NCBI GenBank assembly: GCA_013335535.1
Contig: JAAXVL010000006.1
Span: 124,001 to 188,000 of the forward strand
Length of the DNA: 64,000 bases
Origin: Azonexaceae bacterium
Lineage (GTDB): Bacteria; Pseudomonadota; Gammaproteobacteria; Burkholderiales; Rhodocyclaceae
Direction: 5' to 3'
Shown one piece after another: positions 1 through 64,000 of this stretch. The first letter of the stretch is position 1. Every line of letters begins with the position of its first letter. The notes beneath the pieces were generated by a model, which ran no database searches, was not told the origin of the DNA, and saw nothing but the letters and a program-made list of their open reading frames with translations. The position numbers and the translations under genes were made by a program.

Positions 1-90
1 GTAGCTCTCATAGAAAAAGCCGCGGTCGTCGCCAAAGACCTTGGGATAGAGTGCGATCACATCGGGAATAGCGGTCGGGATCGCACGCAT
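1..90 (-). CDS. rfbC: dTDP-4-dehydrorhamnose 3,5-epimerase (5' part only)
   Basis: The complement of the first 90 bases starts with ATG and reads [20 protein letters not shown] then DDRGFFYESY, the characteristic amino end of RfbC/RmlC. The enzyme epimerises dTDP-4-keto-6-deoxyglucose at C3 and C5 in dTDP-L-rhamnose synthesis. The gene runs off the left edge, so catalytic residues are not visible. Its ATG overlaps the rfbA stop codon (ATGA), which implies translational coupling and the operon order rfbB-rfbD-rfbA-rfbC. Confidence 0.9.
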   Translation of the reverse strand, partial: MRAIPTAIPDVIALYPKVFGDDRGFFYESY

Positions 91-968
91 CAGAACACCC
101 GTTCCTTGAGCACGCTCATCAGGTACTGGCCGTAAAGGTTCTTGATCATCGGCTGGGCCAGCTTCTCAAGCTGTCCGGCATCGACCCAGCCCTTGCGGTA
201 GGCGATTTCTTCCGGGCAGGCTACTTTCAACCCCTGACGCTTTTCGATGGTGGCGATGAACTGGCTGGCATCGAGCAGGCTTTCATGCGTGCCGGTATCG
301 AGCCAGGCATGGCCGCGGCCCATGACCTGGACGTTCAACTGCTGGCGTTCCAGGTAAACCCGATTGACGTCGGTGATTTCCAGCTCGCCACGCGGCGACG
401 GCTTGAGGTCGCGGGCGATGTCGAGCACCTGGTTGTCGTAGAAATAGAGGCCGGTCACCGCGTAATTCGACTTCGGCACCGTCGGCTTCTCTTCGAGGCT
501 GATTGCCTGCCCAGCCTTGTCGAACTCGACTACGCCGTAACGTTCCGGATCATGCACGTGGTAGGCGAAGACGGTGGCGCCGCTGGGTTGGGCACCTGCC
601 TCACCGAGATCGTTAGCAAATTCGTGGCCGTAGAAAATGTTGTCGCCGAGGACCAGCGCGCTGTCGCCATTGCCGACAAAGTCGCGACCGATGATAAAAG
701 CCTGGGCCAGACCATCCGGGCTGGGCTGAATAGCGTATTGCAAATTGAGGCCCCACTGGCTGCCGTCGCCGAGCAATTGCTGAAAGCGCGGCGTGTCCTG
801 CGGCGTCGAGATGATCAGGATGTCCCGAATCCCGGCCAGCATCAGCGTCGTCAGCGGATAGTAGATCATCGGCTTGTCGTGGATCGGCAGCAGTTGCTTG
901 GAAACGGCCAGGGTGACCGGGTAGAGACGGGTGCCGGAACCGCCGGCCAGGATGATGCCTTTACGCAT
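90..968 (-). CDS. rfbA: Glucose-1-phosphate thymidylyltransferase
   Basis: This 292-residue protein matches the family length and makes dTDP-glucose from glucose-1-phosphate and dTTP, the first step to dTDP-rhamnose. The nucleotide-binding signature GGSGTRLYP is at residues 9-17, followed by the SKQLLP segment, and EEKP lies near residue 160 in the sugar-binding region. It is 14 bp downstream of rfbD and overlaps rfbC by four bases. No truncation is seen. In this locus it should feed rhamnose into the exopolysaccharide encoded further right and possibly into LPS. Confidence 0.95.
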
Positions 969-982
969 GATGTGTCCTCAAA

Positions 983-1870
983 TCAAAGAATCTGTTGCAG
1001 CACGTGGTCCAGCCCGCAGTGCCAATCAGGCAGTTCCAGCCCAAAGGTCTGACGCAGGCGGCTGGTGTCGAGCCGGGAATTGCTGGGCCGGGGCGCCGGC
1101 AGCGGGTAATCGGCCGTGGTGATCGGCAGTATCTCATCGGCCGTCAGCTTGAGCGGCTTGCCGGCTGCCTGCGCAGCGCGCACCACCGTCTGGGCGTATT
1201 CGTGCCACGTCGTACAGCCACCGGCGACCAGGTGATAGAGGCCGAACGGGAAGCCCGCCCTGCCCTCGCGCTGGTAGCGCCCAAGCACTTGCGCCGTCAC
1301 GTCGGCCAGCAAGGCCGCCGAAGTCGGCGCGCCAAACTGGTCGGCCACGATCTTCAGGCTATCGCGCTCAGCCGCCAGACGCAGCATGGTCTTGGCAAAA
1401 TTGGCGCCGTGTGCACCGAACACCCAGCTCGTGCGAAAGATCAGGCAATCCGCCCCGCTCGCCTGCAAGGCCTGCTCACCGGCCAGTTTTGTCTGGCCAT
1501 ACACGCTGAGCGGGTTGGTAGCATCGCTTTCACCATACCAGCGGTTGGCTGAGCCGTCGAAGACATAGTCCGTCGAGTAATGAATGACCAGCGCGCCAAG
1601 GCGGGCCGCCTCCTCACCGAAGACGCCCGGCGCCGTGCCGTTGATAGCCTGGCCCAGCGTCGGCTCGGCTTCAGCCTTGTCCACCGCCGTATAGGCCGCT
1701 GGATTGATGATGACCTGTGGTTTGACCTCGGCCACCAAGCGGCGGATGGCGTCCGGATTGGCCAAGTCACATTCCTGATGATCAACCGCCACCACCTCGC
1801 CGAGCGGTGCCAAAGCCCGCTGCAACTCGAAGCCAACCTGGCCGTTCTTGCCAGTCAGAAGAATTTTCAT
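983..1870 (-). CDS. rfbD: dTDP-4-dehydrorhamnose reductase
   Basis: This 295-residue NADPH-dependent short-chain reductase makes dTDP-L-rhamnose. The Rossmann motif GKNGQVG is at residues 7-13 and the YxxxK pair lies in the segment VYGQTKLAGE. The start is placed at the ATG at 1870, which opens MKILLTGKNG; an upstream in-frame extension has no family similarity. The first 89 bases are about 86 percent identical to a remnant at 3105-3197 beside rfbB. This suggests the intact rfbD and the gene upstream of it replaced an older allele. Confidence 0.94.
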   Translation of the reverse strand: MKILLTGKNGQVGFELQRALAPLGEVVAVDHQECDLANPDAIRRLVAEVKPQVIINPAAYTAVDKAEAEPTLGQAINGTAPGVFGEEAARLGALVIHYSTDYVFDGSANRWYGESDATNPLSVYGQTKLAGEQALQASGADCLIFRTSWVFGAHGANFAKTMLRLAAERDSLKIVADQFGAPTSAALLADVTAQVLGRYQREGRAGFPFGLYHLVAGGCTTWHEYAQTVVRAAQAAGKPLKLTADEILPITTADYPLPAPRPSNSRLDTSRLRQTFGLELPDWHCGLDHVLQQIL

Positions 1871-1996
1871 GGGGCGCACCAATAGCCTTGTTGAAGGCAT
1901 TTACGGCATCCAAATTCCGTTTTTCGCATTAACAACCCTTACCCATAAACAGTCAATGACTGCTCAATCAAACATATATATTCAAAAGGCATTTTC

Positions 1997-3046
1997 TCAC
2001 ACCACCTTGAGCCAATCGCCAAAACCTTCCTCCGGAAATTGTCGGCTAAGCGCAAACACCCCCCGCTTGGCTCGCGACGACCACCCATTTCCACGCCCCA
2101 ACAGATCGGCCCACGCTTCCTCCACCTCCCACGGACGCATCTCTTTCAGCGCCGATAGCAATAGCCCCGCCTGCATCAGATCCTTACTCGATTTGGACTG
2201 AAACGCCCCTTCCCGCTCACCTGCAACAATCAGTTTGTGCAAGGCATAGCGTGCAGGATGCGGGACATTGACCGTGGTGGCACTATCCCCGCAAAGCAAG
2301 GCCGTCTGCTGCACGTTTTCCAGCGAAAACTCCATGAAACGCAGCGGTTGAAGCGTGACATGCAAGTCCGGATGCTCAAATGGCACCTCTCCAGAACGTC
2401 CCACTGTCGTCAGGAAATCCAGCCGGAACTCCTTCTCGTTCGGAATCAGGTACGCCCCCCCGGTCTTGCCGGATAAACCAGCAATCGGCAGGAAACCCAT
2501 ATTCAACGACTGAATAGCCTCATGCGTCTGGATCTGGCAATTCGGCGCCAAGGCCAGTGAAATGCTTTTGCCTGCATGTGCAAAATCAATGTCCTGTGTT
2601 CGCGCTGCATCGGCGCCTCCCCAGCGTACGCCAAGCATGTTGCCGTACACCACGAAAGCATGCGTCCCGATCAAGACCCCACCCGCCTTGAAAAAACCAT
2701 ACTCGGCAAGACGCCGCAGCACCCGGTAATGGCGCGGCAAAATCTCCGCACAGCCCAGCACAGCAGCCGAACGTACCAAAGGGCCCAACGACTCTGCCGC
2801 AGCAGGATCCCCTGCGCGCGCTATCAAGGCCTGAACCGCATCACCTTCGGGGCCGACAAAAACCTGCCGGCGAACCCCGGCTGGCTCGGTATATTGGTAG
2901 TACCAGTACTTATGGCCCTTGACCGTTTTTGCGACAAAGGCCCCCGGAAGATCAGCCACCGAGCGCATATGCTCAATAGACAGCGCAACCTCCACGACCT
3001 GAGAAAAAGCCGTCTGGGCAGTCATCGAAAGAGGCTGGAACATCAT
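1997..3046 (-). CDS. Nucleotidyltransferase-fold protein (NTP_transf_8 / GSU2403-like)
   Basis: This 349-residue protein has a polymerase-beta-type nucleotidyltransferase core: GTHAF at residues 127-131, the acidic pair QDIDF (D152, D154) and a third acidic site in RLDFLTT (D210). The aminoterminal half carries the segment GHKYWYYQYTEP seen in this family. Substrate and role are unknown; family membership is from recognition of the pattern. It sits between rfbB and rfbD, where it is foreign to rhamnose synthesis. The starts ATG 3046 and 3043 are both possible. A 33-bp inverted repeat ends three bases upstream of the first ATG. A second, broken paralogue lies on the other side of rfbB. Confidence 0.75.
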   Translation of the reverse strand: MMFQPLSMTAQTAFSQVVEVALSIEHMRSVADLPGAFVAKTVKGHKYWYYQYTEPAGVRRQVFVGPEGDAVQALIARAGDPAAAESLGPLVRSAAVLGCAEILPRHYRVLRRLAEYGFFKAGGVLIGTHAFVVYGNMLGVRWGGADAARTQDIDFAHAGKSISLALAPNCQIQTHEAIQSLNMGFLPIAGLSGKTGGAYLIPNEKEFRLDFLTTVGRSGEVPFEHPDLHVTLQPLRFMEFSLENVQQTALLCGDSATTVNVPHPARYALHKLIVAGEREGAFQSKSSKDLMQAGLLLSALKEMRPWEVEEAWADLLGRGNGWSSRAKRGVFALSRQFPEEGFGDWLKVV

Positions 3047-3049
3047 CCA

Positions 3050-3082
3050 GTTATACTCAATTAAAATTTATTCGAGTATAAC
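3050..3082. promoter_or_regulatory. Inverted repeat (candidate operator/promoter) before the nucleotidyltransferase gene
   Basis: Perfect 9-bp arms GTTATACTC (3050-3058) and GAGTATAAC (3074-3082) flank an AT-rich 15-bp centre. On the minus strand the proximal arm ends three bases before the ATG at 3046. It therefore covers the expected ribosome-binding or promoter region. Autoregulation is an inference. The paralogous gene has an inverted repeat of nearly the same span at 5439-5470. Confidence 0.6.
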
Positions 3083-3104
3083 AAACGCACAGATGCATTC
3101 AACA

Positions 3105-3197
3105 TTACTCTACCGCAACCATCTCGCCGAGCGGCGCCAAAGCCCGCCGCAGTTCAAAACCAACCTGGCCGTTCTCTCCTGTCAGAAGAATTTTCAT
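3105..3197 (-). pseudogene. rfbD: 5' remnant of rfbD
   Basis: ATG at 3197 opens MKILLTGENGQVGFELRRAL, then about ten more residues, and stops at TAA 3105-3107. It matches the first 29 codons of the intact rfbD at 1870 with 12 mismatches in 89 bases. It starts two bases after the rfbB stop, as expected for an original rfbB-rfbD junction. The rest of this rfbD copy is missing and the sequence changes abruptly into the nucleotidyltransferase upstream region. This is a scar of insertion or recombination, not a functional gene. Confidence 0.85.
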
Positions 3198-3199
3198 AA

Positions 3200-4258
3200 T
3201 CAGGCGCTGTACTGCTTGCCAACCCAGTTCTGGTAAGCGCCGCTGGTTACATTGGCTACCCAGGCCTGGTTATCGAGATACCACAGGACGGTTTTCCTGA
3301 TGCCTGTATCGAAAGTTTCAGCCGGTTTCCAGCCCAGTTCGCGCTCGATCTTGGTGGCATCAATGGCGTAGCGGCGATCATGGCCCGGGCGGTCAGTGAC
3401 GTAGGTGATCTGCTCCTTATAGAGCTTACCGTCGGCACGCGGGCTCAGTTCGTCGAGGATGGCGCACAGGGTATGCACGACATCCAGATTCGGCTTTTCA
3501 TTCCAGCCGCCAACGTTGTAGGTCTCGCCGACCTTGCCCGCTTCAAGCACACGGCGGATAGCGCTGCAGTGATCCTTGACGTAGAGCCAGTCACGAATCT
3601 GCTGACCGTCACCGTAGATGGGCAGCGCCTTGCCAGCCAACGCGTTGTGAATAACGAGCGGGATCAGCTTTTCCGGGAAGTGGTAGGGACCGTAGTTGTT
3701 GGAGCAATTGGTGGTCAGCACCGGCAGACCGTAGGTGTGGTGGTAAGCGCGGACCAGATGGTCGCTCGCTGCCTTGCTCGCTGAGTACGGACTGTTCGGC
3801 TCGTACTGGTGGGTTTCGGTAAAGGCCGGGTCATCCTTGGCCAGCGAGCCATAGACTTCGTCGGTCGACACATGGAGAAAACGGAATTCATTTTTGGCCG
3901 TTTTTTCCAGTTGACCGTGGAAAGCCCGCACCGCTTCGAGCAGGCGGAAGGTGCCAACGATATTGGTCTGGATGAAGTCTTCCGGGCCGTGAATGCTACG
4001 GTCGACATGCGATTCGGCAGCAAAATTGACCACTGCCCGCGGCTGATGCTCGGCCAGCAGCTTCGACACCAGATCGAAGTCGCCGATGCTGCCCTTGACG
4101 AAAATATGCCGCGCATCGCCACCGAGCGAAGCCAGGTTTTCGAGATTGCCCGCGTAGGTCAGCGCATCGAGGTTGATGACGGGTTCGTCGGACTGGGCCA
4201 GCCAGTCCAACACGAAATTACTGCCTATAAAACCTGCCGCACCGGTAACTAAAATCAT
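3200..4258 (-). CDS. rfbB: dTDP-glucose 4,6-dehydratase
   Basis: This 352-residue extended SDR enzyme converts dTDP-glucose to dTDP-4-keto-6-deoxyglucose. The NAD-binding motif GAAGFIG is at residues 6-12, the STDEVYG motif begins at 131, and the catalytic YSASK has Tyr158 and Lys162. Residues 113-125, just before the conserved [13 protein letters not shown] stretch, are encoded by one copy of the dispersed repeat described elsewhere; the frame is kept. It is followed within two bases by the rfbD remnant, and an unrelated gene interrupts the operon. Confidence 0.95.
3884..3922 (-). repeat. Dispersed repeat, copy A (inside rfbB)
   Basis: The minus strand reads TTCCACGGTCAACTGGAAAA followed by CGGCCAAAAATGAATTC. 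This matches the consensus TGCCACGGTCAACCGGAAAT then TTGGCCAAAAATGAAAT seen at seven other sites in the window. The 39 bases equal 13 codons, residues 113-125 of RfbB, read in the forward direction of the element. Confidence 0.8.
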
Positions 4259-4376
4259 GACAGCTCCATCAAAAATAACGACTCATAAAAGATTTTACTG
4301 CACCCCCTTGGTGCCAATCCCGGGTTTCTAAGGCAAACGCCCATTTTCCTTCAACCTCACTTTTGCCATTTACAGA

Positions 4377-5424
4377 CTAGCCAGCAAGCATCGCCAGCAC
4401 AGTTTGCTTTGCCACCCCACGCATTCGCTCGGCCGATTTTTGCAAACTTGCTTTCGGAGAACCATAGGGCAAGGCAAGGAGCGCCACGAATGCCAAATCA
4501 AGATCATCCCTTCGCCCTGTTTCAAGCAGGGCTTCAACCACCTCGGAAGCTTGGGCAATATCCTTTTCAACCTTCGTTTGAAATGACGCTGTCCGCTCTT
4601 GCGCGACCACCAGCTTGTGCAGCGCAAAACGAGCCGGGTCGGGCAAAGTGACCGGGATCGCGTAAGAACCAACCAGCAGACCCTGCGACAGTTGGCCGCC
4701 AATCAGGTAATCCGTGAATTTCAGTGGCTCTACGGGAATAGAAAGATCAGGAAAGTAATGCGGCGTATCGTCGCCCAATGTCTTTTGGATCGTCAAAAAA
4801 TCGATCTTCACCTTCGTCTTCCGACTCATCATCGATGTCGACGGGTGTTTGAGATTAAACCTCGGCACCTCAAAGAACGAATCATCAAGCTCCTTCATGA
4901 CCTCAGGCACGCAGATCGCATCCCCAGAATCCGGGATTGCCAGGCTAATGCCGGTCGGCCGTGCAAAATCCATGTCTGTTGTCTTGAGGCTGCAGCCCCA
5001 ACGAACCCCAAGTCAATTACCGATACCGGCAAATGCGTGCGAGCCAACCACCACCACGCCCTTGGAAAACAGACCACAACGTGCCAGCCATTCCAGCACC
5101 TTGAAATGCGCCGGTTCCACAGACATTCCGCCACTACCCACGAAAGCACGCGTCGTTGCCCGCAGTGGCATCTTCAGCCGTTTTTTTACGCTCAAGCAAA
5201 CTGCTGATCAGTGCCGTCGTCACCTCAATCTCAACACCAATCGACTTTCGCTTGAAGCGACCATCGGGTAACTTGATCTGCCAATAGACGTAGCGCTTCC
5301 CTCTCGCCGTATTGGTGTAAGGGCTGCCAACAACCCCATTTTCAAAGATCAAAACACCATACGCCATCGCCTCTTCGAGCAGTTGCGAATAGAGAGCCTG
5401 AGTGACGGCGCTTTGCAATTCCAT
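4377..5424 (-). pseudogene. Broken paralogue of the NTP_transf_8-type nucleotidyltransferase
   Basis: The pieces together cover a full-length relative of the protein at 1997-3046. The amino part (ATG 5424, with GKRYVYWQIKLPDG) is followed by a shift of reading frame near 5160. Then comes VVVGSHAFAGIGN, ended by an in-frame TGA at 5013-5015 where the intact copy has Asn-Met-Leu. The open frame continues as LGVRWGCSLKTTDMDFA to 4377. The third acidic motif KIDFLT is kept. One frameshift plus one stop make it a pseudogene unless the 198-residue carboxyl part, with an ATG at 4973, is expressed alone. That part lacks the GSHAF strand. Confidence 0.8.
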
Positions 5425-5438
5425 GAGCAATTCAGCAA

Positions 5439-5470
5439 GTTGTAGTACACAGAATAGCGTGTACTACAAC
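5439..5470. promoter_or_regulatory. Inverted repeat upstream of the broken nucleotidyltransferase
   Basis: Perfect 12-bp arms GTTGTAGTACAC (5439-5450) and GTGTACTACAAC (5459-5470) are separated by 8 bases. They lie 15-46 bases upstream of the ATG at 5424. Overall span (32 bp) and position mirror the repeat at 3050-3082 in front of the intact paralogue, although the arm sequences differ. It probably binds a dimeric regulator. Confidence 0.6.
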
Positions 5471-5660
5471 AACACATTCGATGACGGATAAATCCCCTCT
5501 CAAGACAATAGTGCTTGAAGACAAAACGGGCTATTCAGCGTAAGTACCCGGCATAGCGTCCACCCGACATACCCCTTCAACTAAAACCGCGGACTGAACT
5601 ACGTCCCTAAGCACCATCAAAACGAACGATGCCATCCCTGGCGAGATAGCAAGCAGAGCG

Positions 5661-6545
5661 TCAGATAAAGACATCATCGTTTTTACGCGCAGATTCAACT
5701 CCTTTACCGGATTTCGATTCAGGATGATCGACTATCGGCTTGCGCGAGCTGCCAGATCCTAATGACGATTGGGAATCGACCACCTCAGTATCTTGCAACG
5801 AAGCTTCTGGATCTCTCATTTTGAGAAGTACAGACGTTAATTCAGCAAACTCTTCCCACGTCGTTTCGACGCTGAGATTATCACTCGGAAACTTTACCGT
5901 CAGCCGGCAATCTCTTGGGACACACAACTGGCGCTCAGTCCAGTTTTTATAGTCCTCTTTCACCAGATTCAAAATCCGGGCATGGTCATGACGACGCTGA
6001 ACAACATCTGTTTCACGCAATCGTCGAATCCAGTTGGCGACAAACCACCAATGCAGCAATACACCCAGCAAGACCGCCACCAATACGGCTCTGGACTGAT
6101 GCAGCCACAGCCAGGCAATTTCAGAACGATAGTCGGTCTCCTCGCCATAAAACTGGAGTACTTCATTGGGTAGCGCGAAATAAAACGGATCTCGCGGCAG
6201 CATCATGGTTTTGCTCCCATGCCTGAAGGGTTCCAGGACTTCTGATCGAGTCATTAGACCCTGCAGCCTCACGCAAAGCTGCGTGGCGTTATCACACGAC
6301 GCAATCGCATCTGCCACATTCTGGATGCGCTCTCGAAGCTCTTTACATGGCGCTTTTACGGTGTCGCAGGCACCTAGCTGAGCAGTCAACTTCTCAAAAG
6401 TAGCCACTCCCTCCCACGCTTGGTTGGCAACAGACACAGACTCTGAATCAACAATCTTCAAAATCTTATGATCATTACTCTCAAAAACCTTAACTCCAAG
6501 AAAAACAATCAGTATCAAAAACGCAACACCAGATAGAGGCGACAT
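5661..6545 (-). CDS. Membrane protein of unknown function
   Basis: I do not recognise this 294-residue protein. It has a hydrophobic segment at residues 6-20, then a Cys-containing region with spacing suggestive of disulfides (LGACDTVKAPC, ASCDNATQLC). A second membrane segment lies at about residues 150-168, followed by a basic, charged tail rich in Ser. This predicts a periplasmic sensor-like loop and a cytoplasmic carboxyl domain. A good GGAG ribosome-binding site lies five bases before the ATG at 6545. The region upstream is very AT-rich, unlike the rfb genes, so the gene is probably acquired. Confidence 0.6.
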   Translation of the reverse strand: MSPLSGVAFLILIVFLGVKVFESNDHKILKIVDSESVSVANQAWEGVATFEKLTAQLGACDTVKAPCKELRERIQNVADAIASCDNATQLCVRLQGLMTRSEVLEPFRHGSKTMMLPRDPFYFALPNEVLQFYGEETDYRSEIAWLWLHQSRAVLVAVLLGVLLHWWFVANWIRRLRETDVVQRRHDHARILNLVKEDYKNWTERQLCVPRDCRLTVKFPSDNLSVETTWEEFAELTSVLLKMRDPEASLQDTEVVDSQSSLGSGSSRKPIVDHPESKSGKGVESARKNDDVFI

Positions 6546-6701
6546 TAAAACTCCAGCAAAACAAAACCCAGTTACAAATAAAATAACACCACTAAATTAT
6601 ATCATTATCAAAACCGCAAATACAGAATAAACATAATATTTCAAAAACAAAACCGGAAAAATAGAAAAATATATTTATCAAGACAAAAACGCAAACCAAA
6701 A

Positions 6702-7352
6702 TCAGCAATCAAATATATCTCCTGATGCAACAGCCATGATTTCTACAAATACCGAAATCAATTCACTGACCTTTTCGACGTCAAAGCCTACCGAAACATC
6801 AACAAACAAGTCGCTTCGCGGCTTCATTAAGAACCAGTCATACTGATTTATGTCACAGCAGTTTTCTCCATCCCAAACAACAGGACACAATTCCGGATCA
6901 CCAGAAAACTGACTAATCTGGTCCATATGTTCAACTACGGAGGAAAGCAGTATTTTTGCATCAGGATGATCTTCAAAAACCAATCTTATTTTAAAAAATG
7001 GCGGCCCCGATTCATTCTGATGAAGCGAAACATACAATCCAAATGGTGGGGAATAACATAATGCTTTCTGGACAATCGGATCACACCCCTCAATACCGCT
7101 CAAGGCCGGGCCAGGCAGAACACAAATCATTCCGCGGCATCCACTCCCAATTCCAACACCATCAACAACCCTGACGTTAGTCGAAACGTTACCGGCAGAA
7201 AGCATATCCAATAGCTCAGCAACTTGACCAGCCAGTGATCGCAATCCAGCCCCCGGGTGAAAATCCTGACTAAAATCAACATGGTTTACAAGGCGATCAA
7301 GGTCGGCAAGGACGTCAAACATAGATCGCCCGATTTTTACAATAGATCTCAT
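6702..7352 (-). CDS. Hypothetical protein
   Basis: This 216-residue acidic protein has no domain I can name. There is no signal peptide or membrane segment. It carries several Cys (SGCRGMICVLPG, ENCCDINQYDWF) and ends in Cys. The ATG at 7352 has a GAGG about 11 bases upstream, which is long. It lies in an AT-rich block with three other unknown genes on the same strand (7960 down to 5661). An effector or immunity type role is conceivable, but nothing in the sequence proves it. Confidence 0.5.
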   Translation of the reverse strand: MRSIVKIGRSMFDVLADLDRLVNHVDFSQDFHPGAGLRSLAGQVAELLDMLSAGNVSTNVRVVDGVGIGSGCRGMICVLPGPALSGIEGCDPIVQKALCYSPPFGLYVSLHQNESGPPFFKIRLVFEDHPDAKILLSSVVEHMDQISQFSGDPELCPVVWDGENCCDINQYDWFLMKPRSDLFVDVSVGFDVEKVSELISVFVEIMAVASGDIFDC

Positions 7353-7403
7353 CGTCTTAATACCCTCTACCTCATAATAGGAACACGTGATAGAGATATC
7401 TCT

Positions 7404-7673
7404 TCACCAAATATCAAAACAGGTATCACTTTGACCGAATAAGTTGCCGGCAACATCCAGGCTCGACAATTCATCAGTCATCATAAAACCACTCTCTGGA
7501 TTAAATCGGCAATCCTGAAGCTGTTTATAGTATTCAGAATCAACCTGACTTCGATCGGGTCCATCAATACTTTCTATAGATTCAATGTTATCGCCGTGAT
7601 GGGCATCCGATAAAAAATCAAACCCGCGAACTGAGTTAAAAGCTCGTCCGATATACTGAATAATCCTCACCAC
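7404..7673 (-). CDS. Small hypothetical protein
   Basis: This 89-residue acidic soluble protein starts at GTG 7673 with a G-rich ribosome-binding site (GGGGGG) 4 bases before the start. It opens MVRIIQYIGRAFNSV and then becomes strongly acidic (GDNIESIESIDGPD). No family is recognised. It ends 51 bases before the gene at 7352 and probably shares its transcript. Confidence 0.45.
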   Translation of the reverse strand: MVRIIQYIGRAFNSVRGFDFLSDAHHGDNIESIESIDGPDRSQVDSEYYKQLQDCRFNPESGFMMTDELSSLDVAGNLFGQSDTCFDIW

Positions 7674-7843
7674 GTACCCCCCGAAATAGCCTCAAAAGTA
7701 GCGCCTTCATTGTCACAATCAGAAAATAAAAAAACATCCTGAATCGACAAACGAGCTCAATTACATAAAAGTACGCGTCACCCAATCCATGGCAGCAACT
7801 CAAAGAAGAAACCCCAAGAACCTTCGAATTACACTGGCCAAAT

Positions 7844-7960
7844 TCACTTGGCCTGTTTCTGACGCGAAATTTTCCGTCTATTTGTATAATATTTAATCCA
7901 AAACGCCAAGCCAGCAATAATCATCGCCAGGGCTACGGTAATCAAAATAAAAACCACCAT
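7844..7960 (-). CDS. Single-pass membrane microprotein (38 residues)
   Basis: ATG 7960 opens MVVFILITVALAMIIAGLAF, continues WIKYYTNRRKIS and ends RQKQAK at TGA 7844-7846. One transmembrane helix occupies residues 2-23, followed by a positive cytoplasmic tail, giving an N-out/C-in topology by the positive-inside rule. A strong AAGAGG site lies seven bases upstream of the ATG. It heads the group of small AT-rich genes read leftward. Function is unknown; membrane microproteins include type I toxins and regulators of larger membrane proteins, but neither can be claimed. Confidence 0.5.
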   Translation of the reverse strand: MVVFILITVALAMIIAGLAFWIKYYTNRRKISRQKQAK

Positions 7961-9400
<1,440 letters not shown>

Positions 9401-9614
9401 GTCGAAACGGCAAGTACATTCTGCTTGAATACCCATGACTCCCTCCTTAAGCGGCGGCAGCGACCAGCTGATCGCAGAACGACAGCGGGCGTTGCAGCGG
9501 GGTAAGCCTCCCCATTCTCGGCGAGTCCGGCACACTGGAAGATGCGGTGCGGCATGACAAGCTAGCCTGTGATGCTCGCACCGGTTTCAAGAAACCAAAA
9601 ACACAGTGAAAACG
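9401..9614. other. Spacer between istB remnant and primase gene
   Basis: About 210 bases without a supportable gene. It may contain further decayed insertion-sequence DNA. No terminal inverted repeat was identified by eye. Confidence 0.4.
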
Positions 9615-12194
9615 CTATTCACCCCGACTCGCCGCACTATAACTGGCCAAATTTTCCCTCTCGTAGAGAATATTCGTCTCGCTATTGCCGTTTGAAACCG
9701 AACTAATCGATGAAACCGATTCCATGCGATGGACCTGCCACGCCTCAGCAGACAAACGCAGATTCGATTTTACGAAACGGCGACCATCCACAATGCGACC
9801 GGCATGGCGCTTGATCCAGCGGCCCAGCTTGCGGGTGTTAATTTCTCCCCTTTCCCCGGCAATATCATGAAGAACCTCACCCAGTTCAACATGAGCGTCC
9901 CCCGAGCACAGACTGCGATTCCTGGCATCCCTTACCCTCGTTGGCATGGTATCGAATACGGACTCCCAGACCTCCAGCAAGCGCCCAAGTGTTTCCCGGT
10001 CAGGGTCCTCCGCCATTGACTGGAAGACTGACGCAGCAGGATCGGCATGCCCCAGCCAGAGCAAAGGTTGCCGGCAGATGTCCGACCACTCCCCGAAACT
10101 GGCCAACGACTGACAGGCGGTCTTTGGGCGCCCGGCAACAATCCACGCCAGAATGACCGTTAGGACTGCGCTAATGTACTCACCACGAGCCTTCCGGATG
10201 TCTTCGACAAGATTCGGCTGAGCGAACTCACGATCTGCCGGCATTTCGGATTTGGTATCCAGACTAACGGTAATTGCACGCCGACTCATGTCCTTTACTG
10301 GACCGACATTGTTGCCACTGGACAACAGCAAGGTACGCGTACTGACCATTCCCGTCTTGGATGCTCCAAGGATTCGACCGGTCATATACTCTGAGGTCAG
10401 TGCGGTACACAGACTGTTGTGGGCCAGCAGATCAATTGTCAGGTTATCGAACTGGATAACCGCAGGGGATTTCATCAACTCGGAATGCAGCAGCTTGCGA
10501 CATTCTTCGTCGTCACCCGGGAAGCTCATCGGGATACTCTTCTGCGGCGAGACGAACGTCGTAATAACGTCACAAAGAAAGGACTTTCCCGAACCAGACG
10601 TATTTGATCTGACATGGATCAACGGCGCGTGGCTTAGAGAACTGCGCACAACAGCGGTGAAGATTGCACACAATGCAGCGGAAAGATCCGAGCGTTCCGC
10701 AAAACAGAACTCCCGCAGGATATTTTCGAGCGACTTGAGCGCAATTTCCGCCTGTGCGCGACTCGGCCTTTCAGGGATATTGAAATCAGCGGGGTTGAAC
10801 ACACCGAACATGCAACTCAAGGGATCGTAACCAGCCTCCCTCATGAGACTGCCGTCACTGCGCAAGCAGGGCTGGCGAGCCAATCCCTTAACCACCGGCA
10901 GGTGCGAATAACTCAAAGAACCTAGCAGCACTTCGGCATGATGCATCGGAGGATCTGCCGGCACCCAATCCTGGGCCTGGCGATCAAAACGCTCCCAAAT
11001 CGCACGTTCGGCAAGGGCAAGAATCAACGGAGCTCTAGACATGGGTTGGATGCGTGCTTCTGCCGTTTCCGGATCTTTCACAACCGTAACAATGCCCCCA
11101 GCGCGTTGATAATATTGCCCGCTCTCAGCCAGGACGACCTCGGCTGCATCAATAATCTCGCTCAGCTTTCCGCCTGAGATACGAATAGTCGGCAACATAC
11201 GCATCGATTGAGGTTTAACTTGGATGGCAGACAGCAGATCGGTAATGTGCCGATCAGTGCAGTGCCCATGCAGGCACTTGAATCCACCGATTTCGCTTTG
11301 CTCGCTTGGCTCAAAATAGGCAGCCCCGCTATCGATTCCGTCGGTATGCTCGGCCACCCAAGGACACGTGATGTCATGTTTGCCCTCACCAAGGTTAGCC
11401 CTGTAACGACCTTGCGCCTGCAGAGCGGCAATTACCGGATTTTCGGTTGGTGCAAGCGTCAAGGTTGACGTACTGGACGGCGGAACCCCAAGCGTTTTTT
11501 TATGCGATTGGCGTTTCGCTTCCTGCACAGGTTTGAGCGTGAGCTGAAAACCCTCAACGAGTTGCTCAACTGAATATCGGTTATCAGGTGCCCAACAAGC
11601 CAACCGACAACGAAAAGCTGGAGAGCGTTTGCCATTGCTGGCAACCGGCAAGCGTGCCATGCGCGTCTGCGGACCATTGGCTCCGGGATCGCAGAGGCCT
11701 GCAATGATAATTGCCTGCATGAGGTTTTCAGCCAGGGCGCCATCGGTAATCGGATGTTCGAAAATGTATCCCGCCTGAAAATTGCCTGGCGAGGTTTCGA
11801 TCAGCCAGGAAGGCGCCAAGCTCAGGCGATCAATTGCCACCTTGCTGCCAACATCGTCCAGCATGAGCGCATGCAGGGAATGAAAAGCCGATTTTTTCCG
11901 GCGAACCTGGCCGTCGACACCCGTGTGAAAGTCAGCCAAGCTAAAATAGTTATTGCTGTTTTCCGTCGCTTTCGGCAACGGATCCGATGCCCCCTGCCAG
12001 GCAGATCCGTGCCATGCCCGGCCGGGAACATTGGCGGGGTTGCCCTCAAAACTGACGACAACCGGGCAGGCATCGACCAACTCACGGCCAAACACTTGGG
12101 ACATGAACTCACTGTTACTGAGCGACTCGTCATCGGACGACGAATCCACTCCCGAAAGCTTCTGAAAAACATTTTGATCCGAGAAATTCAACAC
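9615..12194 (-). CDS. RepB-type primase / SF3-like helicase of a mobile element
   Basis: This 859-residue replication protein is of the kind carried by integrative elements and plasmids. The primase-like domain lies around residues 100-200 (HALMLDDVGSK, PSWLIETSPGNFQAGYIF). A zinc-binding pattern follows (C277, H283, C307, H309, C312, H316), then an ATPase domain with Walker A SGSGKS ending at residue 538. Start GTG 12194 has AGGAG about six bases upstream. The domain assignment is from motif recognition. The gene is intact although its surroundings are decayed, and no integrase, relaxase or partition gene is present. Confidence 0.7.
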   Translation of the reverse strand: MLNFSDQNVFQKLSGVDSSSDDESLSNSEFMSQVFGRELVDACPVVVSFEGNPANVPGRAWHGSAWQGASDPLPKATENSNNYFSLADFHTGVDGQVRRKKSAFHSLHALMLDDVGSKVAIDRLSLAPSWLIETSPGNFQAGYIFEHPITDGALAENLMQAIIIAGLCDPGANGPQTRMARLPVASNGKRSPAFRCRLACWAPDNRYSVEQLVEGFQLTLKPVQEAKRQSHKKTLGVPPSSTSTLTLAPTENPVIAALQAQGRYRANLGEGKHDITCPWVAEHTDGIDSGAAYFEPSEQSEIGGFKCLHGHCTDRHITDLLSAIQVKPQSMRMLPTIRISGGKLSEIIDAAEVVLAESGQYYQRAGGIVTVVKDPETAEARIQPMSRAPLILALAERAIWERFDRQAQDWVPADPPMHHAEVLLGSLSYSHLPVVKGLARQPCLRSDGSLMREAGYDPLSCMFGVFNPADFNIPERPSRAQAEIALKSLENILREFCFAERSDLSAALCAIFTAVVRSSLSHAPLIHVRSNTSGSGKSFLCDVITTFVSPQKSIPMSFPGDDEECRKLLHSELMKSPAVIQFDNLTIDLLAHNSLCTALTSEYMTGRILGASKTGMVSTRTLLLSSGNNVGPVKDMSRRAITVSLDTKSEMPADREFAQPNLVEDIRKARGEYISAVLTVILAWIVAGRPKTACQSLASFGEWSDICRQPLLWLGHADPAASVFQSMAEDPDRETLGRLLEVWESVFDTMPTRVRDARNRSLCSGDAHVELGEVLHDIAGERGEINTRKLGRWIKRHAGRIVDGRRFVKSNLRLSAEAWQVHRMESVSSISSVSNGNSETNILYERENLASYSAASRGE

Positions 12195-12311
12195 GAAGGG
12201 CTCCTAGAAAGAAATGAGCCCGCAGTAAACTCTCACGGCCAATACTGATACATTAGGATTCAAACAAATTTTCGAACGCGAAGCTCGTCACCCTAAACTA
12301 TCCATCAAAAT

Positions 12312-13190
12312 CTAGTCACACGAGACTTTGATCCTGTCCATCAGCGAAGTTTTTCTATTGAAACGATAGATTGCAATTTCCTCGGGCGATATGTCATCCT
12401 TCAGCATGCCAAAGGCCAAGCCCAACTCGGAAAGGCTTTTGTCGGACAATGAAAACCCTTCGGGCAATGAATCGGTTTCGGTGTTGGAATTTCTGGCGAT
12501 CCACTCATCGATTGCCGCAAAAAAATGTGACGCTTGCTTGTGACCTTCGATGCCCAACCAAGCTTTGTGAACTTTGTACCAATGTTCGCTCGGCGCGTTC
12601 ATCGATGTCTCTATACGATGCCTGACTGCCTTCGTAAAATCGGATAAATCCTTTGCCGCCTGCAGTATCGGTCCCCGGCGTAACATCAACATCTGAAACT
12701 CGTCACGGATACCGCGCAAATAGCCCTCGCCTTCGTTGGCGTGCGCATCCATATCCTCGATGATTTGCAACGGATCACAATCCAGCGCTCGCGCGGAGAG
12801 CCTGCTCGATGCATCGTGATGCAGGTCTAGGCTACGGATCAGTTTTTCCAGATACCATAGAATTTTCTTAGCCTCTACCTTTTGGGTGCGCAGATCTTTA
12901 ATCGCCGAGGGTCGATTTTCTAGGGATTTCGCGCTGCCAGAAGGCGCGAAATAATCTGCACACACAATCACCGTCTGAAAAAATTGGATGCGTTGCCAGT
13001 CGCTATCCGTAATCGCTTGCGCACTACCATTGCCAGTCAGCGCAGGAAGTTTAGCCTCTATCTCTCTCAAGAAGCCGCCACTCTTGGCTCCCATTAAATA
13101 GGTATTTATACGCTCCCAGAGATAGAAGTACTCTTCTCCACATGCCGTAAATGCTGCCTCGGCCCAGGCTGGCAGTTTTTTTGCAGACAT
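12312..13190 (-). CDS. Hypothetical protein upstream of the primase
   Basis: This 292-residue, mostly helical soluble protein has no domain I recognise. The ATG at 13190 (MSAKKLPAWAE) is preferred over a GTG at 13202 because the family-like start MSAKK follows a GAGTGG site. It is separated by 117 bases from the primase gene on the same strand and probably belongs to the same former mobile element. It has no membrane segment and no signal peptide. Confidence 0.55.
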   Translation of the reverse strand: MSAKKLPAWAEAAFTACGEEYFYLWERINTYLMGAKSGGFLREIEAKLPALTGNGSAQAITDSDWQRIQFFQTVIVCADYFAPSGSAKSLENRPSAIKDLRTQKVEAKKILWYLEKLIRSLDLHHDASSRLSARALDCDPLQIIEDMDAHANEGEGYLRGIRDEFQMLMLRRGPILQAAKDLSDFTKAVRHRIETSMNAPSEHWYKVHKAWLGIEGHKQASHFFAAIDEWIARNSNTETDSLPEGFSLSDKSLSELGLAFGMLKDDISPEEIAIYRFNRKTSLMDRIKVSCD

Positions 13191-13384
13191 TATTAATGCC
13201 ACTCACAATCTGACGTTGGTAAATGAGTGCCCCCTGCCCGTATAGCACGGACTGGGACGAAACAGTTGGTGATTGCAGGACGAAGTGACGGTGCTGGCGC
13301 CACGAATTTTCATAATAACATGTACCCCCATCCCGATCTTTCAGTGAGGCAGAACGTATTCAGCCGCCGCATACAGACTGTCGG

Positions 13385-13648
13385 ACAACGCCAATCGTCT
13401 CCGTTCGTGTCGTGGCAGAACGTGCGGATGTGTCTCGGCAAACACTGTACAACGTCGAGTAAGGAGAGCCCTCGGTGAGCCTGGGCACCTATTTGCGGGT
13501 AATGGCCGTATTGGGTTTGGAGAACGACATCGCTCTTGTGGCTGCTGATGACATCGTCGGACGTCGGCTGCAGGATGCTCAACAGGCAGTTCCACGACGT
13601 GCGCCCAGATCAAAACGCACGACGGAGCCCTCTGAGAATGAGGCATGA
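13385..13648 (+). pseudogene. hipB-like HTH antitoxin, decayed
   Basis: The plus strand reads VSVRVVAERADVSRQTLYNV, Glu, a TAA stop at 13460-13462, then GEPSVSLGTYLRVMAVLGLE and onward to TGA 13646-13648. This is the helix-turn-helix and carboxyl half of an XRE/HipB-type regulator. The stop replaces the Arg/Lys usual between VE and G. No in-frame start is visible upstream. The ATGA overlap with the next gene is still present, as in hipBA operons. Confidence 0.75.
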
Positions 13649-13823
13649 CTGCCAACAACAAAACCGCCTCAGTTTCTGCATCAATGCCAGAGTCCGTTTG
13701 GGGTATAGCTTGACGACATCTCAGCTGGCCCTCTTCTGCCTAAGGGCCGCTTACACCGAACAGGTCCCAATGCCGTTCGTTTTGAATACGATCAGGCATG
13801 GCTAAAGCACCCGCTAGCCCTGC
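13645..13823 (+). pseudogene. hipA-like toxin kinase, 5' fragment
   Basis: ATG 13645 overlaps the hipB-like stop. The first frame gives MTANNKTASVSASMPESVW before a stop. A shifted frame then reads LDDISAGPLLPKGRLHRTGP and VRFEYDQAWLKHP, the amino subdomain of HipA-family Ser/Thr kinases. The catalytic kinase domain is missing because the sequence runs straight into the end of glmS. It cannot be active. Confidence 0.75.
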
Positions 13824-15647
13824 CTACTCAACCGTCACCGACTTAGCCAGATTACGTGGCTTGTCCACATCCGTCCCCTTGACCAGTGCCACGTGGTACG
13901 ACAGCAGTTGCAGCGGAATGACGTGGAGGATCGGCGACAGTTCGCCGTAATGTTCCGGCAGACGCAGGATGTGCACGCCTTCCGATTCCGGGATTTCCGA
14001 GTCGGCATCGGCGAAGACGTAAAGTTCGCCGCCGCGCGCCTGGACTTCCTTGAGATTCGATTTCAGCTTGTCGAGCAACTGGTCGTTCGGTGCCACGGAA
14101 ATGACCGGCATGTTGGCATCGACCAGCGCCAGCGGGCCGTGCTTGAGCTCGCCAGCCGGATAGGCTTCGGCGTGGATGTAGGAAATTTCCTTGAGCTTGA
14201 GCGCGCCTTCGAGCGCAATCGGATAGTGACGACCGCGTCCGAGGAAAAGCGCGTGGTGCTTGTCGGCAAAGCGCTGGGCCCAGGCCTTGATCTCGTCTTC
14301 GAGCTCGAGCACCTTGTTGACCGCAACCGGCAGGTGGCGCAACTGATGAATGTAGGTGGCTTCCTGTTCCTCGCTCAGACGTCCCTTGACCTTGGCGGCG
14401 ACCAGCGTGAGCAGGAAAAGCGCTGCAAGCTGGGTGGTGAAAGCCTTGGTCGAGGCGACACCGATTTCCGGACCAGCGCGGGTGATGAAGCGCAGCGCGC
14501 ATTCACGAACGATGGCCGATTCCGGCACATTGCAGATGGCCAGCGTCTTGGTCTGGCCGAGCGACTTGGCATGGCGCAGGGCAGCCAGCGTGTCGGCCGT
14601 TTCACCAGACTGCGAAATGGCGACGATAAGCTGCCGCGGGTTGGGCACCGAGACGCGATAGCGGTATTCGCTGGCGATTTCGACGTTGCACGGCACGCCG
14701 GCGATGGCTTCGAGCCAGTAGCGGGCGGTAAAGCCGGAATGGCTGCTGGTGCCGCAGGCGAGAATCAGGATGGAATCGACGTCGGCCAGCAGGTTACCGG
14801 CTTCGGCCCCGAAGATGCCAGGCTGGATGCTCTTGCTGCCACCAACGATTTCCAGGGTATTGGCCAGCGCTTCGGGTTGCTCGAAGATTTCCTTCTGCAT
14901 GTAGTGCTGATAGTTGCCGAGCTCGACCGCTGCTGCGGAAAGCTGGGAAACATGCACCGGACGTTCGACCGGGGTGCCATCGAGACGGGTGATCCGAACA
15001 TTGTCTGCGGTCAACTCGGCGATATCGCCGTTTTCCAGATAGACCATGTTGCGCGTGACTTGCAGCAGGGCCGAGGCATCCGAAGCGGCGTAGTTGCCGG
15101 TGTCGGAAACGCCGAGCAGCAGGGGCGAGCCTTCACGGGCGACGATGACCTTGCCGGGCTGGGTATGATCGATGACGGCGATGGCGTAGGCGCCAACCAG
15201 ACGCTGACAGGCGATCTGTACCGCCTTGAAGAGGTCTGGCTCAGTTTTCAGCGTAGCCTGAATCAGGTGGGCGATGCTTTCGGTGTCGGTATCCGAGGTG
15301 AAGACGTAGCCTTGGGCGCTCAGTTCAGTGCGCAGCGACTCGTAGTTTTCGATGATGCCGTTGTGGACAACGGCGATGGTGCCGGAGACATGCGGGTGGG
15401 CATTGCGTTCGCACGGCACGCCGTGGGTGGCCCAACGGGTGTGGGCGATGCCGGTGACGGATTGGGTGCTGGCCGAGGCGGTTTCGAGTTCGGCAACGCG
15501 CCCGACCGAGCGGACGCGCTCGATGGCGTTACCGGCAATCACAGCCAGTCCGGCCGAGTCATAGCCGCGGTATTCGAGCTTCTTCAGGCCTTCGACGAGG
15601 ACGGGAACGATGTTCTTGCCGGCTGCTGCCGCAACGATGCCACACAT
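13824..15647 (-). CDS. glmS: Glutamine-fructose-6-phosphate aminotransferase
   Basis: This 607-residue enzyme makes glucosamine-6-phosphate for peptidoglycan, LPS and exopolysaccharide. It has the amino-terminal glutaminase with nucleophile Cys2 (MCGIVAA), the [15 protein letters not shown] linker, two SIS isomerase domains ([17 protein letters not shown]) and the carboxyl end [13 protein letters not shown]. Length is complete. Directly downstream of its stop begin mobile-element remnants; the 3' end of glmS is the classical Tn7 target. It follows the exopolysaccharide genes on the same strand after a 271-base gap. Confidence 0.97.
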
Positions 15648-15876
15648 AAGCTAACCCTTAAAATTCAATACAAACAAAACGATAGGAAATTTATCCGCGC
15701 CACAGTGGAACGCTCCGGCCATAATTAGCCAGCGTCGTAGCAAGCCAGTACAAGCGCCAGACCAAAACCCGGGTAACTTCTGGCAGTCATCTGCCTGACT
15801 TTCTGCTTGGCGAAGAAATTGCCCGAGCCATCGTTGATGAGCCGGACTGGATGATCCGAACTGCAGACTCGAGCAA

Positions 15877-15917
15877 TGCCACGGTCAACCGGGAAATTCG
15901 CCCAAAAATGAAATGTG
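15877..15917 (+). repeat. Dispersed repeat, copy B (glmS-ugd gap)
   Basis: Reads TGCCACGGTCAACCGGGAAA then TTCGCCCAAAAATGAAATGT. It abuts the 3' end of ugd (stop at 15919). A spurious reading frame on the minus strand (FHFWANFPVDRG) is the translation of this element and should not be annotated as a gene. Confidence 0.85.
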
Positions 15918-15918
15918 C

Positions 15919-17085
15919 TCAATCCTTACCGAACAAATCCCGCGTATAGACCTTATTGACTACATCGCTGATATCGTCCGTCACGCGGTTCGCCACGATC
16001 ACATCGGCGACACGCTTGAATTCGGCCAGATCATTCACCACGCGTGAATGGAAAAACTCAGGCTGCGTCACCACAGGCTCGTAAACAATCACCTCAATGC
16101 CCTTGGCCTTGATGCGCTTCATGATTCCCTGGATGCTCGAAGCGCGGAAATTATCGGACCCCGCCTTCATGATCAGCCGATATACGCCCACCACCTTCGG
16201 CTTCATGCGCAGGATGCTATCCGCCACGAAATCCTTGCGGGTCGTGTTCGACTCGACAATCGCATGAATCAGGTTCTGCGGCACATCGCTGTAATTGGCC
16301 AGTAACTGCTTTGTATCCTTGGGCAGGCAATAACCGCCGTAGCCGAATGAAGGATTGTTGTAATGTCCGCCGATCCGTGGGTCCAGACTCACCCCATCGA
16401 TAATCTGCCGCGTATCCAGGCCGTGCGACTCCGCATAGGTATCCAGCTCATTAAAATACGCCACGCGCATCGCCAGATAGGTATTGGCAAACAACTTGAT
16501 CGCTTCGGCCTCAGTCGAGTTCGTCAACAAAACCTGCGCATCCTTGCTGACCGCACCTTCCTTCAACAAATCAGCAAACACCTGCGCCCGCTCTGAGCGC
16601 TCGCCCACAATAATCCGTGACGGATGCAAGTTGTCGTACAACGCCCGCCCCTCGCGCAAAAACTCCGGCGAAAAAATCACATTGTCGCAACCTAGTTCGG
16701 CCCGCAGTTTCTCGGTATAACCCACCGGCACCGTCGACTTGATCACCATCGTCGCAGTCGGGTTGATCGCCATTACATCCTTCACCACCGCCTCCACCGA
16801 GCGTGTGTTGAAGTAATTGGTCTCAACATCGTAATCGGTGGGTGTCGCGATGATCACGAAATCAGCCCCGGCATATGCCTCAGCCTTATCCAAGGTAGCG
16901 CGGAAATTCAGCGGCTTGTTCTGGAGAAAATCCTCAATCTCGTCATCGACAATCGGTGAGTGCTTCCGCTGCAGCATTGCCACCTTTTCCGGCACGATAT
17001 CCAGCGCAACCACCTCATGGTGCTGCGCCAGCAACATGGCATTTGACAAACCAACATAGCCGGTCCCGGCAATGGCAATTTTCAT
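15919..17085 (-). CDS. ugd: UDP-glucose 6-dehydrogenase
   Basis: This 388-residue protein closely resembles enterobacterial Ugd over its full length. It has the NAD motif GTGYVGL at residues 7-13, STVPVG, EFLREG, the catalytic Cys in [10 protein letters not shown] and the end VYTRDLFG. It oxidises UDP-glucose to UDP-glucuronate with two NAD+. In this cluster it implies an acidic, uronic-acid-containing polymer, consistent with the lyase at 18054-20324. It lies 15 bases downstream of the Alg13-like gene. Confidence 0.96.
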
Positions 17086-17100
17086 GACTAACCTTTTTAC

Positions 17101-17577
17101 TTACGAATGAATGAAATTCTTCAAATTGCTGATCAATTCCGGCGAGGCGAACTCTGATATACCCTCGCCGACCTTGATATTCGCCCGATCATCCAGATGC
17201 CGGGAAATATCCTCCGCCTCCCAAGCCACCGTGACGCCTGGTTTACCGCCCAACCATTTGGCAGTAGCCATCTGATGATCATTTCGATGCTCACCAAGCC
17301 CGGCCTTTCTCGGCATGATCAAAATCGGCTTCCGGTACTTCAGCGCCGTGAGAATCGAGCCCATCCCCGCATGTGAAACAATCAAGTCAGCTTCACGAAA
17401 AAGCGCATTTGCCTGATCCGGCGGCACGAAGTCTCTCGATTCCATATGAGCAGGCTTGAAATCAGCTGGGCCAATCTGAGCAAACGCCCGCTCTCCAGGA
17501 TTGCAGCCAACCCATGCATCAACGGCTTTTACCAAACGGTCGAATGCCAGTTGGGTCCCCACCGTAACCAGAATCAC
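17101..17577 (-). CDS. Alg13/PssE-like glycosyltransferase catalytic subunit
   Basis: This 158-residue GT28 carboxyl-type domain starts at GTG 17577, which overlaps the stop of the upstream gene (GTGA). The first residues ILVTVGTQLAFDRL and the donor-binding segment SHAGMGSILTALKYRKPILI are typical of Alg13/PssE. It should form a two-subunit UDP-sugar transferase with the membrane-anchored partner at 17574-18020, acting at the cytoplasmic face of the membrane. A longer frame upstream of the GTG only reads through the partner gene. Confidence 0.85.
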   Translation of the reverse strand: MILVTVGTQLAFDRLVKAVDAWVGCNPGERAFAQIGPADFKPAHMESRDFVPPDQANALFREADLIVSHAGMGSILTALKYRKPILIMPRKAGLGEHRNDHQMATAKWLGGKPGVTVAWEAEDISRHLDDRANIKVGEGISEFASPELISNLKNFIHS

Positions 17578-18020
17578 AGCACAGCCCCCCAAAATGCCGG
17601 TCCATCGGCCTTCGATAGATGCTGCCATTGAGTCACCCAGGCGCTTGCCCAGCGGCGCGCCTGCTTGCCCGAATTCGACAACTCCTCAGAGTTCGCAATG
17701 CTGTCTATCCAAACCGTTCTTGCACCAAGGAAGCGGCCAAAGAAAATCGCTGCAAACCCTGGTGCCGCACCAGTCGTGACCACCACATCGGGGCGCACCT
17801 TGAGCATGACCCAAGCCACCTCGACAAACATCTTCAATAAGGCAAGCTTGTTCCACATATTGGCATCGGTCACTGCGTATAGCTTGCCGCCCACGTCCTT
17901 GGCATAAGCCGCATTTGTGCTCAGAAACTCAACGTCAGCCCCTTCAAAAGCCGGACGCAAGCGAAGCAATTGCACCCAATGTCCTCCACCTGATGCCACT
18001 GCCAAAATTTTCCGTTTCAT
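17574..18020 (-). CDS. Alg14/PssD-like glycosyltransferase membrane subunit
   Basis: This 148-residue protein opens KILAVASGGGHWVQLLRLRP, the Alg14/PssD glycine-rich signature. A hydrophobic stretch (FVEVAWVMLKV) and TTGAAPGF follow. It recruits the Alg13-like catalytic subunit to the membrane. The stop codon overlaps the partner start, so the subunits are coupled. In exopolysaccharide loci such pairs add a glucuronosyl or GlcNAc residue to a lipid-linked sugar; the donor here is not determined. Confidence 0.87.
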   Translation of the reverse strand: MKRKILAVASGGGHWVQLLRLRPAFEGADVEFLSTNAAYAKDVGGKLYAVTDANMWNKLALLKMFVEVAWVMLKVRPDVVVTTGAAPGFAAIFFGRFLGARTVWIDSIANSEELSNSGKQARRWASAWVTQWQHLSKADGPAFWGAVL

Positions 18021-18053
18021 TGAATCGTTTCACCCATTTATAAGCTGAAATAG

Positions 18054-20324
18054 CTACTTAACAATCACACTTCCCGGCCCGACAGAAACAACATGCCCAG
18101 CAACTTTTACATTTGCTGTATTTCCCGAAAAAGTAACCACCTCCTGGGCTGTTGAGCAGTCCATGCGAAATACCGAAATAAAGACCGAATTTGAAGATGG
18201 CGATTTGTAAGCGAATCGATTCCAAAAATGCGGAAGAACCTTTCCAGAGTCCATTTCCGGCATGGGGCTATATCCCTGATTTGAGCTCAAAGAAATTGCA
18301 GCCGGTGCGGAGACGCTCAAACACATCTCGACCCCATCGCTATTCATACTGTAAGAGGAACCTGTACCGATTAGAGAAGAGGGAGTATGAAGATTCCACT
18401 CCCAACGACGAGGAATTGCGCTTGCGAGCTCATCAACCACGACAACCGTAGACGGTCTGATGAAAACAACCGTTCTGATGGCTTTCGATAGCGGAGGATC
18501 GAAAGCCGAAGCAGCATCGCCAGCCACCAAATCATAAGTAGCCGACTGAACAAAACGGGTTACGCGACCGACTTTTGCTTTTGTGCCAGTACCGGTATCC
18601 CCCAAGCTTTGCCCCTGCCCACCATCAAACGTAATAGCGTTATGTGCCCGTGTTTGCTTGTACCAATTCCGCCAATGCGGTGAATTGTAGTAATCGTAAT
18701 AACCGCTATCCATCGCCAAAACACGACCACGAGCATGAATCACGAAGGAATTCTGGTCGGCGTGCGAGTGATTGAACGAGCCTAAGGGGCTACTCTTAAA
18801 ATAGACAGAAACCCGGCCTCGATCCGCAAGTGAGCTGTGCATGGCAGCCCAACCGACCGACGGAAAATATATGGAATCCGCCAATCCGAGTGACTGGAAA
18901 CTAGGAACTTGAGAAACGGTATCGGGTGAAGAAAGCATCGAAAAATATCTCCGATCCTCCCCAAACAATTGCGACGAGTACCAGTCAAGCAATCCGGATG
19001 GGACCCGAGCCGAAAACGACTTCCCGTATCTAGCGATCGAACTAGCCATACGAACCTCTGCACCATCGCCAAAAACACCTTCCGGTGCTCCAGGGGGGAG
19101 AAAGTAAGCCATTAAGGCCCCGAAATTCTTGATCGCTGGCTTCTGATAATAATTAAACCCCGTTGACCAGCGCAACAAATCAAACAGCACTATAGATTCC
19201 GGAACATCCCAAACGCCGTAAGCGGTGCCATTCCCATAACCTCCGTCGTCACCACTCCAGGCAGGAAAAATTGCTGCATAGAGCGGAAATGATTCCGCAA
19301 ACCAGTTATCGGCATCAGGTACATCCTTGGCAAGTAAGGGTGCGGTAGCAACCAGATAACCAAGCGTGTATGAGTTAAATGAATTTAGCGGCCTGGCAGC
19401 GAGGCTCCCGTTTGCAACAATTGCATCGTAGAGCGCGCGATAACGGATCGTCGCCGAAGTCAGAATCTTATCCCGCTCACTCGCTGTCCAGTAGTCGTGG
19501 AACCAGTCAAAACCCACTGAAAGAATAAGCAATATCGTTCTAGATGCTTGAGTATGCGATATACGCCCGGTTGAACCATCTGGATCCCAGTTCGCCAGAT
19601 TCCTGACTCTAGCCATGGCCGCATCCCGCCAACGAGTATCCCCCTCCACAAGCCACAACAAACCAAGAGAGAGAACCAACTCCTGCTCGTCCTGCAACTG
19701 ATTCCTGATTTCGCCAACTGCCTGATTGGTAGCCGCACTCACAGGAAGCGTGTCAAAACGGTGAAGCGGCTCCACTGGCGCCGCAACAGAAAGTGATTTT
19801 TGAATTCTTTGCTTCAAAAGCAAAATATCATTTCGCCTGGAACCAGCAAACGATTTCTTCAATGAAAGCAAGTCATTGCCACGAGGCACCCCACGAGGAT
19901 GCGAGCGACTTATAGCGTCGGCCAACAACACCGAGGGCTTGCCCACAACGAAATTCTGAGCCTCCGGCCCCACCCTGAAACCCCGTTCGTCGCTCCAAAT
20001 CGCTGAAGCTCCCGACGACGTTTCCACGCGAACACGCCACCGATAAAGGCCTTGAGCAAGCGGCCCCGGCAGTTGAAGCCAATTCAACTTTACCCGATAT
20101 GAAAGCCACCCACTTTGCTCGGACCATACCTGCACTTCATAACCCGTAGACTTTGCCTGAGCCGGCCAACTGAAAACTGGCGGATTCTGAAGAACACTGC
20201 TCCCTGCCGTAGGCCGGACAGGCATCCCTAATGGATCGCTGTCCCACCAATCCGCGGCAACAGCCAACTGCGACAGCAGTCCCAATATAGCCAGGCACCA
20301 ACGCCAAGATTTACAAAGTTTCAT
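18054..20324 (-). CDS. Secreted heparinase II/III-family polysaccharide lyase
   Basis: This 756-residue protein has a signal peptide of about 24 residues (MKLCKSWRWCLAILGLLSQL, then AVAAD). An amino Fn3/DUF4962-like segment is followed by an alpha/alpha toroid and the heparinase II/III beta domain, with FNHSHADQNSFVIHARG and NWYKQTRAHNAITFDG. The start at ATG 20324 is chosen for the signal peptide and a GAGG site; an upstream extension is not protein-like. Lyases encoded inside exopolysaccharide operons trim or release the polymer in the periplasm. Uronic acid supply by Ugd fits the expected substrate. Confidence 0.85.
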   Translation of the reverse strand: MKLCKSWRWCLAILGLLSQLAVAADWWDSDPLGMPVRPTAGSSVLQNPPVFSWPAQAKSTGYEVQVWSEQSGWLSYRVKLNWLQLPGPLAQGLYRWRVRVETSSGASAIWSDERGFRVGPEAQNFVVGKPSVLLADAISRSHPRGVPRGNDLLSLKKSFAGSRRNDILLLKQRIQKSLSVAAPVEPLHRFDTLPVSAATNQAVGEIRNQLQDEQELVLSLGLLWLVEGDTRWRDAAMARVRNLANWDPDGSTGRISHTQASRTILLILSVGFDWFHDYWTASERDKILTSATIRYRALYDAIVANGSLAARPLNSFNSYTLGYLVATAPLLAKDVPDADNWFAESFPLYAAIFPAWSGDDGGYGNGTAYGVWDVPESIVLFDLLRWSTGFNYYQKPAIKNFGALMAYFLPPGAPEGVFGDGAEVRMASSIARYGKSFSARVPSGLLDWYSSQLFGEDRRYFSMLSSPDTVSQVPSFQSLGLADSIYFPSVGWAAMHSSLADRGRVSVYFKSSPLGSFNHSHADQNSFVIHARGRVLAMDSGYYDYYNSPHWRNWYKQTRAHNAITFDGGQGQSLGDTGTGTKAKVGRVTRFVQSATYDLVAGDAASAFDPPLSKAIRTVVFIRPSTVVVVDELASAIPRRWEWNLHTPSSLIGTGSSYSMNSDGVEMCLSVSAPAAISLSSNQGYSPMPEMDSGKVLPHFWNRFAYKSPSSNSVFISVFRMDCSTAQEVVTFSGNTANVKVAGHVVSVGPGSVIVK

Positions 20325-20337
20325 TTTGACCTCGAAA

Positions 20338-21429
20338 CTACTTACTACCAATGGCGTTATTTCCGAGTATTTTCTCGTAAAGATCGCAAATACGAGGCAA
20401 AACGCTCTGGACGCTATAACTCTCGCAAAACTTCGTCTCGCCACGCCGACCCATATCAATTCTCAAAGCCGGATCTTGAGCCAAATTCAGCATGGCAGCA
20501 GACAGCGCCCAAACATCCCCAACAGGCACAAAAAGAGCCTCTGCCTGATTCTGGATAGTCTCCGGAATAGACCCGACAGGGCAGATAACGACAGGCAAGC
20601 CAAAACTCATTGCCTCAAGCATGGAGATCGGCAAGCCCTCAATATGAGATGGGAGAACGAACACATCCGACTCACGAAGGAGACGCTGCTTCTCCTCCCC
20701 AACAACCCAACCGGGGAAAACCACCTTGTCAGTAATACCCAAATCCGCCGCACGTCTCTGGCACACATCCAACTCGCCGTTCCCGCACAAAACCAGTCTA
20801 GCGCAGGGAAATACCCGTACAACGTCGGCAAAGGCGGCCAATAAATCGTAGACGCCTTTATCTTTCTCCAGGCGACCAAGGAAAACAAAGACCACTTCGC
20901 CGCTTGCATCCTTGATTTTGTGAGTAGTCAAAGGAGGAATCACAGGGTTCTCAATCACGACACACTTAGATGGAGAAACAATCCCCTCCAACCGACCAAC
21001 CCAAGCCTGAGACAAAACAACAATATTTCTCGCGCGGCCAAACAACCACCTAACGAAGCGCTGCCCGATGGACGGCAAATTGGCAAAAAACTCTACGAAA
21101 TTTCCGCCGTGCACATGAAGAATGACGGGTCGGAAAAAGCTATAAGCCAAAAGCACAAAAAAAGCCTTACGCCAAAAGCTGATGCCAGACGCCACATGAA
21201 CATGAACCAAACCGACTCGACAAAACAGCAACGCACCAAGAAATCTAAACGCGGCAACAAGCGCTGCAGCCATCTTGTGAAAACGCGAGCCATACCCTAC
21301 CGGCGAAACATAAATAATCCGATACTGATCAAATAAGCCGCCATCACGATAGGCGGCAGAAACGGCAGACATTCCACCCTGCCCATCTACCGGAGTTCCA
21401 ACCATGATTACGCGACGGCAAGACATCAC
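20338..21429 (-). CDS. Glycosyltransferase family 4
   Basis: This 363-residue GT-B retaining glycosyltransferase opens VIMVGTPVDGQGGMSAVSAA in the acceptor domain. The carboxyl Rossmann domain carries FLGRLEKDKGVYDLLAAF and the EX7E-like segment SHIEGLPISMLEAMSFGLPV. It should add one sugar of the repeat unit at the cytoplasmic face. Its ATG overlaps the preceding stop and it ends 13 bases before the lyase gene. The sugar is not predictable from sequence alone. Confidence 0.9.
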   Translation of the reverse strand: MMSCRRVIMVGTPVDGQGGMSAVSAAYRDGGLFDQYRIIYVSPVGYGSRFHKMAAALVAAFRFLGALLFCRVGLVHVHVASGISFWRKAFFVLLAYSFFRPVILHVHGGNFVEFFANLPSIGQRFVRWLFGRARNIVVLSQAWVGRLEGIVSPSKCVVIENPVIPPLTTHKIKDASGEVVFVFLGRLEKDKGVYDLLAAFADVVRVFPCARLVLCGNGELDVCQRRAADLGITDKVVFPGWVVGEEKQRLLRESDVFVLPSHIEGLPISMLEAMSFGLPVVICPVGSIPETIQNQAEALFVPVGDVWALSAAMLNLAQDPALRIDMGRRGETKFCESYSVQSVLPRICDLYEKILGNNAIGSK

Positions 21430-22790
21430 TAAAACGCTCTTACGACAACTCGCAACTTCCCGTTGGAAGTTCTCGGCACGCTTTCGACATGCTTCACGCT
21501 AATGCGCAATCCATCCCCCAACTGTTCCCGAGCTCTGGCAACAGTATCCTCGTCATCAAAAGGCTTACCTGGAACAGGAACAACAAGAATTGTCACCTCG
21601 TCCGGTGACTCTTGGCGAACCTGACCTTCGAGCAAATTGGGAATAGCATCCAGCATATTGCTCATCATGAATACATGCCTTCCGTCCGGCATCAAAACAT
21701 AGTCCTCGACACGACCAACAATACTTTCCACCACAGGGAAAGAGCGACCACAAGGACAAACATAGTTTGGATCAGCAGGGACAACAGAATCGCCCAAACG
21801 ATAACGAATCCATGGCATCAAGAAATTATCAAATGACGTACCAACCACCTCACAAGTACCATCACCCTGTGGAATCAGTTCGGTATATCCATAGTCAGAA
21901 TTGACGTGATAATTCCCGTGTTCGCAGGTACCAATAAAGGTCACACGCTCAGCCGAGCAATATTGATCAAAAATCTGGCAGCCAAAGGCCTCCTCAACCA
22001 GCTTCCGATGCTCACCGGTAACCGTTTCACTTGAAGTAACAAACCCTCTCAAACTCTTTCCGCGATATTTTCGGCCAGCACTGATCATGTATCGAGCCAA
22101 GAGCAAAACAGGCGATGGATACGCCATACCGAACACAGGATCGAACTCCTCCAATGCACGGATATAAGACTCTGCACTCTGCTCCGACAGATGATAAGCC
22201 GACATCATCAGCGTGTTATCAGCGCGGCTGAAACGCCAAAATGGGGGGTTCGTAACCTTCGAAGGAACAATCTGATCACCGCGAATCCAAACCCGACGAT
22301 CACCATGCTTGGCCCCTGCCCAAATACTTTGGCGCCAGTTAAACGCACTCTCACGATTGATCGAATGAAGATCACGAACAACTCTCATCGACATGCCCGT
22401 GGTACCGCTCGTAGAATTTTCGAATCGGGGCCCTTTAAAATTCTGAGCAAGCATCTGATCCCCGGCTGAAAAAGCATCGCGTTTTGTCAAAAACGGAATC
22501 AGCTTCACATCCTCCAGTGAAGCCAGCTGATCAGGCACAAAGCCAGCCTTGGCAAATGCCTCGCGGTAATACGGAACGTTATTCGCCGCAAACCGAACGA
22601 CCTTTTGCATTCTGGCCAACTGAAGCGCTTCCAACGCGCTGCGATCAAGCCATTGGCTACGGAGAACCTCATCTAGTTCGCGCCGGAAGACAGCCCCTTC
22701 CCGAAGCGCACCACGAACAAATCCGCGAGCAGAAAGCAAAGTATTTTGAAGCCATACCGGGCTATCTCGGTAAATTCTATAAGAGTACAT
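21429..22790 (-). CDS. CapK-like / phenylacetate-CoA ligase-family adenylate-forming enzyme
   Basis: This 453-residue protein carries the AMP-binding signature STSGTTGMSMRV near residue 130, EHRKLVEEAFGCQIFDQYCSAE, the WIRYRLGD motif and the carboxyl end SVPRTSNGKLRV. A Cys pair (YVCPCGRSFP) resembles a metal site found in the family. Members in capsule and exopolysaccharide loci (CapK) are thought to activate an acid for attachment to the polymer; the substrate is unknown. It is transcribed with the glycosyltransferases and overlaps the next gene by one base. Confidence 0.85.
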   Translation of the reverse strand: MYSYRIYRDSPVWLQNTLLSARGFVRGALREGAVFRRELDEVLRSQWLDRSALEALQLARMQKVVRFAANNVPYYREAFAKAGFVPDQLASLEDVKLIPFLTKRDAFSAGDQMLAQNFKGPRFENSTSGTTGMSMRVVRDLHSINRESAFNWRQSIWAGAKHGDRRVWIRGDQIVPSKVTNPPFWRFSRADNTLMMSAYHLSEQSAESYIRALEEFDPVFGMAYPSPVLLLARYMISAGRKYRGKSLRGFVTSSETVTGEHRKLVEEAFGCQIFDQYCSAERVTFIGTCEHGNYHVNSDYGYTELIPQGDGTCEVVGTSFDNFLMPWIRYRLGDSVVPADPNYVCPCGRSFPVVESIVGRVEDYVLMPDGRHVFMMSNMLDAIPNLLEGQVRQESPDEVTILVVPVPGKPFDDEDTVARAREQLGDGLRISVKHVESVPRTSNGKLRVVVRAF

Positions 22791-22843
22791 AACAATTTGT
22801 AAAATATATTGGTTGAATCTTTAATAAACGAAAAAACTGACGA

Positions 22844-23422
22844 TTAAACCTGTGCTTTGTTAAATACATCTTCGCAAATACCCGATTTGGCAACAAATGA
22901 CGGATTTCCAATAACCAAAGAAAACGGTGAAACACTCTTGTTAACAAAAGCTCCAGCGGCGATACGACTTCCTCTACCAACCACAACATCACCAACGATA
23001 GTTGCATTTGGCCCAACCCAAACATTGTCCTCCAATGTTGGATAGCCAATAATTCGCTCATTACAATCAGAGAAACGATCTGCCCTCCCTAAAGTAACGC
23101 CGTGAAAAAGAGTAACATTGGAGCCGATCTTGGCTCCTTCACTAATTACAAGCCCCCACCCATGCGTTATTGCCAGTCCTGGACCTATATTCGTCCTCCA
23201 AGGCAAATCGACACCAGCAAGTTGGCAAAATACAACGTGGAAAAATTTAGCAAATGGCAAAATAGTTCGCCTTACCAGAAAACCTTTCCCGTACAAAAAC
23301 TGACACACTCGGAGCGATATAAGAACCCGATGGGTACGAGAAAAAATAAGACCGAACACAACATCACGAAATCGTACACGGCCATGTTTTCTATACGAAT
23401 CAAAATACAATATATCTATCAA
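22844..23422 (-). CDS. Serine acetyltransferase-like hexapeptide acyltransferase
   Basis: This 192-residue protein has left-handed beta-helix hexapeptide repeats (IGPGLAITHGWGLVISEGAK, then GSNVTLFHGVTLG and VWVGPNATIVGDVVVGRGSRI). It is CysE-like but lacks the long amino-terminal helical domain of housekeeping CysE. Placement in the exopolysaccharide operon suggests O-acetylation of the polymer or its precursor rather than cysteine synthesis. Local base composition is AT-rich. Confidence 0.85.
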   Translation of the reverse strand: MIDILYFDSYRKHGRVRFRDVVFGLIFSRTHRVLISLRVCQFLYGKGFLVRRTILPFAKFFHVVFCQLAGVDLPWRTNIGPGLAITHGWGLVISEGAKIGSNVTLFHGVTLGRADRFSDCNERIIGYPTLEDNVWVGPNATIVGDVVVGRGSRIAAGAFVNKSVSPFSLVIGNPSFVAKSGICEDVFNKAQV

Positions 23423-23439
23423 TTAAATAGCCCAAATAA

Positions 23440-24690
23440 TTAAACGTTCGCGGAAATACAGCCTGCAAACAAAAACGCGCTCTTTGCCGCTTGATCTTTC
23501 CAAACAGGAATTTGCTTCTCAAGTTGAGAGCGGATCTCAGAATCTCTTTTCTCCAATACACCCAAATAATTAATTAAGGAGTCGCAAGAGTATTTCGGCG
23601 TGGGCAAAACAAAATCTTCATGACCAAACAGATCCAAGTTTATCCCTCTTGCCTTTATGCTATAGGCAATGGAAATGGTAGGAACCCCTGTAGAAAGAGC
23701 TGCGATTGTTGCGTGAGTACGGCCACCAATAAAATAATGGCACTTAGAAATAACGTCTTTAAGCTGACAACAGTTTAAACCAGAAGGAGTCACCAAAAGG
23801 CGCGAGTTTTTCTGCGAAACTAACTTTTTAACTTCATCCAAAAAAACCTCATCGTTATTAAATTTATCTCCGTTTAATGGCGCAACGTGAGGAACGAGAA
23901 GTACGCAATACGACGTCTCTTTTAGAATGTAATCAATAAAATTAGCTGTCTCGGAAATTACCGACAAATCACTGCCATATTTTTTTAGTGAAATTTGCAT
24001 CACTTCACTAACGTTTAGCCCAATCAACTTCCCCCCAACGTTGCTCCCTAAAAAAACAGCGGGGTCTACCGATTGACGATTTAACGCAAACGCCGAATCC
24101 ACGACGGACTGCAAGCTCTTCACTGCCCCTATTGATTTTAGATAGTTAACTGAATGACTTTCCCTTACCGAGACCAAGTTCATTCTATTTAAATGGTTAA
24201 CCATCCCCTTCTCTACAAAACCATCCTGGCTAAACGGACCAACCGAAGCACCCCACAAAGCAGTTTTTTTGCCTAACTCCATTGCTCGCTCAGCAATACC
24301 AACAAAGAAAAACAGTGAAACCACTCCATAATCCAGTGAATAATTGTCTCCGCCAATAGACACAACGGCATCTGCCTTTTGCAAATACTCCTCAAGATTC
24401 GGCAATCCGCGCAGCGAAGGCCATTTTCTGGATTTCAAAAACGGCACCAGGCGGCATAACCTTCCCCACCAGCGGTAGCTGGCCGGAACCCGTGGTGCAG
24501 GAACGAAGGTCACGCCATTTTCTGCGGCCTCTGGCCATTGAGCAGAATCGCGCGGAATGTCAAAGGACGGGACAAGAAAATGTGCATCCTTGATTTGCGT
24601 TCGCAGGGTTGCAACTGTTGAGCGCACAAGCGCCTCGCATCCGCGATTGCCAAAATTGTTCTGACCCGTTAGGTAGATTGTCGTAGCCAT
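23440..24690 (-). CDS. Polysaccharide pyruvyl transferase family protein
   Basis: This 416-residue protein has the amino signature GQNNFGNRGCEALVRSTV, a central VSIGGDNYSLDYG and the carboxyl GGRTHATIAALSTGVPTISI, all typical of PF04230. It would transfer pyruvate from phosphoenolpyruvate to a hexose to form a ketal, giving the polymer extra negative charge. It lies 17 bases upstream of the acetyltransferase gene and its AT content is high, as for its neighbour. Confidence 0.9.
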   Translation of the reverse strand: MATTIYLTGQNNFGNRGCEALVRSTVATLRTQIKDAHFLVPSFDIPRDSAQWPEAAENGVTFVPAPRVPASYRWWGRLCRLVPFLKSRKWPSLRGLPNLEEYLQKADAVVSIGGDNYSLDYGVVSLFFFVGIAERAMELGKKTALWGASVGPFSQDGFVEKGMVNHLNRMNLVSVRESHSVNYLKSIGAVKSLQSVVDSAFALNRQSVDPAVFLGSNVGGKLIGLNVSEVMQISLKKYGSDLSVISETANFIDYILKETSYCVLLVPHVAPLNGDKFNNDEVFLDEVKKLVSQKNSRLLVTPSGLNCCQLKDVISKCHYFIGGRTHATIAALSTGVPTISIAYSIKARGINLDLFGHEDFVLPTPKYSCDSLINYLGVLEKRDSEIRSQLEKQIPVWKDQAAKSAFLFAGCISANV

Positions 24691-24702
24691 AATTTTTTCG
24701 AA

Positions 24703-25719
24703 TCAAATGAAATTGAGTACTTCGTTTAGAGGGCGGCGCGGGCTTTGTGCCACAAGCAACTCGGCAGGGATATGCCCGACAGCAAGCAGCATGATAATTG
24801 CATGTCCTTTCGGTATACCTGGCAGCTGTTTCATAGCCTGATCGGCCTCAGGCTCAACACTCCAATTCAGGCAGCAGCTCCCCAGGCCCAGTGAATGCAA
24901 TGCGTAAATCAAACTCATCGCAAACAGCCCACCGTCAATCCAGCACTGATAGCGCTCACCAACCGTCAGAAACGCGTCCAGTCGAGATGTGATCACCAGT
25001 ACGCGATCGGCCTGGTCACCAAAACCGCGATTTCCATTTTGCAGCGAAAGCAATCTTGCCTTCTGCTCTTGGTCACTAACGACAAAAACGCATCCTGACT
25101 CTCGGTTGCACACCGATGGTGTCTTTTTGGCCATTTGCACCGCCTGAGTTAACAAATCATCGTCGACGGCCTGGCTAGTAAACTGCCTGATGCTGTAACG
25201 GCTATTGAAAAAATCTTTGAGGTCGATATTGGCTGCTGCGGCTATTTCATCACGCGTAACGCGACGCGTGCCACCCGCATTTTCTGACCCGATTGAATTT
25301 CCCAAGCGCTGAAGTCTTGCCTCCACCCAGGCAACATCGGCATTGTTCGCGCTGTTAAATCGAACATACTCTTTGAGGGTATTCAAGGCCCGGTGCGTGG
25401 TGTGATTCTGTCCAAATCGCTGGACATACTGTTCGACACCATCAAGCACTGTCTGAACGGCATCCTTGCCAAAACCAGGCCTTGGATCAGCAAGCGACAG
25501 CCCCTTTTCTACACGATGGTAAGCCTTGATTATTTTGGCTTCGATAACCCCTTGCATGCTGGGTCGAAAAATTCCCGAATACCTCCGATATAAATCAAAA
25601 TCATACCGATAGGCTCGCGCCAAGCCGAAGCTGTCCCGTACGCGATGAACAAGGAATCGCAACGATTCTTCGAAGCTTTTTGGAAAAAACGATAAAACAT
25701 ATCTAGCTATTTTTTTCAT
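24703..25719 (-). CDS. Nitroreductase-family flavoprotein of the exopolysaccharide locus
   Basis: About 338 residues. An amino extension of about 160 residues precedes a nitroreductase fold (SRYSIRQFTSQAVDDDLLTQ, then KKTPSVCNRESG and LHSLGLGSCCLNWS). FMN-dependent oxidoreductases of this type recur next to pyruvyl transferases in polysaccharide loci; the reaction is unknown. The start is uncertain: ATG 25719 (MKKIARYV) is preferred, with ATG 25725 and 25746 as alternatives. It is followed within 13 bases by the pyruvyl transferase gene. Confidence 0.8.
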   Translation of the reverse strand: MKKIARYVLSFFPKSFEESLRFLVHRVRDSFGLARAYRYDFDLYRRYSGIFRPSMQGVIEAKIIKAYHRVEKGLSLADPRPGFGKDAVQTVLDGVEQYVQRFGQNHTTHRALNTLKEYVRFNSANNADVAWVEARLQRLGNSIGSENAGGTRRVTRDEIAAAANIDLKDFFNSRYSIRQFTSQAVDDDLLTQAVQMAKKTPSVCNRESGCVFVVSDQEQKARLLSLQNGNRGFGDQADRVLVITSRLDAFLTVGERYQCWIDGGLFAMSLIYALHSLGLGSCCLNWSVEPEADQAMKQLPGIPKGHAIIMLLAVGHIPAELLVAQSPRRPLNEVLNFI

Positions 25720-25746
25720 GGCCATCCAACAAAATACGTAAAGCAA

Positions 25747-27267
25747 TTACCAAATAATGAATTTCGCTGGAACTATCTGAGCAACCAGCGCCCTTTCTTG
25801 TGCTCTCAACGGCTTGGCCAACATGGAAAATGCCAAAAATGAAACACCCAAAATAATTGCAGATACGGAAATATCCAATAAGGTCGCCTGTTCAAATCCG
25901 CCGAAAGACATGACAAGACCGGAAACCACACCCGCAATAATTAATCGCAAGCTACCCTTGAAATCCCAGACCAGTACCACATTCTTTCGTGCCAACAGCA
26001 GAGAGGCCGCTACAAGCCAAACGAACTCACTGGACAGCAACCCAATGGCAGCACCTTCCACTCCATATTCCCAAATTAGAAATATCGAAAACGGCAGGCT
26101 AACGGCAGCAAGAAAGGTAGCGACGATATTGGCATTCGGCTGTTCCAGCGTAATCGTTATCATCGAAAACAGAAGATGAACCGTTTGCAAGCCGACCATG
26201 ATGGTCAGGAGGGTAAACAGATTGCCGGCATGCGAATATTTTCCATTGCTAATCAATGCCCCAAAGGCATCTCCACGAAAAAAGAAAAAAGCTGCCAACG
26301 GCACTATTCCCAACATATTCAACTTGAGAATCAGATTTGCGACATCGGCCAAATCATTCAGGTCGCGACGCACCAAATATCGGGAAATCATCAAAGGACG
26401 GAGCCAGCCGGACAGCAGGTGTGCGGGCAGGAAATTTCGCAACATATCGGTCACGGATTGAGCAAAGCCAAATACAGCGGCCTGAAGCAGACCGAGGTAA
26501 CGCGAAATCAGCATTCGCGAAATATTTGGTCCATAGAGCTGCCCGATTAACTGAACCAGATAGAATTTTCGGGCTGCGGGCCACATGCCAGGATTATGAT
26601 AATTGTCGTTTCGTGCCGTCTCGTTCTGATCGTTTTTTAGATGAAAACTCAGAAGCACATGTCCAACAATTATGGCGAGCGTACTGGTCACACACTCGAT
26701 GATCAGCATGTATTCAATGGAAACATTCACACTGCCCCATATGAGAATGGAGACGAGGACCAGTTTTATGAAAACTTTACCTACCGATATTCCCTGAAAA
26801 AGCCCTTGCAAAAGCAATGAACCAAGAATCTCGTCAAGAAAATAACCACTCGCAGCAACCACCAGCCAGAGTGCAACCCAGTAATAGCCTGTATCTGCCA
26901 GGCTCACGCCGACAAGCGCAGCAAACCATTGATGGGCGATCAACAATACAAACGCAAAGAACAGGGAATGGACAATACGCTGTAAAAATAGACGATTCAG
27001 GAATGCCCTCAGGCAAGTACTGGAGGCTTTAGTCTTGTATTCAGTAACGTAACGTTGGGCAATGGTGGACAAACCAAAACCGGTCGTTAAATAAAACACA
27101 TCGAGCGACGCCAGGATAACGATATATGCGCCGTAATCCGCAATATTCATGTAGCGAACGGTGAGCGCGAGATAGGCGATACTCAGGCATGCGGATAGCA
27201 ATTTACCGAACGCAAAATGAATCAGACTTTTCTTGGCGCGGATCGCAGAATAATATTTATCGCCCAC
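25747..27267 (-). CDS. Wzx-like lipopolysaccharide/polysaccharide flippase
   Basis: This 506-residue integral membrane protein has about 12-14 hydrophobic segments along its length. It opens HFAFGKLLSACLSIAYLALT and includes NISRMLISRYLGLLQAAVFG, typical of MATE/MOP-superfamily O-unit flippases. It should turn lipid-linked repeat units to the periplasmic face for polymerisation. It overlaps the GT2 gene by 11 bases and lies 27 bases before the nitroreductase start. Confidence 0.88.
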   Translation of the reverse strand: MGDKYYSAIRAKKSLIHFAFGKLLSACLSIAYLALTVRYMNIADYGAYIVILASLDVFYLTTGFGLSTIAQRYVTEYKTKASSTCLRAFLNRLFLQRIVHSLFFAFVLLIAHQWFAALVGVSLADTGYYWVALWLVVAASGYFLDEILGSLLLQGLFQGISVGKVFIKLVLVSILIWGSVNVSIEYMLIIECVTSTLAIIVGHVLLSFHLKNDQNETARNDNYHNPGMWPAARKFYLVQLIGQLYGPNISRMLISRYLGLLQAAVFGFAQSVTDMLRNFLPAHLLSGWLRPLMISRYLVRRDLNDLADVANLILKLNMLGIVPLAAFFFFRGDAFGALISNGKYSHAGNLFTLLTIMVGLQTVHLLFSMITITLEQPNANIVATFLAAVSLPFSIFLIWEYGVEGAAIGLLSSEFVWLVAASLLLARKNVVLVWDFKGSLRLIIAGVVSGLVMSFGGFEQATLLDISVSAIILGVSFLAFSMLAKPLRAQERALVAQIVPAKFIIW

Positions 27268-28330
27268 GATTCAGCCCGTGAACTTCGTTGGTTTCGCAAG
27301 GGCCTTCGTGCAGCACCAGACTTTCCAGTGCCGTTGTAGGCGACACCACGGGTAGGAAAATACCATACAGCAACGCAGCCGCGTTTATGTGCCAAATCAC
27401 TACAGACTGAAACGCCTGCCGCACACTTTTCTTTTTAAGCGACAAGGCGATAAAAACCGAACCTGCGATGACGGCAAGTGCAATCAGAAGATCGCCGGCA
27501 GGGTCGCGCCACGGCACAACCAACAGCGCGAGAAGCGAAAGCCAGCCCAATATAACCGCCAGTGGATGCAGCAAAAGCAATATGACTTTATTCAGCCAGG
27601 GTTTTGACAACGCAGATTTGAACAACACGCCGTTCGCCATAAGGCGCTTGCTCTTCCAATGCCTGGCGAGTAGCGACCAAACATTTGCTGAATGGCCATC
27701 ATGACTTACTGCAGAAACTGCTATGCGACGAAGGCCCCAACCAGCCGCTCTCAAGCGCATTCCTAATTCGGCCTCTTCCCAACCCTTCAGGTTGCGATTT
27801 GCAGCATAACCACCCGCACTATCAATCGCCTTTCGCCGATAGATGCCCCCACCATTGAGCCATGGTTCATCTCTCGCGACAGAGGAGGCGCCACTACTTA
27901 CGCGCAGTTCATCAAAGGTATTTCGAATGGCAACTTCCGATACCAAGCCTGCAACACCGGCCAGCTTGTCGTTGTTTTGAAGGGTTTTGAGCGCAGCGGG
28001 CAGAAACCCGGCCTGAAGCGCCATGTCACCATCCAGCAAAAAGACCAAATCACCTATTGAATGCTGATAGCCGAGTTGCACGCCAGCGCCACAACCACGA
28101 TCCTGCGGATTCTTGAATTGGACTATTTTTACCGGATAGCGCGCAGCAATATCGACCGTACTATCAGTCGATGCGGAGTCGGCGATTATGATTTCGTAAG
28201 GGTTTGACAAACCATTCGCCGCATCCAGAACCGATTCGATACAGCGTACTATTTTTTTTTCTTCGTTGTAGGTCTTGATAATGAAAGAAATCAAAACCTC
28301 GTCAATAGCGAATCTCTGAGCTTTATTCAT
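27257..28330 (-). CDS. Glycosyltransferase family 2 with carboxyl membrane segments
   Basis: This 357-residue protein has the GT-A opening LISFIIKTYNEEKKIVRCIE, ADSASTDSTVDIAARYP, the DGDMAL motif for nucleotide-sugar/metal binding and the acceptor-side GWEEAELGMRLRAAGWG. Two or three hydrophobic segments follow at about residues 250-335. It adds a sugar at the cytoplasmic membrane face. The start overlaps the end of the polymerase gene by four bases (ATGA). Confidence 0.9.
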   Translation of the reverse strand: MNKAQRFAIDEVLISFIIKTYNEEKKIVRCIESVLDAANGLSNPYEIIIADSASTDSTVDIAARYPVKIVQFKNPQDRGCGAGVQLGYQHSIGDLVFLLDGDMALQAGFLPAALKTLQNNDKLAGVAGLVSEVAIRNTFDELRVSSGASSVARDEPWLNGGGIYRRKAIDSAGGYAANRNLKGWEEAELGMRLRAAGWGLRRIAVSAVSHDGHSANVWSLLARHWKSKRLMANGVLFKSALSKPWLNKVILLLLHPLAVILGWLSLLALLVVPWRDPAGDLLIALAVIAGSVFIALSLKKKSVRQAFQSVVIWHINAAALLYGIFLPVVSPTTALESLVLHEGPCETNEVHGLNRGR

Positions 28331-29868
28331 GATCCGTGTTTCGCTTTAACCAGACGGCCACCCGAAACAGCCAATTGCCCAAGCATGAGCATCATTAGTA
28401 TCTGTATTTGTGGCGCGTAGAAAATATCGGTGTTGTACGGTAATTCCAACAACAAGATGATCAATCCTGCACCGCATGCAAGAAGAACAGATCGCTCGGA
28501 TTCAGGTATCAACGGGCTGCAGGATATTTTGTGGGCCCTAGAATATGCTGCCAACAGCATGGTGGTGAAAATAAAGGTTCCCAGCAGGCCCGTTTCCCAC
28601 AATAGAATTGCCAGCGAGGAACGAGCAATATTAAACATCCATCGTTTGGCTGCTTCACCAGTAACGAGGTCCCCTTTCCGGCTCGATCCCAGCCCGTGTC
28701 CAATGAGGAATTCGACCGGTCCGTACTGCTGACCAGCCCAAAAGGTTATTGCGGCAACACGCCCAATTTCACCGGTTTGATGATTGATAAATCGATTATC
28801 TGTTGCTGCCGAGAAATTTCTTTCAAAATATCCTGAATTACTGCGCTCTATCGCGTCATTTGAAAACTGTGCCTGATAGGAAAACAATACTAGAGCGGTA
28901 ACCGTACCGGTAACAATTAGAGAGGCCAATGCGGCAACCGGGCGCAAAGAGAATTCCCTGCGAAATGCGACGGCAAACGCAATTGGCAGCAACAGTACGG
29001 CAAATTTAACTTCGGCGAGCAGGAGTGTCACCAAGCCACTGCCAACAATGACGATGCAGTGCGAACCTTTTAGCGTCCCCTGCCTCCATCGTGCAACCGA
29101 TAAGGTAATCGCAAATACGATAAATATTCCCATGGCACCACTGGCCCCTCCTCCATCAGGGTCGCCACCAAATGCGCCGACAACAGCATCCCACTCGGCA
29201 CCCATGCGAAGTACAGCCCTGCGAGCGGCAACAACAAATCGCTGGTACAAAACCAGCGGTAATTGCAATGGCAACAGCCACGGCAAAAGGCTCCATATCC
29301 GAGCAATTAATGAGGGTGCGACTAACCCGGCGGCTATAACAAAATACAACCCCCATAAGAAGAGATATTCCTTGCTGCTGACAAATACCTGCAAAGGACC
29401 GTTACGGTTGATCAACGTCGTCGCAACTAGCGTAATCAGATACGAAAACAAAATAACGGTGACGGCTTTTGATTGCATCGGCGCAAACGGCAATTGCCAC
29501 GGACTTCGAAAATTTCTATGCATCAGTTCTCCGGGCAAACGCACCAGAAGCAAGAGGCCGAGTAGAAATGGAAGCCATGAGGCTTTTTCAATACGCGCAA
29601 AATATATGAGTTGCCCCATGACTACGAAGGCAACAATAACGGTCATCGCAACGAGATAACGTAACGGAAGAAAAAAGGCCACTGCGCCAATAATCAGCGC
29701 TGCAAATGCTGCTCCCGCTTGCACGCCAAACATTCCAACCGCAAGGCCAGCAAAAGCCGCAAACAAAAAAAGGCCGATTCCGCCAAGGATTGGCATCAGT
29801 CTCAGATTGCCGGGCATTGTTATGCCGGAACCAATTAACAGTGTGGCTTGTTTCCTATTCATGAACAC
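28327..29868 (-). CDS. O-antigen ligase / polymerase-like membrane protein
   Basis: This 513-residue multi-spanning protein has about 10-12 helices and a large periplasmic loop (about residues 340-400, with ATDNRFINHQTGEIGRV and GHGLGSSRKGD). That organisation fits Wzy polymerases and WaaL/O-antigen-ligase-like proteins. In this operon a polymerase role is the more economical reading. The ATG at 29868 is used; ATG 29862 is equally possible. It overlaps epsI by 14 bases. Confidence 0.8.
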   Translation of the reverse strand: MFMNRKQATLLIGSGITMPGNLRLMPILGGIGLFLFAAFAGLAVGMFGVQAGAAFAALIIGAVAFFLPLRYLVAMTVIVAFVVMGQLIYFARIEKASWLPFLLGLLLLVRLPGELMHRNFRSPWQLPFAPMQSKAVTVILFSYLITLVATTLINRNGPLQVFVSSKEYLFLWGLYFVIAAGLVAPSLIARIWSLLPWLLPLQLPLVLYQRFVVAARRAVLRMGAEWDAVVGAFGGDPDGGGASGAMGIFIVFAITLSVARWRQGTLKGSHCIVIVGSGLVTLLLAEVKFAVLLLPIAFAVAFRREFSLRPVAALASLIVTGTVTALVLFSYQAQFSNDAIERSNSGYFERNFSAATDNRFINHQTGEIGRVAAITFWAGQQYGPVEFLIGHGLGSSRKGDLVTGEAAKRWMFNIARSSLAILLWETGLLGTFIFTTMLLAAYSRAHKISCSPLIPESERSVLLACGAGLIILLLELPYNTDIFYAPQIQILMMLMLGQLAVSGGRLVKAKHGS

Positions 29869-30538
29869 CCATCAACCGAAGCCTGTCGTGAGCAGTCATT
29901 GCGTCAGCAAGAGCATTTATAAACGAGTCTTGAATCAAAAATGCCCGAACCGTTTCGGAATCAATAGAGGAAACCCTAAAAAGCAACCCGTCCGGAATCC
30001 GACCGCGAAGCGTATAGTTCATTTCCGCAATCTTTTTATCTACCCCGCCAAGAGTGGGAATATCTCCGATCATCGTCCAGTAAGTAACTGGTTCGTAACG
30101 CTGCGTGCCTAATACTGTAAATATGCGACGCACAGGAATATAAGTCTGTCTAACGGTCAGCACAGATTTTTCGTTAGACATAACCTGGAAACCTTGTGCC
30201 GGATAACACACTTCCGGGTAATGCGTTTGCAACGAATCACGCTGATCATCGCCATAGGCTATCGAAAGCATGACCCGCTGACCCTTGTTATTGGAATATG
30301 TGCGTGAGAGTGTCTGCGTATAAATCTTCTCAAGCATCTGCTTTTGCTGCGGATCAATTACTAGCGCCGACGACTGCTTTTCTTCCTGCCACCCGCCAAA
30401 AGCGTGCGGGATCATGGTTTCCAGGTCCACTTTGGGACCGTCGTTAGTGATCTTTTGCGTTGGCCGCATGGCAATAGACAGACCGGCGGTTGCCAGCATG
30501 AGGACGAGAAGGACGGTGTTGCGGCTCAGGAGATTCAT
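29855..30538 (-). CDS. epsI: EpsI-family exosortase-associated protein
   Basis: This 227-residue protein has an amino membrane anchor (residues 8-22) and the EpsI domain: MIPHAFGGWQEE, the conserved QTHYPEVCYPAQGFQVM with its Cys, and TYWTMIGD. EpsI proteins accompany exosortases and contribute to exopolysaccharide export or processing; the molecular role is unsettled. The start overlaps the end of xrtB (ATGA), so the two are coupled. Confidence 0.92.
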   Translation of the reverse strand: MNLLSRNTVLLVLMLATAGLSIAMRPTQKITNDGPKVDLETMIPHAFGGWQEEKQSSALVIDPQQKQMLEKIYTQTLSRTYSNNKGQRVMLSIAYGDDQRDSLQTHYPEVCYPAQGFQVMSNEKSVLTVRQTYIPVRRIFTVLGTQRYEPVTYWTMIGDIPTLGGVDKKIAEMNYTLRGRIPDGLLFRVSSIDSETVRAFLIQDSFINALADAMTAHDRLRLMGVHE

Positions 30539-31437
30539 GCTTGCACCTTGGCCACTGCAGCCTGCCCACGCCAGTGTTTTTCGCCGAGTTGCAACAGCGA
30601 ATCAACACCCATGATGATCAGCAATGCGGTAATGAACAGCACCATGCCGGCAAAGCCGTGCAGGAAGCCCTGCCCAGCTGCATCGCCAAAGTGGTAGGTG
30701 ATGAGCGTCAGCACCATGACGCGGATGACGTTGGCAGTGAAGGAAATGGGGATGATCAGGATGGCCAGCGCTACGTTGCGGAACAGGGAGTCGTGGCGAA
30801 CGATGTTGAGATAGAGCAAGCCCAAGGCTTCGAGCGTAAACAGGGTTTGCAGGCCGGCGCAGGCGTCGGCGACGAGCAGTTTGTATTGACCAATCTGCAG
30901 GATGACACCGGTGCGCGAAATGGGGTAGCCCACCCAGTAGAGGACGTCTTCGGCCACGTAGGAGACGGCCATCTTCATAGGGAGCGTGAGCGCATCGACG
31001 AAGGCGCCAGGCAACGGAATCATGAAGAGCAGGAAGAAGAGCGGGAACCACGCGGCACCCAGGGCTGCCCAGCCGCGCAGGATGAGCAGCAGGCTGATGA
31101 TGACGATGATTTGCGAGCCGACTTCAAAGAGCAGGATGTCTTGCGAGCGACCGATGGTGTAGAGCAGCAGGCCAAGGATGAAGATCGGCCAGCCAGCCTT
31201 TGAGGGTGCGGCGGGCATATCGTGGATGACGAGGCGTTGTTTCCAGAAGAACCACAGGGCGACACCAAGGATGATGGGGCCGTGCGCCTGCGCTTCAGTG
31301 GCCCAGATGGTCCGAGAAAGATCGATCCAGGTGGGAACGTAAAGCGCGATGAGGCCGAGGAGAATGGGGAACCATTCGGCGATGGTAGGGCGCGGTTGTA
31401 CTGGCAGCGTTAGCGCCTTGTCTGCCGTTGATTTCAT
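30535..31437 (-). CDS. xrtB: Exosortase B (PEP-CTERM transpeptidase)
   Basis: This 300-residue membrane protein has eight or so helices and the exosortase catalytic triad visible: Cys193 in ADACAGLQTLFTLEALG, Arg239 in FTANVIRVMVLT, His260 in GQGFLHGFAGM. It cleaves PEP-CTERM tails in the inner membrane and hands proteins to the outside. Two substrates with VPEPES motifs are encoded at 56220-56993 and 58886-60310. Subtype B is inferred from the epsG-xrtB-epsI arrangement. A terminator-like hairpin lies between epsG and this gene. Confidence 0.92.
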   Translation of the reverse strand: MKSTADKALTLPVQPRPTIAEWFPILLGLIALYVPTWIDLSRTIWATEAQAHGPIILGVALWFFWKQRLVIHDMPAAPSKAGWPIFILGLLLYTIGRSQDILLFEVGSQIIVIISLLLILRGWAALGAAWFPLFFLLFMIPLPGAFVDALTLPMKMAVSYVAEDVLYWVGYPISRTGVILQIGQYKLLVADACAGLQTLFTLEALGLLYLNIVRHDSLFRNVALAILIIPISFTANVIRVMVLTLITYHFGDAAGQGFLHGFAGMVLFITALLIIMGVDSLLQLGEKHWRGQAAVAKVQA

Positions 31438-31459
31438 TGGCAGGCCTTGGGCGAATGAT

Positions 31460-31499
31460 TGCCACGGTCAACCGGAAATTTGGCCAAAAAATGAAATGT
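31460..31499 (+). repeat. Dispersed repeat, copy C (epsG-xrtB gap)
   Basis: Reads TGCCACGGTCAACCGGAAAT then TTGGCCAAAAAATGAAATGT, the copy closest to consensus. It lies 23 bases upstream of the xrtB start, in opposite orientation to the gene, so it occupies the 5' untranslated or promoter region. Confidence 0.85.
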
Positions 31500-31518
31500 C
31501 ATAGGCTGTGCGTCTCGC

Positions 31519-31540
31519 AAAAACCGGGGAAATCCCCCGG
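31519..31540 (-). terminator. Intrinsic terminator or attenuator between epsG and xrtB
   Basis: On the minus strand a CCGGGG/CCCCGG stem with a five-base loop is followed by TTTTT (31523-31519). It would cut or dampen transcription from epsG into xrtB, separating the export genes from the assembly genes. It is placed between two genes that are otherwise one cluster, so partial read-through is likely. Confidence 0.6.
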
Positions 31541-31560
31541 CATTTTTGGTGCGCGAAACG

Positions 31561-31578
31561 GAGGAACATCTGTTCCTC
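31561..31578. repeat. Short perfect hairpin in the epsG-xrtB gap
   Basis: GAGGAACA and TGTTCCTC are perfectly complementary arms around a two-base centre, flanked by GCGCG/CGCGC segments that could extend the structure. Together with the hairpin at 31519-31540 it makes this gap strongly structured as RNA. Confidence 0.5.
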
Positions 31579-31631
31579 TCACGGAAACGCGCATCCAAAA
31601 GTGAAAGCGAGAACGGCTGAGCTGCATTGGC

Positions 31632-32501
31632 CTAGCCGTTATTGAGCACTGCGCCAACGACGGCAACGCCGCTGTGTTGCAGCGAGGTGACGAAGGCTTG
31701 CAGGGCGGGAGCGGATGACAAGTCCTTGCGGGCGACGACAACGGCACCGCGGGTGCGGGCTGCGATTGTCTGGGCATCGGCAGTTTCGGCACCGGCCGGT
31801 GTGTCGACGATCACGATGTCGTACTGGCCGGCGGCCGTGGCCATCAGCGCGTTGAAGACGGGGCGGGCGAGCAATTCCTGCGGGTTGGGCGGGGTTGCGC
31901 CAGCCGGCAGAACGGAAAGGTCGATGAGGCCGGGGATGCGGGTGACGGCTTCGGCCAGCTCAGCGCGGCCGGCCAGCAGGCTGGACAGGCCGAGCTTGTT
32001 TGGCAGGCGGAAGAAGCCGTGCTGGCTCGGGTTGCGCAGGTCGGCATCGATGAGCAGCGTGCGTTCGCCGAGTTGCGAGAAGACGACGGCGAGGTTGGCG
32101 GCAGTGAAGCTGCGGCCTTCTGCCCTGCCCGCGCTGACGACAGCCAGCGTCTTGTGACCGACATCGGCGTCGAACCAGCGCAGCATGAGCTGGCTGCGCA
32201 CGGCGCGCAGCTGTTCGACGATGGGGCTGAAGGGTTTGAAGGCGGCGACGACTTCTTCGCTGACGCGCTCGTCACCGGGCATCAGGTAGGGGTAGTCGTA
32301 CTGGCGGGAGAGCGCCTGCTGGATGTCGGCTTCGGTTAGTAGACCAAGCTGGATGGCGGCATCGCCAAAGCGCAGGCCCTGCTCTTTTTGCAGCTTGAGG
32401 ATGCGTTCGGCAGCGTCCGGCGTCAGGCGGCCGTTGTCGATGAGAATGGCGCCAATGGAGCGGCCGGCACCGGTGTCGAGTTTTTCGTTCATTGCGTTCA
32501 T
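31632..32501 (-). CDS. epsG: EpsG-type chain-length ATPase (BY-kinase-like) with altered P-loop
   Basis: This 289-residue protein has an amino domain of about 75 residues (GAILIDNGRLTPDAAERILK) resembling MshEN/GspE-N modules. A P-loop ATPase related to Wzc/CpsD kinases follows: LLIDADLR at 149-156 and DIVIVDTPAG. The Walker A segment is AGRAEGRS (124-131), with Arg130 where Lys is usual. No carboxyl Tyr cluster is present, so autophosphorylation of a Tyr tail is unlikely. It works with EpsF, 6 bases upstream, in chain-length control. Confidence 0.88.
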   Translation of the reverse strand: MNAMNEKLDTGAGRSIGAILIDNGRLTPDAAERILKLQKEQGLRFGDAAIQLGLLTEADIQQALSRQYDYPYLMPGDERVSEEVVAAFKPFSPIVEQLRAVRSQLMLRWFDADVGHKTLAVVSAGRAEGRSFTAANLAVVFSQLGERTLLIDADLRNPSQHGFFRLPNKLGLSSLLAGRAELAEAVTRIPGLIDLSVLPAGATPPNPQELLARPVFNALMATAAGQYDIVIVDTPAGAETADAQTIAARTRGAVVVARKDLSSAPALQAFVTSLQHSGVAVVGAVLNNG

Positions 32502-32507
32502 CTCTGA

Positions 32508-33953
32508 TCAGGCCTTGGCTGCGGCGGGCTGATTGCCGGTTTTAAGTGCGGGTTTGCGATTGCCACGGTCAACCGGATTTTTTGCCCAAAATCGAAATCC
32601 GCTTTTGGCCTTGCTATTCGTCGAATCGAGTTCGGCCAGCACGGGCAGGTCGAGCGCCAGGGCGAGGTCTTCGGCTGAACGGATGCGACGTTGGCTGAGT
32701 TCGAGCACGAGTGCAGCACCTACGCCGAGCATGGTGCCGAGGAAGATGGAGACCAGTACGTTGAGGAAAACCTTGGGGCGCGAATGCATGGTCGGCTCGG
32801 TAGCCGGGCTGAGCACGAGCACGTTGGTCTGTTGCGACTGACCCTCAAGGTTGCTTTGCGTCATGCGCTGGCCGACGGCCTCGTAGGCTTTCCGCGCCGT
32901 TTCAACGTCGTTAACCAGCACGCTGAGTTCGTCGCGCTCCGAGCGGATGGCGAGGACGCGCTTTTTCTGCTCTTCGATAGCCTTCTTAAGCTCTTCCTGC
33001 TTGACGACGCCGAACTTGCTGGCGACGGCATTTCCACCCGAAATGCGACCAATTTCTTCGCGCAGTTGCTGGCGTTGCTCGGCGATCTGGGCTTCTAGCT
33101 GCTGGACTTGCGGGTGGTTCTTGCCGAGGTTGCTGCTGATCTGCGACAGCTGCGATTCGGCACGGGCAATTTCGGCCTTGAGGTTCTGGATCAGCGGGTT
33201 TTGCAGCACTTCGAGCGACAGTTCGCTGGTGCCGCTCTTTTGCCGGCTGGAGGCGTCGGCGCGCTGGGCCTGGGCGGCGGAAAGCTGGGCGGTCAGGTCG
33301 TTAAGGCGGGCAGTTTCGTTGTCAATGCGGTCGTCGGTCACGACGATGCCTTTCTCCTGTTGGTAGGCGGAAAGGCGGGACTGGGCTTTTTCCAGCGCGG
33401 CGCGCAGGCCTTTCTGGCGTTCTTCGAACCAGGCGCTGTACTGGCGGGCCGGCTCGACGCGCATTTCGATGGAAGTGTCGATATAGGCCTGCGCGAAGGC
33501 GTTGGCGACGGCGGCAGCAAATTGCGGGTCGGCACCGGAGAAGTTGATGTTGATGACGTTGCTCTCGCGGGAAGGCTTGATGTCGAGCTTCCTTTGCAGA
33601 ATGTTGGCGTAGTAGCTTTCCAGCGTACCCTTGCCTTGGCTGGCTTCCTTCCACTTCTCGACGGCTTCGGCGCTCTTCTCGAAACCAAGCAGCTTGACGA
33701 CGCGGGAGGCCACGCGGTCGCTGTTAATGATGTCCATCTGCGTCGCCATGTAGCCCGGCGCCATCATGCCCTGCATGATCATGCCGGCGATGGGGTCGGG
33801 TGACTTGACGTCGATGACCAGCGAGGTGGTGGCGGTGTATTCCTTGGGCAGGATTAGGCTGATGACCAGCGTGGTCAGCACCGTGACGCCAAAAATCGAC
33901 AACGCCAGCTTGCGGCGCGCCCAGAGAATGAGGAGGAATTGCTGAAAAGTCAT
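32508..33953 (-). CDS. epsF: EpsF chain-length determinant (Wzz/GNVR family)
   Basis: This 481-residue inner-membrane polysaccharide co-polymerase has a transmembrane helix at about 15-35, the Wzz domain, a long coiled coil (about 170-360) and the GNVR-type segment leading to a second helix near 400-425. The short cytoplasmic tail contains residues 452-465 (GFRFWAKNPVDRGN), encoded by an antisense copy of the dispersed repeat. The tail after the second helix is therefore partly repeat-derived. It partners with EpsG and the exporter EpsE. Confidence 0.92.
   Translation of the reverse strand: MTFQQFLLILWARRKLALSIFGVTVLTTLVISLILPKEYTATTSLVIDVKSPDPIAGMIMQGMMAPGYMATQMDIINSDRVASRVVKLLGFEKSAEAVEKWKEASQGKGTLESYYANILQRKLDIKPSRESNVININFSGADPQFAAAVANAFAQAYIDTSIEMRVEPARQYSAWFEERQKGLRAALEKAQSRLSAYQQEKGIVVTDDRIDNETARLNDLTAQLSAAQAQRADASSRQKSGTSELSLEVLQNPLIQNLKAEIARAESQLSQISSNLGKNHPQVQQLEAQIAEQRQQLREEIGRISGGNAVASKFGVVKQEELKKAIEEQKKRVLAIRSERDELSVLVNDVETARKAYEAVGQRMTQSNLEGQSQQTNVLVLSPATEPTMHSRPKVFLNVLVSIFLGTMLGVGAALVLELSQRRIRSAEDLALALDLPVLAELDSTNSKAKSGFRFWAKNPVDRGNRKPALKTGNQPAAAKA
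32561..32599 (+). repeat. Dispersed repeat, copy D (inside epsF 3' end)
   Basis: Reads TGCCACGGTCAACCGGATTT then TTTGCCCAAAATCGAAATC. It lies within the last 30 codons of epsF and is read from the opposite strand, giving FRFWAKNPVDRGN. Unlike copies A and F it is translated in the reverse direction of the element. Confidence 0.85.
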
Positions 33954-34002
33954 GCGGGTCTTTCGGTGATCTTCTTGAAGTGACGCTGATTAATTGCGGC
34001 CA

Positions 34003-34028
34003 GTCATTCCCGCGCAGGCGGGAATGAC
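34003..34028. repeat. REP-like hairpin between epsE and epsF
   Basis: GTCATTCCCGC and GCGGGAATGAC are perfect 11-bp arms with a 4-base loop. Palindromes of this type, built on GTCATTCCCGC, are common extragenic repeats in proteobacteria. There is no U-run on either side, so it is more likely a REP element that stabilises the upstream mRNA than a terminator. Confidence 0.7.
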
Positions 34029-34046
34029 GAACTGTTCGGCGTTTCC

Positions 34047-34856
34047 TTAGAAGAAGCTTTCCTGGACGTAAAGAACGTCGTCAGGCTGGATGAGTTCGGA
34101 TTTTTCCGGGGAGATGATCTGTACCTTGCCGTCCGGACCGCGACGGTGAATACGCAGGCCACGCTCGGTGCCGCGAACGGTCAGGCCGGCACCCTGGGCC
34201 AGGCCCTGCAGCACGCTCATGTTGCGTTCCAGACGATAGGAGCCGCCGCGCTGGACCTCACCGTAGATGTAGAAAACCGGGGCACGATGAACGTAGATGA
34301 TGTCGCCGCCGGCCACCGGAATGTCGAGATCGGTGTTGCCGCCGATGAACATGGCGGGGATGTCGATTTCCTGACGGAAAGCCTTGCCGTCACGGATGCC
34401 GGACAGAATGATGACATCGGCGCCGCCGGAGGGAATGGCACCGCCGGCCGTGGCCAGCATGTCGGTCAGGCGGGTGTTGCCGGTTTCAATGGGGTAGCGG
34501 CCCGGGCGATTGACCATGCCGAGAACGGAAACCTGGTTGCCCTTGAATTGCATGAGCAGGATGTTGACCTGCGGCTTTTGCACAAAGCCGCCTTCGCGCA
34601 GCTTGCTGGCGATGGCCAGTTCGGCATCGGCAATCGACAGCCCGCCGAGTTGCACAGCACCGATCAGCGGATAGGTGACGGAGCCGCTTTCGGCAACGCG
34701 CGTTTCAACGGTGAGATCCGGATTCTGGAAGACGCTGATCTTGATGGCGTCGCCGGCGCCGAGCCGGTAGTCGGCCTGTTTGCCTTGCGCCTGCGCGCCC
34801 GTGATCAGGCCGAAGGTGACGAGAACGCAGAGGAGAAGTCTGTTTAGGTAGCTCAT
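34047..34856 (-). CDS. epsE: EpsE polysaccharide export protein (Wza-type)
   Basis: This 269-residue protein has a signal peptide (LLLCVLVTFGLITGAQAQG). The Poly_export domain reads DYRLGAGDAIKISVFQNPDL and SLBB domains follow (MVNRPGRYPIETGNTRLTDM, and VFYIYGEVQRGGSYRLERNM). It lacks an obvious lipobox Cys, unlike E. coli Wza, so its outer-membrane insertion may depend on partners such as the barrel protein EpsL. It sits 18 bases after epsD. Confidence 0.92.
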   Translation of the reverse strand: MSYLNRLLLCVLVTFGLITGAQAQGKQADYRLGAGDAIKISVFQNPDLTVETRVAESGSVTYPLIGAVQLGGLSIADAELAIASKLREGGFVQKPQVNILLMQFKGNQVSVLGMVNRPGRYPIETGNTRLTDMLATAGGAIPSGGADVIILSGIRDGKAFRQEIDIPAMFIGGNTDLDIPVAGGDIIYVHRAPVFYIYGEVQRGGSYRLERNMSVLQGLAQGAGLTVRGTERGLRIHRRGPDGKVQIISPEKSELIQPDDVLYVQESFF

Positions 34857-34874
34857 GTAGGTGTGGTTTCCGAT

Positions 34875-35816
34875 TTACTTGAGACCGGCAATGCCTTTGT
34901 TGACGGCAGCCTCGGTGGATGTGGCAGCGGCCTTTTGCGGCGCTTCGGCAGCGGCAGGCGCGGCGGCAGCTGCCGGGGCGGTGCTGACGAATTCGCCGAC
35001 GTATTCGATCTTGGCCTTTTCACGCAGCTCTTTCATGGTGCTGCGGGCGGCGTCGGATTTTTGCTTGTTGCTGATGAAGTTTTCAATAAATGGCTGGGCC
35101 TTGATTTCGTCCATCGGCTCGGACTTGCTGGCCAGCACGGTAATGAGCGCAACTCGGCCCTGGTTTTCGATCATCTGGACCTGGCCATCCTTGACCTGCG
35201 ACAGGCGCGGCAGCAGTTCGAGGGCAAGTTGCTCGGCCGCCTTGACGCTGACGCCGCCGGCAACTTCGACGCCCTTGGCCTTCAGGCTGGTGACCACTTC
35301 GGCCACGGTGGATTTGCCGCTGCCCAGCTGCGCCTTCACGCCGGCGATGATTTCCGGGCTGGCGGCGAAGGCGACTTCTTCAATGCGGTAGATCTTGCGG
35401 TTGGCAAACAGCTCAGGGTGTTCGCTGTAGAACTTGTGGATTTCTTCAGCCGACGGCTTGGCCTGCTTGGCAACCTTTTGCTCGATGAAGGCGCGGGCGA
35501 GAATTTCACGGCGGGCACTTTCGATGGCCTGCATGACATTCGGCGTGCGCTCGAGTTTGGCTTCCGTGGCCTGCTGGACGGCCAGTTCCTGGTCGATCAG
35601 GCTTTCGAGTACCTGGCGCTTGGCGATGTCGGCCTTGTCGGCGGGAATGTTGGGTGTGCGCTGCAGCACGAAGTTGATCTGATGAACGGAGATTTCACCG
35701 CTGTTCACTTTGGCGGCAACTTGGCTGGCCGCTTTTTTCTCAGGCGGACGATCGCCGCAAGCACCTAGTACCAGGGAGGAAAGAACAATGGCAGAGATGG
35801 TTTTAAGCTTGGTCAC
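34875..35816 (-). CDS. epsD: EpsD lipoprotein, parvulin-type peptidyl-prolyl isomerase
   Basis: This 313-residue protein has a lipoprotein signal peptide (ISAIVLSSLVLGACGD, Cys20). A SurA/PrsA-like helical domain and a parvulin domain (KIYRIEEVAFAASPEIIAGV onward) follow, with an Ala/Pro-rich carboxyl tail. EpsD homologues are standard members of XrtB-type exopolysaccharide loci and probably chaperone secreted or outer-membrane components. It is encoded between the barrel EpsL and the exporter EpsE. Confidence 0.9.
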   Translation of the reverse strand: MTKLKTISAIVLSSLVLGACGDRPPEKKAASQVAAKVNSGEISVHQINFVLQRTPNIPADKADIAKRQVLESLIDQELAVQQATEAKLERTPNVMQAIESARREILARAFIEQKVAKQAKPSAEEIHKFYSEHPELFANRKIYRIEEVAFAASPEIIAGVKAQLGSGKSTVAEVVTSLKAKGVEVAGGVSVKAAEQLALELLPRLSQVKDGQVQMIENQGRVALITVLASKSEPMDEIKAQPFIENFISNKQKSDAARSTMKELREKAKIEYVGEFVSTAPAAAAAPAAAEAPQKAAATSTEAAVNKGIAGLK

Positions 35817-35866
35817 GGGGTCACCTTAAATAAGTTGCAGCGGATTCTTGAATGGCGTCGGTCGCG

Positions 35867-37117
35867 TCAGTACTGGGCACTGAACGAAACAAAAGTGGTG
35901 CGGTCTTTGTAGTCGTAGCGGTCGTCGTTGACGTTGCGCTTTTCGTAATTCATGCCGGCCTTGATTTCAAACCAGCGCACAGGCCGATAGCCGACATCGA
36001 GACCGGCCCGGGTCGTTTTGTCCTGACGTTGATCGACACCGGCCGGTAGCGGCAGGATTTCGCCGTAATAGCTGCGCTTGCCGTAGCCCAGACGGGCGCT
36101 GGTGGAGATTTTGTCGGTAGCGGCCCAGCGGGCGCCCAAGTTGAGTTCGTCGAGCTCGTAGTAGCTGGAGGTAATCAGGTCAAAAGGTGGCTGCGCTTCC
36201 CGGTAGCTGCCCTGAAAGCCAGCCAGGTCATGCTTGTAGCCGAAGGTGAAATTGCTCTTACCGGTGGCGGCATAGACGAGATCGAGGTTACCGGCCCAGC
36301 CGCTGTAGTCGCGCGAGGCAAAGTGGTCGTGCTTGCGCTCAAGATATTCGAGCCGGCCGCGCAGCTGCATCTTGCCGGTAAGCAGCCAGCTGGAGTCAAG
36401 CTCGACGCCATTGTGCGAAAAACCGTTGTCGGATTGCGAGGCCGCATTGAACTGGCGATTCGAGTAGCTGCCATCCAGTTGCTTGATGCGCAGTGCAACG
36501 GTGTTGCCGGAAACGGGGCGGTAGCGGATGCCGTAGTTGAAGCCGCTGGCTTCATAATCGCTTTCGGCCAGGACGGCCTGCTCGTTGGTCACGCTGTTGC
36601 GCGATACACCCAGAAAAGCAGCCCAGCTGGTGTGAAACCAGTAGTTGGCCGTGAAGCGCTCGTTCTCGATCAGGCGGACGTTGCGCGCCCGATAGTTTTG
36701 GGTGGTGTAGTCGGAATAAGTGTTAAGCGTTTCGGCACGATCCAGCGACAGTTCGCCCGTCCAGCGGGTGCCGGCAGCCCATAGCCACTTGCCGTCGTAG
36801 TTCAGGGCCTGAAAATCGAGGTAGCTGTTGCGCTGGTAGCTGGAGTCAACAAAACTGATATTGCCGATCAGTTGCTGCAGGCCAATGGTCTTGTTGAGAT
36901 TGAGACCCACCGAGGTCATGGTGATGGTGTCCGAACGCCCGTCGAGTCCGTAATTTGCAGGGTTTACCGACGGCGCAAGGCGGAACATGTTGTTGTCGTG
37001 CATCATCGTGACGGCGGCACTCAGATTGACGACATCGCCCTCATTCGCCTCCACAACGGGAGCATAAACAAGGACCGAGGCCGCGAATGCGATCAGGATT
37101 TTTTGACATGACATCAT
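35867..37117 (-). CDS. epsL: EpsL outer-membrane beta-barrel of the XrtB locus
   Basis: About 416 residues. A signal peptide (MMSCQKILIAFAASVLVYAP, then VVEANEG) is followed by many alternating beta-strands and ends in an aromatic residue (TTFVSFSAQY), the outer-membrane barrel signature. It probably forms or supports the export channel. The start is uncertain: ATG 37117 or 37114 gives a clean signal peptide; a longer frame from 37174 is less likely. It is the first gene of the leftward exopolysaccharide cluster. Confidence 0.87.
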   Translation of the reverse strand: MMSCQKILIAFAASVLVYAPVVEANEGDVVNLSAAVTMMHDNNMFRLAPSVNPANYGLDGRSDTITMTSVGLNLNKTIGLQQLIGNISFVDSSYQRNSYLDFQALNYDGKWLWAAGTRWTGELSLDRAETLNTYSDYTTQNYRARNVRLIENERFTANYWFHTSWAAFLGVSRNSVTNEQAVLAESDYEASGFNYGIRYRPVSGNTVALRIKQLDGSYSNRQFNAASQSDNGFSHNGVELDSSWLLTGKMQLRGRLEYLERKHDHFASRDYSGWAGNLDLVYAATGKSNFTFGYKHDLAGFQGSYREAQPPFDLITSSYYELDELNLGARWAATDKISTSARLGYGKRSYYGEILPLPAGVDQRQDKTTRAGLDVGYRPVRWFEIKAGMNYEKRNVNDDRYDYKDRTTFVSFSAQY

Positions 37118-37530
37118 TCTTGAAATGTTACCACATTGCACCGCAGCATTTTCACCCTGATTAGCTGACGTCATCGATCAAAGACCGGGTCACAAACCCG
37201 CCGAAGCTGACAGACCATTCAATATGCATTAATTGGCCGGGCGAGATTTTACTTCTCCCACAAGCTTCGGCAACAGTTCATTCAGACTAATTCGTGATTA
37301 TCTTCACAGTTATCTGCCATAAACCAAAAAACCCGTGCGTCATTTTGACGCAGCGGAGACCACAAGCGTATCGGATGCTTGTTGCATTCGAATGACAGTT
37401 GGGATGGGGATGGGTTTGGCATGAACTTGCACGCCACATCACATCTATCGCGATGCTCCCCGACCCTCCTCTTGAAGGGGTAGAAGCCTGGGCAAATGCT
37501 CGATACCGGGAATACCGGCTTTTCAGCGAA
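37118..37530. promoter_or_regulatory. Upstream region of the exopolysaccharide cluster, with a palindrome at 37336-37352
   Basis: This 413-base gap lies between epsL and the arginase gene; no gene is supportable in it. It contains TGCGTCA-TTT-TGACGCA (37336-37352), a perfect 7-bp inverted repeat about 220 bases upstream of epsL. That is a reasonable position for a regulator site. No good sigma-70 or -24/-12 promoter with correct spacing was found by eye. Confidence 0.45.
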
Positions 37531-38433
37531 TTACTTGTCGCTGCCGGGCGGCAGCATCTCCCCGATCAAATCGGAGATCAGGCCCGCCGTTGTGCCATGG
37601 CGGTCGCGGTCGGGGTTGTATTCGACGATTTCCAGCGCTTTCAGGCCAGGCAGGCCGCCTATCCGGCGCATGGCTTCGACTACGTCGTGCACGACCAGGC
37701 CATCCGGCTCAGGGCTGCCGACACCGGGGGCAAGGCGTGGGTCAATGGCATCGAGGTCGAGCGTCACACCAAAACCGGCCGGAGCACTGGCGACGATGGC
37801 TATCGCTTCATCGAGACAGGCGGCGAAGCCTCGGCGATCAATTTCATCGCTGTCGATGATGCGGACCTGCATGCGCTGAAGGAATTCAAGCTCTTCGGGT
37901 TCATAGCTACGCGGCCCGAGAACAACGGTGTGAGCGGCGCTGATCTGGGTGCCGTCGAGGCCGATATTGAGCAGGCGTTTGTCGCCGCGCCCGAGCAGAC
38001 AGGCCAGCGGCATGCCATGAATGGCGCCGGAGTAGCTGGTTTCCGGGGTATGGCTGTCGAGATGGGCGTCGATCCAGAGCAAGCCAACCGGTTCGGTCGC
38101 GGCCCGAGCGACGCCGCTCCAGGTGCCGATGGCGACGGAGTGGTCACCACCGATGACGACGGGGAATTCGCTGGCGTCCAGAGTGAGCGCGACTTCATCG
38201 GCGAGATTGCGGCACAGGGCGGCGATCCGCCCGGTAATCGAGGCGCCATCGCCTTGCGGGGCGAAAAGCGTCTTGCCCCAGTCAATCAAGGGGTGATGTT
38301 CCAGCTCATGCCAGGCTTGTGAACGATGAAAGGCGACCGGGCCGTCTTCGCAGGCGCGATCCTGCGCCCCAATGCCGCTGGCGGCGCCGATGATGCGAAT
38401 GCGTGCGGGGACGGCCGGATGACGGGGTTTCAT
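37531..38433 (-). CDS. rocF: Arginase / ureohydrolase family
   Basis: This 300-residue protein contains all manganese-ligand motifs: GGDHSVAIGT, DAHLDSHTPE and LDLDAIDP, plus the carboxyl EIVEYNPDRD. It hydrolyses arginine to ornithine and urea; agmatinase or formiminoglutamase activity cannot be excluded, but the spacing is arginase-like. Its start overlaps the stop of the yceH-like gene (ATGA). Confidence 0.9.
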   Translation of the reverse strand: MKPRHPAVPARIRIIGAASGIGAQDRACEDGPVAFHRSQAWHELEHHPLIDWGKTLFAPQGDGASITGRIAALCRNLADEVALTLDASEFPVVIGGDHSVAIGTWSGVARAATEPVGLLWIDAHLDSHTPETSYSGAIHGMPLACLLGRGDKRLLNIGLDGTQISAAHTVVLGPRSYEPEELEFLQRMQVRIIDSDEIDRRGFAACLDEAIAIVASAPAGFGVTLDLDAIDPRLAPGVGSPEPDGLVVHDVVEAMRRIGGLPGLKALEIVEYNPDRDRHGTTAGLISDLIGEMLPPGSDK

Positions 38434-39068
38434 GCGCCGACTGCGTCTAACCGGGCACGCATTTCAGCCAGTTCGCTTTCCAGCGCGGTCACCCTCGCCT
38501 TCAGTTCTTCGATTTCCTGGCTGGCCGAATGCGATGACTTTGCCGGCGAGATGGCTTCGATGTCCGGCTGGCCGCTGAGCAGGTGCATCCAGCGGTTTTC
38601 GCGCGAACCTGGCAAACGCGGCAATTCGACGACCAGGGCGCCCTCTTCCCGGCTGGCCAGTTCTTCGAGGAAGGCTTCGACCGACGAGATGTCGGCAAAG
38701 CGGTGCAGGCGTTCGCAATTGAGGCGCAGCTCGCCAGCTGTTTGCGGACCGCGCAACATGAGCACGGTGAGCAGCGCCGAGGCCTGGCTTGGCACGCCGA
38801 GTATTTTTTCCAGCCGATGTTCGAAGCGGCTGACCCGGCTACCGCTGATTTCATTGATCAGCCAGAGGCCTTTCAGGACATCGATAGCCTGCACGACGTC
38901 GCTCTCGCTGGCTTCGATGACTGGATTCCGGCTCGTTTTCTGGTTGCAGCCGGCGACCAGGGCATTGACCGAGAGCGGGTAGGTGTCGGGCACTGTGCGC
39001 TGTTTTTCGACGAGCGTGCCGAGTACGCGGGTTTCGAGCAAGGAGAGCATGGGCAGTGGTTCAGCCAT
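38430..39068 (-). CDS. YceH/DUF480 family protein
   Basis: This 212-residue protein starts MAEPLPMLSLLETRVLGTLV and continues EKQRTVPDTYPLSVNALVAG, the DUF480 winged-helix signature. A carboxyl coiled coil is at about residues 183-209. ATG 39068 is chosen because the family starts there; a much longer open frame upstream overlaps the exonuclease gene and is a shadow. The role is unknown in the family. It overlaps the exonuclease gene by eight bases. Confidence 0.9.
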   Translation of the reverse strand: MAEPLPMLSLLETRVLGTLVEKQRTVPDTYPLSVNALVAGCNQKTSRNPVIEASESDVVQAIDVLKGLWLINEISGSRVSRFEHRLEKILGVPSQASALLTVLMLRGPQTAGELRLNCERLHRFADISSVEAFLEELASREEGALVVELPRLPGSRENRWMHLLSGQPDIEAISPAKSSHSASQEIEELKARVTALESELAEMRARLDAVGA

Positions 39069-39774
39069 GATGTTTGTTTCCTGAGGTTGATTGAGTTGCC
39101 GGAGCCGGCGCGGCTGGCGCCAGGCGCTCCGGGTCGCGCAGCCAGGCCCGGTAGATCTGCAGGGCGACATGCGCATCGTTGGCAGCGTATAACAACTGGC
39201 GTTCGTTGAGGCGTGCGCTGGCCCAGTTGCTGGTGCCGACTTTTTTCGATTTCTGGAGTTTCTGGCCGAAGTAGTGGGCGACGGCAACTTTGGCCCCGAC
39301 CGTGCCGCGATGGCCGGGCCCGCGCAGGACTTCGCCGAGGTCGAGCACATTGGCCAGTTCAATGCCGAGGCGTGAACGCAGGGCGCTGCGGTCATTGCCA
39401 AGGCCGAAGCCAACCTTGAGCAGGCTCGGCGCGGCGAGGATTTGCCGCAGCACATCATGGTTGGCCGCAACGACGACGGGAAAAAGATAGACGTGTTCGT
39501 CAGTGGCCAGTTGAACCAGATGCGGCCCGGTGGAAATCTCGCCTTTGAGAAAGGTGGGCTTCGATTCGGTGTCGAAGCCGATGGCCGGCGCCGCGAGCAA
39601 GGCGGCCAGCGCCCGCCCCGCGAGGGCGGCATCACTGACCAGCGTGATTCGAGCCATCGAAACGCCGTTGTAGATTGGCAACTCGCTGGCAGCGAGCATG
39701 CTGCGGCTGATCGTTACCTCGCTCAAGATCGTGTGCTCCCGGGTCGTTCCATCTTCGTTGCCAGCTGCATCCAT
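39061..39774 (-). CDS. DEDD-type 3'-5' exonuclease domain protein
   Basis: This 237-residue RNase D/WRN-like fold has GFDTESKP (first Asp-Glu pair), LVQLATDEHVYLFP, GFGLGNDRSALRS (third Asp) and YAANDAHVALQIY (fourth Asp with Tyr). There is no HRDC domain, so it is the single-domain exonuclease type rather than RNase D. ATG 39774 has an AAGGA site five bases upstream and includes the ISRSMLAASELPIYNG segment typical before the domain. The carboxyl tail is Ala/Pro-rich. Confidence 0.85.
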   Translation of the reverse strand: MDAAGNEDGTTREHTILSEVTISRSMLAASELPIYNGVSMARITLVSDAALAGRALAALLAAPAIGFDTESKPTFLKGEISTGPHLVQLATDEHVYLFPVVVAANHDVLRQILAAPSLLKVGFGLGNDRSALRSRLGIELANVLDLGEVLRGPGHRGTVGAKVAVAHYFGQKLQKSKKVGTSNWASARLNERQLLYAANDAHVALQIYRAWLRDPERLAPAAPAPATQSTSGNKHHG

Positions 39775-39806
39775 GTATCCTTCAGCTTTTATCCAGAAGC
39801 AAGTGT

Positions 39807-40058
39807 ATGGGATCACGCCGGCCGACGGGCCTTTTCTCGCGAATTTGGGCGCTGCTTTTCGGCCGCCCCGCCCCGCTTTCGGACTACGCGCGGGCCCGCC
39901 AGCTGATTGCAGCGGTGGATCGCGGCGGCATTCCGCTCAATCCGGCCAAGGTCAATGCCATCGCCCGCGATCTCGGTCTCGACGTGCCCCGCCATGCACC
40001 GGTCGAGGCGACACTCGAGCGCATCCGCCTCGCCCTTGCCCGATCGACCGAATCATGA
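39807..40058 (+). CDS. Small hypothetical protein
   Basis: This 83-residue basic protein has a short hydrophobic amino segment (LFSRIWALLFG) and a helical carboxyl half (GIPLNPAKVNAIARDLGLDV). No named domain. It overlaps the GIY-YIG gene by four bases (ATGA) and diverges from the exonuclease gene, so it probably shares a transcript with the nuclease-like gene. Coding composition looks normal for the genome. Confidence 0.6.
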   Translation: MGSRRPTGLFSRIWALLFGRPAPLSDYARARQLIAAVDRGGIPLNPAKVNAIARDLGLDVPRHAPVEATLERIRLALARSTES

Positions 40059-40327
40059 GCAAACCGTGGTTTCTGTACATGATCGAGTGTGTCGATGGCA
40101 GCATTTACACCGGCATCGCGGTCGACGTGGCGGGCCGCTACGCCGCCCATTGCCAGGGCACCGGCGCCCGCTATACGCGCTCACACCCGCCGCTCCGCCT
40201 GCTGGGCTACGAGAATCACCCCGATCGTTCATCAGCCTCGAAGGCGGAATACCGGGTCAAGCAGTTGTCGCCTGCCGAGAAGCGCAGATACGCGGCGTCG
40301 CTGGCACATGGGGTGGTGGAAATCTGA
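40055..40327 (+). CDS. GIY-YIG domain protein (YhbQ-like)
   Basis: This 90-residue protein starts at ATG 40055. The motif is YMIECVDGSIYTGIAVDVAG, then RYAAHCQGTGARYTRSHPP and KAEYRVKQLSPAEKR. That is the whole single-domain UPF0213/YhbQ-type GIY-YIG protein. These small nucleases may process damaged DNA; the physiological role is uncertain. Translation is coupled to the preceding small gene. Confidence 0.9.
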   Translation: MSKPWFLYMIECVDGSIYTGIAVDVAGRYAAHCQGTGARYTRSHPPLRLLGYENHPDRSSASKAEYRVKQLSPAEKRRYAASLAHGVVEI

Positions 40328-40412
40328 AAAGCAATCTGCCCTGCTGAATTGGCTCACCAGCACGACAGCGGATGGGAAACCGGACGACTGCTACAGGGCG
40401 CCGACCATCGAG

Positions 40413-40453
40413 CATTTTGAATTTTGGGCAAAATTTCCGGTTGCCCGTGGCAA
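40413..40453 (-). repeat. Dispersed repeat, copy E (intergenic)
   Basis: The minus strand reads TTGCCACGGGCAACCGGAAA then TTTTGCCCAAAATTCAAAATG. It has a G for T change in the GGTCAA block. It lies 86 bases after the GIY-YIG stop in a 309-base gap with no other gene. Confidence 0.8.
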
Positions 40454-40538
40454 GCTAAGTTGCTGAAAACTCCCTTTCCCCCTGCCTTCGGCACCACTTC
40501 TCCTTGAATGCCAGAGCGATTGTTCTATGCTTTTTGTA

Positions 40539-40554
40539 TGGACATCGATTCGCA
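40539..40554 (+). promoter_or_regulatory. Weak sigma-54 (-24/-12) promoter candidate
   Basis: TGGACATCGATTCGCA has GG and GC dinucleotides 12 bases apart, the invariant spacing of RpoN promoters. It keeps the TGG and GCA ends but misses part of TGGCAC and TTGC. It lies about 98 bases before the ATG at 40637. Chance occurrence is quite possible. Confidence 0.25.
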
Positions 40555-40636
40555 AAATGCACGCCCTGCAGACTTTCTTCCTGTAACAAGCGTGCCGTTT
40601 TGCACATTTGTGCATCACTGACAAGGAGCGTTACCC

Positions 40637-41263
40637 ATGCCCGACTTCACCAGCAATGCCATCAAGCTCGGCGGCGTCATTTCCCAGCGCCCCCCGCTTC
40701 GCCCGCCACTCAATTTCTGGCGAACGGTCACCATCACTTTCGACGACGTGCCCAGCGGCACTGCCGTTGATTCAACCTACGCCGGCTCAGGGGTGACCTT
40801 GGCCAGCGTGACCTACCCGCCACGCACGTGGTCCGCATTCGCCAAAGAGATGCCGTGGGGTGGCGGCCAGAGCGGGAAGAATGTTCTGACCATCATCGAG
40901 GCCGACCCGGCCTTCCCTTGGTTCGATGCACGCTACGGCGCCCTTGAGGCGACTTTTTCCCAATTGCAGCAATCGGTCAGCGTCTGGGCCTATGCGATGA
41001 ACTCGCCCGAAGGGTCCGGCAATGCCGACAACCGGCCATTCATGGAAGCCTACGATTCAACCGGAAAATATCTGGGCAAGGTGCTGACGCAGTTGGGCAT
41101 TCACGACGCCAACTTCCTTGGTCACTGGCATCCACTGAGCTTTTCCTCGACAAGCCGCAACATCGCCAAGGTCCGCCTCTCGTCGCAAGCCAACGGCCTG
41201 CCCTGGACCTACGCCGCCTTCGACAACCTGACGTTCGACCGGAACATCCTGATCAGGCCGTAA
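40637..41263 (+). CDS. Hypothetical beta-sandwich-like protein
   Basis: This 208-residue protein carries the segment TVTITFDDVPSGTAVDSTYA, common at the start of beta-sandwich domains in bacterial secreted and PEP-CTERM proteins. However, it has no signal peptide and no PEP-CTERM tail. A good AAGGAG site precedes the ATG. It is followed by a strong terminator at 41295-41320, so it is a monocistronic gene. Function unknown. Confidence 0.7.
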   Translation: MPDFTSNAIKLGGVISQRPPLRPPLNFWRTVTITFDDVPSGTAVDSTYAGSGVTLASVTYPPRTWSAFAKEMPWGGGQSGKNVLTIIEADPAFPWFDARYGALEATFSQLQQSVSVWAYAMNSPEGSGNADNRPFMEAYDSTGKYLGKVLTQLGIHDANFLGHWHPLSFSSTSRNIAKVRLSSQANGLPWTYAAFDNLTFDRNILIRP

Positions 41264-41294
41264 TCCGGATTTCAGAAAACAGATTCCGGACAAC

Positions 41295-41320
41295 AAAAAG
41301 CGCCCCAAAAGGCGCTTTTT
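41295..41320 (+). terminator. Intrinsic terminator
   Basis: AAAAAGCGCC, six-base loop CCAAAA, GGCGCTTTTT. The symmetric A- and T-runs make it usable in both directions: for the gene ending at 41263 and for the minus-strand gene ending at 41354. Confidence 0.85.
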
Positions 41321-41353
41321 GTCTTTGTGCATCAGAAGGAACGAAGGTTGGTC

Positions 41354-41716
41354 TCAGCGTATTCGCGGGGGCGTTGATGATTCCCCGGTTGACGATGGCG
41401 ACAAAGGTGTGGGCGGTGAAGGCGATGGTGGCGGGCTGGAATAATCCGGAAGAATCGCCGGCATGGGCGCAGCGGCCCTTGCCCGTGCATTTTCGGCAGC
41501 CTGCCTCTCGGTATAGGCCTTCTGTCGCTCTAGCTCTTTTCGTGCGGCCTCCGGATCGGACACCGACTCGCTCGGGCTTATCTTTTCGATTACCGACCCC
41601 TTTTCACATGGCACGTCGGAATAGACAACATCTCCGGAACGCGTGTGGCAGGTAAAGACATCAGCTTGGGAGGCAGAGGAAGCAAGCAGCAGTACAACAA
41701 GGATGGCGTAGCGCAT
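41354..41716 (-). CDS. Secreted DUF4124-type protein
   Basis: This 120-residue protein has a signal peptide (MRYAILVVLLLASSASQA). The DUF4124 core reads DVFTCHTRSGDVVYSDVPCE, with two Cys that may form a disulfide. A helical segment and a Pro/Ser-rich tail with repeated PPSP units follow. ATG 41716 is chosen for the signal peptide. Periplasmic; function unknown in the family. Confidence 0.75.
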   Translation of the reverse strand: MRYAILVVLLLASSASQADVFTCHTRSGDVVYSDVPCEKGSVIEKISPSESVSDPEAARKELERQKAYTERQAAENARARAAAPMPAILPDYSSPPPSPSPPTPLSPSSTGESSTPPRIR

Positions 41717-41804
41717 GGATATCTCCCTTCGATACCACTCTAATCTACGCTCCGAACAAGGCTGCGGCAAGATGCCCGGAGGCAGACGACTCGCCCCCGA
41801 AGGT

Positions 41805-42026
41805 CTAAAAAACAGACTCGTAGGGCACTATCGGCGAGTCGCAAGACGCACCCGCCGAAGACATCTGGCTGTTGATCCGCTTGAGCAGCTCTGACTGAGC
41901 AGACAGGCAACCGTTTGTTTGGCCCATACAGTAGATTTCATCGACGAATTCCATGAACTGCTGGAAAGACATCTTCCCAATCCGGAGGTCTGTGTATTTC
42001 TGCATGTAGTCGGGAACCATATTCAT
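41805..42026 (-). CDS. Small hypothetical protein
   Basis: About 73 residues from ATG 42026 or 71 from ATG 42020, the latter with GAAGG six bases upstream. It is helical with four Cys (EIYCMGQTNGCLSAQ, SAGASCDSP), suggesting a periplasmic or metal-binding protein, but no signal peptide is seen from these starts. A GTG at 42068 would extend it by 14 residues. No family recognised. Confidence 0.4.
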   Translation of the reverse strand: MNMVPDYMQKYTDLRIGKMSFQQFMEFVDEIYCMGQTNGCLSAQSELLKRINSQMSSAGASCDSPIVPYESVF

Positions 42027-42369
42027 ATCCTTCGCAAGATTTTGTGCACTGCACAACAACGTACACACTTTAGGCTTGCAAAAGAAATATGTCTTCCCGT
42101 GTTTTGTAGCCGTTTGTGACTACCGAGAAATGGTTTATCCAGTCAGTAATTTGGCCGCTGGCCAGATCTAACAGAACACGAAGGCCAACATGGCCGGATC
42201 ATCCAGAAAATTAAGTGCCGCGTAGGTGCTTAGGCGATAAAAATGCATCTGCAATAGGGCAACCAGGCCAAGGTTCAATGGCTGCTCTTCGACGACGGCT
42301 TGTATGACTGCTTCCACCAGAATTATTCCTGCGCACAAAGACGTGGCGATGACCAACCCGAAAAAGCAA

Positions 42370-42393
42370 AAAGCCCCGAATGATCGGGGCTTT
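42370..42393 (-). terminator. Terminator of tRNA-Ser
   Basis: GCCCCGA and TCGGGGC arms around a four-base loop, with A- and T-runs on the sides. On the minus strand it follows the tRNA 3' end by about 19 bases and ends in a run of U, so it terminates the tRNA transcript. Confidence 0.8.
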
Positions 42394-42411
42394 GAGCAGC
42401 GTTGTATTGCT

Positions 42412-42504
42412 TGGCGGACACGCAGGGATTCGAACCCTGGATCCAGGTTTTGCCCGGATGCACCCTTAGCAGGGGTGTGCCTTCGACCACTCGGCCACGT
42501 GTCC
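42412..42504 (-). tRNA. tRNA-Ser (anticodon GCT)
   Basis: The minus strand folds as a class II tRNA. Acceptor arms are GGACACG and CGTGTCC, with discriminator G followed by an encoded CCA. The anticodon loop CTGCTAA carries anticodon GCT for AGC/AGT serine codons. There is a long variable arm, and the T-loop reads GGTTCGAATCC. Total 93 bases including CCA. Confidence 0.95.
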
Positions 42505-42559
42505 AAGCCTGCTACAACGAGGCGCGGATGATATAGGCTCCGCGCCCTTTGGTCAAACC

Positions 42560-43780
42560 TTACTGGTCAAGACCGAAAGTGCGGTGCAGAACGCGAACGG
42601 CCAGTTCCAGATACTTTTCGTCGAGAACGACGGAAATCTTGATCTCGGAGGTCGAAATCATCTGAATGTTGATGCCTTCGTCAGCCAGCGCCTTGAACAT
42701 CTTGGAAGCAACACCCGGGTGCGAGCGCATACCGACGCCGACGGCGGAGACCTTGCAGATTTTGTTGTCGCCGGTGATTTCACGGGCGCCGAGCTTGGCC
42801 TTGACGCCTTCCAGAATGCCCTGGGCCTTGGCGTAATCGCCACGGTTGACGGTGAAGGAAAAGTCAGTGGTGCCGTCGTGGCCAACGTTCTGGATGATCA
42901 TGTCGACGTCGATGTTGGCGTCGGCGATGGAGCCCAGGATCTGGTAGGCGATGCCCGGGGTGTCGGGAACACCCAGCATGGTGAGCTTGGCTTCGTCGCG
43001 GTTGAAGGCGATGCCGGAAATGATCGGTTGTTCCATGTTCTTGTCTTCCTCAACAGTGATCAGCGTACCTTCCCCTTCATCCTGGAAGCTGGAAAGAACG
43101 CGCAGTTTGACCTTGTACTTGCCGGCGAATTCGACCGAGCGGATCTGCAGCACCTTAGAGCCGAGGCTGGCCATTTCCAGCATCTCTTCGAAGGTGATGG
43201 TGTCGAGCTTCTTGGCTTCAGGCACAACACGCGGGTCGGTGGTGTAGACGCCATCGACGTCGGTGTAGATCTGGCACTCGTCGGCCTTCAGGGCAGCAGC
43301 GAGGGCGACGCCGGAGGTATCTGAACCGCCACGACCGAGTGTCGTAATGTTGCCGTGCTCGTCAACGCCCTGGAAGCCAGCGACGACGACGACGTGGCCG
43401 GCATCGAGATCGCGGCGCATGTTGGTTTCGTCAATCGACAGGATGCGTGCCTTGGTGTGCGTGCTGTCAGTCAGCACCTTGACCTGGCCGCCGGTGTAGC
43501 TCTTGGCCTTGCAGCCGATGTCCATCAGCGCCATGGAGAGCAGGCCGGTAGTGACCTGTTCGCCGGTGGACATGATGGCATCCAGCTCGCGCGGATCGGG
43601 AGTGGCCTGAACTTCCTTAGCCAGTGCGATCAGCTTGTTGGTTTCGCCGCTCATTGCTGAAACGACGACGACCACTTGATGACCCTGTGCCTGGAATTTG
43701 GCAACGCGTTTGGCGACATTCTTGATGCGTTCGGGATTACCGACCGACGTACCGCCGTATTTTTGAACAATCAACGCCAT
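42560..43780 (-). CDS. lysC: Aspartate kinase
   Basis: This 406-residue enzyme phosphorylates aspartate, the first step to lysine, threonine and methionine. The amino kinase domain opens MALIVQKYGGTSVGNPERIK and includes GRGGSDTSGVALAAALKADE. Two ACT regulatory domains follow (about residues 265-400, with GIAYQILGSIADANIDVDMI and ISTSEIKISVVLDEKYLELA). It is monofunctional and of usual length. Its own transcript begins after the terminator at 43811-43846. Confidence 0.96.
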   Translation of the reverse strand: MALIVQKYGGTSVGNPERIKNVAKRVAKFQAQGHQVVVVVSAMSGETNKLIALAKEVQATPDPRELDAIMSTGEQVTTGLLSMALMDIGCKAKSYTGGQVKVLTDSTHTKARILSIDETNMRRDLDAGHVVVVAGFQGVDEHGNITTLGRGGSDTSGVALAAALKADECQIYTDVDGVYTTDPRVVPEAKKLDTITFEEMLEMASLGSKVLQIRSVEFAGKYKVKLRVLSSFQDEGEGTLITVEEDKNMEQPIISGIAFNRDEAKLTMLGVPDTPGIAYQILGSIADANIDVDMIIQNVGHDGTTDFSFTVNRGDYAKAQGILEGVKAKLGAREITGDNKICKVSAVGVGMRSHPGVASKMFKALADEGINIQMISTSEIKISVVLDEKYLELAVRVLHRTFGLDQ

Positions 43781-43810
43781 GGATTTGTCCGGTTAAACGT
43801 TGGAAACATG

Positions 43811-43846
43811 AAAAAGAGGGCGGGATTTTACCCCACCCTGGTCTTT
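43811..43846 (-). terminator. Probable terminator after the deacetylase gene
   Basis: The minus strand reads an imperfect stem GGGTGGGG/TCCCGCCC (one G-U pair) followed by TCTTTTTC. It sits between the stop of the deacetylase-like gene (43866) and the lysC start (43780). Confidence 0.5.
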
Positions 43847-43865
43847 TTCCGAAAGAAAACAGCGA

Positions 43866-44792
43866 CTAAAGATCAGCCAGCGAACGCAGATGCGCGCCAA
43901 CGCTACGCGCCAGCGAGGTCATCACGTAACCGCCTTCGAGCATGGAGACGATGCGCTTGTTGCACATTTCGGCAGCCAAAGCCTTCAACTGGTCTGTGAC
44001 CCAGGCATAGTCCTTTTCGAGGAACTTGAGGTTGCCCATGTCGTCCTCGAAGTGGGCGTCGAAACCGGCCGAGATCAGGATCATCTGCGGCTTGAACTCA
44101 CGCAGGCGCGGCATCCAGACCTGGCTGACGGCATCGCGGAATTCTTCGCCGCCGCAACCTGAAGCCAGCGGAACGTTGCACATGTTGGCAGCAGGCTTGT
44201 CGGCGCCGCTGTACGGATAGAACGGGTGCTGGAAGATGGAACACATGAGCACCTGCTCGTCACCGGCGAAGCAGTCTTCGGTACCGTTGCCGTGGTGAAC
44301 GTCGAAGTCGATGATGGCGACGCGCTCGAGGCCATGCGCCTTGAGCGCATGTCGGGCAGCGACGCCGACGTTGTTGAAGAAGCAGAAACCCATCGGGTTT
44401 GCTTTTTCGCAGTGATGGCCGGGCGGACGCACGGCGCAAAAGGCGTTTTCTATTTCGCCTTTCATGACGAGGTCGACCGCAAGGCAGCCTGAGCCGGCAG
44501 CACGCAGTGCGGCCTGCCAGGTGTGCGGATTCATGGCGGTATCAGGGTCGAGGTGCACAACGCCGATTTCCGGCGAGGCGCGTTTGATGCGCTCGAGATG
44601 TGAAGCGGGGTGGACGCGCATCAGTTGTTCGAAGGTGGCGAGCGGCGCGTCGTAGTAGACGAAATAAGCGTCGATTCCCTGGGCGATCAGGTGATCGTTG
44701 ATGGCGGTCAGGCGCTGGGGGCATTCCGGGTGATGCGAACCCATGTCGTGCAACTGGCAGTCACGATGGGTGATGATGGCAGTGGTCGTCAC
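43866..44792 (-). CDS. Histone deacetylase-family (acetylpolyamine amidohydrolase-like) protein
   Basis: This 308-residue zinc hydrolase has RPPGHHCEKANPMGFCFFNN (catalytic His pair), IDFDVHHGNGTED (zinc Asp and His) and LISAGFDAHFEDDMG. Bacterial members remove acetyl or other acyl groups from polyamines or small molecules. GTG 44792 opens MTTTAIITHRDCQLHDMG, matching the family start, with a GAGAGA site upstream; the longer ATG-started frame is not supported. Confidence 0.9.
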   Translation of the reverse strand: MTTTAIITHRDCQLHDMGSHHPECPQRLTAINDHLIAQGIDAYFVYYDAPLATFEQLMRVHPASHLERIKRASPEIGVVHLDPDTAMNPHTWQAALRAAGSGCLAVDLVMKGEIENAFCAVRPPGHHCEKANPMGFCFFNNVGVAARHALKAHGLERVAIIDFDVHHGNGTEDCFAGDEQVLMCSIFQHPFYPYSGADKPAANMCNVPLASGCGGEEFRDAVSQVWMPRLREFKPQMILISAGFDAHFEDDMGNLKFLEKDYAWVTDQLKALAAEMCNKRIVSMLEGGYVMTSLARSVGAHLRSLADL

Positions 44793-44909
44793 TTGTTCTC
44801 TCTCTGCGAAGCGGCGCACAAAACGGCGCACGTCGAATTGTCATTATCGTCCCATTCATCGCGCCGCTTCAAGCATTAGAATGGGTTTGAACAGACACAG
44901 CGGAATCAT

Positions 44910-45860
44910 ATGATGTTCAAAAGCACACTTTCCGGCCTTGCCGGTCGCCCGCGGGCATTCGACGGCGTTCTCGAGCAGGCCGGACGGATCATTCTCGGCA
45001 AGGATCATGAGATACGGCTGGCCATTGCCTGCCTGCTGGCCAACGGTCATTTGCTCATCGAGGACCTGCCGGGGATGGGCAAGACAACGCTGGCCCACAC
45101 GCTGGCCCGCCTGCTTGGGCTGCAGTTCTCGCGCATCCAGTTCACGAGCGATCTGCTGCCGGCCGACATCACGGGCGTTTCGGTCTTCGAGCGCGATCGC
45201 AGCGAGTTCCGTTTCCTGCCCGGCCCGGTCTTCGCCCAGCTCGTGCTGGCCGACGAAATCAACCGTGCCACGCCGAAAACCCAGAGCGCCCTGCTTGAAG
45301 CGATGGAGGAAGGCCAGGTGACGGCCGAGGGCCAGACGCGACTGTTGCCGACGCCCTTCTTCGTCATCGCGACACAAAACCCGGCGCACCAGATCGGCAC
45401 CTTTCCGCTCCCCGAATCGCAGCTCGACCGTTTCCTGATGCGCCTCGAACTCGGCTACCCCGACCGCACCGCCGAACGCGCCCTGCTCGCAGCGGGCGGC
45501 CAGCGTCGCCGTGTCGAGGAATTGATGCCATTGCTCACCCCCGATGAGCTTCCGCCCTTGCAGCAGGAAGCATCAGCCATCCACACGGCCGCTCCGCTCA
45601 TCGATTACGTCCAGGCGCTGGTCGAAGCCACTCGCCAGAATCCGGCTTTCCAGCACGGCCTGTCGCCACGCGCCGGCCTCGCCCTGCTCGCCGCCGCCCG
45701 CGCCTGGGCCTGGCTGGCCGGACGCGACATGGTGCTGCCCGACGATGTTCAGGCCGTTCTCCCGGCAGTCGCCCGCCACCGTTTACGCTCGGCGCAGGGT
45801 GGCGGCTACGCGCTACCCGAGGACATCGCGGCCCTGATCCGTAGCGTCGCCATTCCCTGA
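44910..45860 (+). CDS. MoxR-family AAA+ ATPase
   Basis: This 316-residue protein has Walker A in EDLPGMGKTTLAHTLA, Walker B LVLADEINRA, sensor ATQNPAHQIGTFPLPESQLD and the lid domain SPRAGLALLAAARAWAWLAG. MoxR ATPases act as chaperones that activate partner complexes. The next genes (DUF58, TgpA-type transglutaminase) form the usual MoxR-DUF58-transglutaminase module linked to envelope integrity. Confidence 0.93.
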   Translation: MMFKSTLSGLAGRPRAFDGVLEQAGRIILGKDHEIRLAIACLLANGHLLIEDLPGMGKTTLAHTLARLLGLQFSRIQFTSDLLPADITGVSVFERDRSEFRFLPGPVFAQLVLADEINRATPKTQSALLEAMEEGQVTAEGQTRLLPTPFFVIATQNPAHQIGTFPLPESQLDRFLMRLELGYPDRTAERALLAAGGQRRRVEELMPLLTPDELPPLQQEASAIHTAAPLIDYVQALVEATRQNPAFQHGLSPRAGLALLAAARAWAWLAGRDMVLPDDVQAVLPAVARHRLRSAQGGGYALPEDIAALIRSVAIP

Positions 45861-45865
45861 GTTCC

Positions 45866-46816
45866 GTGGGCATCGTCGCCACCCTGCAGCAAAAACTGTT
45901 TCGCTGGCAGAGCGACGGCACGGCGCCCTTGCGCCTCGGCCAGCGCCGCGTCTTCATCATTCCCTCGCGCGGCGGCCTGCTCTACGCCCTGGCGCTCATC
46001 GTCATGCTCATCGGCGCCATCAACTACAACCTGGCGCTCGGCCATGCGCTGGTTTTCCTGCTCGCCGGGCTGGGCCTCGTCGGCATGATCCACACCTTTC
46101 GCAACCTGCACGGACTGATCATCACGCCGGGGCGCAGCGGGCCGGTGTTCGCCGGCGAAACGGCGCATTTCCAGATCACGCTCGACAACGACCGCACCAC
46201 CCCGCGTCTCGGGCTGGAACTGGAAGCCGAAAGCGGCCATCCGGTGTTTGCCACGGTCAACCGGAAAAAAAGCACAAAATTGAATATCCCGGTCAGCGCC
46301 AAAAAACGGGGCTGGCTTACCCTGCCGCGCGTCCGCCTGTCCACGCGCTATCCGCTCGGCCTGTTCACCGCCTGGGCCTACCTGCAGCCGGCCATGCGCT
46401 GCCTGGTCTATCCGCAACCGATAGGCGCCCCGCTCCCCCCGGCCTCGCCGACGCCGGTCGGCGGTGAGCGCAGCGGCGATGGCGGCCAGGAGGATTTCGC
46501 CGGATTCCGCGAACGTCAGCCGGCCGACTCGCCGCGCCACGTCGCCTGGAAAGCCAGCGCCCGCAACGCCAACGGCCCCTTGCTGATCAAGCAATTCGCT
46601 GGCGGCGCACAAGTTGAACTGCGGCTCGACTGGCAACTGACCGACGCCGGCCTGGCCGACGAAACCCGCCTCGGCATCCTGACCGGCTGGGTGCTCGCCG
46701 CCGACGCGGCCGACGCCCATTACGGTCTGCGCCTGCCCGGCGTGGACATCCCGATCGGCAGCGGCGAGCGGCATCGCCAGCTTTGTCTCGAAGCCCTCGC
46801 GCTCTACCAGCCATGA
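45866..46816 (+). CDS. DUF58 family protein
   Basis: This 316-residue protein starts at GTG 45866, five bases after the MoxR stop. Two membrane helices lie at about residues 38-55 and 58-78, then a beta-rich region. The DUF58 signature is FRERQPADSPRHVAWKASAR, then NGPLLIKQF. Residues 128-141 (FATVNRKKSTKLNI) are encoded by a forward copy of the dispersed repeat. It overlaps the transglutaminase gene by four bases. Confidence 0.9.
   Translation: MGIVATLQQKLFRWQSDGTAPLRLGQRRVFIIPSRGGLLYALALIVMLIGAINYNLALGHALVFLLAGLGLVGMIHTFRNLHGLIITPGRSGPVFAGETAHFQITLDNDRTTPRLGLELEAESGHPVFATVNRKKSTKLNIPVSAKKRGWLTLPRVRLSTRYPLGLFTAWAYLQPAMRCLVYPQPIGAPLPPASPTPVGGERSGDGGQEDFAGFRERQPADSPRHVAWKASARNANGPLLIKQFAGGAQVELRLDWQLTDAGLADETRLGILTGWVLAADAADAHYGLRLPGVDIPIGSGERHRQLCLEALALYQP
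46248..46287 (+). repeat. Dispersed repeat, copy F (inside the DUF58 gene)
   Basis: Reads TTGCCACGGTCAACCGGAAA then AAAAGCACAAAATTGAATAT. The left half is perfect, the right half is diverged. It is translated in the forward direction as FATVNRKKSTKLNI, in a frame different from the one used in rfbB. Confidence 0.75.
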
Positions 46817-48747
46817 GCACGCCGGCCCGCGAAGCGCTCGACCGCCACGCCACCCCCTGGCTGTTCGCCACTGCACTGGCGACGACGGCGCCGCATTTCA
46901 TCCATCAGCCACCGTGGCTCAGCGTATTGACCGGCGCCATGCTGTTGTGGGCCGTCTGGCTGTGGTGGAAAGATCGGCGCCTGCCCGGCCGCTGGATATT
47001 GATCCCGCTGGTCGGCGCCGGCAGTGCCGGCATCCTGCTCGAATTCCACACCCTGTTCGGACGCGACGCCGGCGTCGCCATGCTGGTCATGTTCATGACG
47101 ATGAAGCTGCTCGAACTCAAATCGCGGCGCGATGCGATGGTCATCGTCACCCTCGGCTATTTCCTGCTCCTCACTCATTACCTGTACTCGCAAAGCATCC
47201 CGACCGGCATCTGGCTGCTCGCCGCCATGTGGCTGGTCACGGCGACGCTGATCCGCCTGCATGGCGGGCCGACCAGCCAACCCCGCGACTTCCTGCGCTA
47301 CGCGGGGGTGCTCTGCCTGCAAGCCATTCCCTTCATGCTCGTGCTTTACCTGCTCTTCCCGCGCATTTCCGGGCCGCTCTGGGGCCTGCCAAGCGACGCC
47401 TACGCCGGCAAGACCGGGTTATCCGACACCATGACGCCAGGCAGCATCGCCCAGCTTGTCCAGAATGCCGACATCGCCTTCCGCGTCCGTTTCGACGGGC
47501 CGCTACCGCCCAAGCAAAAGCTGTATTGGCGCGGACCGGTCATGGAACAGTTCGACGGCACGACCTGGCAGCCCTACAAAGGCCGCCACCCGGCACCCCA
47601 ACTGGACAGCATGTCGCCACCCATCGCCTATGAAACGACGCTCGAAGCGCACAACCAGCGCTGGCTGCTTGCCCTCGACGCACCGGGGAACCTGCCGGCT
47701 GAAACTTCCCTGAGCGGCACCTTGACGGTCAACACTGCGAACGCCATCAACGAGCGCCAACGCTTCCGGCTGTCGGCCAGCCTCGATTACCGTTTCAACG
47801 CCAGCGAAGACCCGTTGGTGCTGCGCCGCAACCTGGTCCTGCCGGCCAACAGCAATCCGCAGACGCGCGCCCTGGCCGCCCAATGGCGCGTCGGCAACAC
47901 GCCGGAAGGCGTCATCAGCAAGGCGCTTGGCCTGTTCGCGGCCGATTTCACCTACACGCTCTACCCACCGCTACTCGGCCGGCACAGCGTTGACGATTTC
48001 CTCTTCCGGAGCAAACGCGGCTTCTGCGAACACTACGCTGCCGCCTTCGTGACGCTCATGCGCGCCGCCGACATTCCGGCCCGTGTCGTTGGCGGCTACC
48101 AGGGCGGCGAATTCAATCCGCTCGATCAATACCTCGTTGTCCGCCAGTCCGACGCCCACGCCTGGGCCGAAGTCTGGCTCGACGGCAAGGGCTGGGTCCG
48201 GGTCGATCCGACGGCCGCCGTGTCGCCCGATCGCATCGAAACCGGAATCGCCAATGCGCTGGCCTTCGGCGAGCCGCTACCAATGTTGATCCAGATACGC
48301 GCCGACTGGATCAGGACCCTGCGTTACCGCTGGGAAGCGATCAACAACGCCTGGAACCAGAACATCCTCGGCTATGACCCGCAACGCCAGCGCGAACTGC
48401 TCGCCCGCCTCGGCCTGGCCGATACGGACTGGCGCAGCCTTGTCATCGCCTTGGGTGGTACCTGCGGCCTCCTTGTCGCCGGCCTTATGGCGTGGACGCT
48501 CTACAAACGTCCGGAGCGCGACCCGGTGGTTCGCCTTTGGCATAAAGCCTTGCGACAGCTGGCCCGAAGAAAGGTAGACTGCGCGCCGTGGGAAACGCCT
48601 CTGGACCTGGCCCGACGTGTGCGGGAGCAGCGCCCGGAACTGGCCGAACCTTTCCAGCGCGTGGTCGACGCCTACCTTGTGGCGCGCTATGGCAACACCG
48701 ACGAACACCTGAAAACACTGCGCGACGCCGTCGCGCAATTACGATGA
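46813..48747 (+). CDS. TgpA-type membrane transglutaminase
   Basis: This 644-residue protein has five or six membrane helices in the first 190 residues. A periplasmic DUF3488 region and a transglutaminase core follow (KRGFCEHYAAAFVTLMRAAD with catalytic Cys, DAHAWAEVWLDGKGWVRVDP with His and Asp). A last helix near 560 and a cytoplasmic DUF4129-like tail complete it. ATG 46813 overlaps the DUF58 stop. Homologues act on periplasmic peptides or proteins during envelope assembly. Confidence 0.92.
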   Translation: MSTPAREALDRHATPWLFATALATTAPHFIHQPPWLSVLTGAMLLWAVWLWWKDRRLPGRWILIPLVGAGSAGILLEFHTLFGRDAGVAMLVMFMTMKLLELKSRRDAMVIVTLGYFLLLTHYLYSQSIPTGIWLLAAMWLVTATLIRLHGGPTSQPRDFLRYAGVLCLQAIPFMLVLYLLFPRISGPLWGLPSDAYAGKTGLSDTMTPGSIAQLVQNADIAFRVRFDGPLPPKQKLYWRGPVMEQFDGTTWQPYKGRHPAPQLDSMSPPIAYETTLEAHNQRWLLALDAPGNLPAETSLSGTLTVNTANAINERQRFRLSASLDYRFNASEDPLVLRRNLVLPANSNPQTRALAAQWRVGNTPEGVISKALGLFAADFTYTLYPPLLGRHSVDDFLFRSKRGFCEHYAAAFVTLMRAADIPARVVGGYQGGEFNPLDQYLVVRQSDAHAWAEVWLDGKGWVRVDPTAAVSPDRIETGIANALAFGEPLPMLIQIRADWIRTLRYRWEAINNAWNQNILGYDPQRQRELLARLGLADTDWRSLVIALGGTCGLLVAGLMAWTLYKRPERDPVVRLWHKALRQLARRKVDCAPWETPLDLARRVREQRPELAEPFQRVVDAYLVARYGNTDEHLKTLRDAVAQLR

Positions 48748-49790
48748 AAAATCTGAAACTGACTTTCGCCCCACTGCTGCTGGCAATCATGAGCACCTTG
48801 GCCCAAGCCGCGCCTAGCGCCAAGCCGAATACGCCAACCTTCGCCGACGATCCGGCCGTCATCGAATTCGCCCGCGACCTCGAAACGCGCCACGGCTTCA
48901 AGGCCGACGAACTGATCAGCCAGTTCGCCCAGACCCGCCCCAACGCCACCGTCCTCAAGCTCATCCAGCCACCCGCCTCGCCACTGCAGCGCTCGTGGGA
49001 ACGTTACCGGCCACGCTTCCTGAACGAGCGGCGCATCGATGGTGGCGTGAGCTTCTGGCAGGAAAATGCCGGGCAGCTGGCCAAGGCCTCGGCGCTGTAT
49101 GGCGTCCCCGAGGAAATCATTGTCGCCATCATCGGCGTCGAAACCGAGTACGGCCGCAACATGGGCGGCTTCCGCGTCTTCGAGGCGCTGTCGACACTGG
49201 CCTTCAATTACCCGCGGCGAGCCGAGTTTTTCCGCACCGAACTCGAGCAATTCCTGTTGCTGGCGCGCGAGAACAGTCTCGACCCGATGGCTGTCAAGGG
49301 CTCGTTTGCCGGCGCCATTGGCATCCCGCAATTCATGCCGGGCAGCCAGCGTCGTTATGCCGTCGATTTCGACGGCGACCAGCGCGTCGATCTCGGCAAC
49401 AGCGTCGACGATGCCATCGGCAGCGTCGCCCGCTTTCTCGAACAACATGGCTGGCAAGCCGGAAAGCCCATCGCCGTACCGGCCATGACGGCCGGTACGC
49501 CCGATGCTGAGCTGATTCAGGCCGGCATCCGCCCCAGCCTCAAGGTTGCCTATCTGGCCGACAAAGGCATCCGCGCCAACATCGATCCACAAACGACAGC
49601 GGCGCTGATCGATCTCGTCTCGCCGGGGCGCGAGACGGAATACTGGCTCGGGTTCGAGAATTTTTACGTGATCACGCGCTACAACCGCTCAAGCTTCTAC
49701 GCCATGTCGGTTTTCCAGCTGGCGGAAGAAATCCGCGGCCGGATGTGCGCGGCTACAGCAGAGAATCGCGCGAGATATTGCCGCGCTTGA
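48744..49790 (+). CDS. mltB: Lytic murein transglycosylase B
   Basis: This 348-residue protein has a cleavable signal peptide (MKNLKLTFAPLLLAIMSTLA, then QAAP) and no lipobox, so it is probably soluble in the periplasm, unlike E. coli MltB. The catalytic Glu is in IIGVETEYGRNMGGF, followed by KGSFAGAIGIPQFMPGS and the DLGNSVDDAIGSVA helix. It cleaves glycan strands to anhydro-muropeptides. The start overlaps the transglutaminase stop (ATGA). Its last 38 bases overlap the end of rpoS on the other strand. Confidence 0.93.
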   Translation: MKNLKLTFAPLLLAIMSTLAQAAPSAKPNTPTFADDPAVIEFARDLETRHGFKADELISQFAQTRPNATVLKLIQPPASPLQRSWERYRPRFLNERRIDGGVSFWQENAGQLAKASALYGVPEEIIVAIIGVETEYGRNMGGFRVFEALSTLAFNYPRRAEFFRTELEQFLLLARENSLDPMAVKGSFAGAIGIPQFMPGSQRRYAVDFDGDQRVDLGNSVDDAIGSVARFLEQHGWQAGKPIAVPAMTAGTPDAELIQAGIRPSLKVAYLADKGIRANIDPQTTAALIDLVSPGRETEYWLGFENFYVITRYNRSSFYAMSVFQLAEEIRGRMCAATAENRARYCRA

Positions 49791-50682
49791 TGATCTTGCG
49801 CAGGCGATCCAGACCTTCCATCTGAATCTGCCTGACCCGCTCGCGGGTCAGCGCGAGATCGTGGGCAATGACGTCGAGTGTCGCCACGTCGGCGCCATTC
49901 AGGCCGTAGCGGCGCTCGATGACTGAACGCTGACGCTCGGTCAGTTGATCGAGCCAGTCGCCGACCAGTGAGCCGACTTCACTCACCTGAAGCAGAGACT
50001 CGGGGTCACCGGCACCGTCGTCGGCAATGACTTCGGCGATAGTGTGGCTGGGATCGATATCGAGCGGCGCATCGAGCGAAGCGATGTGTTCGTTGAGCGA
50101 CAGCGTGCGCCGTACATCGTCGACTGACCAGTCGATCAGCGCGGCGATCCGCTCAACCGTCGAATCGCGCTTGTCAGCCGATTCCAGATGGCGCATGGCG
50201 CGCAGGACGACGTTGATTTCCTTGACGATATGCACTGGCAGCCGAATGGTGCGCGACTGGTTCATGATGCCGCGCTCGATGTTCTGACGTATCCACCAGG
50301 TGGCGTACGTTGAAAAACGGAAACCACGCTCCGGATCGAATTTTTCCAGCGCGTGAATCAGGCCGAGATTACCCTCCTCGATCAGATCGAGCAGCGGAAT
50401 GCCGCGGTTCAAGTAATGCTTGGCGATATTCACGACGAGCCGCAGGTTGTGCTCGATCATGCGTTGCCGGGCGGCAAAGTCACCGGCGCGGACGAGACGC
50501 GTTGTGGCCAGCTCCTCTTCCGGCGTGAGCAGTGGCTTGGCGCCGATCTCGCTCAGATAAAGCTGGGTAACATCCTCAAGCAACTCAATTTCGGGCGCTG
50601 CCACTTCAGGCTCAGGCAGCAGGACCGATTCATCGGGCTGCCCCTCGAACTCGTCTTCCATGCCTTCGCCGGTATCGCTCAT
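49753..50682 (-). CDS. rpoS: RNA polymerase sigma factor RpoS
   Basis: This 309-residue stationary-phase sigma factor has an acidic amino tail, region 1.2 (DVTQLYLSEIGAKPLLTPEE) and region 2 (DLIEEGNLGLIHALEKFDPE, RGFRFSTYATWWIRQNIERG). Regions 3 and 4 follow (LTRERVRQIQMEGLDRLRKI). The nlpD-rpoS junction is overlapping (ATGA), as is usual. It converges with mltB, with the 3' ends overlapping by 38 bases. Confidence 0.96.
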   Translation of the reverse strand: MSDTGEGMEDEFEGQPDESVLLPEPEVAAPEIELLEDVTQLYLSEIGAKPLLTPEEELATTRLVRAGDFAARQRMIEHNLRLVVNIAKHYLNRGIPLLDLIEEGNLGLIHALEKFDPERGFRFSTYATWWIRQNIERGIMNQSRTIRLPVHIVKEINVVLRAMRHLESADKRDSTVERIAALIDWSVDDVRRTLSLNEHIASLDAPLDIDPSHTIAEVIADDGAGDPESLLQVSEVGSLVGDWLDQLTERQRSVIERRYGLNGADVATLDVIAHDLALTRERVRQIQMEGLDRLRKIIKRGNISRDSLL

Positions 50683-51584
50683 CTTTTCGGCAAATACTGA
50701 GCCGGGTCGACCGGCTTGCCCTGTTTGCGAATTTCGAAGTGCAGCTTGACCGAGTCGGCATCGGTATTGCCCATCTCGGCGATCTTCTGGCCACGGCTGA
50801 CCTGCTGGCCTTCCTTGACGAGAATCTTGCGGTTGTGCGCGTAGGCCGACAGGTAAGTGGCATTGTGCTTGACGATGACCAGCTCGCCAAAGCCGCGCAG
50901 GCCGCTGCCGGCATAGACAACCTTGCCATCGCCGGCGGCCAGAACGGGGTCACCGGCCTTGCCGGCAAAATCCAGCCCCTTGTTGCCCGAATCACTGTAG
51001 GGTGCCGAGAGCTTGGCCGAGGTCGGCCACATCCAGGGTACGTCGTCGGGGCCGGCGGCAACCGCTGGCGCCGCTTCGGGTTTCACTTCCGGCTTGGCCT
51101 CGACCGGCTTGGCGGTTTCGCCACCGACCTTGTTCAGACGGGCATAGGCTTCATCCGAATACGGCTCCTTGCCAACCCGCGGCTCGCGCTTCAATGCGCC
51201 ATTTTGCGCGGGAGCGGCAACGCTGCTGGCTGGCTGGTCGAGCGAGCGGGATTCGACGGCGGAACCGACCTCGATCGGTTTGGTGACGGCCCCGTCAGCG
51301 ACAGGTTCGGCGGCAAGGCCCGGCGGTGCAACACGCAGGATCTGGCCTTCCTTGATGGCGGACGGGTTGGCGATATTGTTCCAGTTGGCGATATCGCGAT
51401 GATCCTGCCCGTGCTCCAGCGCAATCCTGTAAAGAGTGTCACCGCGCTTGACCGTGTAATAGCCTGGACCGGCCGGCTGAACGGCGGCCCTGGAGGTCGA
51501 GCGATCGACCGCTGGCACCGGTTGCTGGGAGATACAGCCGGACAGGAGCAGGACGGGAATTAGTGCGACGACGATTCGAATCAT
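50679..51584 (-). CDS. nlpD: NlpD lipoprotein, LysM and M23 domains
   Basis: This 301-residue protein has a lipobox (VLLLSGC, Cys17) and a LysM domain at about residues 42-86 ([20 protein letters not shown]). A low-complexity linker and a carboxyl M23 domain follow ([20 protein letters not shown]). The metal ligands expected in active M23 peptidases appear incomplete, as in E. coli NlpD, which activates amidase AmiC in cell separation. Overlaps with pcm upstream and rpoS downstream show one operon. Confidence 0.94.
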
Positions 51585-52243
51585 TGCGTTCCTGAAAGTA
51601 GCGGGACGAAACGCACGGCATCGAGCCGCGTTTCGACATAACCCTGAGGCGTGTGTTCTATGAAGCTAAGATACTGCTCCGCAGCCCCGACTGGCAAGAC
51701 CAGGCGCCCACCTGGCGCCAGTTGCTGGAGCAGCGCGGGCGGCACACTGACCCCGGCGGCAGCGACGATGATGCTGTCAAAGGGCCCGGCCTCGGGCAAG
51801 CCGAACTGACCGTCGGCGTGTTTCAGGCGAACATTGAACTGCTGCAGGGTGCGCATGTTGGCCTTGGCTTTTTCAAGCAGGGGAGCAAGCCGTTCGACGG
51901 CATAGACTTCATTGGTCAACTGAGCCAGCACCGCAGCCTGGTAACCACAGCCAGCGCCGATTTCTAGTGTCTTGCCCAGCGTCTTGCGGCCGTTGAGCAG
52001 CAATTCGATCATGCGCGCCACGACATAGGGCTGCGAAATGGTCTGCCCCATGCCGAGCGGCAACGCGGTGTCCTCGTAGGCCCGCGAGGCCAGTGCCTCC
52101 TCGACAAAGACGTGGCGCGGAACGGCAGCCATTGCCTTGAGGACGGTTTCGTTGCGGATGCCTTTTTCACGCAGGCGCTCGATCATCCGCGTCCGGGTGC
52201 GCTGCGACGTCATGCCGATACCGTTCAACACGCCATGACTCAC
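51581..52243 (-). CDS. pcm: Protein-L-isoaspartate O-methyltransferase
   Basis: This 220-residue SAM-dependent repair enzyme methylates isoaspartyl residues of aged proteins. It has [38 protein letters not shown] and the SAM motif [17 protein letters not shown]. The start GTG 52243 overlaps the surE stop (GTGA) and keeps the [10 protein letters not shown] segment that precedes the usual family start; ATG 52213 is the alternative. A longer upstream frame is only a shadow of surE. Confidence 0.92.
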
Positions 52244-52983
52244 TTCATCCACTGACGAATCGAAGGGAGCTGGGCAGCGTGCGTGAGATCGATCTGCAAC
52301 GGCGTAATCGACACGACATTGCGCTCGATTGCGTTGAAATCGGTACCCGGCCCGGCATCGGCAGCCGCGCCGGCCGCACCGACCCAATAAACGGTTTCAT
52401 TGCGCGGCGAGGTCATCTTCACCACCGGCTCGGCTTTATGCCGACGACCAAGACGGGTGACCTCTATGCCTTTCAATTCAGCGTAGGGAATATCCGGAAC
52501 ATTCACATTCAATAAAACCGGCTCGCGAATTGGATTTCGAATAAAGCGCTCGACCAGTTCGCGCGCGACACGACCAGCCGTCGCATAATGATTTCCCTCG
52601 AAATTGGTGAGGGAAATGGCGATGGAGGGGATGCCGAGCAAATAACCCTCAGTTGCCGCAGCGACGGTTCCCGAATAAATCGTATCGTCGCCCATATTGG
52701 CGCCGTTATTAATTCCCGAAACGATAATATCCGGTAATTCGTCGAGCATGCCGGTAACGGCCAAATGGACGCAATCAGTAGGCGTGCCATTGACGAAATA
52801 AAAACCGCTGGCCGCTTTTTTCAATAACAGGGGACGATCGAGCGTCAGCGAATTGCTGGCGCCGCTGCGATTCTGCTCGGGAGCAACGACGACAACCTCA
52901 CCCAGGCCATGCAGCGCCTCAGCCAGGGCGGCAAGCCCTGGCGCAAAATAACCGTCGTCGTTACTCAGCAGAATACGCATCAT
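52240..52983 (-). CDS. surE: 5'/3'-nucleotidase SurE
   Basis: This 247-residue metal-dependent nucleotidase opens [20 protein letters not shown] with the metal-binding Asp pair. [26 protein letters not shown] and [20 protein letters not shown] follow. It dephosphorylates nucleoside monophosphates and is regularly encoded with pcm, nlpD and rpoS. Starts at ATG 52983 and 52980 are both possible; the first overlaps the stop of the H-NS-like gene. Confidence 0.95.
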
Positions 52984-53300
52984 CAGACCAGCAGGTTATC
53001 CAGCGAGCCGCCATTGGCCACCCAGGCTTCAACCCATTTCGGCGTACGGCCGCGGCCGGTCCATTCGAGTTCAGTATTTTGCGGATGACGATATTTGACC
53101 TTGACCTTATTACCGGTCGACGCCTTGACCTTGACTTCCTTGCCCAGCAAATCCTCGATGGCATAACCACGGGTTTTGGCGAAGGCGCGCAATTCATTCA
53201 GGACATTAACCTTTTCCTGGGCTTCACGACGTTTGATTTCGGCCGGAATCTGCTGTTGCAAATCACGCAATTGAGCAATGGTCAGTGTAGAAATATCCAT
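52983..53300 (-). CDS. H-NS-family nucleoid protein
   Basis: This 105-residue protein has an amino oligomerisation helix ([20 protein letters not shown]), a linker, and the carboxyl DNA-binding motif ([20 protein letters not shown]) of betaproteobacterial H-NS/BpH3-type proteins. It would silence AT-rich, often acquired DNA such as the 5.4-9.6 kb stretch. A strong AAGGAAAT site precedes the ATG. It directly abuts surE and may start that operon. Confidence 0.92.
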
Positions 53301-53362
53301 GATTATTTCCTTATTTAAATAGGTGGCGACAATTTAATTTGTTTGAAACATTTTTTCAACGC

Positions 53363-53406
53363 CACCCATTAAAAAAACCGGCAATTGCCGGTTTTTTTAA
53401 TGGGTG
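53363..53406. terminator. Perfect 44-bp palindromic bidirectional terminator
   Basis: Each half is CACCCATTAAAAAAACCGGC plus AA, exactly complementary to the other half. The core CCGGCAATTGCCGG hairpin is flanked by seven A and seven T. It isolates the H-NS promoter region on the left from the minus-strand gene ending at 53539 on the right. Confidence 0.9.
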
Positions 53407-53486
53407 AAACCGATGGCGCAAATGCACCGCAGGTCCAAGTTTACTATTGTTTCAGGGCAAAGTCTTGGCTGATTGGGAAGACTGGC

Positions 53487-53525
53487 TTGCCACGGTCAAC
53501 CGGAAAATTCGGCCAAATTTGAAAC
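53487..53525 (+). repeat. Dispersed repeat, copy G (intergenic)
   Basis: Reads TTGCCACGGTCAACCGGAAA then ATTCGGCCAAATTTGAAAC. It lies 13 bases beyond the 3' end of the minus-strand gene at 53539-53832, in the gap with the 44-bp palindrome. Confidence 0.85.
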
Positions 53526-53538
53526 AGACGAATGGGGC

Positions 53539-53832
53539 TCAATCATCCTGCATAAATGTTTTCCCGGGTGCTTCGGCATCACCGCCCAGTTGGCTTGCCA
53601 CTTCGGAAAGATGCTCCGACTGCGCAATCGCGAAAGCCCCCTGCCCTTTCACTGACTGCGGTACAGGCAGCGGACGACGCGGCAGATTGGAGAATATTTC
53701 TATGCCGTCAGGACCGGTGATGACATAAATCTCCGCTTCGGCACCACAAACCGTGGGCGGGAGACTCACGATGGTGCCAAAAAGCATGGCGCAACGCCAC
53801 CATGCCCGGTCAGTGCGTATGACTGTGACCAT
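53539..53832 (-). CDS. Small secreted hypothetical protein (DUF4124-like)
   Basis: This 97-residue protein has a probable signal peptide (CAMLFGTIVSLPPTVCGAEA). The strand-turn-strand segment IYVITGPDGIEIFSNLPRRP resembles DUF4124 amino ends found on secreted proteins. The start is uncertain: ATG 53832 overlaps the upstream gene by 23 bases, while ATG 53787 would give a shorter signal. Periplasmic location is inferred. Confidence 0.6.
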   Translation of the reverse strand: MVTVIRTDRAWWRCAMLFGTIVSLPPTVCGAEAEIYVITGPDGIEIFSNLPRRPLPVPQSVKGQGAFAIAQSEHLSEVASQLGGDAEAPGKTFMQDD

Positions 53833-54526
53833 CCTGGCGCATGACGCGGGCGACGAAGGGATCGTTTTCCATGTCGCCGAAATCGGCGGCGTCGATCAGG
53901 CCATAGTCGCCAATCCGTTCTTCGGTCGCCCGCGGCCAGGTGGCCGGCGCCTGCCCACGCAGTTCCTTGAGAACCAGAGTCATCCGTTGGCCAGTCCGGG
54001 CCATTTGCAAGCTGGCCGGGAGTTGGGCCTGCTCGAGCCACCACAGCTCGATGCGCTGGCCACCCAGCTGACCGGTGTAGCGCACGGCCTTTTGGCCGAA
54101 CAGTGTCTTGCTGGCACCGCGCTTGAGTTCTTCAAGCAGTTGCGGCGAGATCACCGAGGCGAGTTTCGACCAGTCCGGCTCGGCGTGGCGGGTCCTGATT
54201 TCCCCGGTGGTGTAATCGACCACCCGCTTATCTTGGTGGAATACGCGACGATAGGTGTATTCATCGGCCTTGATGCGTTGCCAGATGTCGTTCCGGGCAG
54301 CGGCGGCATTCGCCGTTTCGATGCGGTCGGCTTCGCGCCAGAGATACCAGTCGGATTGAGCCTGGTTCACTTTCAGTTCGAAGCGGGCAGCGACGGGAGC
54401 CGGGGCGGTGGCCATCGCGGCAACCGAGGCAACGTGATCGTGGTGTGCTTCATGAGCTGCAACCTGCCCGGAAAGCGATAGGGCCAGCAGAAGACTGGCG
54501 AAAATCGAGTTGTTTCTGGTGTTCAC
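53810..54526 (-). CDS. Secreted hypothetical protein next to the alkaline phosphatase
   Basis: This 238-residue protein has a signal peptide (NNSIFASLLLALSLSGQVAA). A His-rich mature start (HEAHHDHV) and a His-rich end (DGHSHTH) suggest metal binding at both tips. The body (NQAQSDWYLWREADRIETAN and onward) is unrecognised. GTG 54526 is chosen, with AAGGA nine bases upstream. It follows the phosphatase gene on the same strand and may share its periplasmic role; no enzyme motif is visible. Confidence 0.65.
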   Translation of the reverse strand: MNTRNNSIFASLLLALSLSGQVAAHEAHHDHVASVAAMATAPAPVAARFELKVNQAQSDWYLWREADRIETANAAAARNDIWQRIKADEYTYRRVFHQDKRVVDYTTGEIRTRHAEPDWSKLASVISPQLLEELKRGASKTLFGQKAVRYTGQLGGQRIELWWLEQAQLPASLQMARTGQRMTLVLKELRGQAPATWPRATEERIGDYGLIDAADFGDMENDPFVARVMRQDGHSHTH

Positions 54527-54587
54527 CGCACAATTCCTTATCAAACGCAGAGAGCGCCCGCCGGCGCTACGCTCCTTCAATACAGCA

Positions 54588-54619
54588 ACCCGGGCGACGA
54601 CCGAGGCCGCCGCCCGGGT
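54588..54619. repeat. GC-rich hairpin between alkaline phosphatase and next gene
   Basis: Perfect arms ACCCGGGCG (54588-54596) and CGCCCGGGT (54611-54619) lie just after the phosphatase stop. There is no U-run, so it is an mRNA-stabilising structure or a weak terminator rather than a clear intrinsic terminator. Confidence 0.5.
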
Positions 54620-54625
54620 CATGCA

Positions 54626-56188
54626 TCAGAAGCCGAGAGCTTCCTTCATGACGTGGTAAATCCAGTTCTGCTCCATCGAACCATGAACCAGGTGCGCCTT
54701 CGGACCGGTCGCGTAGATGGCGACGTCTTCACCGGCATGGGTTTCCGAACCCATCGGCACGACAGCCTGCTGCAGATAACCGAGGGCAGCGGTGTCGACG
54801 CTGGTCAGATCGGCGCGAGCACCGCTGACGGCACCCGGACCATTCTGGTAACCCAGCGTGGTGTAGGGCAAACCATCGCCAGCCTTGGTCGGCGACGTCG
54901 CTGTCCCGTCGATAGCCGGCACCTCCTTCGATAAGCCAAGGATGTCGTTGCCGCGGTGCGGATAGCCGGCGATGGTGAAGACGTGACTGTGGTCGGCGGT
55001 GACGATGATCAACGTGTCGTTCGGATCGGTCATCTCGACAGCCTTCTTGACAGCCCTGGCCAGCTCAATGGTGTCGAGCAGGGCGCGCTGGGCATTGCCG
55101 GCGTGGTGAGCGTGGTCGATACGGCCGCCTTCAACGTGCAGGAAGAAGCCGTTCTGGCTCTTCTTCAGCATGTTGATCGACTTTTCTGTCATCTCGGTCA
55201 GCGAGGGTTCACCGGCCTTGTCGTTGGCGCGATCAGCTTCGTACTGAACGTGTGAAGGCTCGAACAGGCCGAGCAGGAAATCGGTAGTGGCCGGGTTAGC
55301 CGCATCAAAACCGGCCTTGTTCCAGACGAATTTGGCGTTGGCACCGCGCGTGCTAACCCATTCGGCGGTCAGGTCGCGGCCGTCACTGCGACGCCCCTTG
55401 GTCGAGCTGTATTCCGGATCGAAGGCGGTTTTCGGCAGGAAGTAGGTACGGCCGCCGCCCATGGCGACTTTCAGGCTGTTGCGGACAACCGGCGACAGTT
55501 CGATCAGCTGACGGGAAATATCCTTGACCACGGGCACGCCGCGCGCCTTGCAATCGGCAACGCTGGCGGCGAAGAAAGTGTTCTGGTCGGAATCGGATTC
55601 CCAGTCGCGGACCGAAATATGGGAATAGGTCGCGGCGGGCGTTGCGTGCGTCAGGCGGGCGGTGGACACCACACCGGTCGCCTTGCCGGCGGCGGCAGCC
55701 TGTTCGAGCAGGGTTGGGACGGAATGAGCGGCAATCACCTCGGCCGAACATTCGCCACGGGCCGTCAGATGATTGACCGAAAGCTGGCCTTCGCGGGCCT
55801 TGTAGCCGGTGATCATGGCCGTCATCGTCGGCGCCGAATCGGAAGTCTGCTGGTCGGCCGAATAGGTCTTGGAAAGCGCGACGTTCGGAAAATGTTCGAA
55901 GGATAAACGGTTTTCCTCGCCGGTCTTGCCCTTCAACTGCCCTTCCAGGATGCGCGCGGCAGTCAGTGTCGACACGCCCATGCCGTCACCGACGAAGAAG
56001 ATGACGTTCTTGGCCTTGCGGTTGTTCGGGAACGACTTCTTGCTGTCTTCGATGAATTTCTGGCCGTTGTTGAACCAGTCCTGGACAGACTCGGGGGTCT
56101 TGACGGCCGGTTCGGCAGCGAAGGCCACCGGGGCGGCAATGGCCAGCGCGACGGCGCTGACGATGGTCTTGCGAAATAGAAGGGACAT
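54626..56188 (-). CDS. phoA: Alkaline phosphatase
   Basis: This 520-residue periplasmic phosphomonoesterase has a signal peptide (FRKTIVSAVALAIAAPVAFA). NVIFFVGDGMG binds metal (Asp68), SDSAPTMTAM has nucleophile Ser118, and HVEGGRIDHAHHAG and VTADHSHVFTIAGYPHRGND supply zinc ligands. It belongs to PF00245 and is longer than E. coli PhoA. No clear pho box was found upstream by eye, so phosphate control is not demonstrated. Confidence 0.93.
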   Translation of the reverse strand: MSLLFRKTIVSAVALAIAAPVAFAAEPAVKTPESVQDWFNNGQKFIEDSKKSFPNNRKAKNVIFFVGDGMGVSTLTAARILEGQLKGKTGEENRLSFEHFPNVALSKTYSADQQTSDSAPTMTAMITGYKAREGQLSVNHLTARGECSAEVIAAHSVPTLLEQAAAAGKATGVVSTARLTHATPAATYSHISVRDWESDSDQNTFFAASVADCKARGVPVVKDISRQLIELSPVVRNSLKVAMGGGRTYFLPKTAFDPEYSSTKGRRSDGRDLTAEWVSTRGANAKFVWNKAGFDAANPATTDFLLGLFEPSHVQYEADRANDKAGEPSLTEMTEKSINMLKKSQNGFFLHVEGGRIDHAHHAGNAQRALLDTIELARAVKKAVEMTDPNDTLIIVTADHSHVFTIAGYPHRGNDILGLSKEVPAIDGTATSPTKAGDGLPYTTLGYQNGPGAVSGARADLTSVDTAALGYLQQAVVPMGSETHAGEDVAIYATGPKAHLVHGSMEQNWIYHVMKEALGF

Positions 56189-56219
56189 GCGGAAACTCCT
56201 GTTGGCTTATGACAATGTA

Positions 56220-56993
56220 TCAGGCGCGATTGCGACGACGTGAAATGGCGGCGATGAGGCCCAGGCCGGCGAGCAGCATGGCGGCTGACTCGGGCTCGGG
56301 AACGGCGGTGACCTGCAGGCTGACGTTATCGACGCCCATGACCATCGAACCGACGTTGCTGGCTGTGGCGAAGCGCAGGGTGTAGTTGCCGCCGTTCGCC
56401 AGAAGGCCGCTCAGGTCATAACTGAAGTCGCCGTAGCCGTTCGACTGGTCCTGGAACTTGCGGCCGGTGGCACCGCCGAGATAGAAGGTGGTCACGACAT
56501 CGCTGGCGGATGCATCGGCCGAGGCGCCAGACTTGAGCAGATCGACACGGGCATAGTTGATCGGCAAATAGGCGTCATTGGCCGCCTGGACGTCGAGGTT
56601 GTTGCGCACGGTGGTGATGCCGTCGGCGCTGTTGTCGTTAACGAACATCTTGAAGCTCAGCGTTGCCGACGACACCGCGCCGGTATTGAACGACTGGGTC
56701 ATGATGAAGGCGCCGGGCCAGTACGAATCGAGCACGGCGTAGTTGTTGCCCGCTGCCGCACCGGCCGTCGCCCAGCCGCTAGCCGGCGACAAGGTGCCGT
56801 TGTCGACCACAACACCGCCGATAGCCATGGTTTCAGTCACGGTCCAGCCGGTGGGCGCGTAGGAACCGGCTGCATCGGCTTCGAAGCCGCCGTTCTGGAT
56901 CAGCTGGGTGGCGCCGGCCTGGGCGGAACCCAGCACGAGGGCGGCAAGCACCAAACCGCGCGCGGCAGATTGGGAAAACAAGGGGTTCTTCAT
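56220..56993 (-). CDS. PEP-CTERM protein, exosortase substrate
   Basis: This 257-residue protein has a signal peptide (AARGLVLAALVLGSAQAGA) and opens TQLIQNGGFEADAAGSYAPT, a DUF642-like galactose-binding fold start. It ends with VPEPES, a hydrophobic helix (AAMLLAGLGLIAAI) and SRRRNRA, the complete PEP-CTERM sorting signal. XrtB from this window should cleave it. ATG 56993 follows AGGAG. It lies downstream of nothing on its strand for 180 bases, so it has its own promoter. Confidence 0.9.
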   Translation of the reverse strand: MKNPLFSQSAARGLVLAALVLGSAQAGATQLIQNGGFEADAAGSYAPTGWTVTETMAIGGVVVDNGTLSPASGWATAGAAAGNNYAVLDSYWPGAFIMTQSFNTGAVSSATLSFKMFVNDNSADGITTVRNNLDVQAANDAYLPINYARVDLLKSGASADASASDVVTTFYLGGATGRKFQDQSNGYGDFSYDLSGLLANGGNYTLRFATASNVGSMVMGVDNVSLQVTAVPEPESAAMLLAGLGLIAAISRRRNRA

Positions 56994-57109
56994 GGAGGCT
57001 CCTGAGTTGAACAAGTTTATGCAAACCAACTTGCAGCCCAGCTTAAATTCCATTTGTTACAAATAATGCAGCGCGTGCCTTAGCCGAAATAAATCTTGAT
57101 GGAATGCAA

Positions 57110-57144
57110 AACGGCACTTTCTCCCACCGGGAAAAAGTGCCGTT
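57110..57144 (-). terminator. Terminator of the oligomer-hydrolase gene
   Basis: AACGGCACTTT (57110-57120) and AAAGTGCCGTT (57134-57144) pair perfectly around a 13-base loop; on the minus strand the stem ends in a short T-run (GTTTTGC). It follows the stop at 57175 and precedes the PEP-CTERM gene. Confidence 0.65.
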
Positions 57145-57174
57145 GCGAATGCCGGCCGGAAAGCCGGCGCTGGA

Positions 57175-58671
57175 TCAGGGCGCCAGCAGTTCCGGGCAAT
57201 GACCGGCCTGGGCCGGGGTATCGGCGATGGCTGCACCGCGTCCGATACATTGATCGGGCGGCAGTGCCTTGCCCTGCTCGACGTGGCTGACCAGCAGGTC
57301 GAAGGCACGCTGGGCATGCGGCTGGATCAGTTCCAGCTGCGGCAAGCTGAGCTTGTAGGTTTCGATGTGGTTGCCGTTCTGCACCTCGTAGAGGCGGTAG
57401 GCCGGGTCGCGGCGATGGCCGTGGCGGCGGTCGTCATCGTCCCCTCGCTCGTCCGTGCTGGCGGCCACCTTGCGGGCGTAGGCGCGAGCATGGTGGTCGA
57501 TGGGCAACAGCGCATCCATGGTGCCGGCGACGGTGATGAGCGGACGCTTGATGCGGCCGGTCGTGGCGAAATCGGCGACGGTGTCGTCGGCCTTCGACAC
57601 AGGCAGGCGGCCGATATAGTTGTAATCTCCCGGGCCGCTGCCGTAGGTGTCGTAGGCCGGATCGACGCGCTTCTGCCACTGGCAGAGCGTGACTTCCCAG
57701 AAGGACGCCGAGTTCATGGCCCACAGCGCGGTCGCACCGCTGCCCAGATCGGGCGGGAAGCCGGCGCCACGGATGTTCTTCGCGGCAGTGCTGGCGGCAT
57801 CGGCGCCGCTGGCCACGTAGTCGGGATAGTTGCGCACGGCGACCGGCAGGTCGGTCAGCAGGTTCGGGCCGTTTTCATCGACGAAGGTACCTTCCCAATC
57901 GACGCCGCCATCGAACCAGTCGGGCGCCGACTCGACGGCACGCCGAACCTGGTAGGCGCCGTTCGAGGTGCCGACCGCGTAGGTGTAGCGCGGCGACTTG
58001 CCGTAATTGGCTGCCGCGCCTTTGTGGGCGAGTTTGGAGGCGAGCACCATGTAGTCGCGCCAGCGCGTGAATTCCTGGCCCGGGCCGTTATCGTAGAACT
58101 GGACCCACAGCGGCGAACTCGGGTTCAGGCGGCAGGCCAGTGGGTCGCTGGCATCGCTGAATTTGAGGTTGAGCACGCCCTTGTTCTGCGAGGCGTAGGC
58201 GTAGCCCTTCTGGACGACGTAATCGCTCCAGGCGAAGTCACCGTTGAATTCGCTGCGCGTGCCGGACGCCCCAGCAACAACAAGGCGACCGTTCCATTTG
58301 GCCGGCAGACGCAACAGGAAGCGGGCCTGGCCGGTCGGATCGCTGGCGATCCGCGCATTGAGCTGGACACCGGGCACGGGGCCGGCGATGGGCGTGCGGT
58401 TGGCAGCATCCGGCGCGATGGTCGCGCGGTCGGTCTGTGGCGTGAAGGCGAAGGGCGGCAGGCCGGGCAGCGAGTTGTTGGCTGGCGTGGTGGCCGGGTT
58501 GGCCGTCGTCAGGTCGGCACTATCGACACAGCTGACATCAGCCAGTTGATTGCCGAAAGCCTGGATCAGGACACTGCAGCGGTCTGCCTGGGCGGCGCCG
58601 GCACCGAGCAGCATGAGCAGCGCGCTGAGGCAGCGCACAGCCGGGCGTGACATGATTTTTGGTCTTTTCAT
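57175..58671 (-). CDS. Secreted 3-hydroxybutyrate-oligomer hydrolase-like / tannase-like esterase
   Basis: This 498-residue protein has a signal peptide (RCLSALLMLLGAGAAQA). An alpha/beta-hydrolase of the tannase/3HB-oligomer hydrolase group follows: LPAKWNGRLVVAGASGTRSE, the nucleophile elbow GTSNGAYQVRRAVE, a late Asp region (AGTMDALLPIDHHAR) and NGNHIETYK with the likely catalytic His. Which ester it cleaves is not certain. ATG 58671 is chosen; a longer frame to 58731 only adds residues translated from repeat copy H. Confidence 0.75.
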   Translation of the reverse strand: MKRPKIMSRPAVRCLSALLMLLGAGAAQADRCSVLIQAFGNQLADVSCVDSADLTTANPATTPANNSLPGLPPFAFTPQTDRATIAPDAANRTPIAGPVPGVQLNARIASDPTGQARFLLRLPAKWNGRLVVAGASGTRSEFNGDFAWSDYVVQKGYAYASQNKGVLNLKFSDASDPLACRLNPSSPLWVQFYDNGPGQEFTRWRDYMVLASKLAHKGAAANYGKSPRYTYAVGTSNGAYQVRRAVESAPDWFDGGVDWEGTFVDENGPNLLTDLPVAVRNYPDYVASGADAASTAAKNIRGAGFPPDLGSGATALWAMNSASFWEVTLCQWQKRVDPAYDTYGSGPGDYNYIGRLPVSKADDTVADFATTGRIKRPLITVAGTMDALLPIDHHARAYARKVAASTDERGDDDDRRHGHRRDPAYRLYEVQNGNHIETYKLSLPQLELIQPHAQRAFDLLVSHVEQGKALPPDQCIGRGAAIADTPAQAGHCPELLAP

Positions 58672-58682
58672 GTTTTGTCTCC

Positions 58683-58720
58683 ATTTCGATTTTGGGGATT
58701 TTTTCCGGTTGACCGTGGAA
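58683..58720 (-). repeat. Dispersed repeat, copy H (upstream of the esterase gene)
   Basis: The minus strand reads TTCCACGGTCAACCGGAAAA then AATCCCCAAAATCGAAAT. It lies 12 bases before the ATG at 58671, so it occupies the 5' untranslated region of the esterase mRNA or its promoter. Confidence 0.85.
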
Positions 58721-58794
58721 GCCGACCGCATGACATCCTAATACGACAACAGCCTGTCAGCGTATGAAAATGGGGTATGGAAAACCCTTAGTGC

Positions 58795-58810
58795 TGGCCG
58801 TCATATTGCC
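58795..58810 (+). promoter_or_regulatory. Sigma-54 (-24/-12) promoter candidate for the PEP-CTERM gene
   Basis: TGGCCGTCATATTGCC has TGGC and TTGC with GG and GC exactly 12 bases apart, as in the RpoN consensus TGGCAC-N5-TTGC. It lies 76 bases upstream of the ATG at 58886. RpoN with the PrsK/PrsR system is known to drive PEP-CTERM genes in related floc-forming bacteria, which makes the site plausible. Confidence 0.55.
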
Positions 58811-58885
58811 GAAACACAGCACCACTAGAGTCGGAGCCATGGCCTTACCAGCCCCCCCTCCCCTCTTTTCCAGCGACAAGAAATC

Positions 58886-60310
58886 ATGAAACTAAAACCC
58901 AGCATCGTCTTGCTCAGCATGTTGTTCGCCGGTTCGATCCAGGCTGCACCGACTTTCGTCAATGGCCTCACTCTGGATGGCAGCATGCTCGACCTCTCCG
59001 GTGGCACGACGGTCAATAACGGCCGCGTCGGCTACTTCTCGGACATTTACTACGACACCAACCGCAACGAGTGGTGGGGCCTCTCCGACCGCGGCCCGGG
59101 CGGCGGCACGCTGAGCTACGACACCCGCGTCCAGCGTTTCACGCTGGATATCAACCAGGCGACCGGCGCCATCTCCAATTTCAACATCGTCCAGACCGTC
59201 ACTTTCAAGAACGGCAACGCCACGCTGAACGGCCTGGCGCCGAGCTCCTCCGGCGTACTGGGCAATTCGATGGATCCGGAAGGCTTCGTCGTCAATCCGA
59301 AGACCGGCAACTTCCTCGTATCCGACGAATACGGTCCGTCGCTGCGCGAGTTCGACCGTAACGGCAACCTGCTGCGCACCTACACTACACCAGCCAATCT
59401 TCTGCCCAAGGTCGGCACCACGGTCGACTACAACAGCACGCCACCGGCGCTGACCAGCGGTCGCGAGCCTAACCGGGGACTTGAGGGCCTGGCAATCAGC
59501 CCGGATGGCAAATACGCCTACGCCATGTTGCAGAACGGCACCATCCAGGACGGGTGGTCCAGCAGTTCGCGCGGCGAATACAGCCGGATCGTCAAATTCG
59601 ACACGACCAGCGGCGAGGCCGTCGGCCAATACGCCTACAAGCTGGACAATGCCAAGCAGGGCCGCGGCATATCGGCGATCGTCACCATCAACGACCACGA
59701 GTTCTACGTGCTCGAGCGCAACAATCGCGGTATCGGCGTCGGCGCCGATCTGGCCACGGCAGACAAGAACGTCTACAAGATCGACCTGAGCGGCGCGGTG
59801 GATGTCACCAACACCAGCCTGCCCGCCACCGGCAGCTTCGCCGGCGCGGTCAACAAGAGTGCCAAGATCATTGACCTCGACGCCAATACCCTCGCCGCCC
59901 TCGGCAACAAGTCGCCGGAAAAATGGGAAGGCCTGGCCATTGGGCCCAAGCTGCAGGATGGCAGCTTCCTCGTGCTGGCCGGCACCGACAACGATTACAG
60001 TGTGACCCAAAACGGCACGGGCACGCAGTTCGACGTCTATTTCCGCTTCAGCGATGTCGATCCCTACAAGTCGTCGATCCAGTGCCCACTCGGGGCGAAC
60101 TCCGGCTGCTTCCTGACCAGCGACGGCGTCACAGCCGCTTCCTTGACCGCCGACTACAAGCTGCTGCCCGGCGTCCTGCATGCCTACAAGGTCAGCGCGT
60201 CAGACCTCGCCGGCTACACCGCGCCGGTGCCAGAACCCGAGTCGTGGGCCATGCTCATGGCCGGCCTCGGTCTGATCGGCTTTGCTGCGCGCCCTCGCCA
60301 GACAAAGTAA
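58886..60310 (+). CDS. PEP-CTERM protein with phytase-like esterase domain
   Basis: This 474-residue protein has a signal peptide (KPSIVLLSMLFAGSIQAAP). The 'esterase-like activity of phytase' beta-propeller domain includes FSDIYYDTNRNEWWGLSDRG, MDPEGFVVNPKTGNFLVSDE, GLEGLAISPDGKYAYAMLQN and KWEGLAIGPKL. It ends VPEPES, a hydrophobic helix and ARPRQTK, a PEP-CTERM tail. It is a predicted XrtB substrate exposed or released outside. A sigma-54-like site lies upstream and a strong terminator follows. Confidence 0.9.
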   Translation: MKLKPSIVLLSMLFAGSIQAAPTFVNGLTLDGSMLDLSGGTTVNNGRVGYFSDIYYDTNRNEWWGLSDRGPGGGTLSYDTRVQRFTLDINQATGAISNFNIVQTVTFKNGNATLNGLAPSSSGVLGNSMDPEGFVVNPKTGNFLVSDEYGPSLREFDRNGNLLRTYTTPANLLPKVGTTVDYNSTPPALTSGREPNRGLEGLAISPDGKYAYAMLQNGTIQDGWSSSSRGEYSRIVKFDTTSGEAVGQYAYKLDNAKQGRGISAIVTINDHEFYVLERNNRGIGVGADLATADKNVYKIDLSGAVDVTNTSLPATGSFAGAVNKSAKIIDLDANTLAALGNKSPEKWEGLAIGPKLQDGSFLVLAGTDNDYSVTQNGTGTQFDVYFRFSDVDPYKSSIQCPLGANSGCFLTSDGVTAASLTADYKLLPGVLHAYKVSASDLAGYTAPVPEPESWAMLMAGLGLIGFAARPRQTK

Positions 60311-60350
60311 CTCGCCAGGGCAGACACGGTATTAGGTAGCAGTTGCCCCG

Positions 60351-60377
60351 AAAAGAGCCCCCCGTTGGGGCTCTTTT
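60351..60377 (+). terminator. Intrinsic terminator after the phytase-like gene
   Basis: AAAAGAGCCCC, loop CCGTT, GGGGCTCTTTT: a perfect 11-bp stem ending in TTTT, 41 bases after the stop at 60310. Confidence 0.88.
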
Positions 60378-60899
60378 CATTTCTATACTTGGTATTGGAA
60401 TTTGACTAGGACAACAGGTCCCCTTGCCGCCTGATCCTGGCCAGAGGCCCAAAGTCAGCTTCGGCCGAGGTGCTGCCTGTTGCTTCCGGCATGAGCGCGG
60501 ATATCGGCCTGAGCGGTCATTCGACTAACAGGCCGGTTCTGTCCGCACTGTTCTACTTATCAGCCATGCAATTTCAATCTAAACCGAACGTTTCACGAGG
60601 GTAATCATCCTTGTCCTCATGGCTTCAAGTGGCGACGGCCCAAAGCTTGATTCATAAGTTCGACCTGGACTGTGAAATACAAACGTCAGCAATAACAAAC
60701 AGTCACGGTTTGTGGGAAAATATTACACGGCGTGGATTTTATTAGGAACAGGCATAAACGATCCGACACACAATCTGTGTGCCTATCGAATCTTCTTTGA
60801 CTTCGAAAAGTAGCAATCGCTCCTGCACCCACTATCTATACCAAACTGAGGTTCGAGGTTACCAAATTTCGATTCGATAAATTTCCGAGACATTTTTCA
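60378..60899. other. Long intergenic region, no gene found
   Basis: About 520 bases with no supportable gene on either strand and no tRNA-like structure. The right part becomes AT-rich toward the small secreted protein gene at 60900 and presumably contains its promoter. Confidence 0.5.
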
Positions 60900-61211
60900 A
60901 TGAAGCTACGCTCGACCCAAGCACTACTAATTTCGCTCGCAGTTGGCTTATCGTTTCCTGCTCATGCCGATCGGTATGATGATGGTTACGATCGGAGAGA
61001 TGGTTACGAACACCATCACCATGACCATCATGAGCGTGAGCGCCATCAATACGACCAAGGGTATCGACAAGGTTGTCGGATTCAAGGCGGGTATGATCGT
61101 GATGGCTACTACCACGAGCGGCGGGTTTGCCCCGAACCGACCGCGGTCATATCAATCCCATTGCCTTTACCTCCCGGCATCCCGCTACCGCCAGGCGTAC
61201 GGTTCCGCTGA
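60900..61211 (+). CDS. Small secreted His/Tyr/Asp-rich protein
   Basis: This 103-residue protein has a signal peptide (STQALLISLAVGLSFPAHA). A mature region rich in His, Asp, Tyr and Arg follows (DRYDDGYDRRDGYEHHHHDH, then HERERHQYDQGY), with one Cys pair and a Pro-rich end (PLPLPPGIPLPPG). It is suggestive of periplasmic metal binding, but no family is assigned. The ribosome-binding site is weak. Confidence 0.65.
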   Translation: MKLRSTQALLISLAVGLSFPAHADRYDDGYDRRDGYEHHHHDHHERERHQYDQGYRQGCRIQGGYDRDGYYHERRVCPEPTAVISIPLPLPPGIPLPPGVRFR

Positions 61212-61443
61212 GTCTTTGTGAGAAAAAAAGCCCCACACTGCGCGGGGAGCGCAAGGGGCGGAACTGACGCACAACCCGGACAGAGGGTATCAATGCAAGG
61301 AGATCGTATCTTTGTATTCCTTGCGAATACCTGACGGGGTTTTGCATAGGAAACATCTTCAAGTAGCAAATTTCTAGCGATTCAGATTGCCTTAAGGATT
61401 GTTCGATACAGTTATCGCGTCAATTCTTTTTCTGCAGCGCGCG

Positions 61444-61626
61444 ATGCCAGGGCAATTCCGAGATCAACGTTCACATCAGGAGAGGCGCGTTATCGACGAA
61501 CGCCCGCCGGATGGGGTTGAACGGCGAATAACGCCTGAGCGCCGTCACCCGATCGTTGAATTTGTGGACTTCGATGAGCATATTGAGATCGGGAAGCCGG
61601 ACACCTCGGAAGTTCAAACGAGCTGA
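61444..61626 (+). CDS. Small Arg-rich hypothetical protein
   Basis: About 60 residues from ATG 61444 (45 bases longer from a TTG at 61399). It contains a repeated Arg pattern (HQERRVIDERPPDGVERRIT, then PERRHPIVEF) with ERR units spaced by 10-15 residues, a pattern seen in short betaproteobacterial proteins of unknown role. The carboxyl tail is acidic. It is followed by a terminator. The start is uncertain. Confidence 0.45.
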   Translation: MPGQFRDQRSHQERRVIDERPPDGVERRITPERRHPIVEFVDFDEHIEIGKPDTSEVQTS

Positions 61627-61683
61627 CCTAGCCGCAATATTTTTGCGGATACTGCGCATCAGCAACCGCTATCGCTTGCAAAA

Positions 61684-61708
61684 AAATAGCCGCCGACGGC
61701 GGCTATTT
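61684..61708. terminator. Bidirectional intrinsic terminator
   Basis: AAATAGCCGCC and GGCGGCTATTT pair perfectly around GAC. It lies between the converging small gene ending at 61626 and the lipoprotein gene ending at 61725. Confidence 0.8.
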
Positions 61709-61724
61709 CCAGATCAAGAAGGGC

Positions 61725-62303
61725 TTACAGCAAAACATCCTGTTTCATCTTTAGGATGAGATTACGGATTGCATTGTCTCCCAACTCCTTTTCCATCGGG
61801 AATGGATTGGCAAACGGGAAGGCAAGCGCCATTGGCAGCCATTGCACCATTGTCATGGAGTCCTTCACATCGTAATTACGTTTGACGCTACCCTTTTGCG
61901 CATTGACTGTGACGTGGAAATTGATGGTGACCCAAGAAGGAATGGTGTACAGCGAGAAGCCAGTAATAAGAGCCGGAATAATGGCTGCTTTGCTATTTTC
62001 GTCGTAGCCTACGCCATCTACGACCAAATCGGCCTCACCGGGTGCTGCCACGATGACACAACAGTTAGCGGCTGTTAGAACCTCGTCGAAACGTTTTTTA
62101 TAGGTCGCAACATTGACCGCATTGACCTGCGCATTCGCTGAGTCGGTCTTGAAATCCCAGCGCGAATATACCTTGACCTTATTGGCCGAGGAGGTACGCA
62201 GTTGATCTGCATTTACCTTTTCGATGTTATTGGCGTGAAATCCCGCGCAGCCTTGTAGCAAAAAAAGCATGCCAGCAACAACAATTAGGCCAAAATTCTT
62301 CAT
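61725..62303 (-). CDS. Lipoprotein of unknown function
   Basis: This 192-residue protein has a lipoprotein signal peptide (IVVAGMLFLLQGCAG, Cys19). The mature part alternates strands and a hydrophobic segment (AAIIPALITGFSLYTIPSWV) typical of YajG/DUF4136-type outer-membrane lipoproteins, but I cannot assign a family firmly. It is a single gene, converging with the small Arg-rich gene. Confidence 0.65.
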   Translation of the reverse strand: MKNFGLIVVAGMLFLLQGCAGFHANNIEKVNADQLRTSSANKVKVYSRWDFKTDSANAQVNAVNVATYKKRFDEVLTAANCCVIVAAPGEADLVVDGVGYDENSKAAIIPALITGFSLYTIPSWVTINFHVTVNAQKGSVKRNYDVKDSMTMVQWLPMALAFPFANPFPMEKELGDNAIRNLILKMKQDVLL

Positions 62304-62597
62304 TACTTAATTCCCTCTGAATTATCCAATTGGAATATCAGTTTAACAATCGTCGGCGAACATTTCCATTCCTTATCTCCGCGAGAGCTGAAATTTCTTC
62401 GCACCACATCATCCAATGCGCATGCATACTTGTTTGTTAATTCTCCGATTCCCGGCTATCGGCCAAGACTTGAAACAGCGCCAAGCGCCAGACAACAATG
62501 AAATCCACATCGGTCAATGTGGCCACGACACTACGTTTAAGGTTGCGTTAAGGGCTGCGATCTAGACTGGAAGCTAACATTGCTCGTGGAAGATGAA

Positions 62598-63131
62598 ATG
62601 CAACCATTGAATTGGCCCCCACTTGTCAGAATTCAGCATTGGCTGACAGTTCTGCTCATGGTTCTTTGTATTGGCGCGGTGTGGAGCCATGAGGCTTTCG
62701 ATAAATCGAATCCCTTGCGTACCCAACTCATGCAACTCCACTTTCTGCTGGGCGGATTAATCGGCCTATTGATCCTACCTCGATTTCTAACAAGAGCCTT
62801 CGTAAGAGGCCCTTTACATGCCATGCCCCCGCTAGTTGCTTTGCTCGCTAAGGCGGGTCACCTCGCCATCTACCTTCTAATCGTGCTGCTCCCAATTTGC
62901 GGTTATGTCGCAGTATCTGGCAAAGGATTGCCTATCGACCTGCTTGGCTTACTGGAGATTCCGCCGCTACCTGTCAGCACGCAGGTAGCCAAGCTCGTCA
63001 AGGAACTTCATGAGTGGTTCGGTAACGCCATGGTCGCTTTGGTCGCGCTACACGTTGCCGGTGCGATATTCCACGCAGTGGTTCTGAAAGACAAGGTGCT
63101 GCATGCAATGCTGGGACGTGCCACTGTTTAG
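62598..63131 (+). CDS. Cytochrome b561 family protein
   Basis: This 177-residue membrane protein has four helices. It carries RIQHWLTVLLMVLCIGAVWS, LHFLLGGLIGLLILPRF, GHLAIYLLIVLLPICGYVAV and LHEWFGNAMVALVALHVAGA, with paired His in helices as heme ligands. It is a quinol-linked b-type cytochrome of the CybB group. ATG 62598 is chosen with GGAAGA upstream over a TTG at 62580. Confidence 0.9.
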   Translation: MQPLNWPPLVRIQHWLTVLLMVLCIGAVWSHEAFDKSNPLRTQLMQLHFLLGGLIGLLILPRFLTRAFVRGPLHAMPPLVALLAKAGHLAIYLLIVLLPICGYVAVSGKGLPIDLLGLLEIPPLPVSTQVAKLVKELHEWFGNAMVALVALHVAGAIFHAVVLKDKVLHAMLGRATV

Positions 63132-63196
63132 CGTATCGCGCCTGTTTTTGGAGATTTGAAAATTAACTGGTAGCCAAGCACGGTCCTCTCTGTCAA

Positions 63197-64000
63197 TCAG
63201 GCGTGGCTTGGTGCCAAAAATTCCGATCTGTATTGAGTCGCCATTTCGGAAACAAATTCTGGGGTAACCCCAAGGATATTCATGCACGCAGGGCCCAGTT
63301 TAGCCCACTCACACGTCATGTTCAGGCCGCTTTGGCCTTGAATAAGAAACTCCGCCAATTGCGCAATGGCAACTAACTGGCGAGCAAATTCTGGTATCGC
63401 CGCGGGATGGTCTTCATCTAAGGCATGCGGTTCGTGGTGATGCCTGATTGCGAGACAAATGTCATCTGGCAACAACCAGTTTTCCGCTAATTCAGCCCCG
63501 ACGTGGGCGTGATTGATGGAAAGAGCCTGATCTTCTACCGCGGTAAAGCTAAGCATCTCTTCCTCATTCGCCTGCCGCAAAACCGACAGGTATTCCGGAA
63601 ATGGAATCAGGAGAACCGGAATCCCGCAATCTCGAAACAGGGCGAAGGTATATGCATCAGAAGATCGGACCATACAACGTCCTTTGAACTGCTGGGCAAT
63701 CCATCCAGAAACCCTTGCCGTGCTGGCCGATGTGTCCCAAAAACGCTCGAGACTCGGAACATAAGGAAATATCTGCTGTAAAGCCAAACCAGCGATCGTA
63801 CGCGTGACGACCTTGAGTCCTAAGACGAGCATGGCCTCGTTGACGGTACGCACCTTCTTAGCAAATCCAAAAAATGGAGAGTTGGTTGTTTTGATCAAGC
63901 CGGCGGCAAGGGCAACATCTGATCCTATGATCTGTGCAAGTCTGACGAAATCGGGTTCGTCTTTTGCCATTTCACAATCGATTTCAGTGAGTATTGCTGG
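63197..64000 (-). CDS. HDOD domain protein (5' end beyond window)
   Basis: The frame continues to the last base: the complement of 63971-64000 reads PAILTEIDCE in frame before MAKDEPDFVR. HDOD features are LAQIIGSDVALAAGLIKTTN, SPFFGFAKKVRTVNEAMLVL and the HHHEPHAL segment in a degenerate HD core. HDOD proteins act in signalling, often with cyclic-di-GMP modules. The true start lies to the right of the window, so an internal ATG at 63970 should not be used. Confidence 0.85.
   Translation of the reverse strand, partial: PAILTEIDCEMAKDEPDFVRLAQIIGSDVALAAGLIKTTNSPFFGFAKKVRTVNEAMLVLGLKVVTRTIAGLALQQIFPYVPSLERFWDTSASTARVSGWIAQQFKGRCMVRSSDAYTFALFRDCGIPVLLIPFPEYLSVLRQANEEEMLSFTAVEDQALSINHAHVGAELAENWLLPDDICLAIRHHHEPHALDEDHPAAIPEFARQLVAIAQLAEFLIQGQSGLNMTCEWAKLGPACMNILGVTPEFVSEMATQYRSEFLAPSHA

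Follow-up and report, generated by a model that had tools for sequence, protein, structure and literature searches.

The window, that is, the whole 64,000-nucleotide stretch of DNA analysed here, carries eight copies of a 39-bp dispersed repeat. Copy 1 (3885..3923, minus strand) is located within ORF 3200-4258-, which encodes a nucleotide-sugar dehydratase (rfbB-like). Copy 2 (15876..15914, plus) lies in the gap between ORF 13824-15647- and ORF 15919-17085- (UDP-glucose/GDP-mannose dehydrogenase family), and copy 3 (31459..31497, plus) in that between ORF 30535-31437- (exosortase EpsH) and ORF 31632-32501-. Copy 4 (32560..32598, plus) falls within the 3' end of ORF 32508-33953- (GNVR/Wzz family). 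Copy 5 (40415..40453, minus) was read as intergenic; the listed ORFs across it are all short. Copy 6 (46248..46286, plus) is within ORF 45866-46816+, where it is translated as ...ATVNRKKSTKLN...; this ORF gave no match in a Pfam search and is flanked by a MoxR-type AAA gene and a TgpA/transglutaminase gene. Copy 7 (53487..53525, plus) is found in the gap between ORF 52983-53300- and ORF 53810-54622-. Copy 8 (58683..58721, minus) overlaps the longest form of ORF 57175-58731- (weak 3HBOH match), but since an ATG with an upstream GGAG is located past it, it was counted as directly upstream of the probable start. The first-pass annotation had listed eight copies, three of them inside reading frames; all eight are there, with an offset of at most 1-2 bases, and the genic ones are copies 1, 4 and 6.

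The genome is a 72-contig draft, of which 800 kb (contig C1) was read closely. A weight matrix trained on contig C1, a different contig from that of the window, recovered at a cut-off of 12 exactly the eight sites in the window, with scores of 52-61. When a 15-mer with up to 3 mismatches was used, 9 matches were obtained in the window, compared with a mean of 2.77 and a maximum of 8 in shuffled sequences (0 of 100 shuffles reached at least 9). The ninth match, at 41385 on the minus strand, lacks the right half and was treated as background.

The abundance of the repeat was then determined for the whole genome (4.25 Mb). The 14-mer with at most one mismatch occurred 322 times in the forward and 315 times in the reverse direction, and this total of 637 is far above chance, the reversed-pattern control giving 1 + 1 = 2 matches in the same genome. 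Contig C1 contains 183 sites, one per 4.4 kb, and block-shuffled DNA contained none at the same matrix cut-off. The consensus of 39 bp, TTKCCACGGTCAACCGGAAAAAW.GSCCAAAATTGAAAT, is very strong and has sharp edges; the core in this species is CCACGGTCAACCGG. Perfect 14-mers (n=83) outnumber one-mismatch copies (n=64). The right half, described as variable in the first-pass annotation, turned out to be a structured component of the motif, while the statement that the core belongs to no named family agreed with our search of the open-licence PMC literature, in which none was found.

Copying of a miniature mobile element, or of a recombination cassette, around the genome could account for the strong, sharp-edged consensus and for three abutting head-to-head pairs among the 183 sites of C1. 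Rickettsia palindromic elements and REP/RAYT repeats, which are copy-spread and largely palindromic or hairpin-forming, are likewise short dispersed repeats found partly within genes, whereas the aligned coding sites here show substitution. The alignment was gap-free at the two well-covered coding sites, 46248 (30 of 30 genus sequences) and 3885 (79 of 80 named relatives), as well as at the coding site 32560 (12 of 12 aligned relatives), and the window sites showed no gaps in comparison with genomes G195 and G161. Species without the motif have other sequence of equal length at the coding sites, with intact reading frames, and therefore the copies there arise by substitution. Clean insertion and target duplication, the marks of mobility proposed in the first-pass annotation, were looked for at the aligned sites and neither was seen. 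The sites were 94-95% identical to their orthologues, versus 83-85% for the flanks (4 and 5 window sites), and copy 3 was retained in 8 of 12 aligned relatives. In the comparison with genome G169, gaps were found at 6 of 15 alignable sites versus 4 of 30 control stretches, and one alignment lacked 32 bases at the site, a point in favour of a mobile element. Judged from these alignments, origin by point mutation holds at coding sites, with weaker evidence between genes. A mobile element was rejected for the aligned coding sites, where the substitution is ungapped; the dialects of the motif also run species-wide, and we consider a mobile origin of the repeat very unlikely.

The gene context and strand of the sites were also assessed. 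On contig C1, 92 sites are in genes, 86 between genes and 5 at edges. One direction is preferred within genes (61:31); according to the accessible text of PMC2346458, one orientation was preferred in genes in all the uptake-sequence genomes that it examined. The strands are balanced in the whole genome (322/315) and in the sum over 40 motif-rich genomes (25345/25550), and contig C1 alone has an excess on the plus strand (113:70, p=0.002). Gaps between convergent genes held sites more often than divergent gaps (25/49 versus 13/76 as counted, p=1e-4), as would suit transcription terminators or RNA signals. However, the convergent preference is accounted for by the avoidance of promoters, half of the sites are within genes, a single copy does not have the form of a hairpin plus T-run, and an Rfam search of the 64-kb window returned one tRNA and no other RNA family. 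A terminator or RNA function is thus hardly credible.

The spacing of the sites is even (CV 0.69, 183 sites of C1), and a long, specific motif spread genome-wide in this manner could be bound by a cytoplasmic chromosome-organising or segregation protein, with selection maintaining the spread sites. Models for such a protein are MatP, which binds matS, and FtsK, which reads KOPS. The motif resembles matS, KOPS and parS in having numerous specific chromosomal sites. Those are regional or strand-polarised chromosome-organising motifs, whereas the polarity of the motif here was not significant: relative to an origin of C1 inferred from the skew minimum and parS-like sites, the orientation was 102/183 (p=0.14), so that the test for strand bias proposed in the first-pass annotation gave no significant result. 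Alternative origin placements gave 99 to 105 of 183 (lowest p 0.054), and the density on C1 showed no steep change with distance from the inferred origin. The motif is, moreover, absent or nearly so in 36 of 76 congeners, and its sites and spacing are more precise than those of a regulatory-type site, an argument made for the Pasteurellaceae uptake signal sequence (USS) in the accessible parts of PMC1626085, where USS sites and spacing are held to be too precise for such a site. A chromosome-organising role is therefore unlikely, and a chromosome-wide binding site for some protein explains less than an uptake signal does.

The distribution of the motif was surveyed in 76 species genomes putatively assigned to Azonexus/Dechloromonas. 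In related genomes, which the first-pass annotation had proposed to search, the motif is carried by some and missing from others: its heart, YRCGGTCRAC, is over-represented in 40 of the 76, and in the remaining 36 the motif is absent or near-absent, with little excess. The dialects among the rich genomes all contain CGGTCRAC, and in all 7 of the rich genomes whose layout was examined, with anchoring on the 10-mer only, the heart is followed by a pair of AT-rich segments at a spacing of about 11 bp. The lowest count among the rich congeners is 567, and their density is at least 159 per Mb. Outside the genus, the ratio to the reversed-pattern control, an imperfect control in the genus and order surveys, exceeded 2.5 at low counts in some genomes (e.g., G009, 248 versus 75; G103, 322 versus 120). 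Of the 291 genomes from other families in the order sample, 5 reached 567, with a ratio above 2.5 in three (G355, G486 and G498); all five are larger genomes, with 98-154 per Mb. The AT layout was checked in G169 and G355 and was not present; G355 had 12 sites in 67.5 kb.

Known uptake sequences offer the closest comparison. The Pasteurellaceae USS are of the Hin type, AAGTGCGGT, and the Apl type, ACAAGCGGT, and the motif here matches neither core. The core here is CGGTCRAC; GCGGT, which occurs in some dialects, is common to USS, possibly by chance. In USS, the first AT-rich segment lies nearer its core than in the Azonexus motif. As described in the accessible parts of PMC1626085, USS share with this motif a core with a downstream pair of AT-rich segments spaced by about one helical turn, a surplus of perfect copies over near misses, many genic copies, formation through substitution, dialects that differ between subgroups, some close pairs in opposed orientation and no overall strand bias. 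The motif here is 39 bp long in this species, compared with up to about 32 bp for USS in the available text of PMC12616744. It is longer than both USS and the Neisseriaceae DNA uptake sequence (DUS), and at one per 4.4 kb it is roughly four times sparser than these two, for which one per kb is quoted. Its host belongs to another class of bacteria than that of USS, and its role in uptake is a putative one.

The Neisseriaceae, like Azonexus, are Betaproteobacteria, and their DUS (GCCGTCTGAA and dialects; receptor ComP) is unrelated in sequence to the motif here. In the accessible text of PMC3630211, DUS are genome-wide, have family dialects, are lost in some relatives and include intragenic and intergenic copies, as in the present case, and they build up in shared, not acquired, DNA. 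Here, a 33.7-kb acquired island held 0 sites versus 7.7 expected (p=0.0005), and four 5-kb blocks with GC below 52% held 0 as well. In contrast, DUS are continuous over 10-13 nt and have no AT segments, as far as the accessible parts of PMC12616744 and PMC1626085 describe them, and a continuous 10-13-nt motif with a CTG core, the mark of a DUS, is not what was found here. DUS hairpin pairs are commonly terminators, whereas in the three head-to-head pairs here T-runs precede the stem and A-runs come after it.

The motif quite probably serves natural transformation in the genus Azonexus/Dechloromonas as its uptake signal sequence; among the three options named in the first-pass annotation, the uptake signal is the best supported. 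We infer the following for its role in uptake, its receptor and its drive. A surface DNA receptor, probably a type IV minor pilin, would bind the heart YRCGGTCRAC, and the AT-rich pair, with its spacing of one helical turn, would aid bending or melting as DNA is pulled across the outer membrane; the usual ComEA/ComEC route and recombination would presumably follow. Better-matching fragments would enter at a higher frequency and displace the resident allele, and matches would thereby accumulate through point mutation and biased recombination wherever they are tolerated by genes. A drift in receptor preference would carry the dialect with it, and where competence is lost, the motif would erode.

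According to the accessible text of PMC12616744 (2025), the Neisseriaceae and Pasteurellaceae are the only families known to discriminate own from foreign DNA via such motifs. The motif probably represents a third, apparently independent uptake-sequence family, in environmental Betaproteobacteria, with the geometry of the Haemophilus USS, several dialects and repeated losses within the genus. If this is true, a third lineage with an own-DNA motif would exist beyond the two known families, one that is not host-bound and for which 76 species genomes are available, and the DNA-entry machinery itself would impose the core-plus-two-AT-segments geometry. Such a lineage would make testable why uptake bias evolves, how receptor and motif change jointly when dialects shift, whether DNA entry mechanically requires AT segments spaced by one turn, and at what rate the motif decays following competence loss. 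It would also offer a route to transform Azonexus and Dechloromonas strains, which are used in pollutant and nitrogen-oxide research.

Competence genes were examined in the same genomes. In this genome, comEC is split into two parts by the 33.7-kb acquired island, which carries an integrase, and therefore a recent loss of competence is implied. The copies could accordingly be remnants of a former uptake signal whose favouring machinery is disused in this species; Pasteurellaceae that recently lost competence mostly retain strong USS, as reported in the accessible parts of PMC1626085. On the other hand, the consensus remains very sharp, and therefore any loss would be recent; the island might also exit comEC again, in a genome that is still a draft. 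We regard disuse in this species as a serious possibility, somewhat short of an even chance, and it is compatible with reading the motif as an uptake signal genus-wide. A PF03772 (ComEC-family) match was present in 71 of 76 genus genomes and 67 of 76 had a TIGR00426 (ComEA-type) match above cut-off; the 9 lacking one include 5 of the 40 rich genomes (G172, G180, G184, G200 and G218). A full-length comEC frame is present in many motif-poor species. Loss of comEC as the cause of motif loss was not retained: non-full-length frames were found in 7/31 poor versus 3/36 rich genomes (p=0.17, a trend only), in a table read from frame lengths in which some short frames may be contig ends and from which 9 of 76 genomes were left out (5 without a match and 4 with partial matches taken as contig ends). 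GspH/FimT, tried as a marker, was present in 69 of 76 genomes and does not discriminate rich from poor; no receptor was found. Among the open-licence PMC papers listed, none reported natural transformation in Azonexus/Dechloromonas.

A phage or plasmid origin was also considered and rejected: a 42-bp copy had no match at E 0.01 in either the phage or the plasmid collection, weak evidence given the short query. The exact 17-mer is present in 5 viral contigs.

The eight copies of a 38-41-bp dispersed repeat that the first-pass annotation had placed in the window, from 3884(-) to 58683(-), were present at those positions, and these eight exactly were found again by a weight matrix derived from a different contig (C1) of the same genome, G000 (4.25 Mb, 72 contigs). 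The repeat also stood up to the genome-wide count proposed there: the 14-mer core of the motif, allowing at most one mismatch, occurred 322 + 315 times, compared with 1 + 1 for a reversed-pattern control. The motif structure was read from 800 kb of C1, on which the core has 83 perfect, 64 one-mismatch and 38 two-mismatch copies. Taken together, the perfect and one-mismatch copies (147) give the consensus TTKCCACGGTCAACCGGAAAAAW.GSCCAAAATTGAAAT from -3 to +35, and the flanking positions carry almost no information. The matrix totals about 51 bits, in which the share of the core is inflated because the copies were selected by the core. On the 800 kb it detected 183 sites (113 on the + strand and 70 on the - strand), roughly one every 4.4 kb; block-shuffled DNA scanned at this cut-off yielded no site. 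Site spacing was more even than random (CV 0.69), and only three neighbours lay less than 200 bp apart, all of them abutting head-to-head pairs.

We infer that the host genus is Azonexus/Dechloromonas (Rhodocyclaceae), because among named relatives the rfbB-like protein is closest to those of Betaproteobacteria MAGs, Azonexus and Dechloromonas. The 14-mer with one mismatch occurs 637, 99, 21 and 9 times in four sampled genus genomes and at most nine times per genome outside the genus (146 of the 150 family genomes). Unbiased 10-mer counts, made genome by genome on partly draft genomes, ranked CACGGTCAAC first in G000, CACGGTCGAC in G147, TGCGGTCGAC in G175 and ACGGTCAACC in G195; in G218 GTCAACCGGA and TGCGGTCAAC rank high, G155 has CGCGGTCGAC in second place, and no such motif emerged from G169 or from the 80 kb of G161. 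Sequence logos displayed these forms as dialects with a common CGGTCRAC. Counts of YRCGGTCRAC in the 76 genus genomes fall into two groups, with the cut set at the gap between them: 40 rich genomes have 567-2440, no less than 2.5 times the reversed control, and the 36 poor genomes have 109-406, no more than 2.0 times. Family genomes beyond the genus reached a maximum of 322. Five of the 291 extra-family genomes in the order sample had at least 567, three with a ratio above 2.5; these high counters held 98-154 per Mb, compared with at least 159 per Mb in rich congeners. Contig C1 of G147 also carries a second over-represented repeat, GGAAGCCCCGG-like, with 23 occurrences of AAGCCCCGGA and 24 of CGGGGCTTCC in 200 kb, where about one is expected.

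Anchored on the 10-mer alone, two AT-rich segments were present in all seven of the 40 rich genomes examined (G000, G147, G175, G161, G195, G218 and G155). Their AT content was 0.58-0.83 at +12 to +16 and 0.71-0.79 at +22 to +27, with 0.16-0.24 between the segments and backgrounds of 0.36-0.42. The corresponding values in the poor genome G169 were 0.47 and 0.46, with 0.36 between and a background of 0.41, and the layout was absent in G355, the sole order-sample high counter looked at. The layout of the rich genomes is that described in PMC1626085 for the uptake signal sequence (USS) of Pasteurellaceae.

At the 46248 site (copy 6), all 30 aligned genus sequences ran without a gap across the motif, those lacking it having a different sequence of equal length. 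Equally ungapped were 79 of 80 named relatives at the 3885 site, the remaining one having 31 additional residues, and 12 of 12 aligned relatives at the 32562 site. Such ungapped orthologous sites of equal length argue that copies inside genes arise by substitution. For copies between genes, the evidence for this origin is weaker. The motif at the intergenic 31461 site is shared, ungapped, by eight of 12 relatives, the others being diverged, rearranged or unaligned; in G207, CCCTCATTTACT-like units repeated in tandem occupy the place of the motif. Window copies were 94-95% identical inside the motif versus 83-85% in the flanks, with no gaps, in comparisons with G195 (four of the eight copies covered) and G161 (five of eight). 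In the 760 kb compared of the motif-poor G169, which has one site by the G000 matrix, 15 of the 183 C1 sites were alignable, nine ungapped and six gapped, and 26 of 30 control stretches were ungapped; at one C1 site G169 lacks 32 bases, the gap extending beyond the motif. Clean insertion, for which the first-pass annotation had suggested looking, was seen at none of the aligned sites, genic or intergenic.

Gene calls by a simple purpose-made gene finder occupy 92% of C1 and place 92 sites in genes, 86 between genes and five at edges. Sites in genes have a favoured orientation (61:31, p = 0.002) with one frame dominant, and intergenic sites prefer convergent over divergent gaps (p = 1e-4). No motif site falls in the four 5-kb blocks below 52% GC among the 172 blocks of C1 and the window. 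Window positions 16000-31000, with a GC content of 47-53% and no motif copy, end at exosortase EpsH and Wzz/GNVR genes and, from the minority of genes scanned, look like an acquired polysaccharide-export locus. A terminator-like perfect 22-bp inverted repeat (53363-53406; arms 0 nt apart, a T-run in the arm) lies about 80 bp before copy 7.

On C1 of G000, four sites (87-141 kb) of the palindrome GTTTCACGTGAAAC, which resembles parS, surround the GC-skew minimum near 128 kb; they lie at 87249, 95065, 124395 and 141144, and on C1 of G155 the palindrome clusters at 17779, 26169 and 87016. Because parS-like palindromes surround the skew minimum, the replication origin is probably in this region of C1. 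A strand bias relative to the origin, also raised by the earlier annotation, was not significant on C1: 102 of 183 sites pointed along the leading strand (p = 0.14), and site density showed no steep change with distance from the inferred origin. Given the lack of significant origin-relative polarity, the excess of + sites on C1 (113:70, p = 0.002) is not explained by replication.

The strong consensus, the genome-wide strand balance, the even spacing and the opposed pairs, together with the location of half of the sites in genes with a favoured orientation, origin by substitution, the dialects, and absence from relatives and from acquired DNA, lead us to propose that the motif probably works like an uptake signal and constitutes a putative third system of this kind. 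According to PMC1626085, PMC3630211, PMC7811141, PMC1939737 and PMC2346458, these features combined make up the profile of uptake sequences, which PMC12616744 describes as known only in Neisseriaceae and Pasteurellaceae. The densities cited for Haemophilus and Neisseria are about four times that of this motif. Searches of open-licence PMC papers turned up no report of the motif letters, or of uptake sequences or transformation in Azonexus/Dechloromonas.

ComEC (PF03772) was matched in 71 of the 76 genus genomes and in all 51 of good quality. The ComEA-type family TIGR00426, which also matches non-competence proteins, was matched in 75 of 76, above the cut-off in 67; the nine in which it was below the cut-off or absent include five rich genomes (G172, G180, G184, G200 and G218). 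Because of the matches to non-competence proteins, these counts carry little weight in either direction. Non-full-length comEC was found in 7 of 31 poor versus 3 of 36 rich genomes, a difference that is not significant; in the poor genome G169 the ComEC domain consists of two abutting pieces in different frames (C1:1959178-1959913). The comEC gene of G000 is in two pieces on contig C33, the DUF4131 part in frame 108724-109611 and the Competence plus beta-lactamase-fold part in frame 143332-144873. The 33.7 kb between them (C33:109611-143332) has 51.6% GC, compared with 60-64% in the flanks, and encodes a phage-type integrase, a type-B DNA polymerase, a D5-type protein and an impB/mucB-type polymerase. 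It contains no motif site versus 7.7 expected (p = 0.0005), and the 5' comEC piece carries one. A similar split, of about 32.5 kb, was found in a second species, G202 (C1:2218693-2251157), and comEC is possibly a recurrent integration site within a competence gene.
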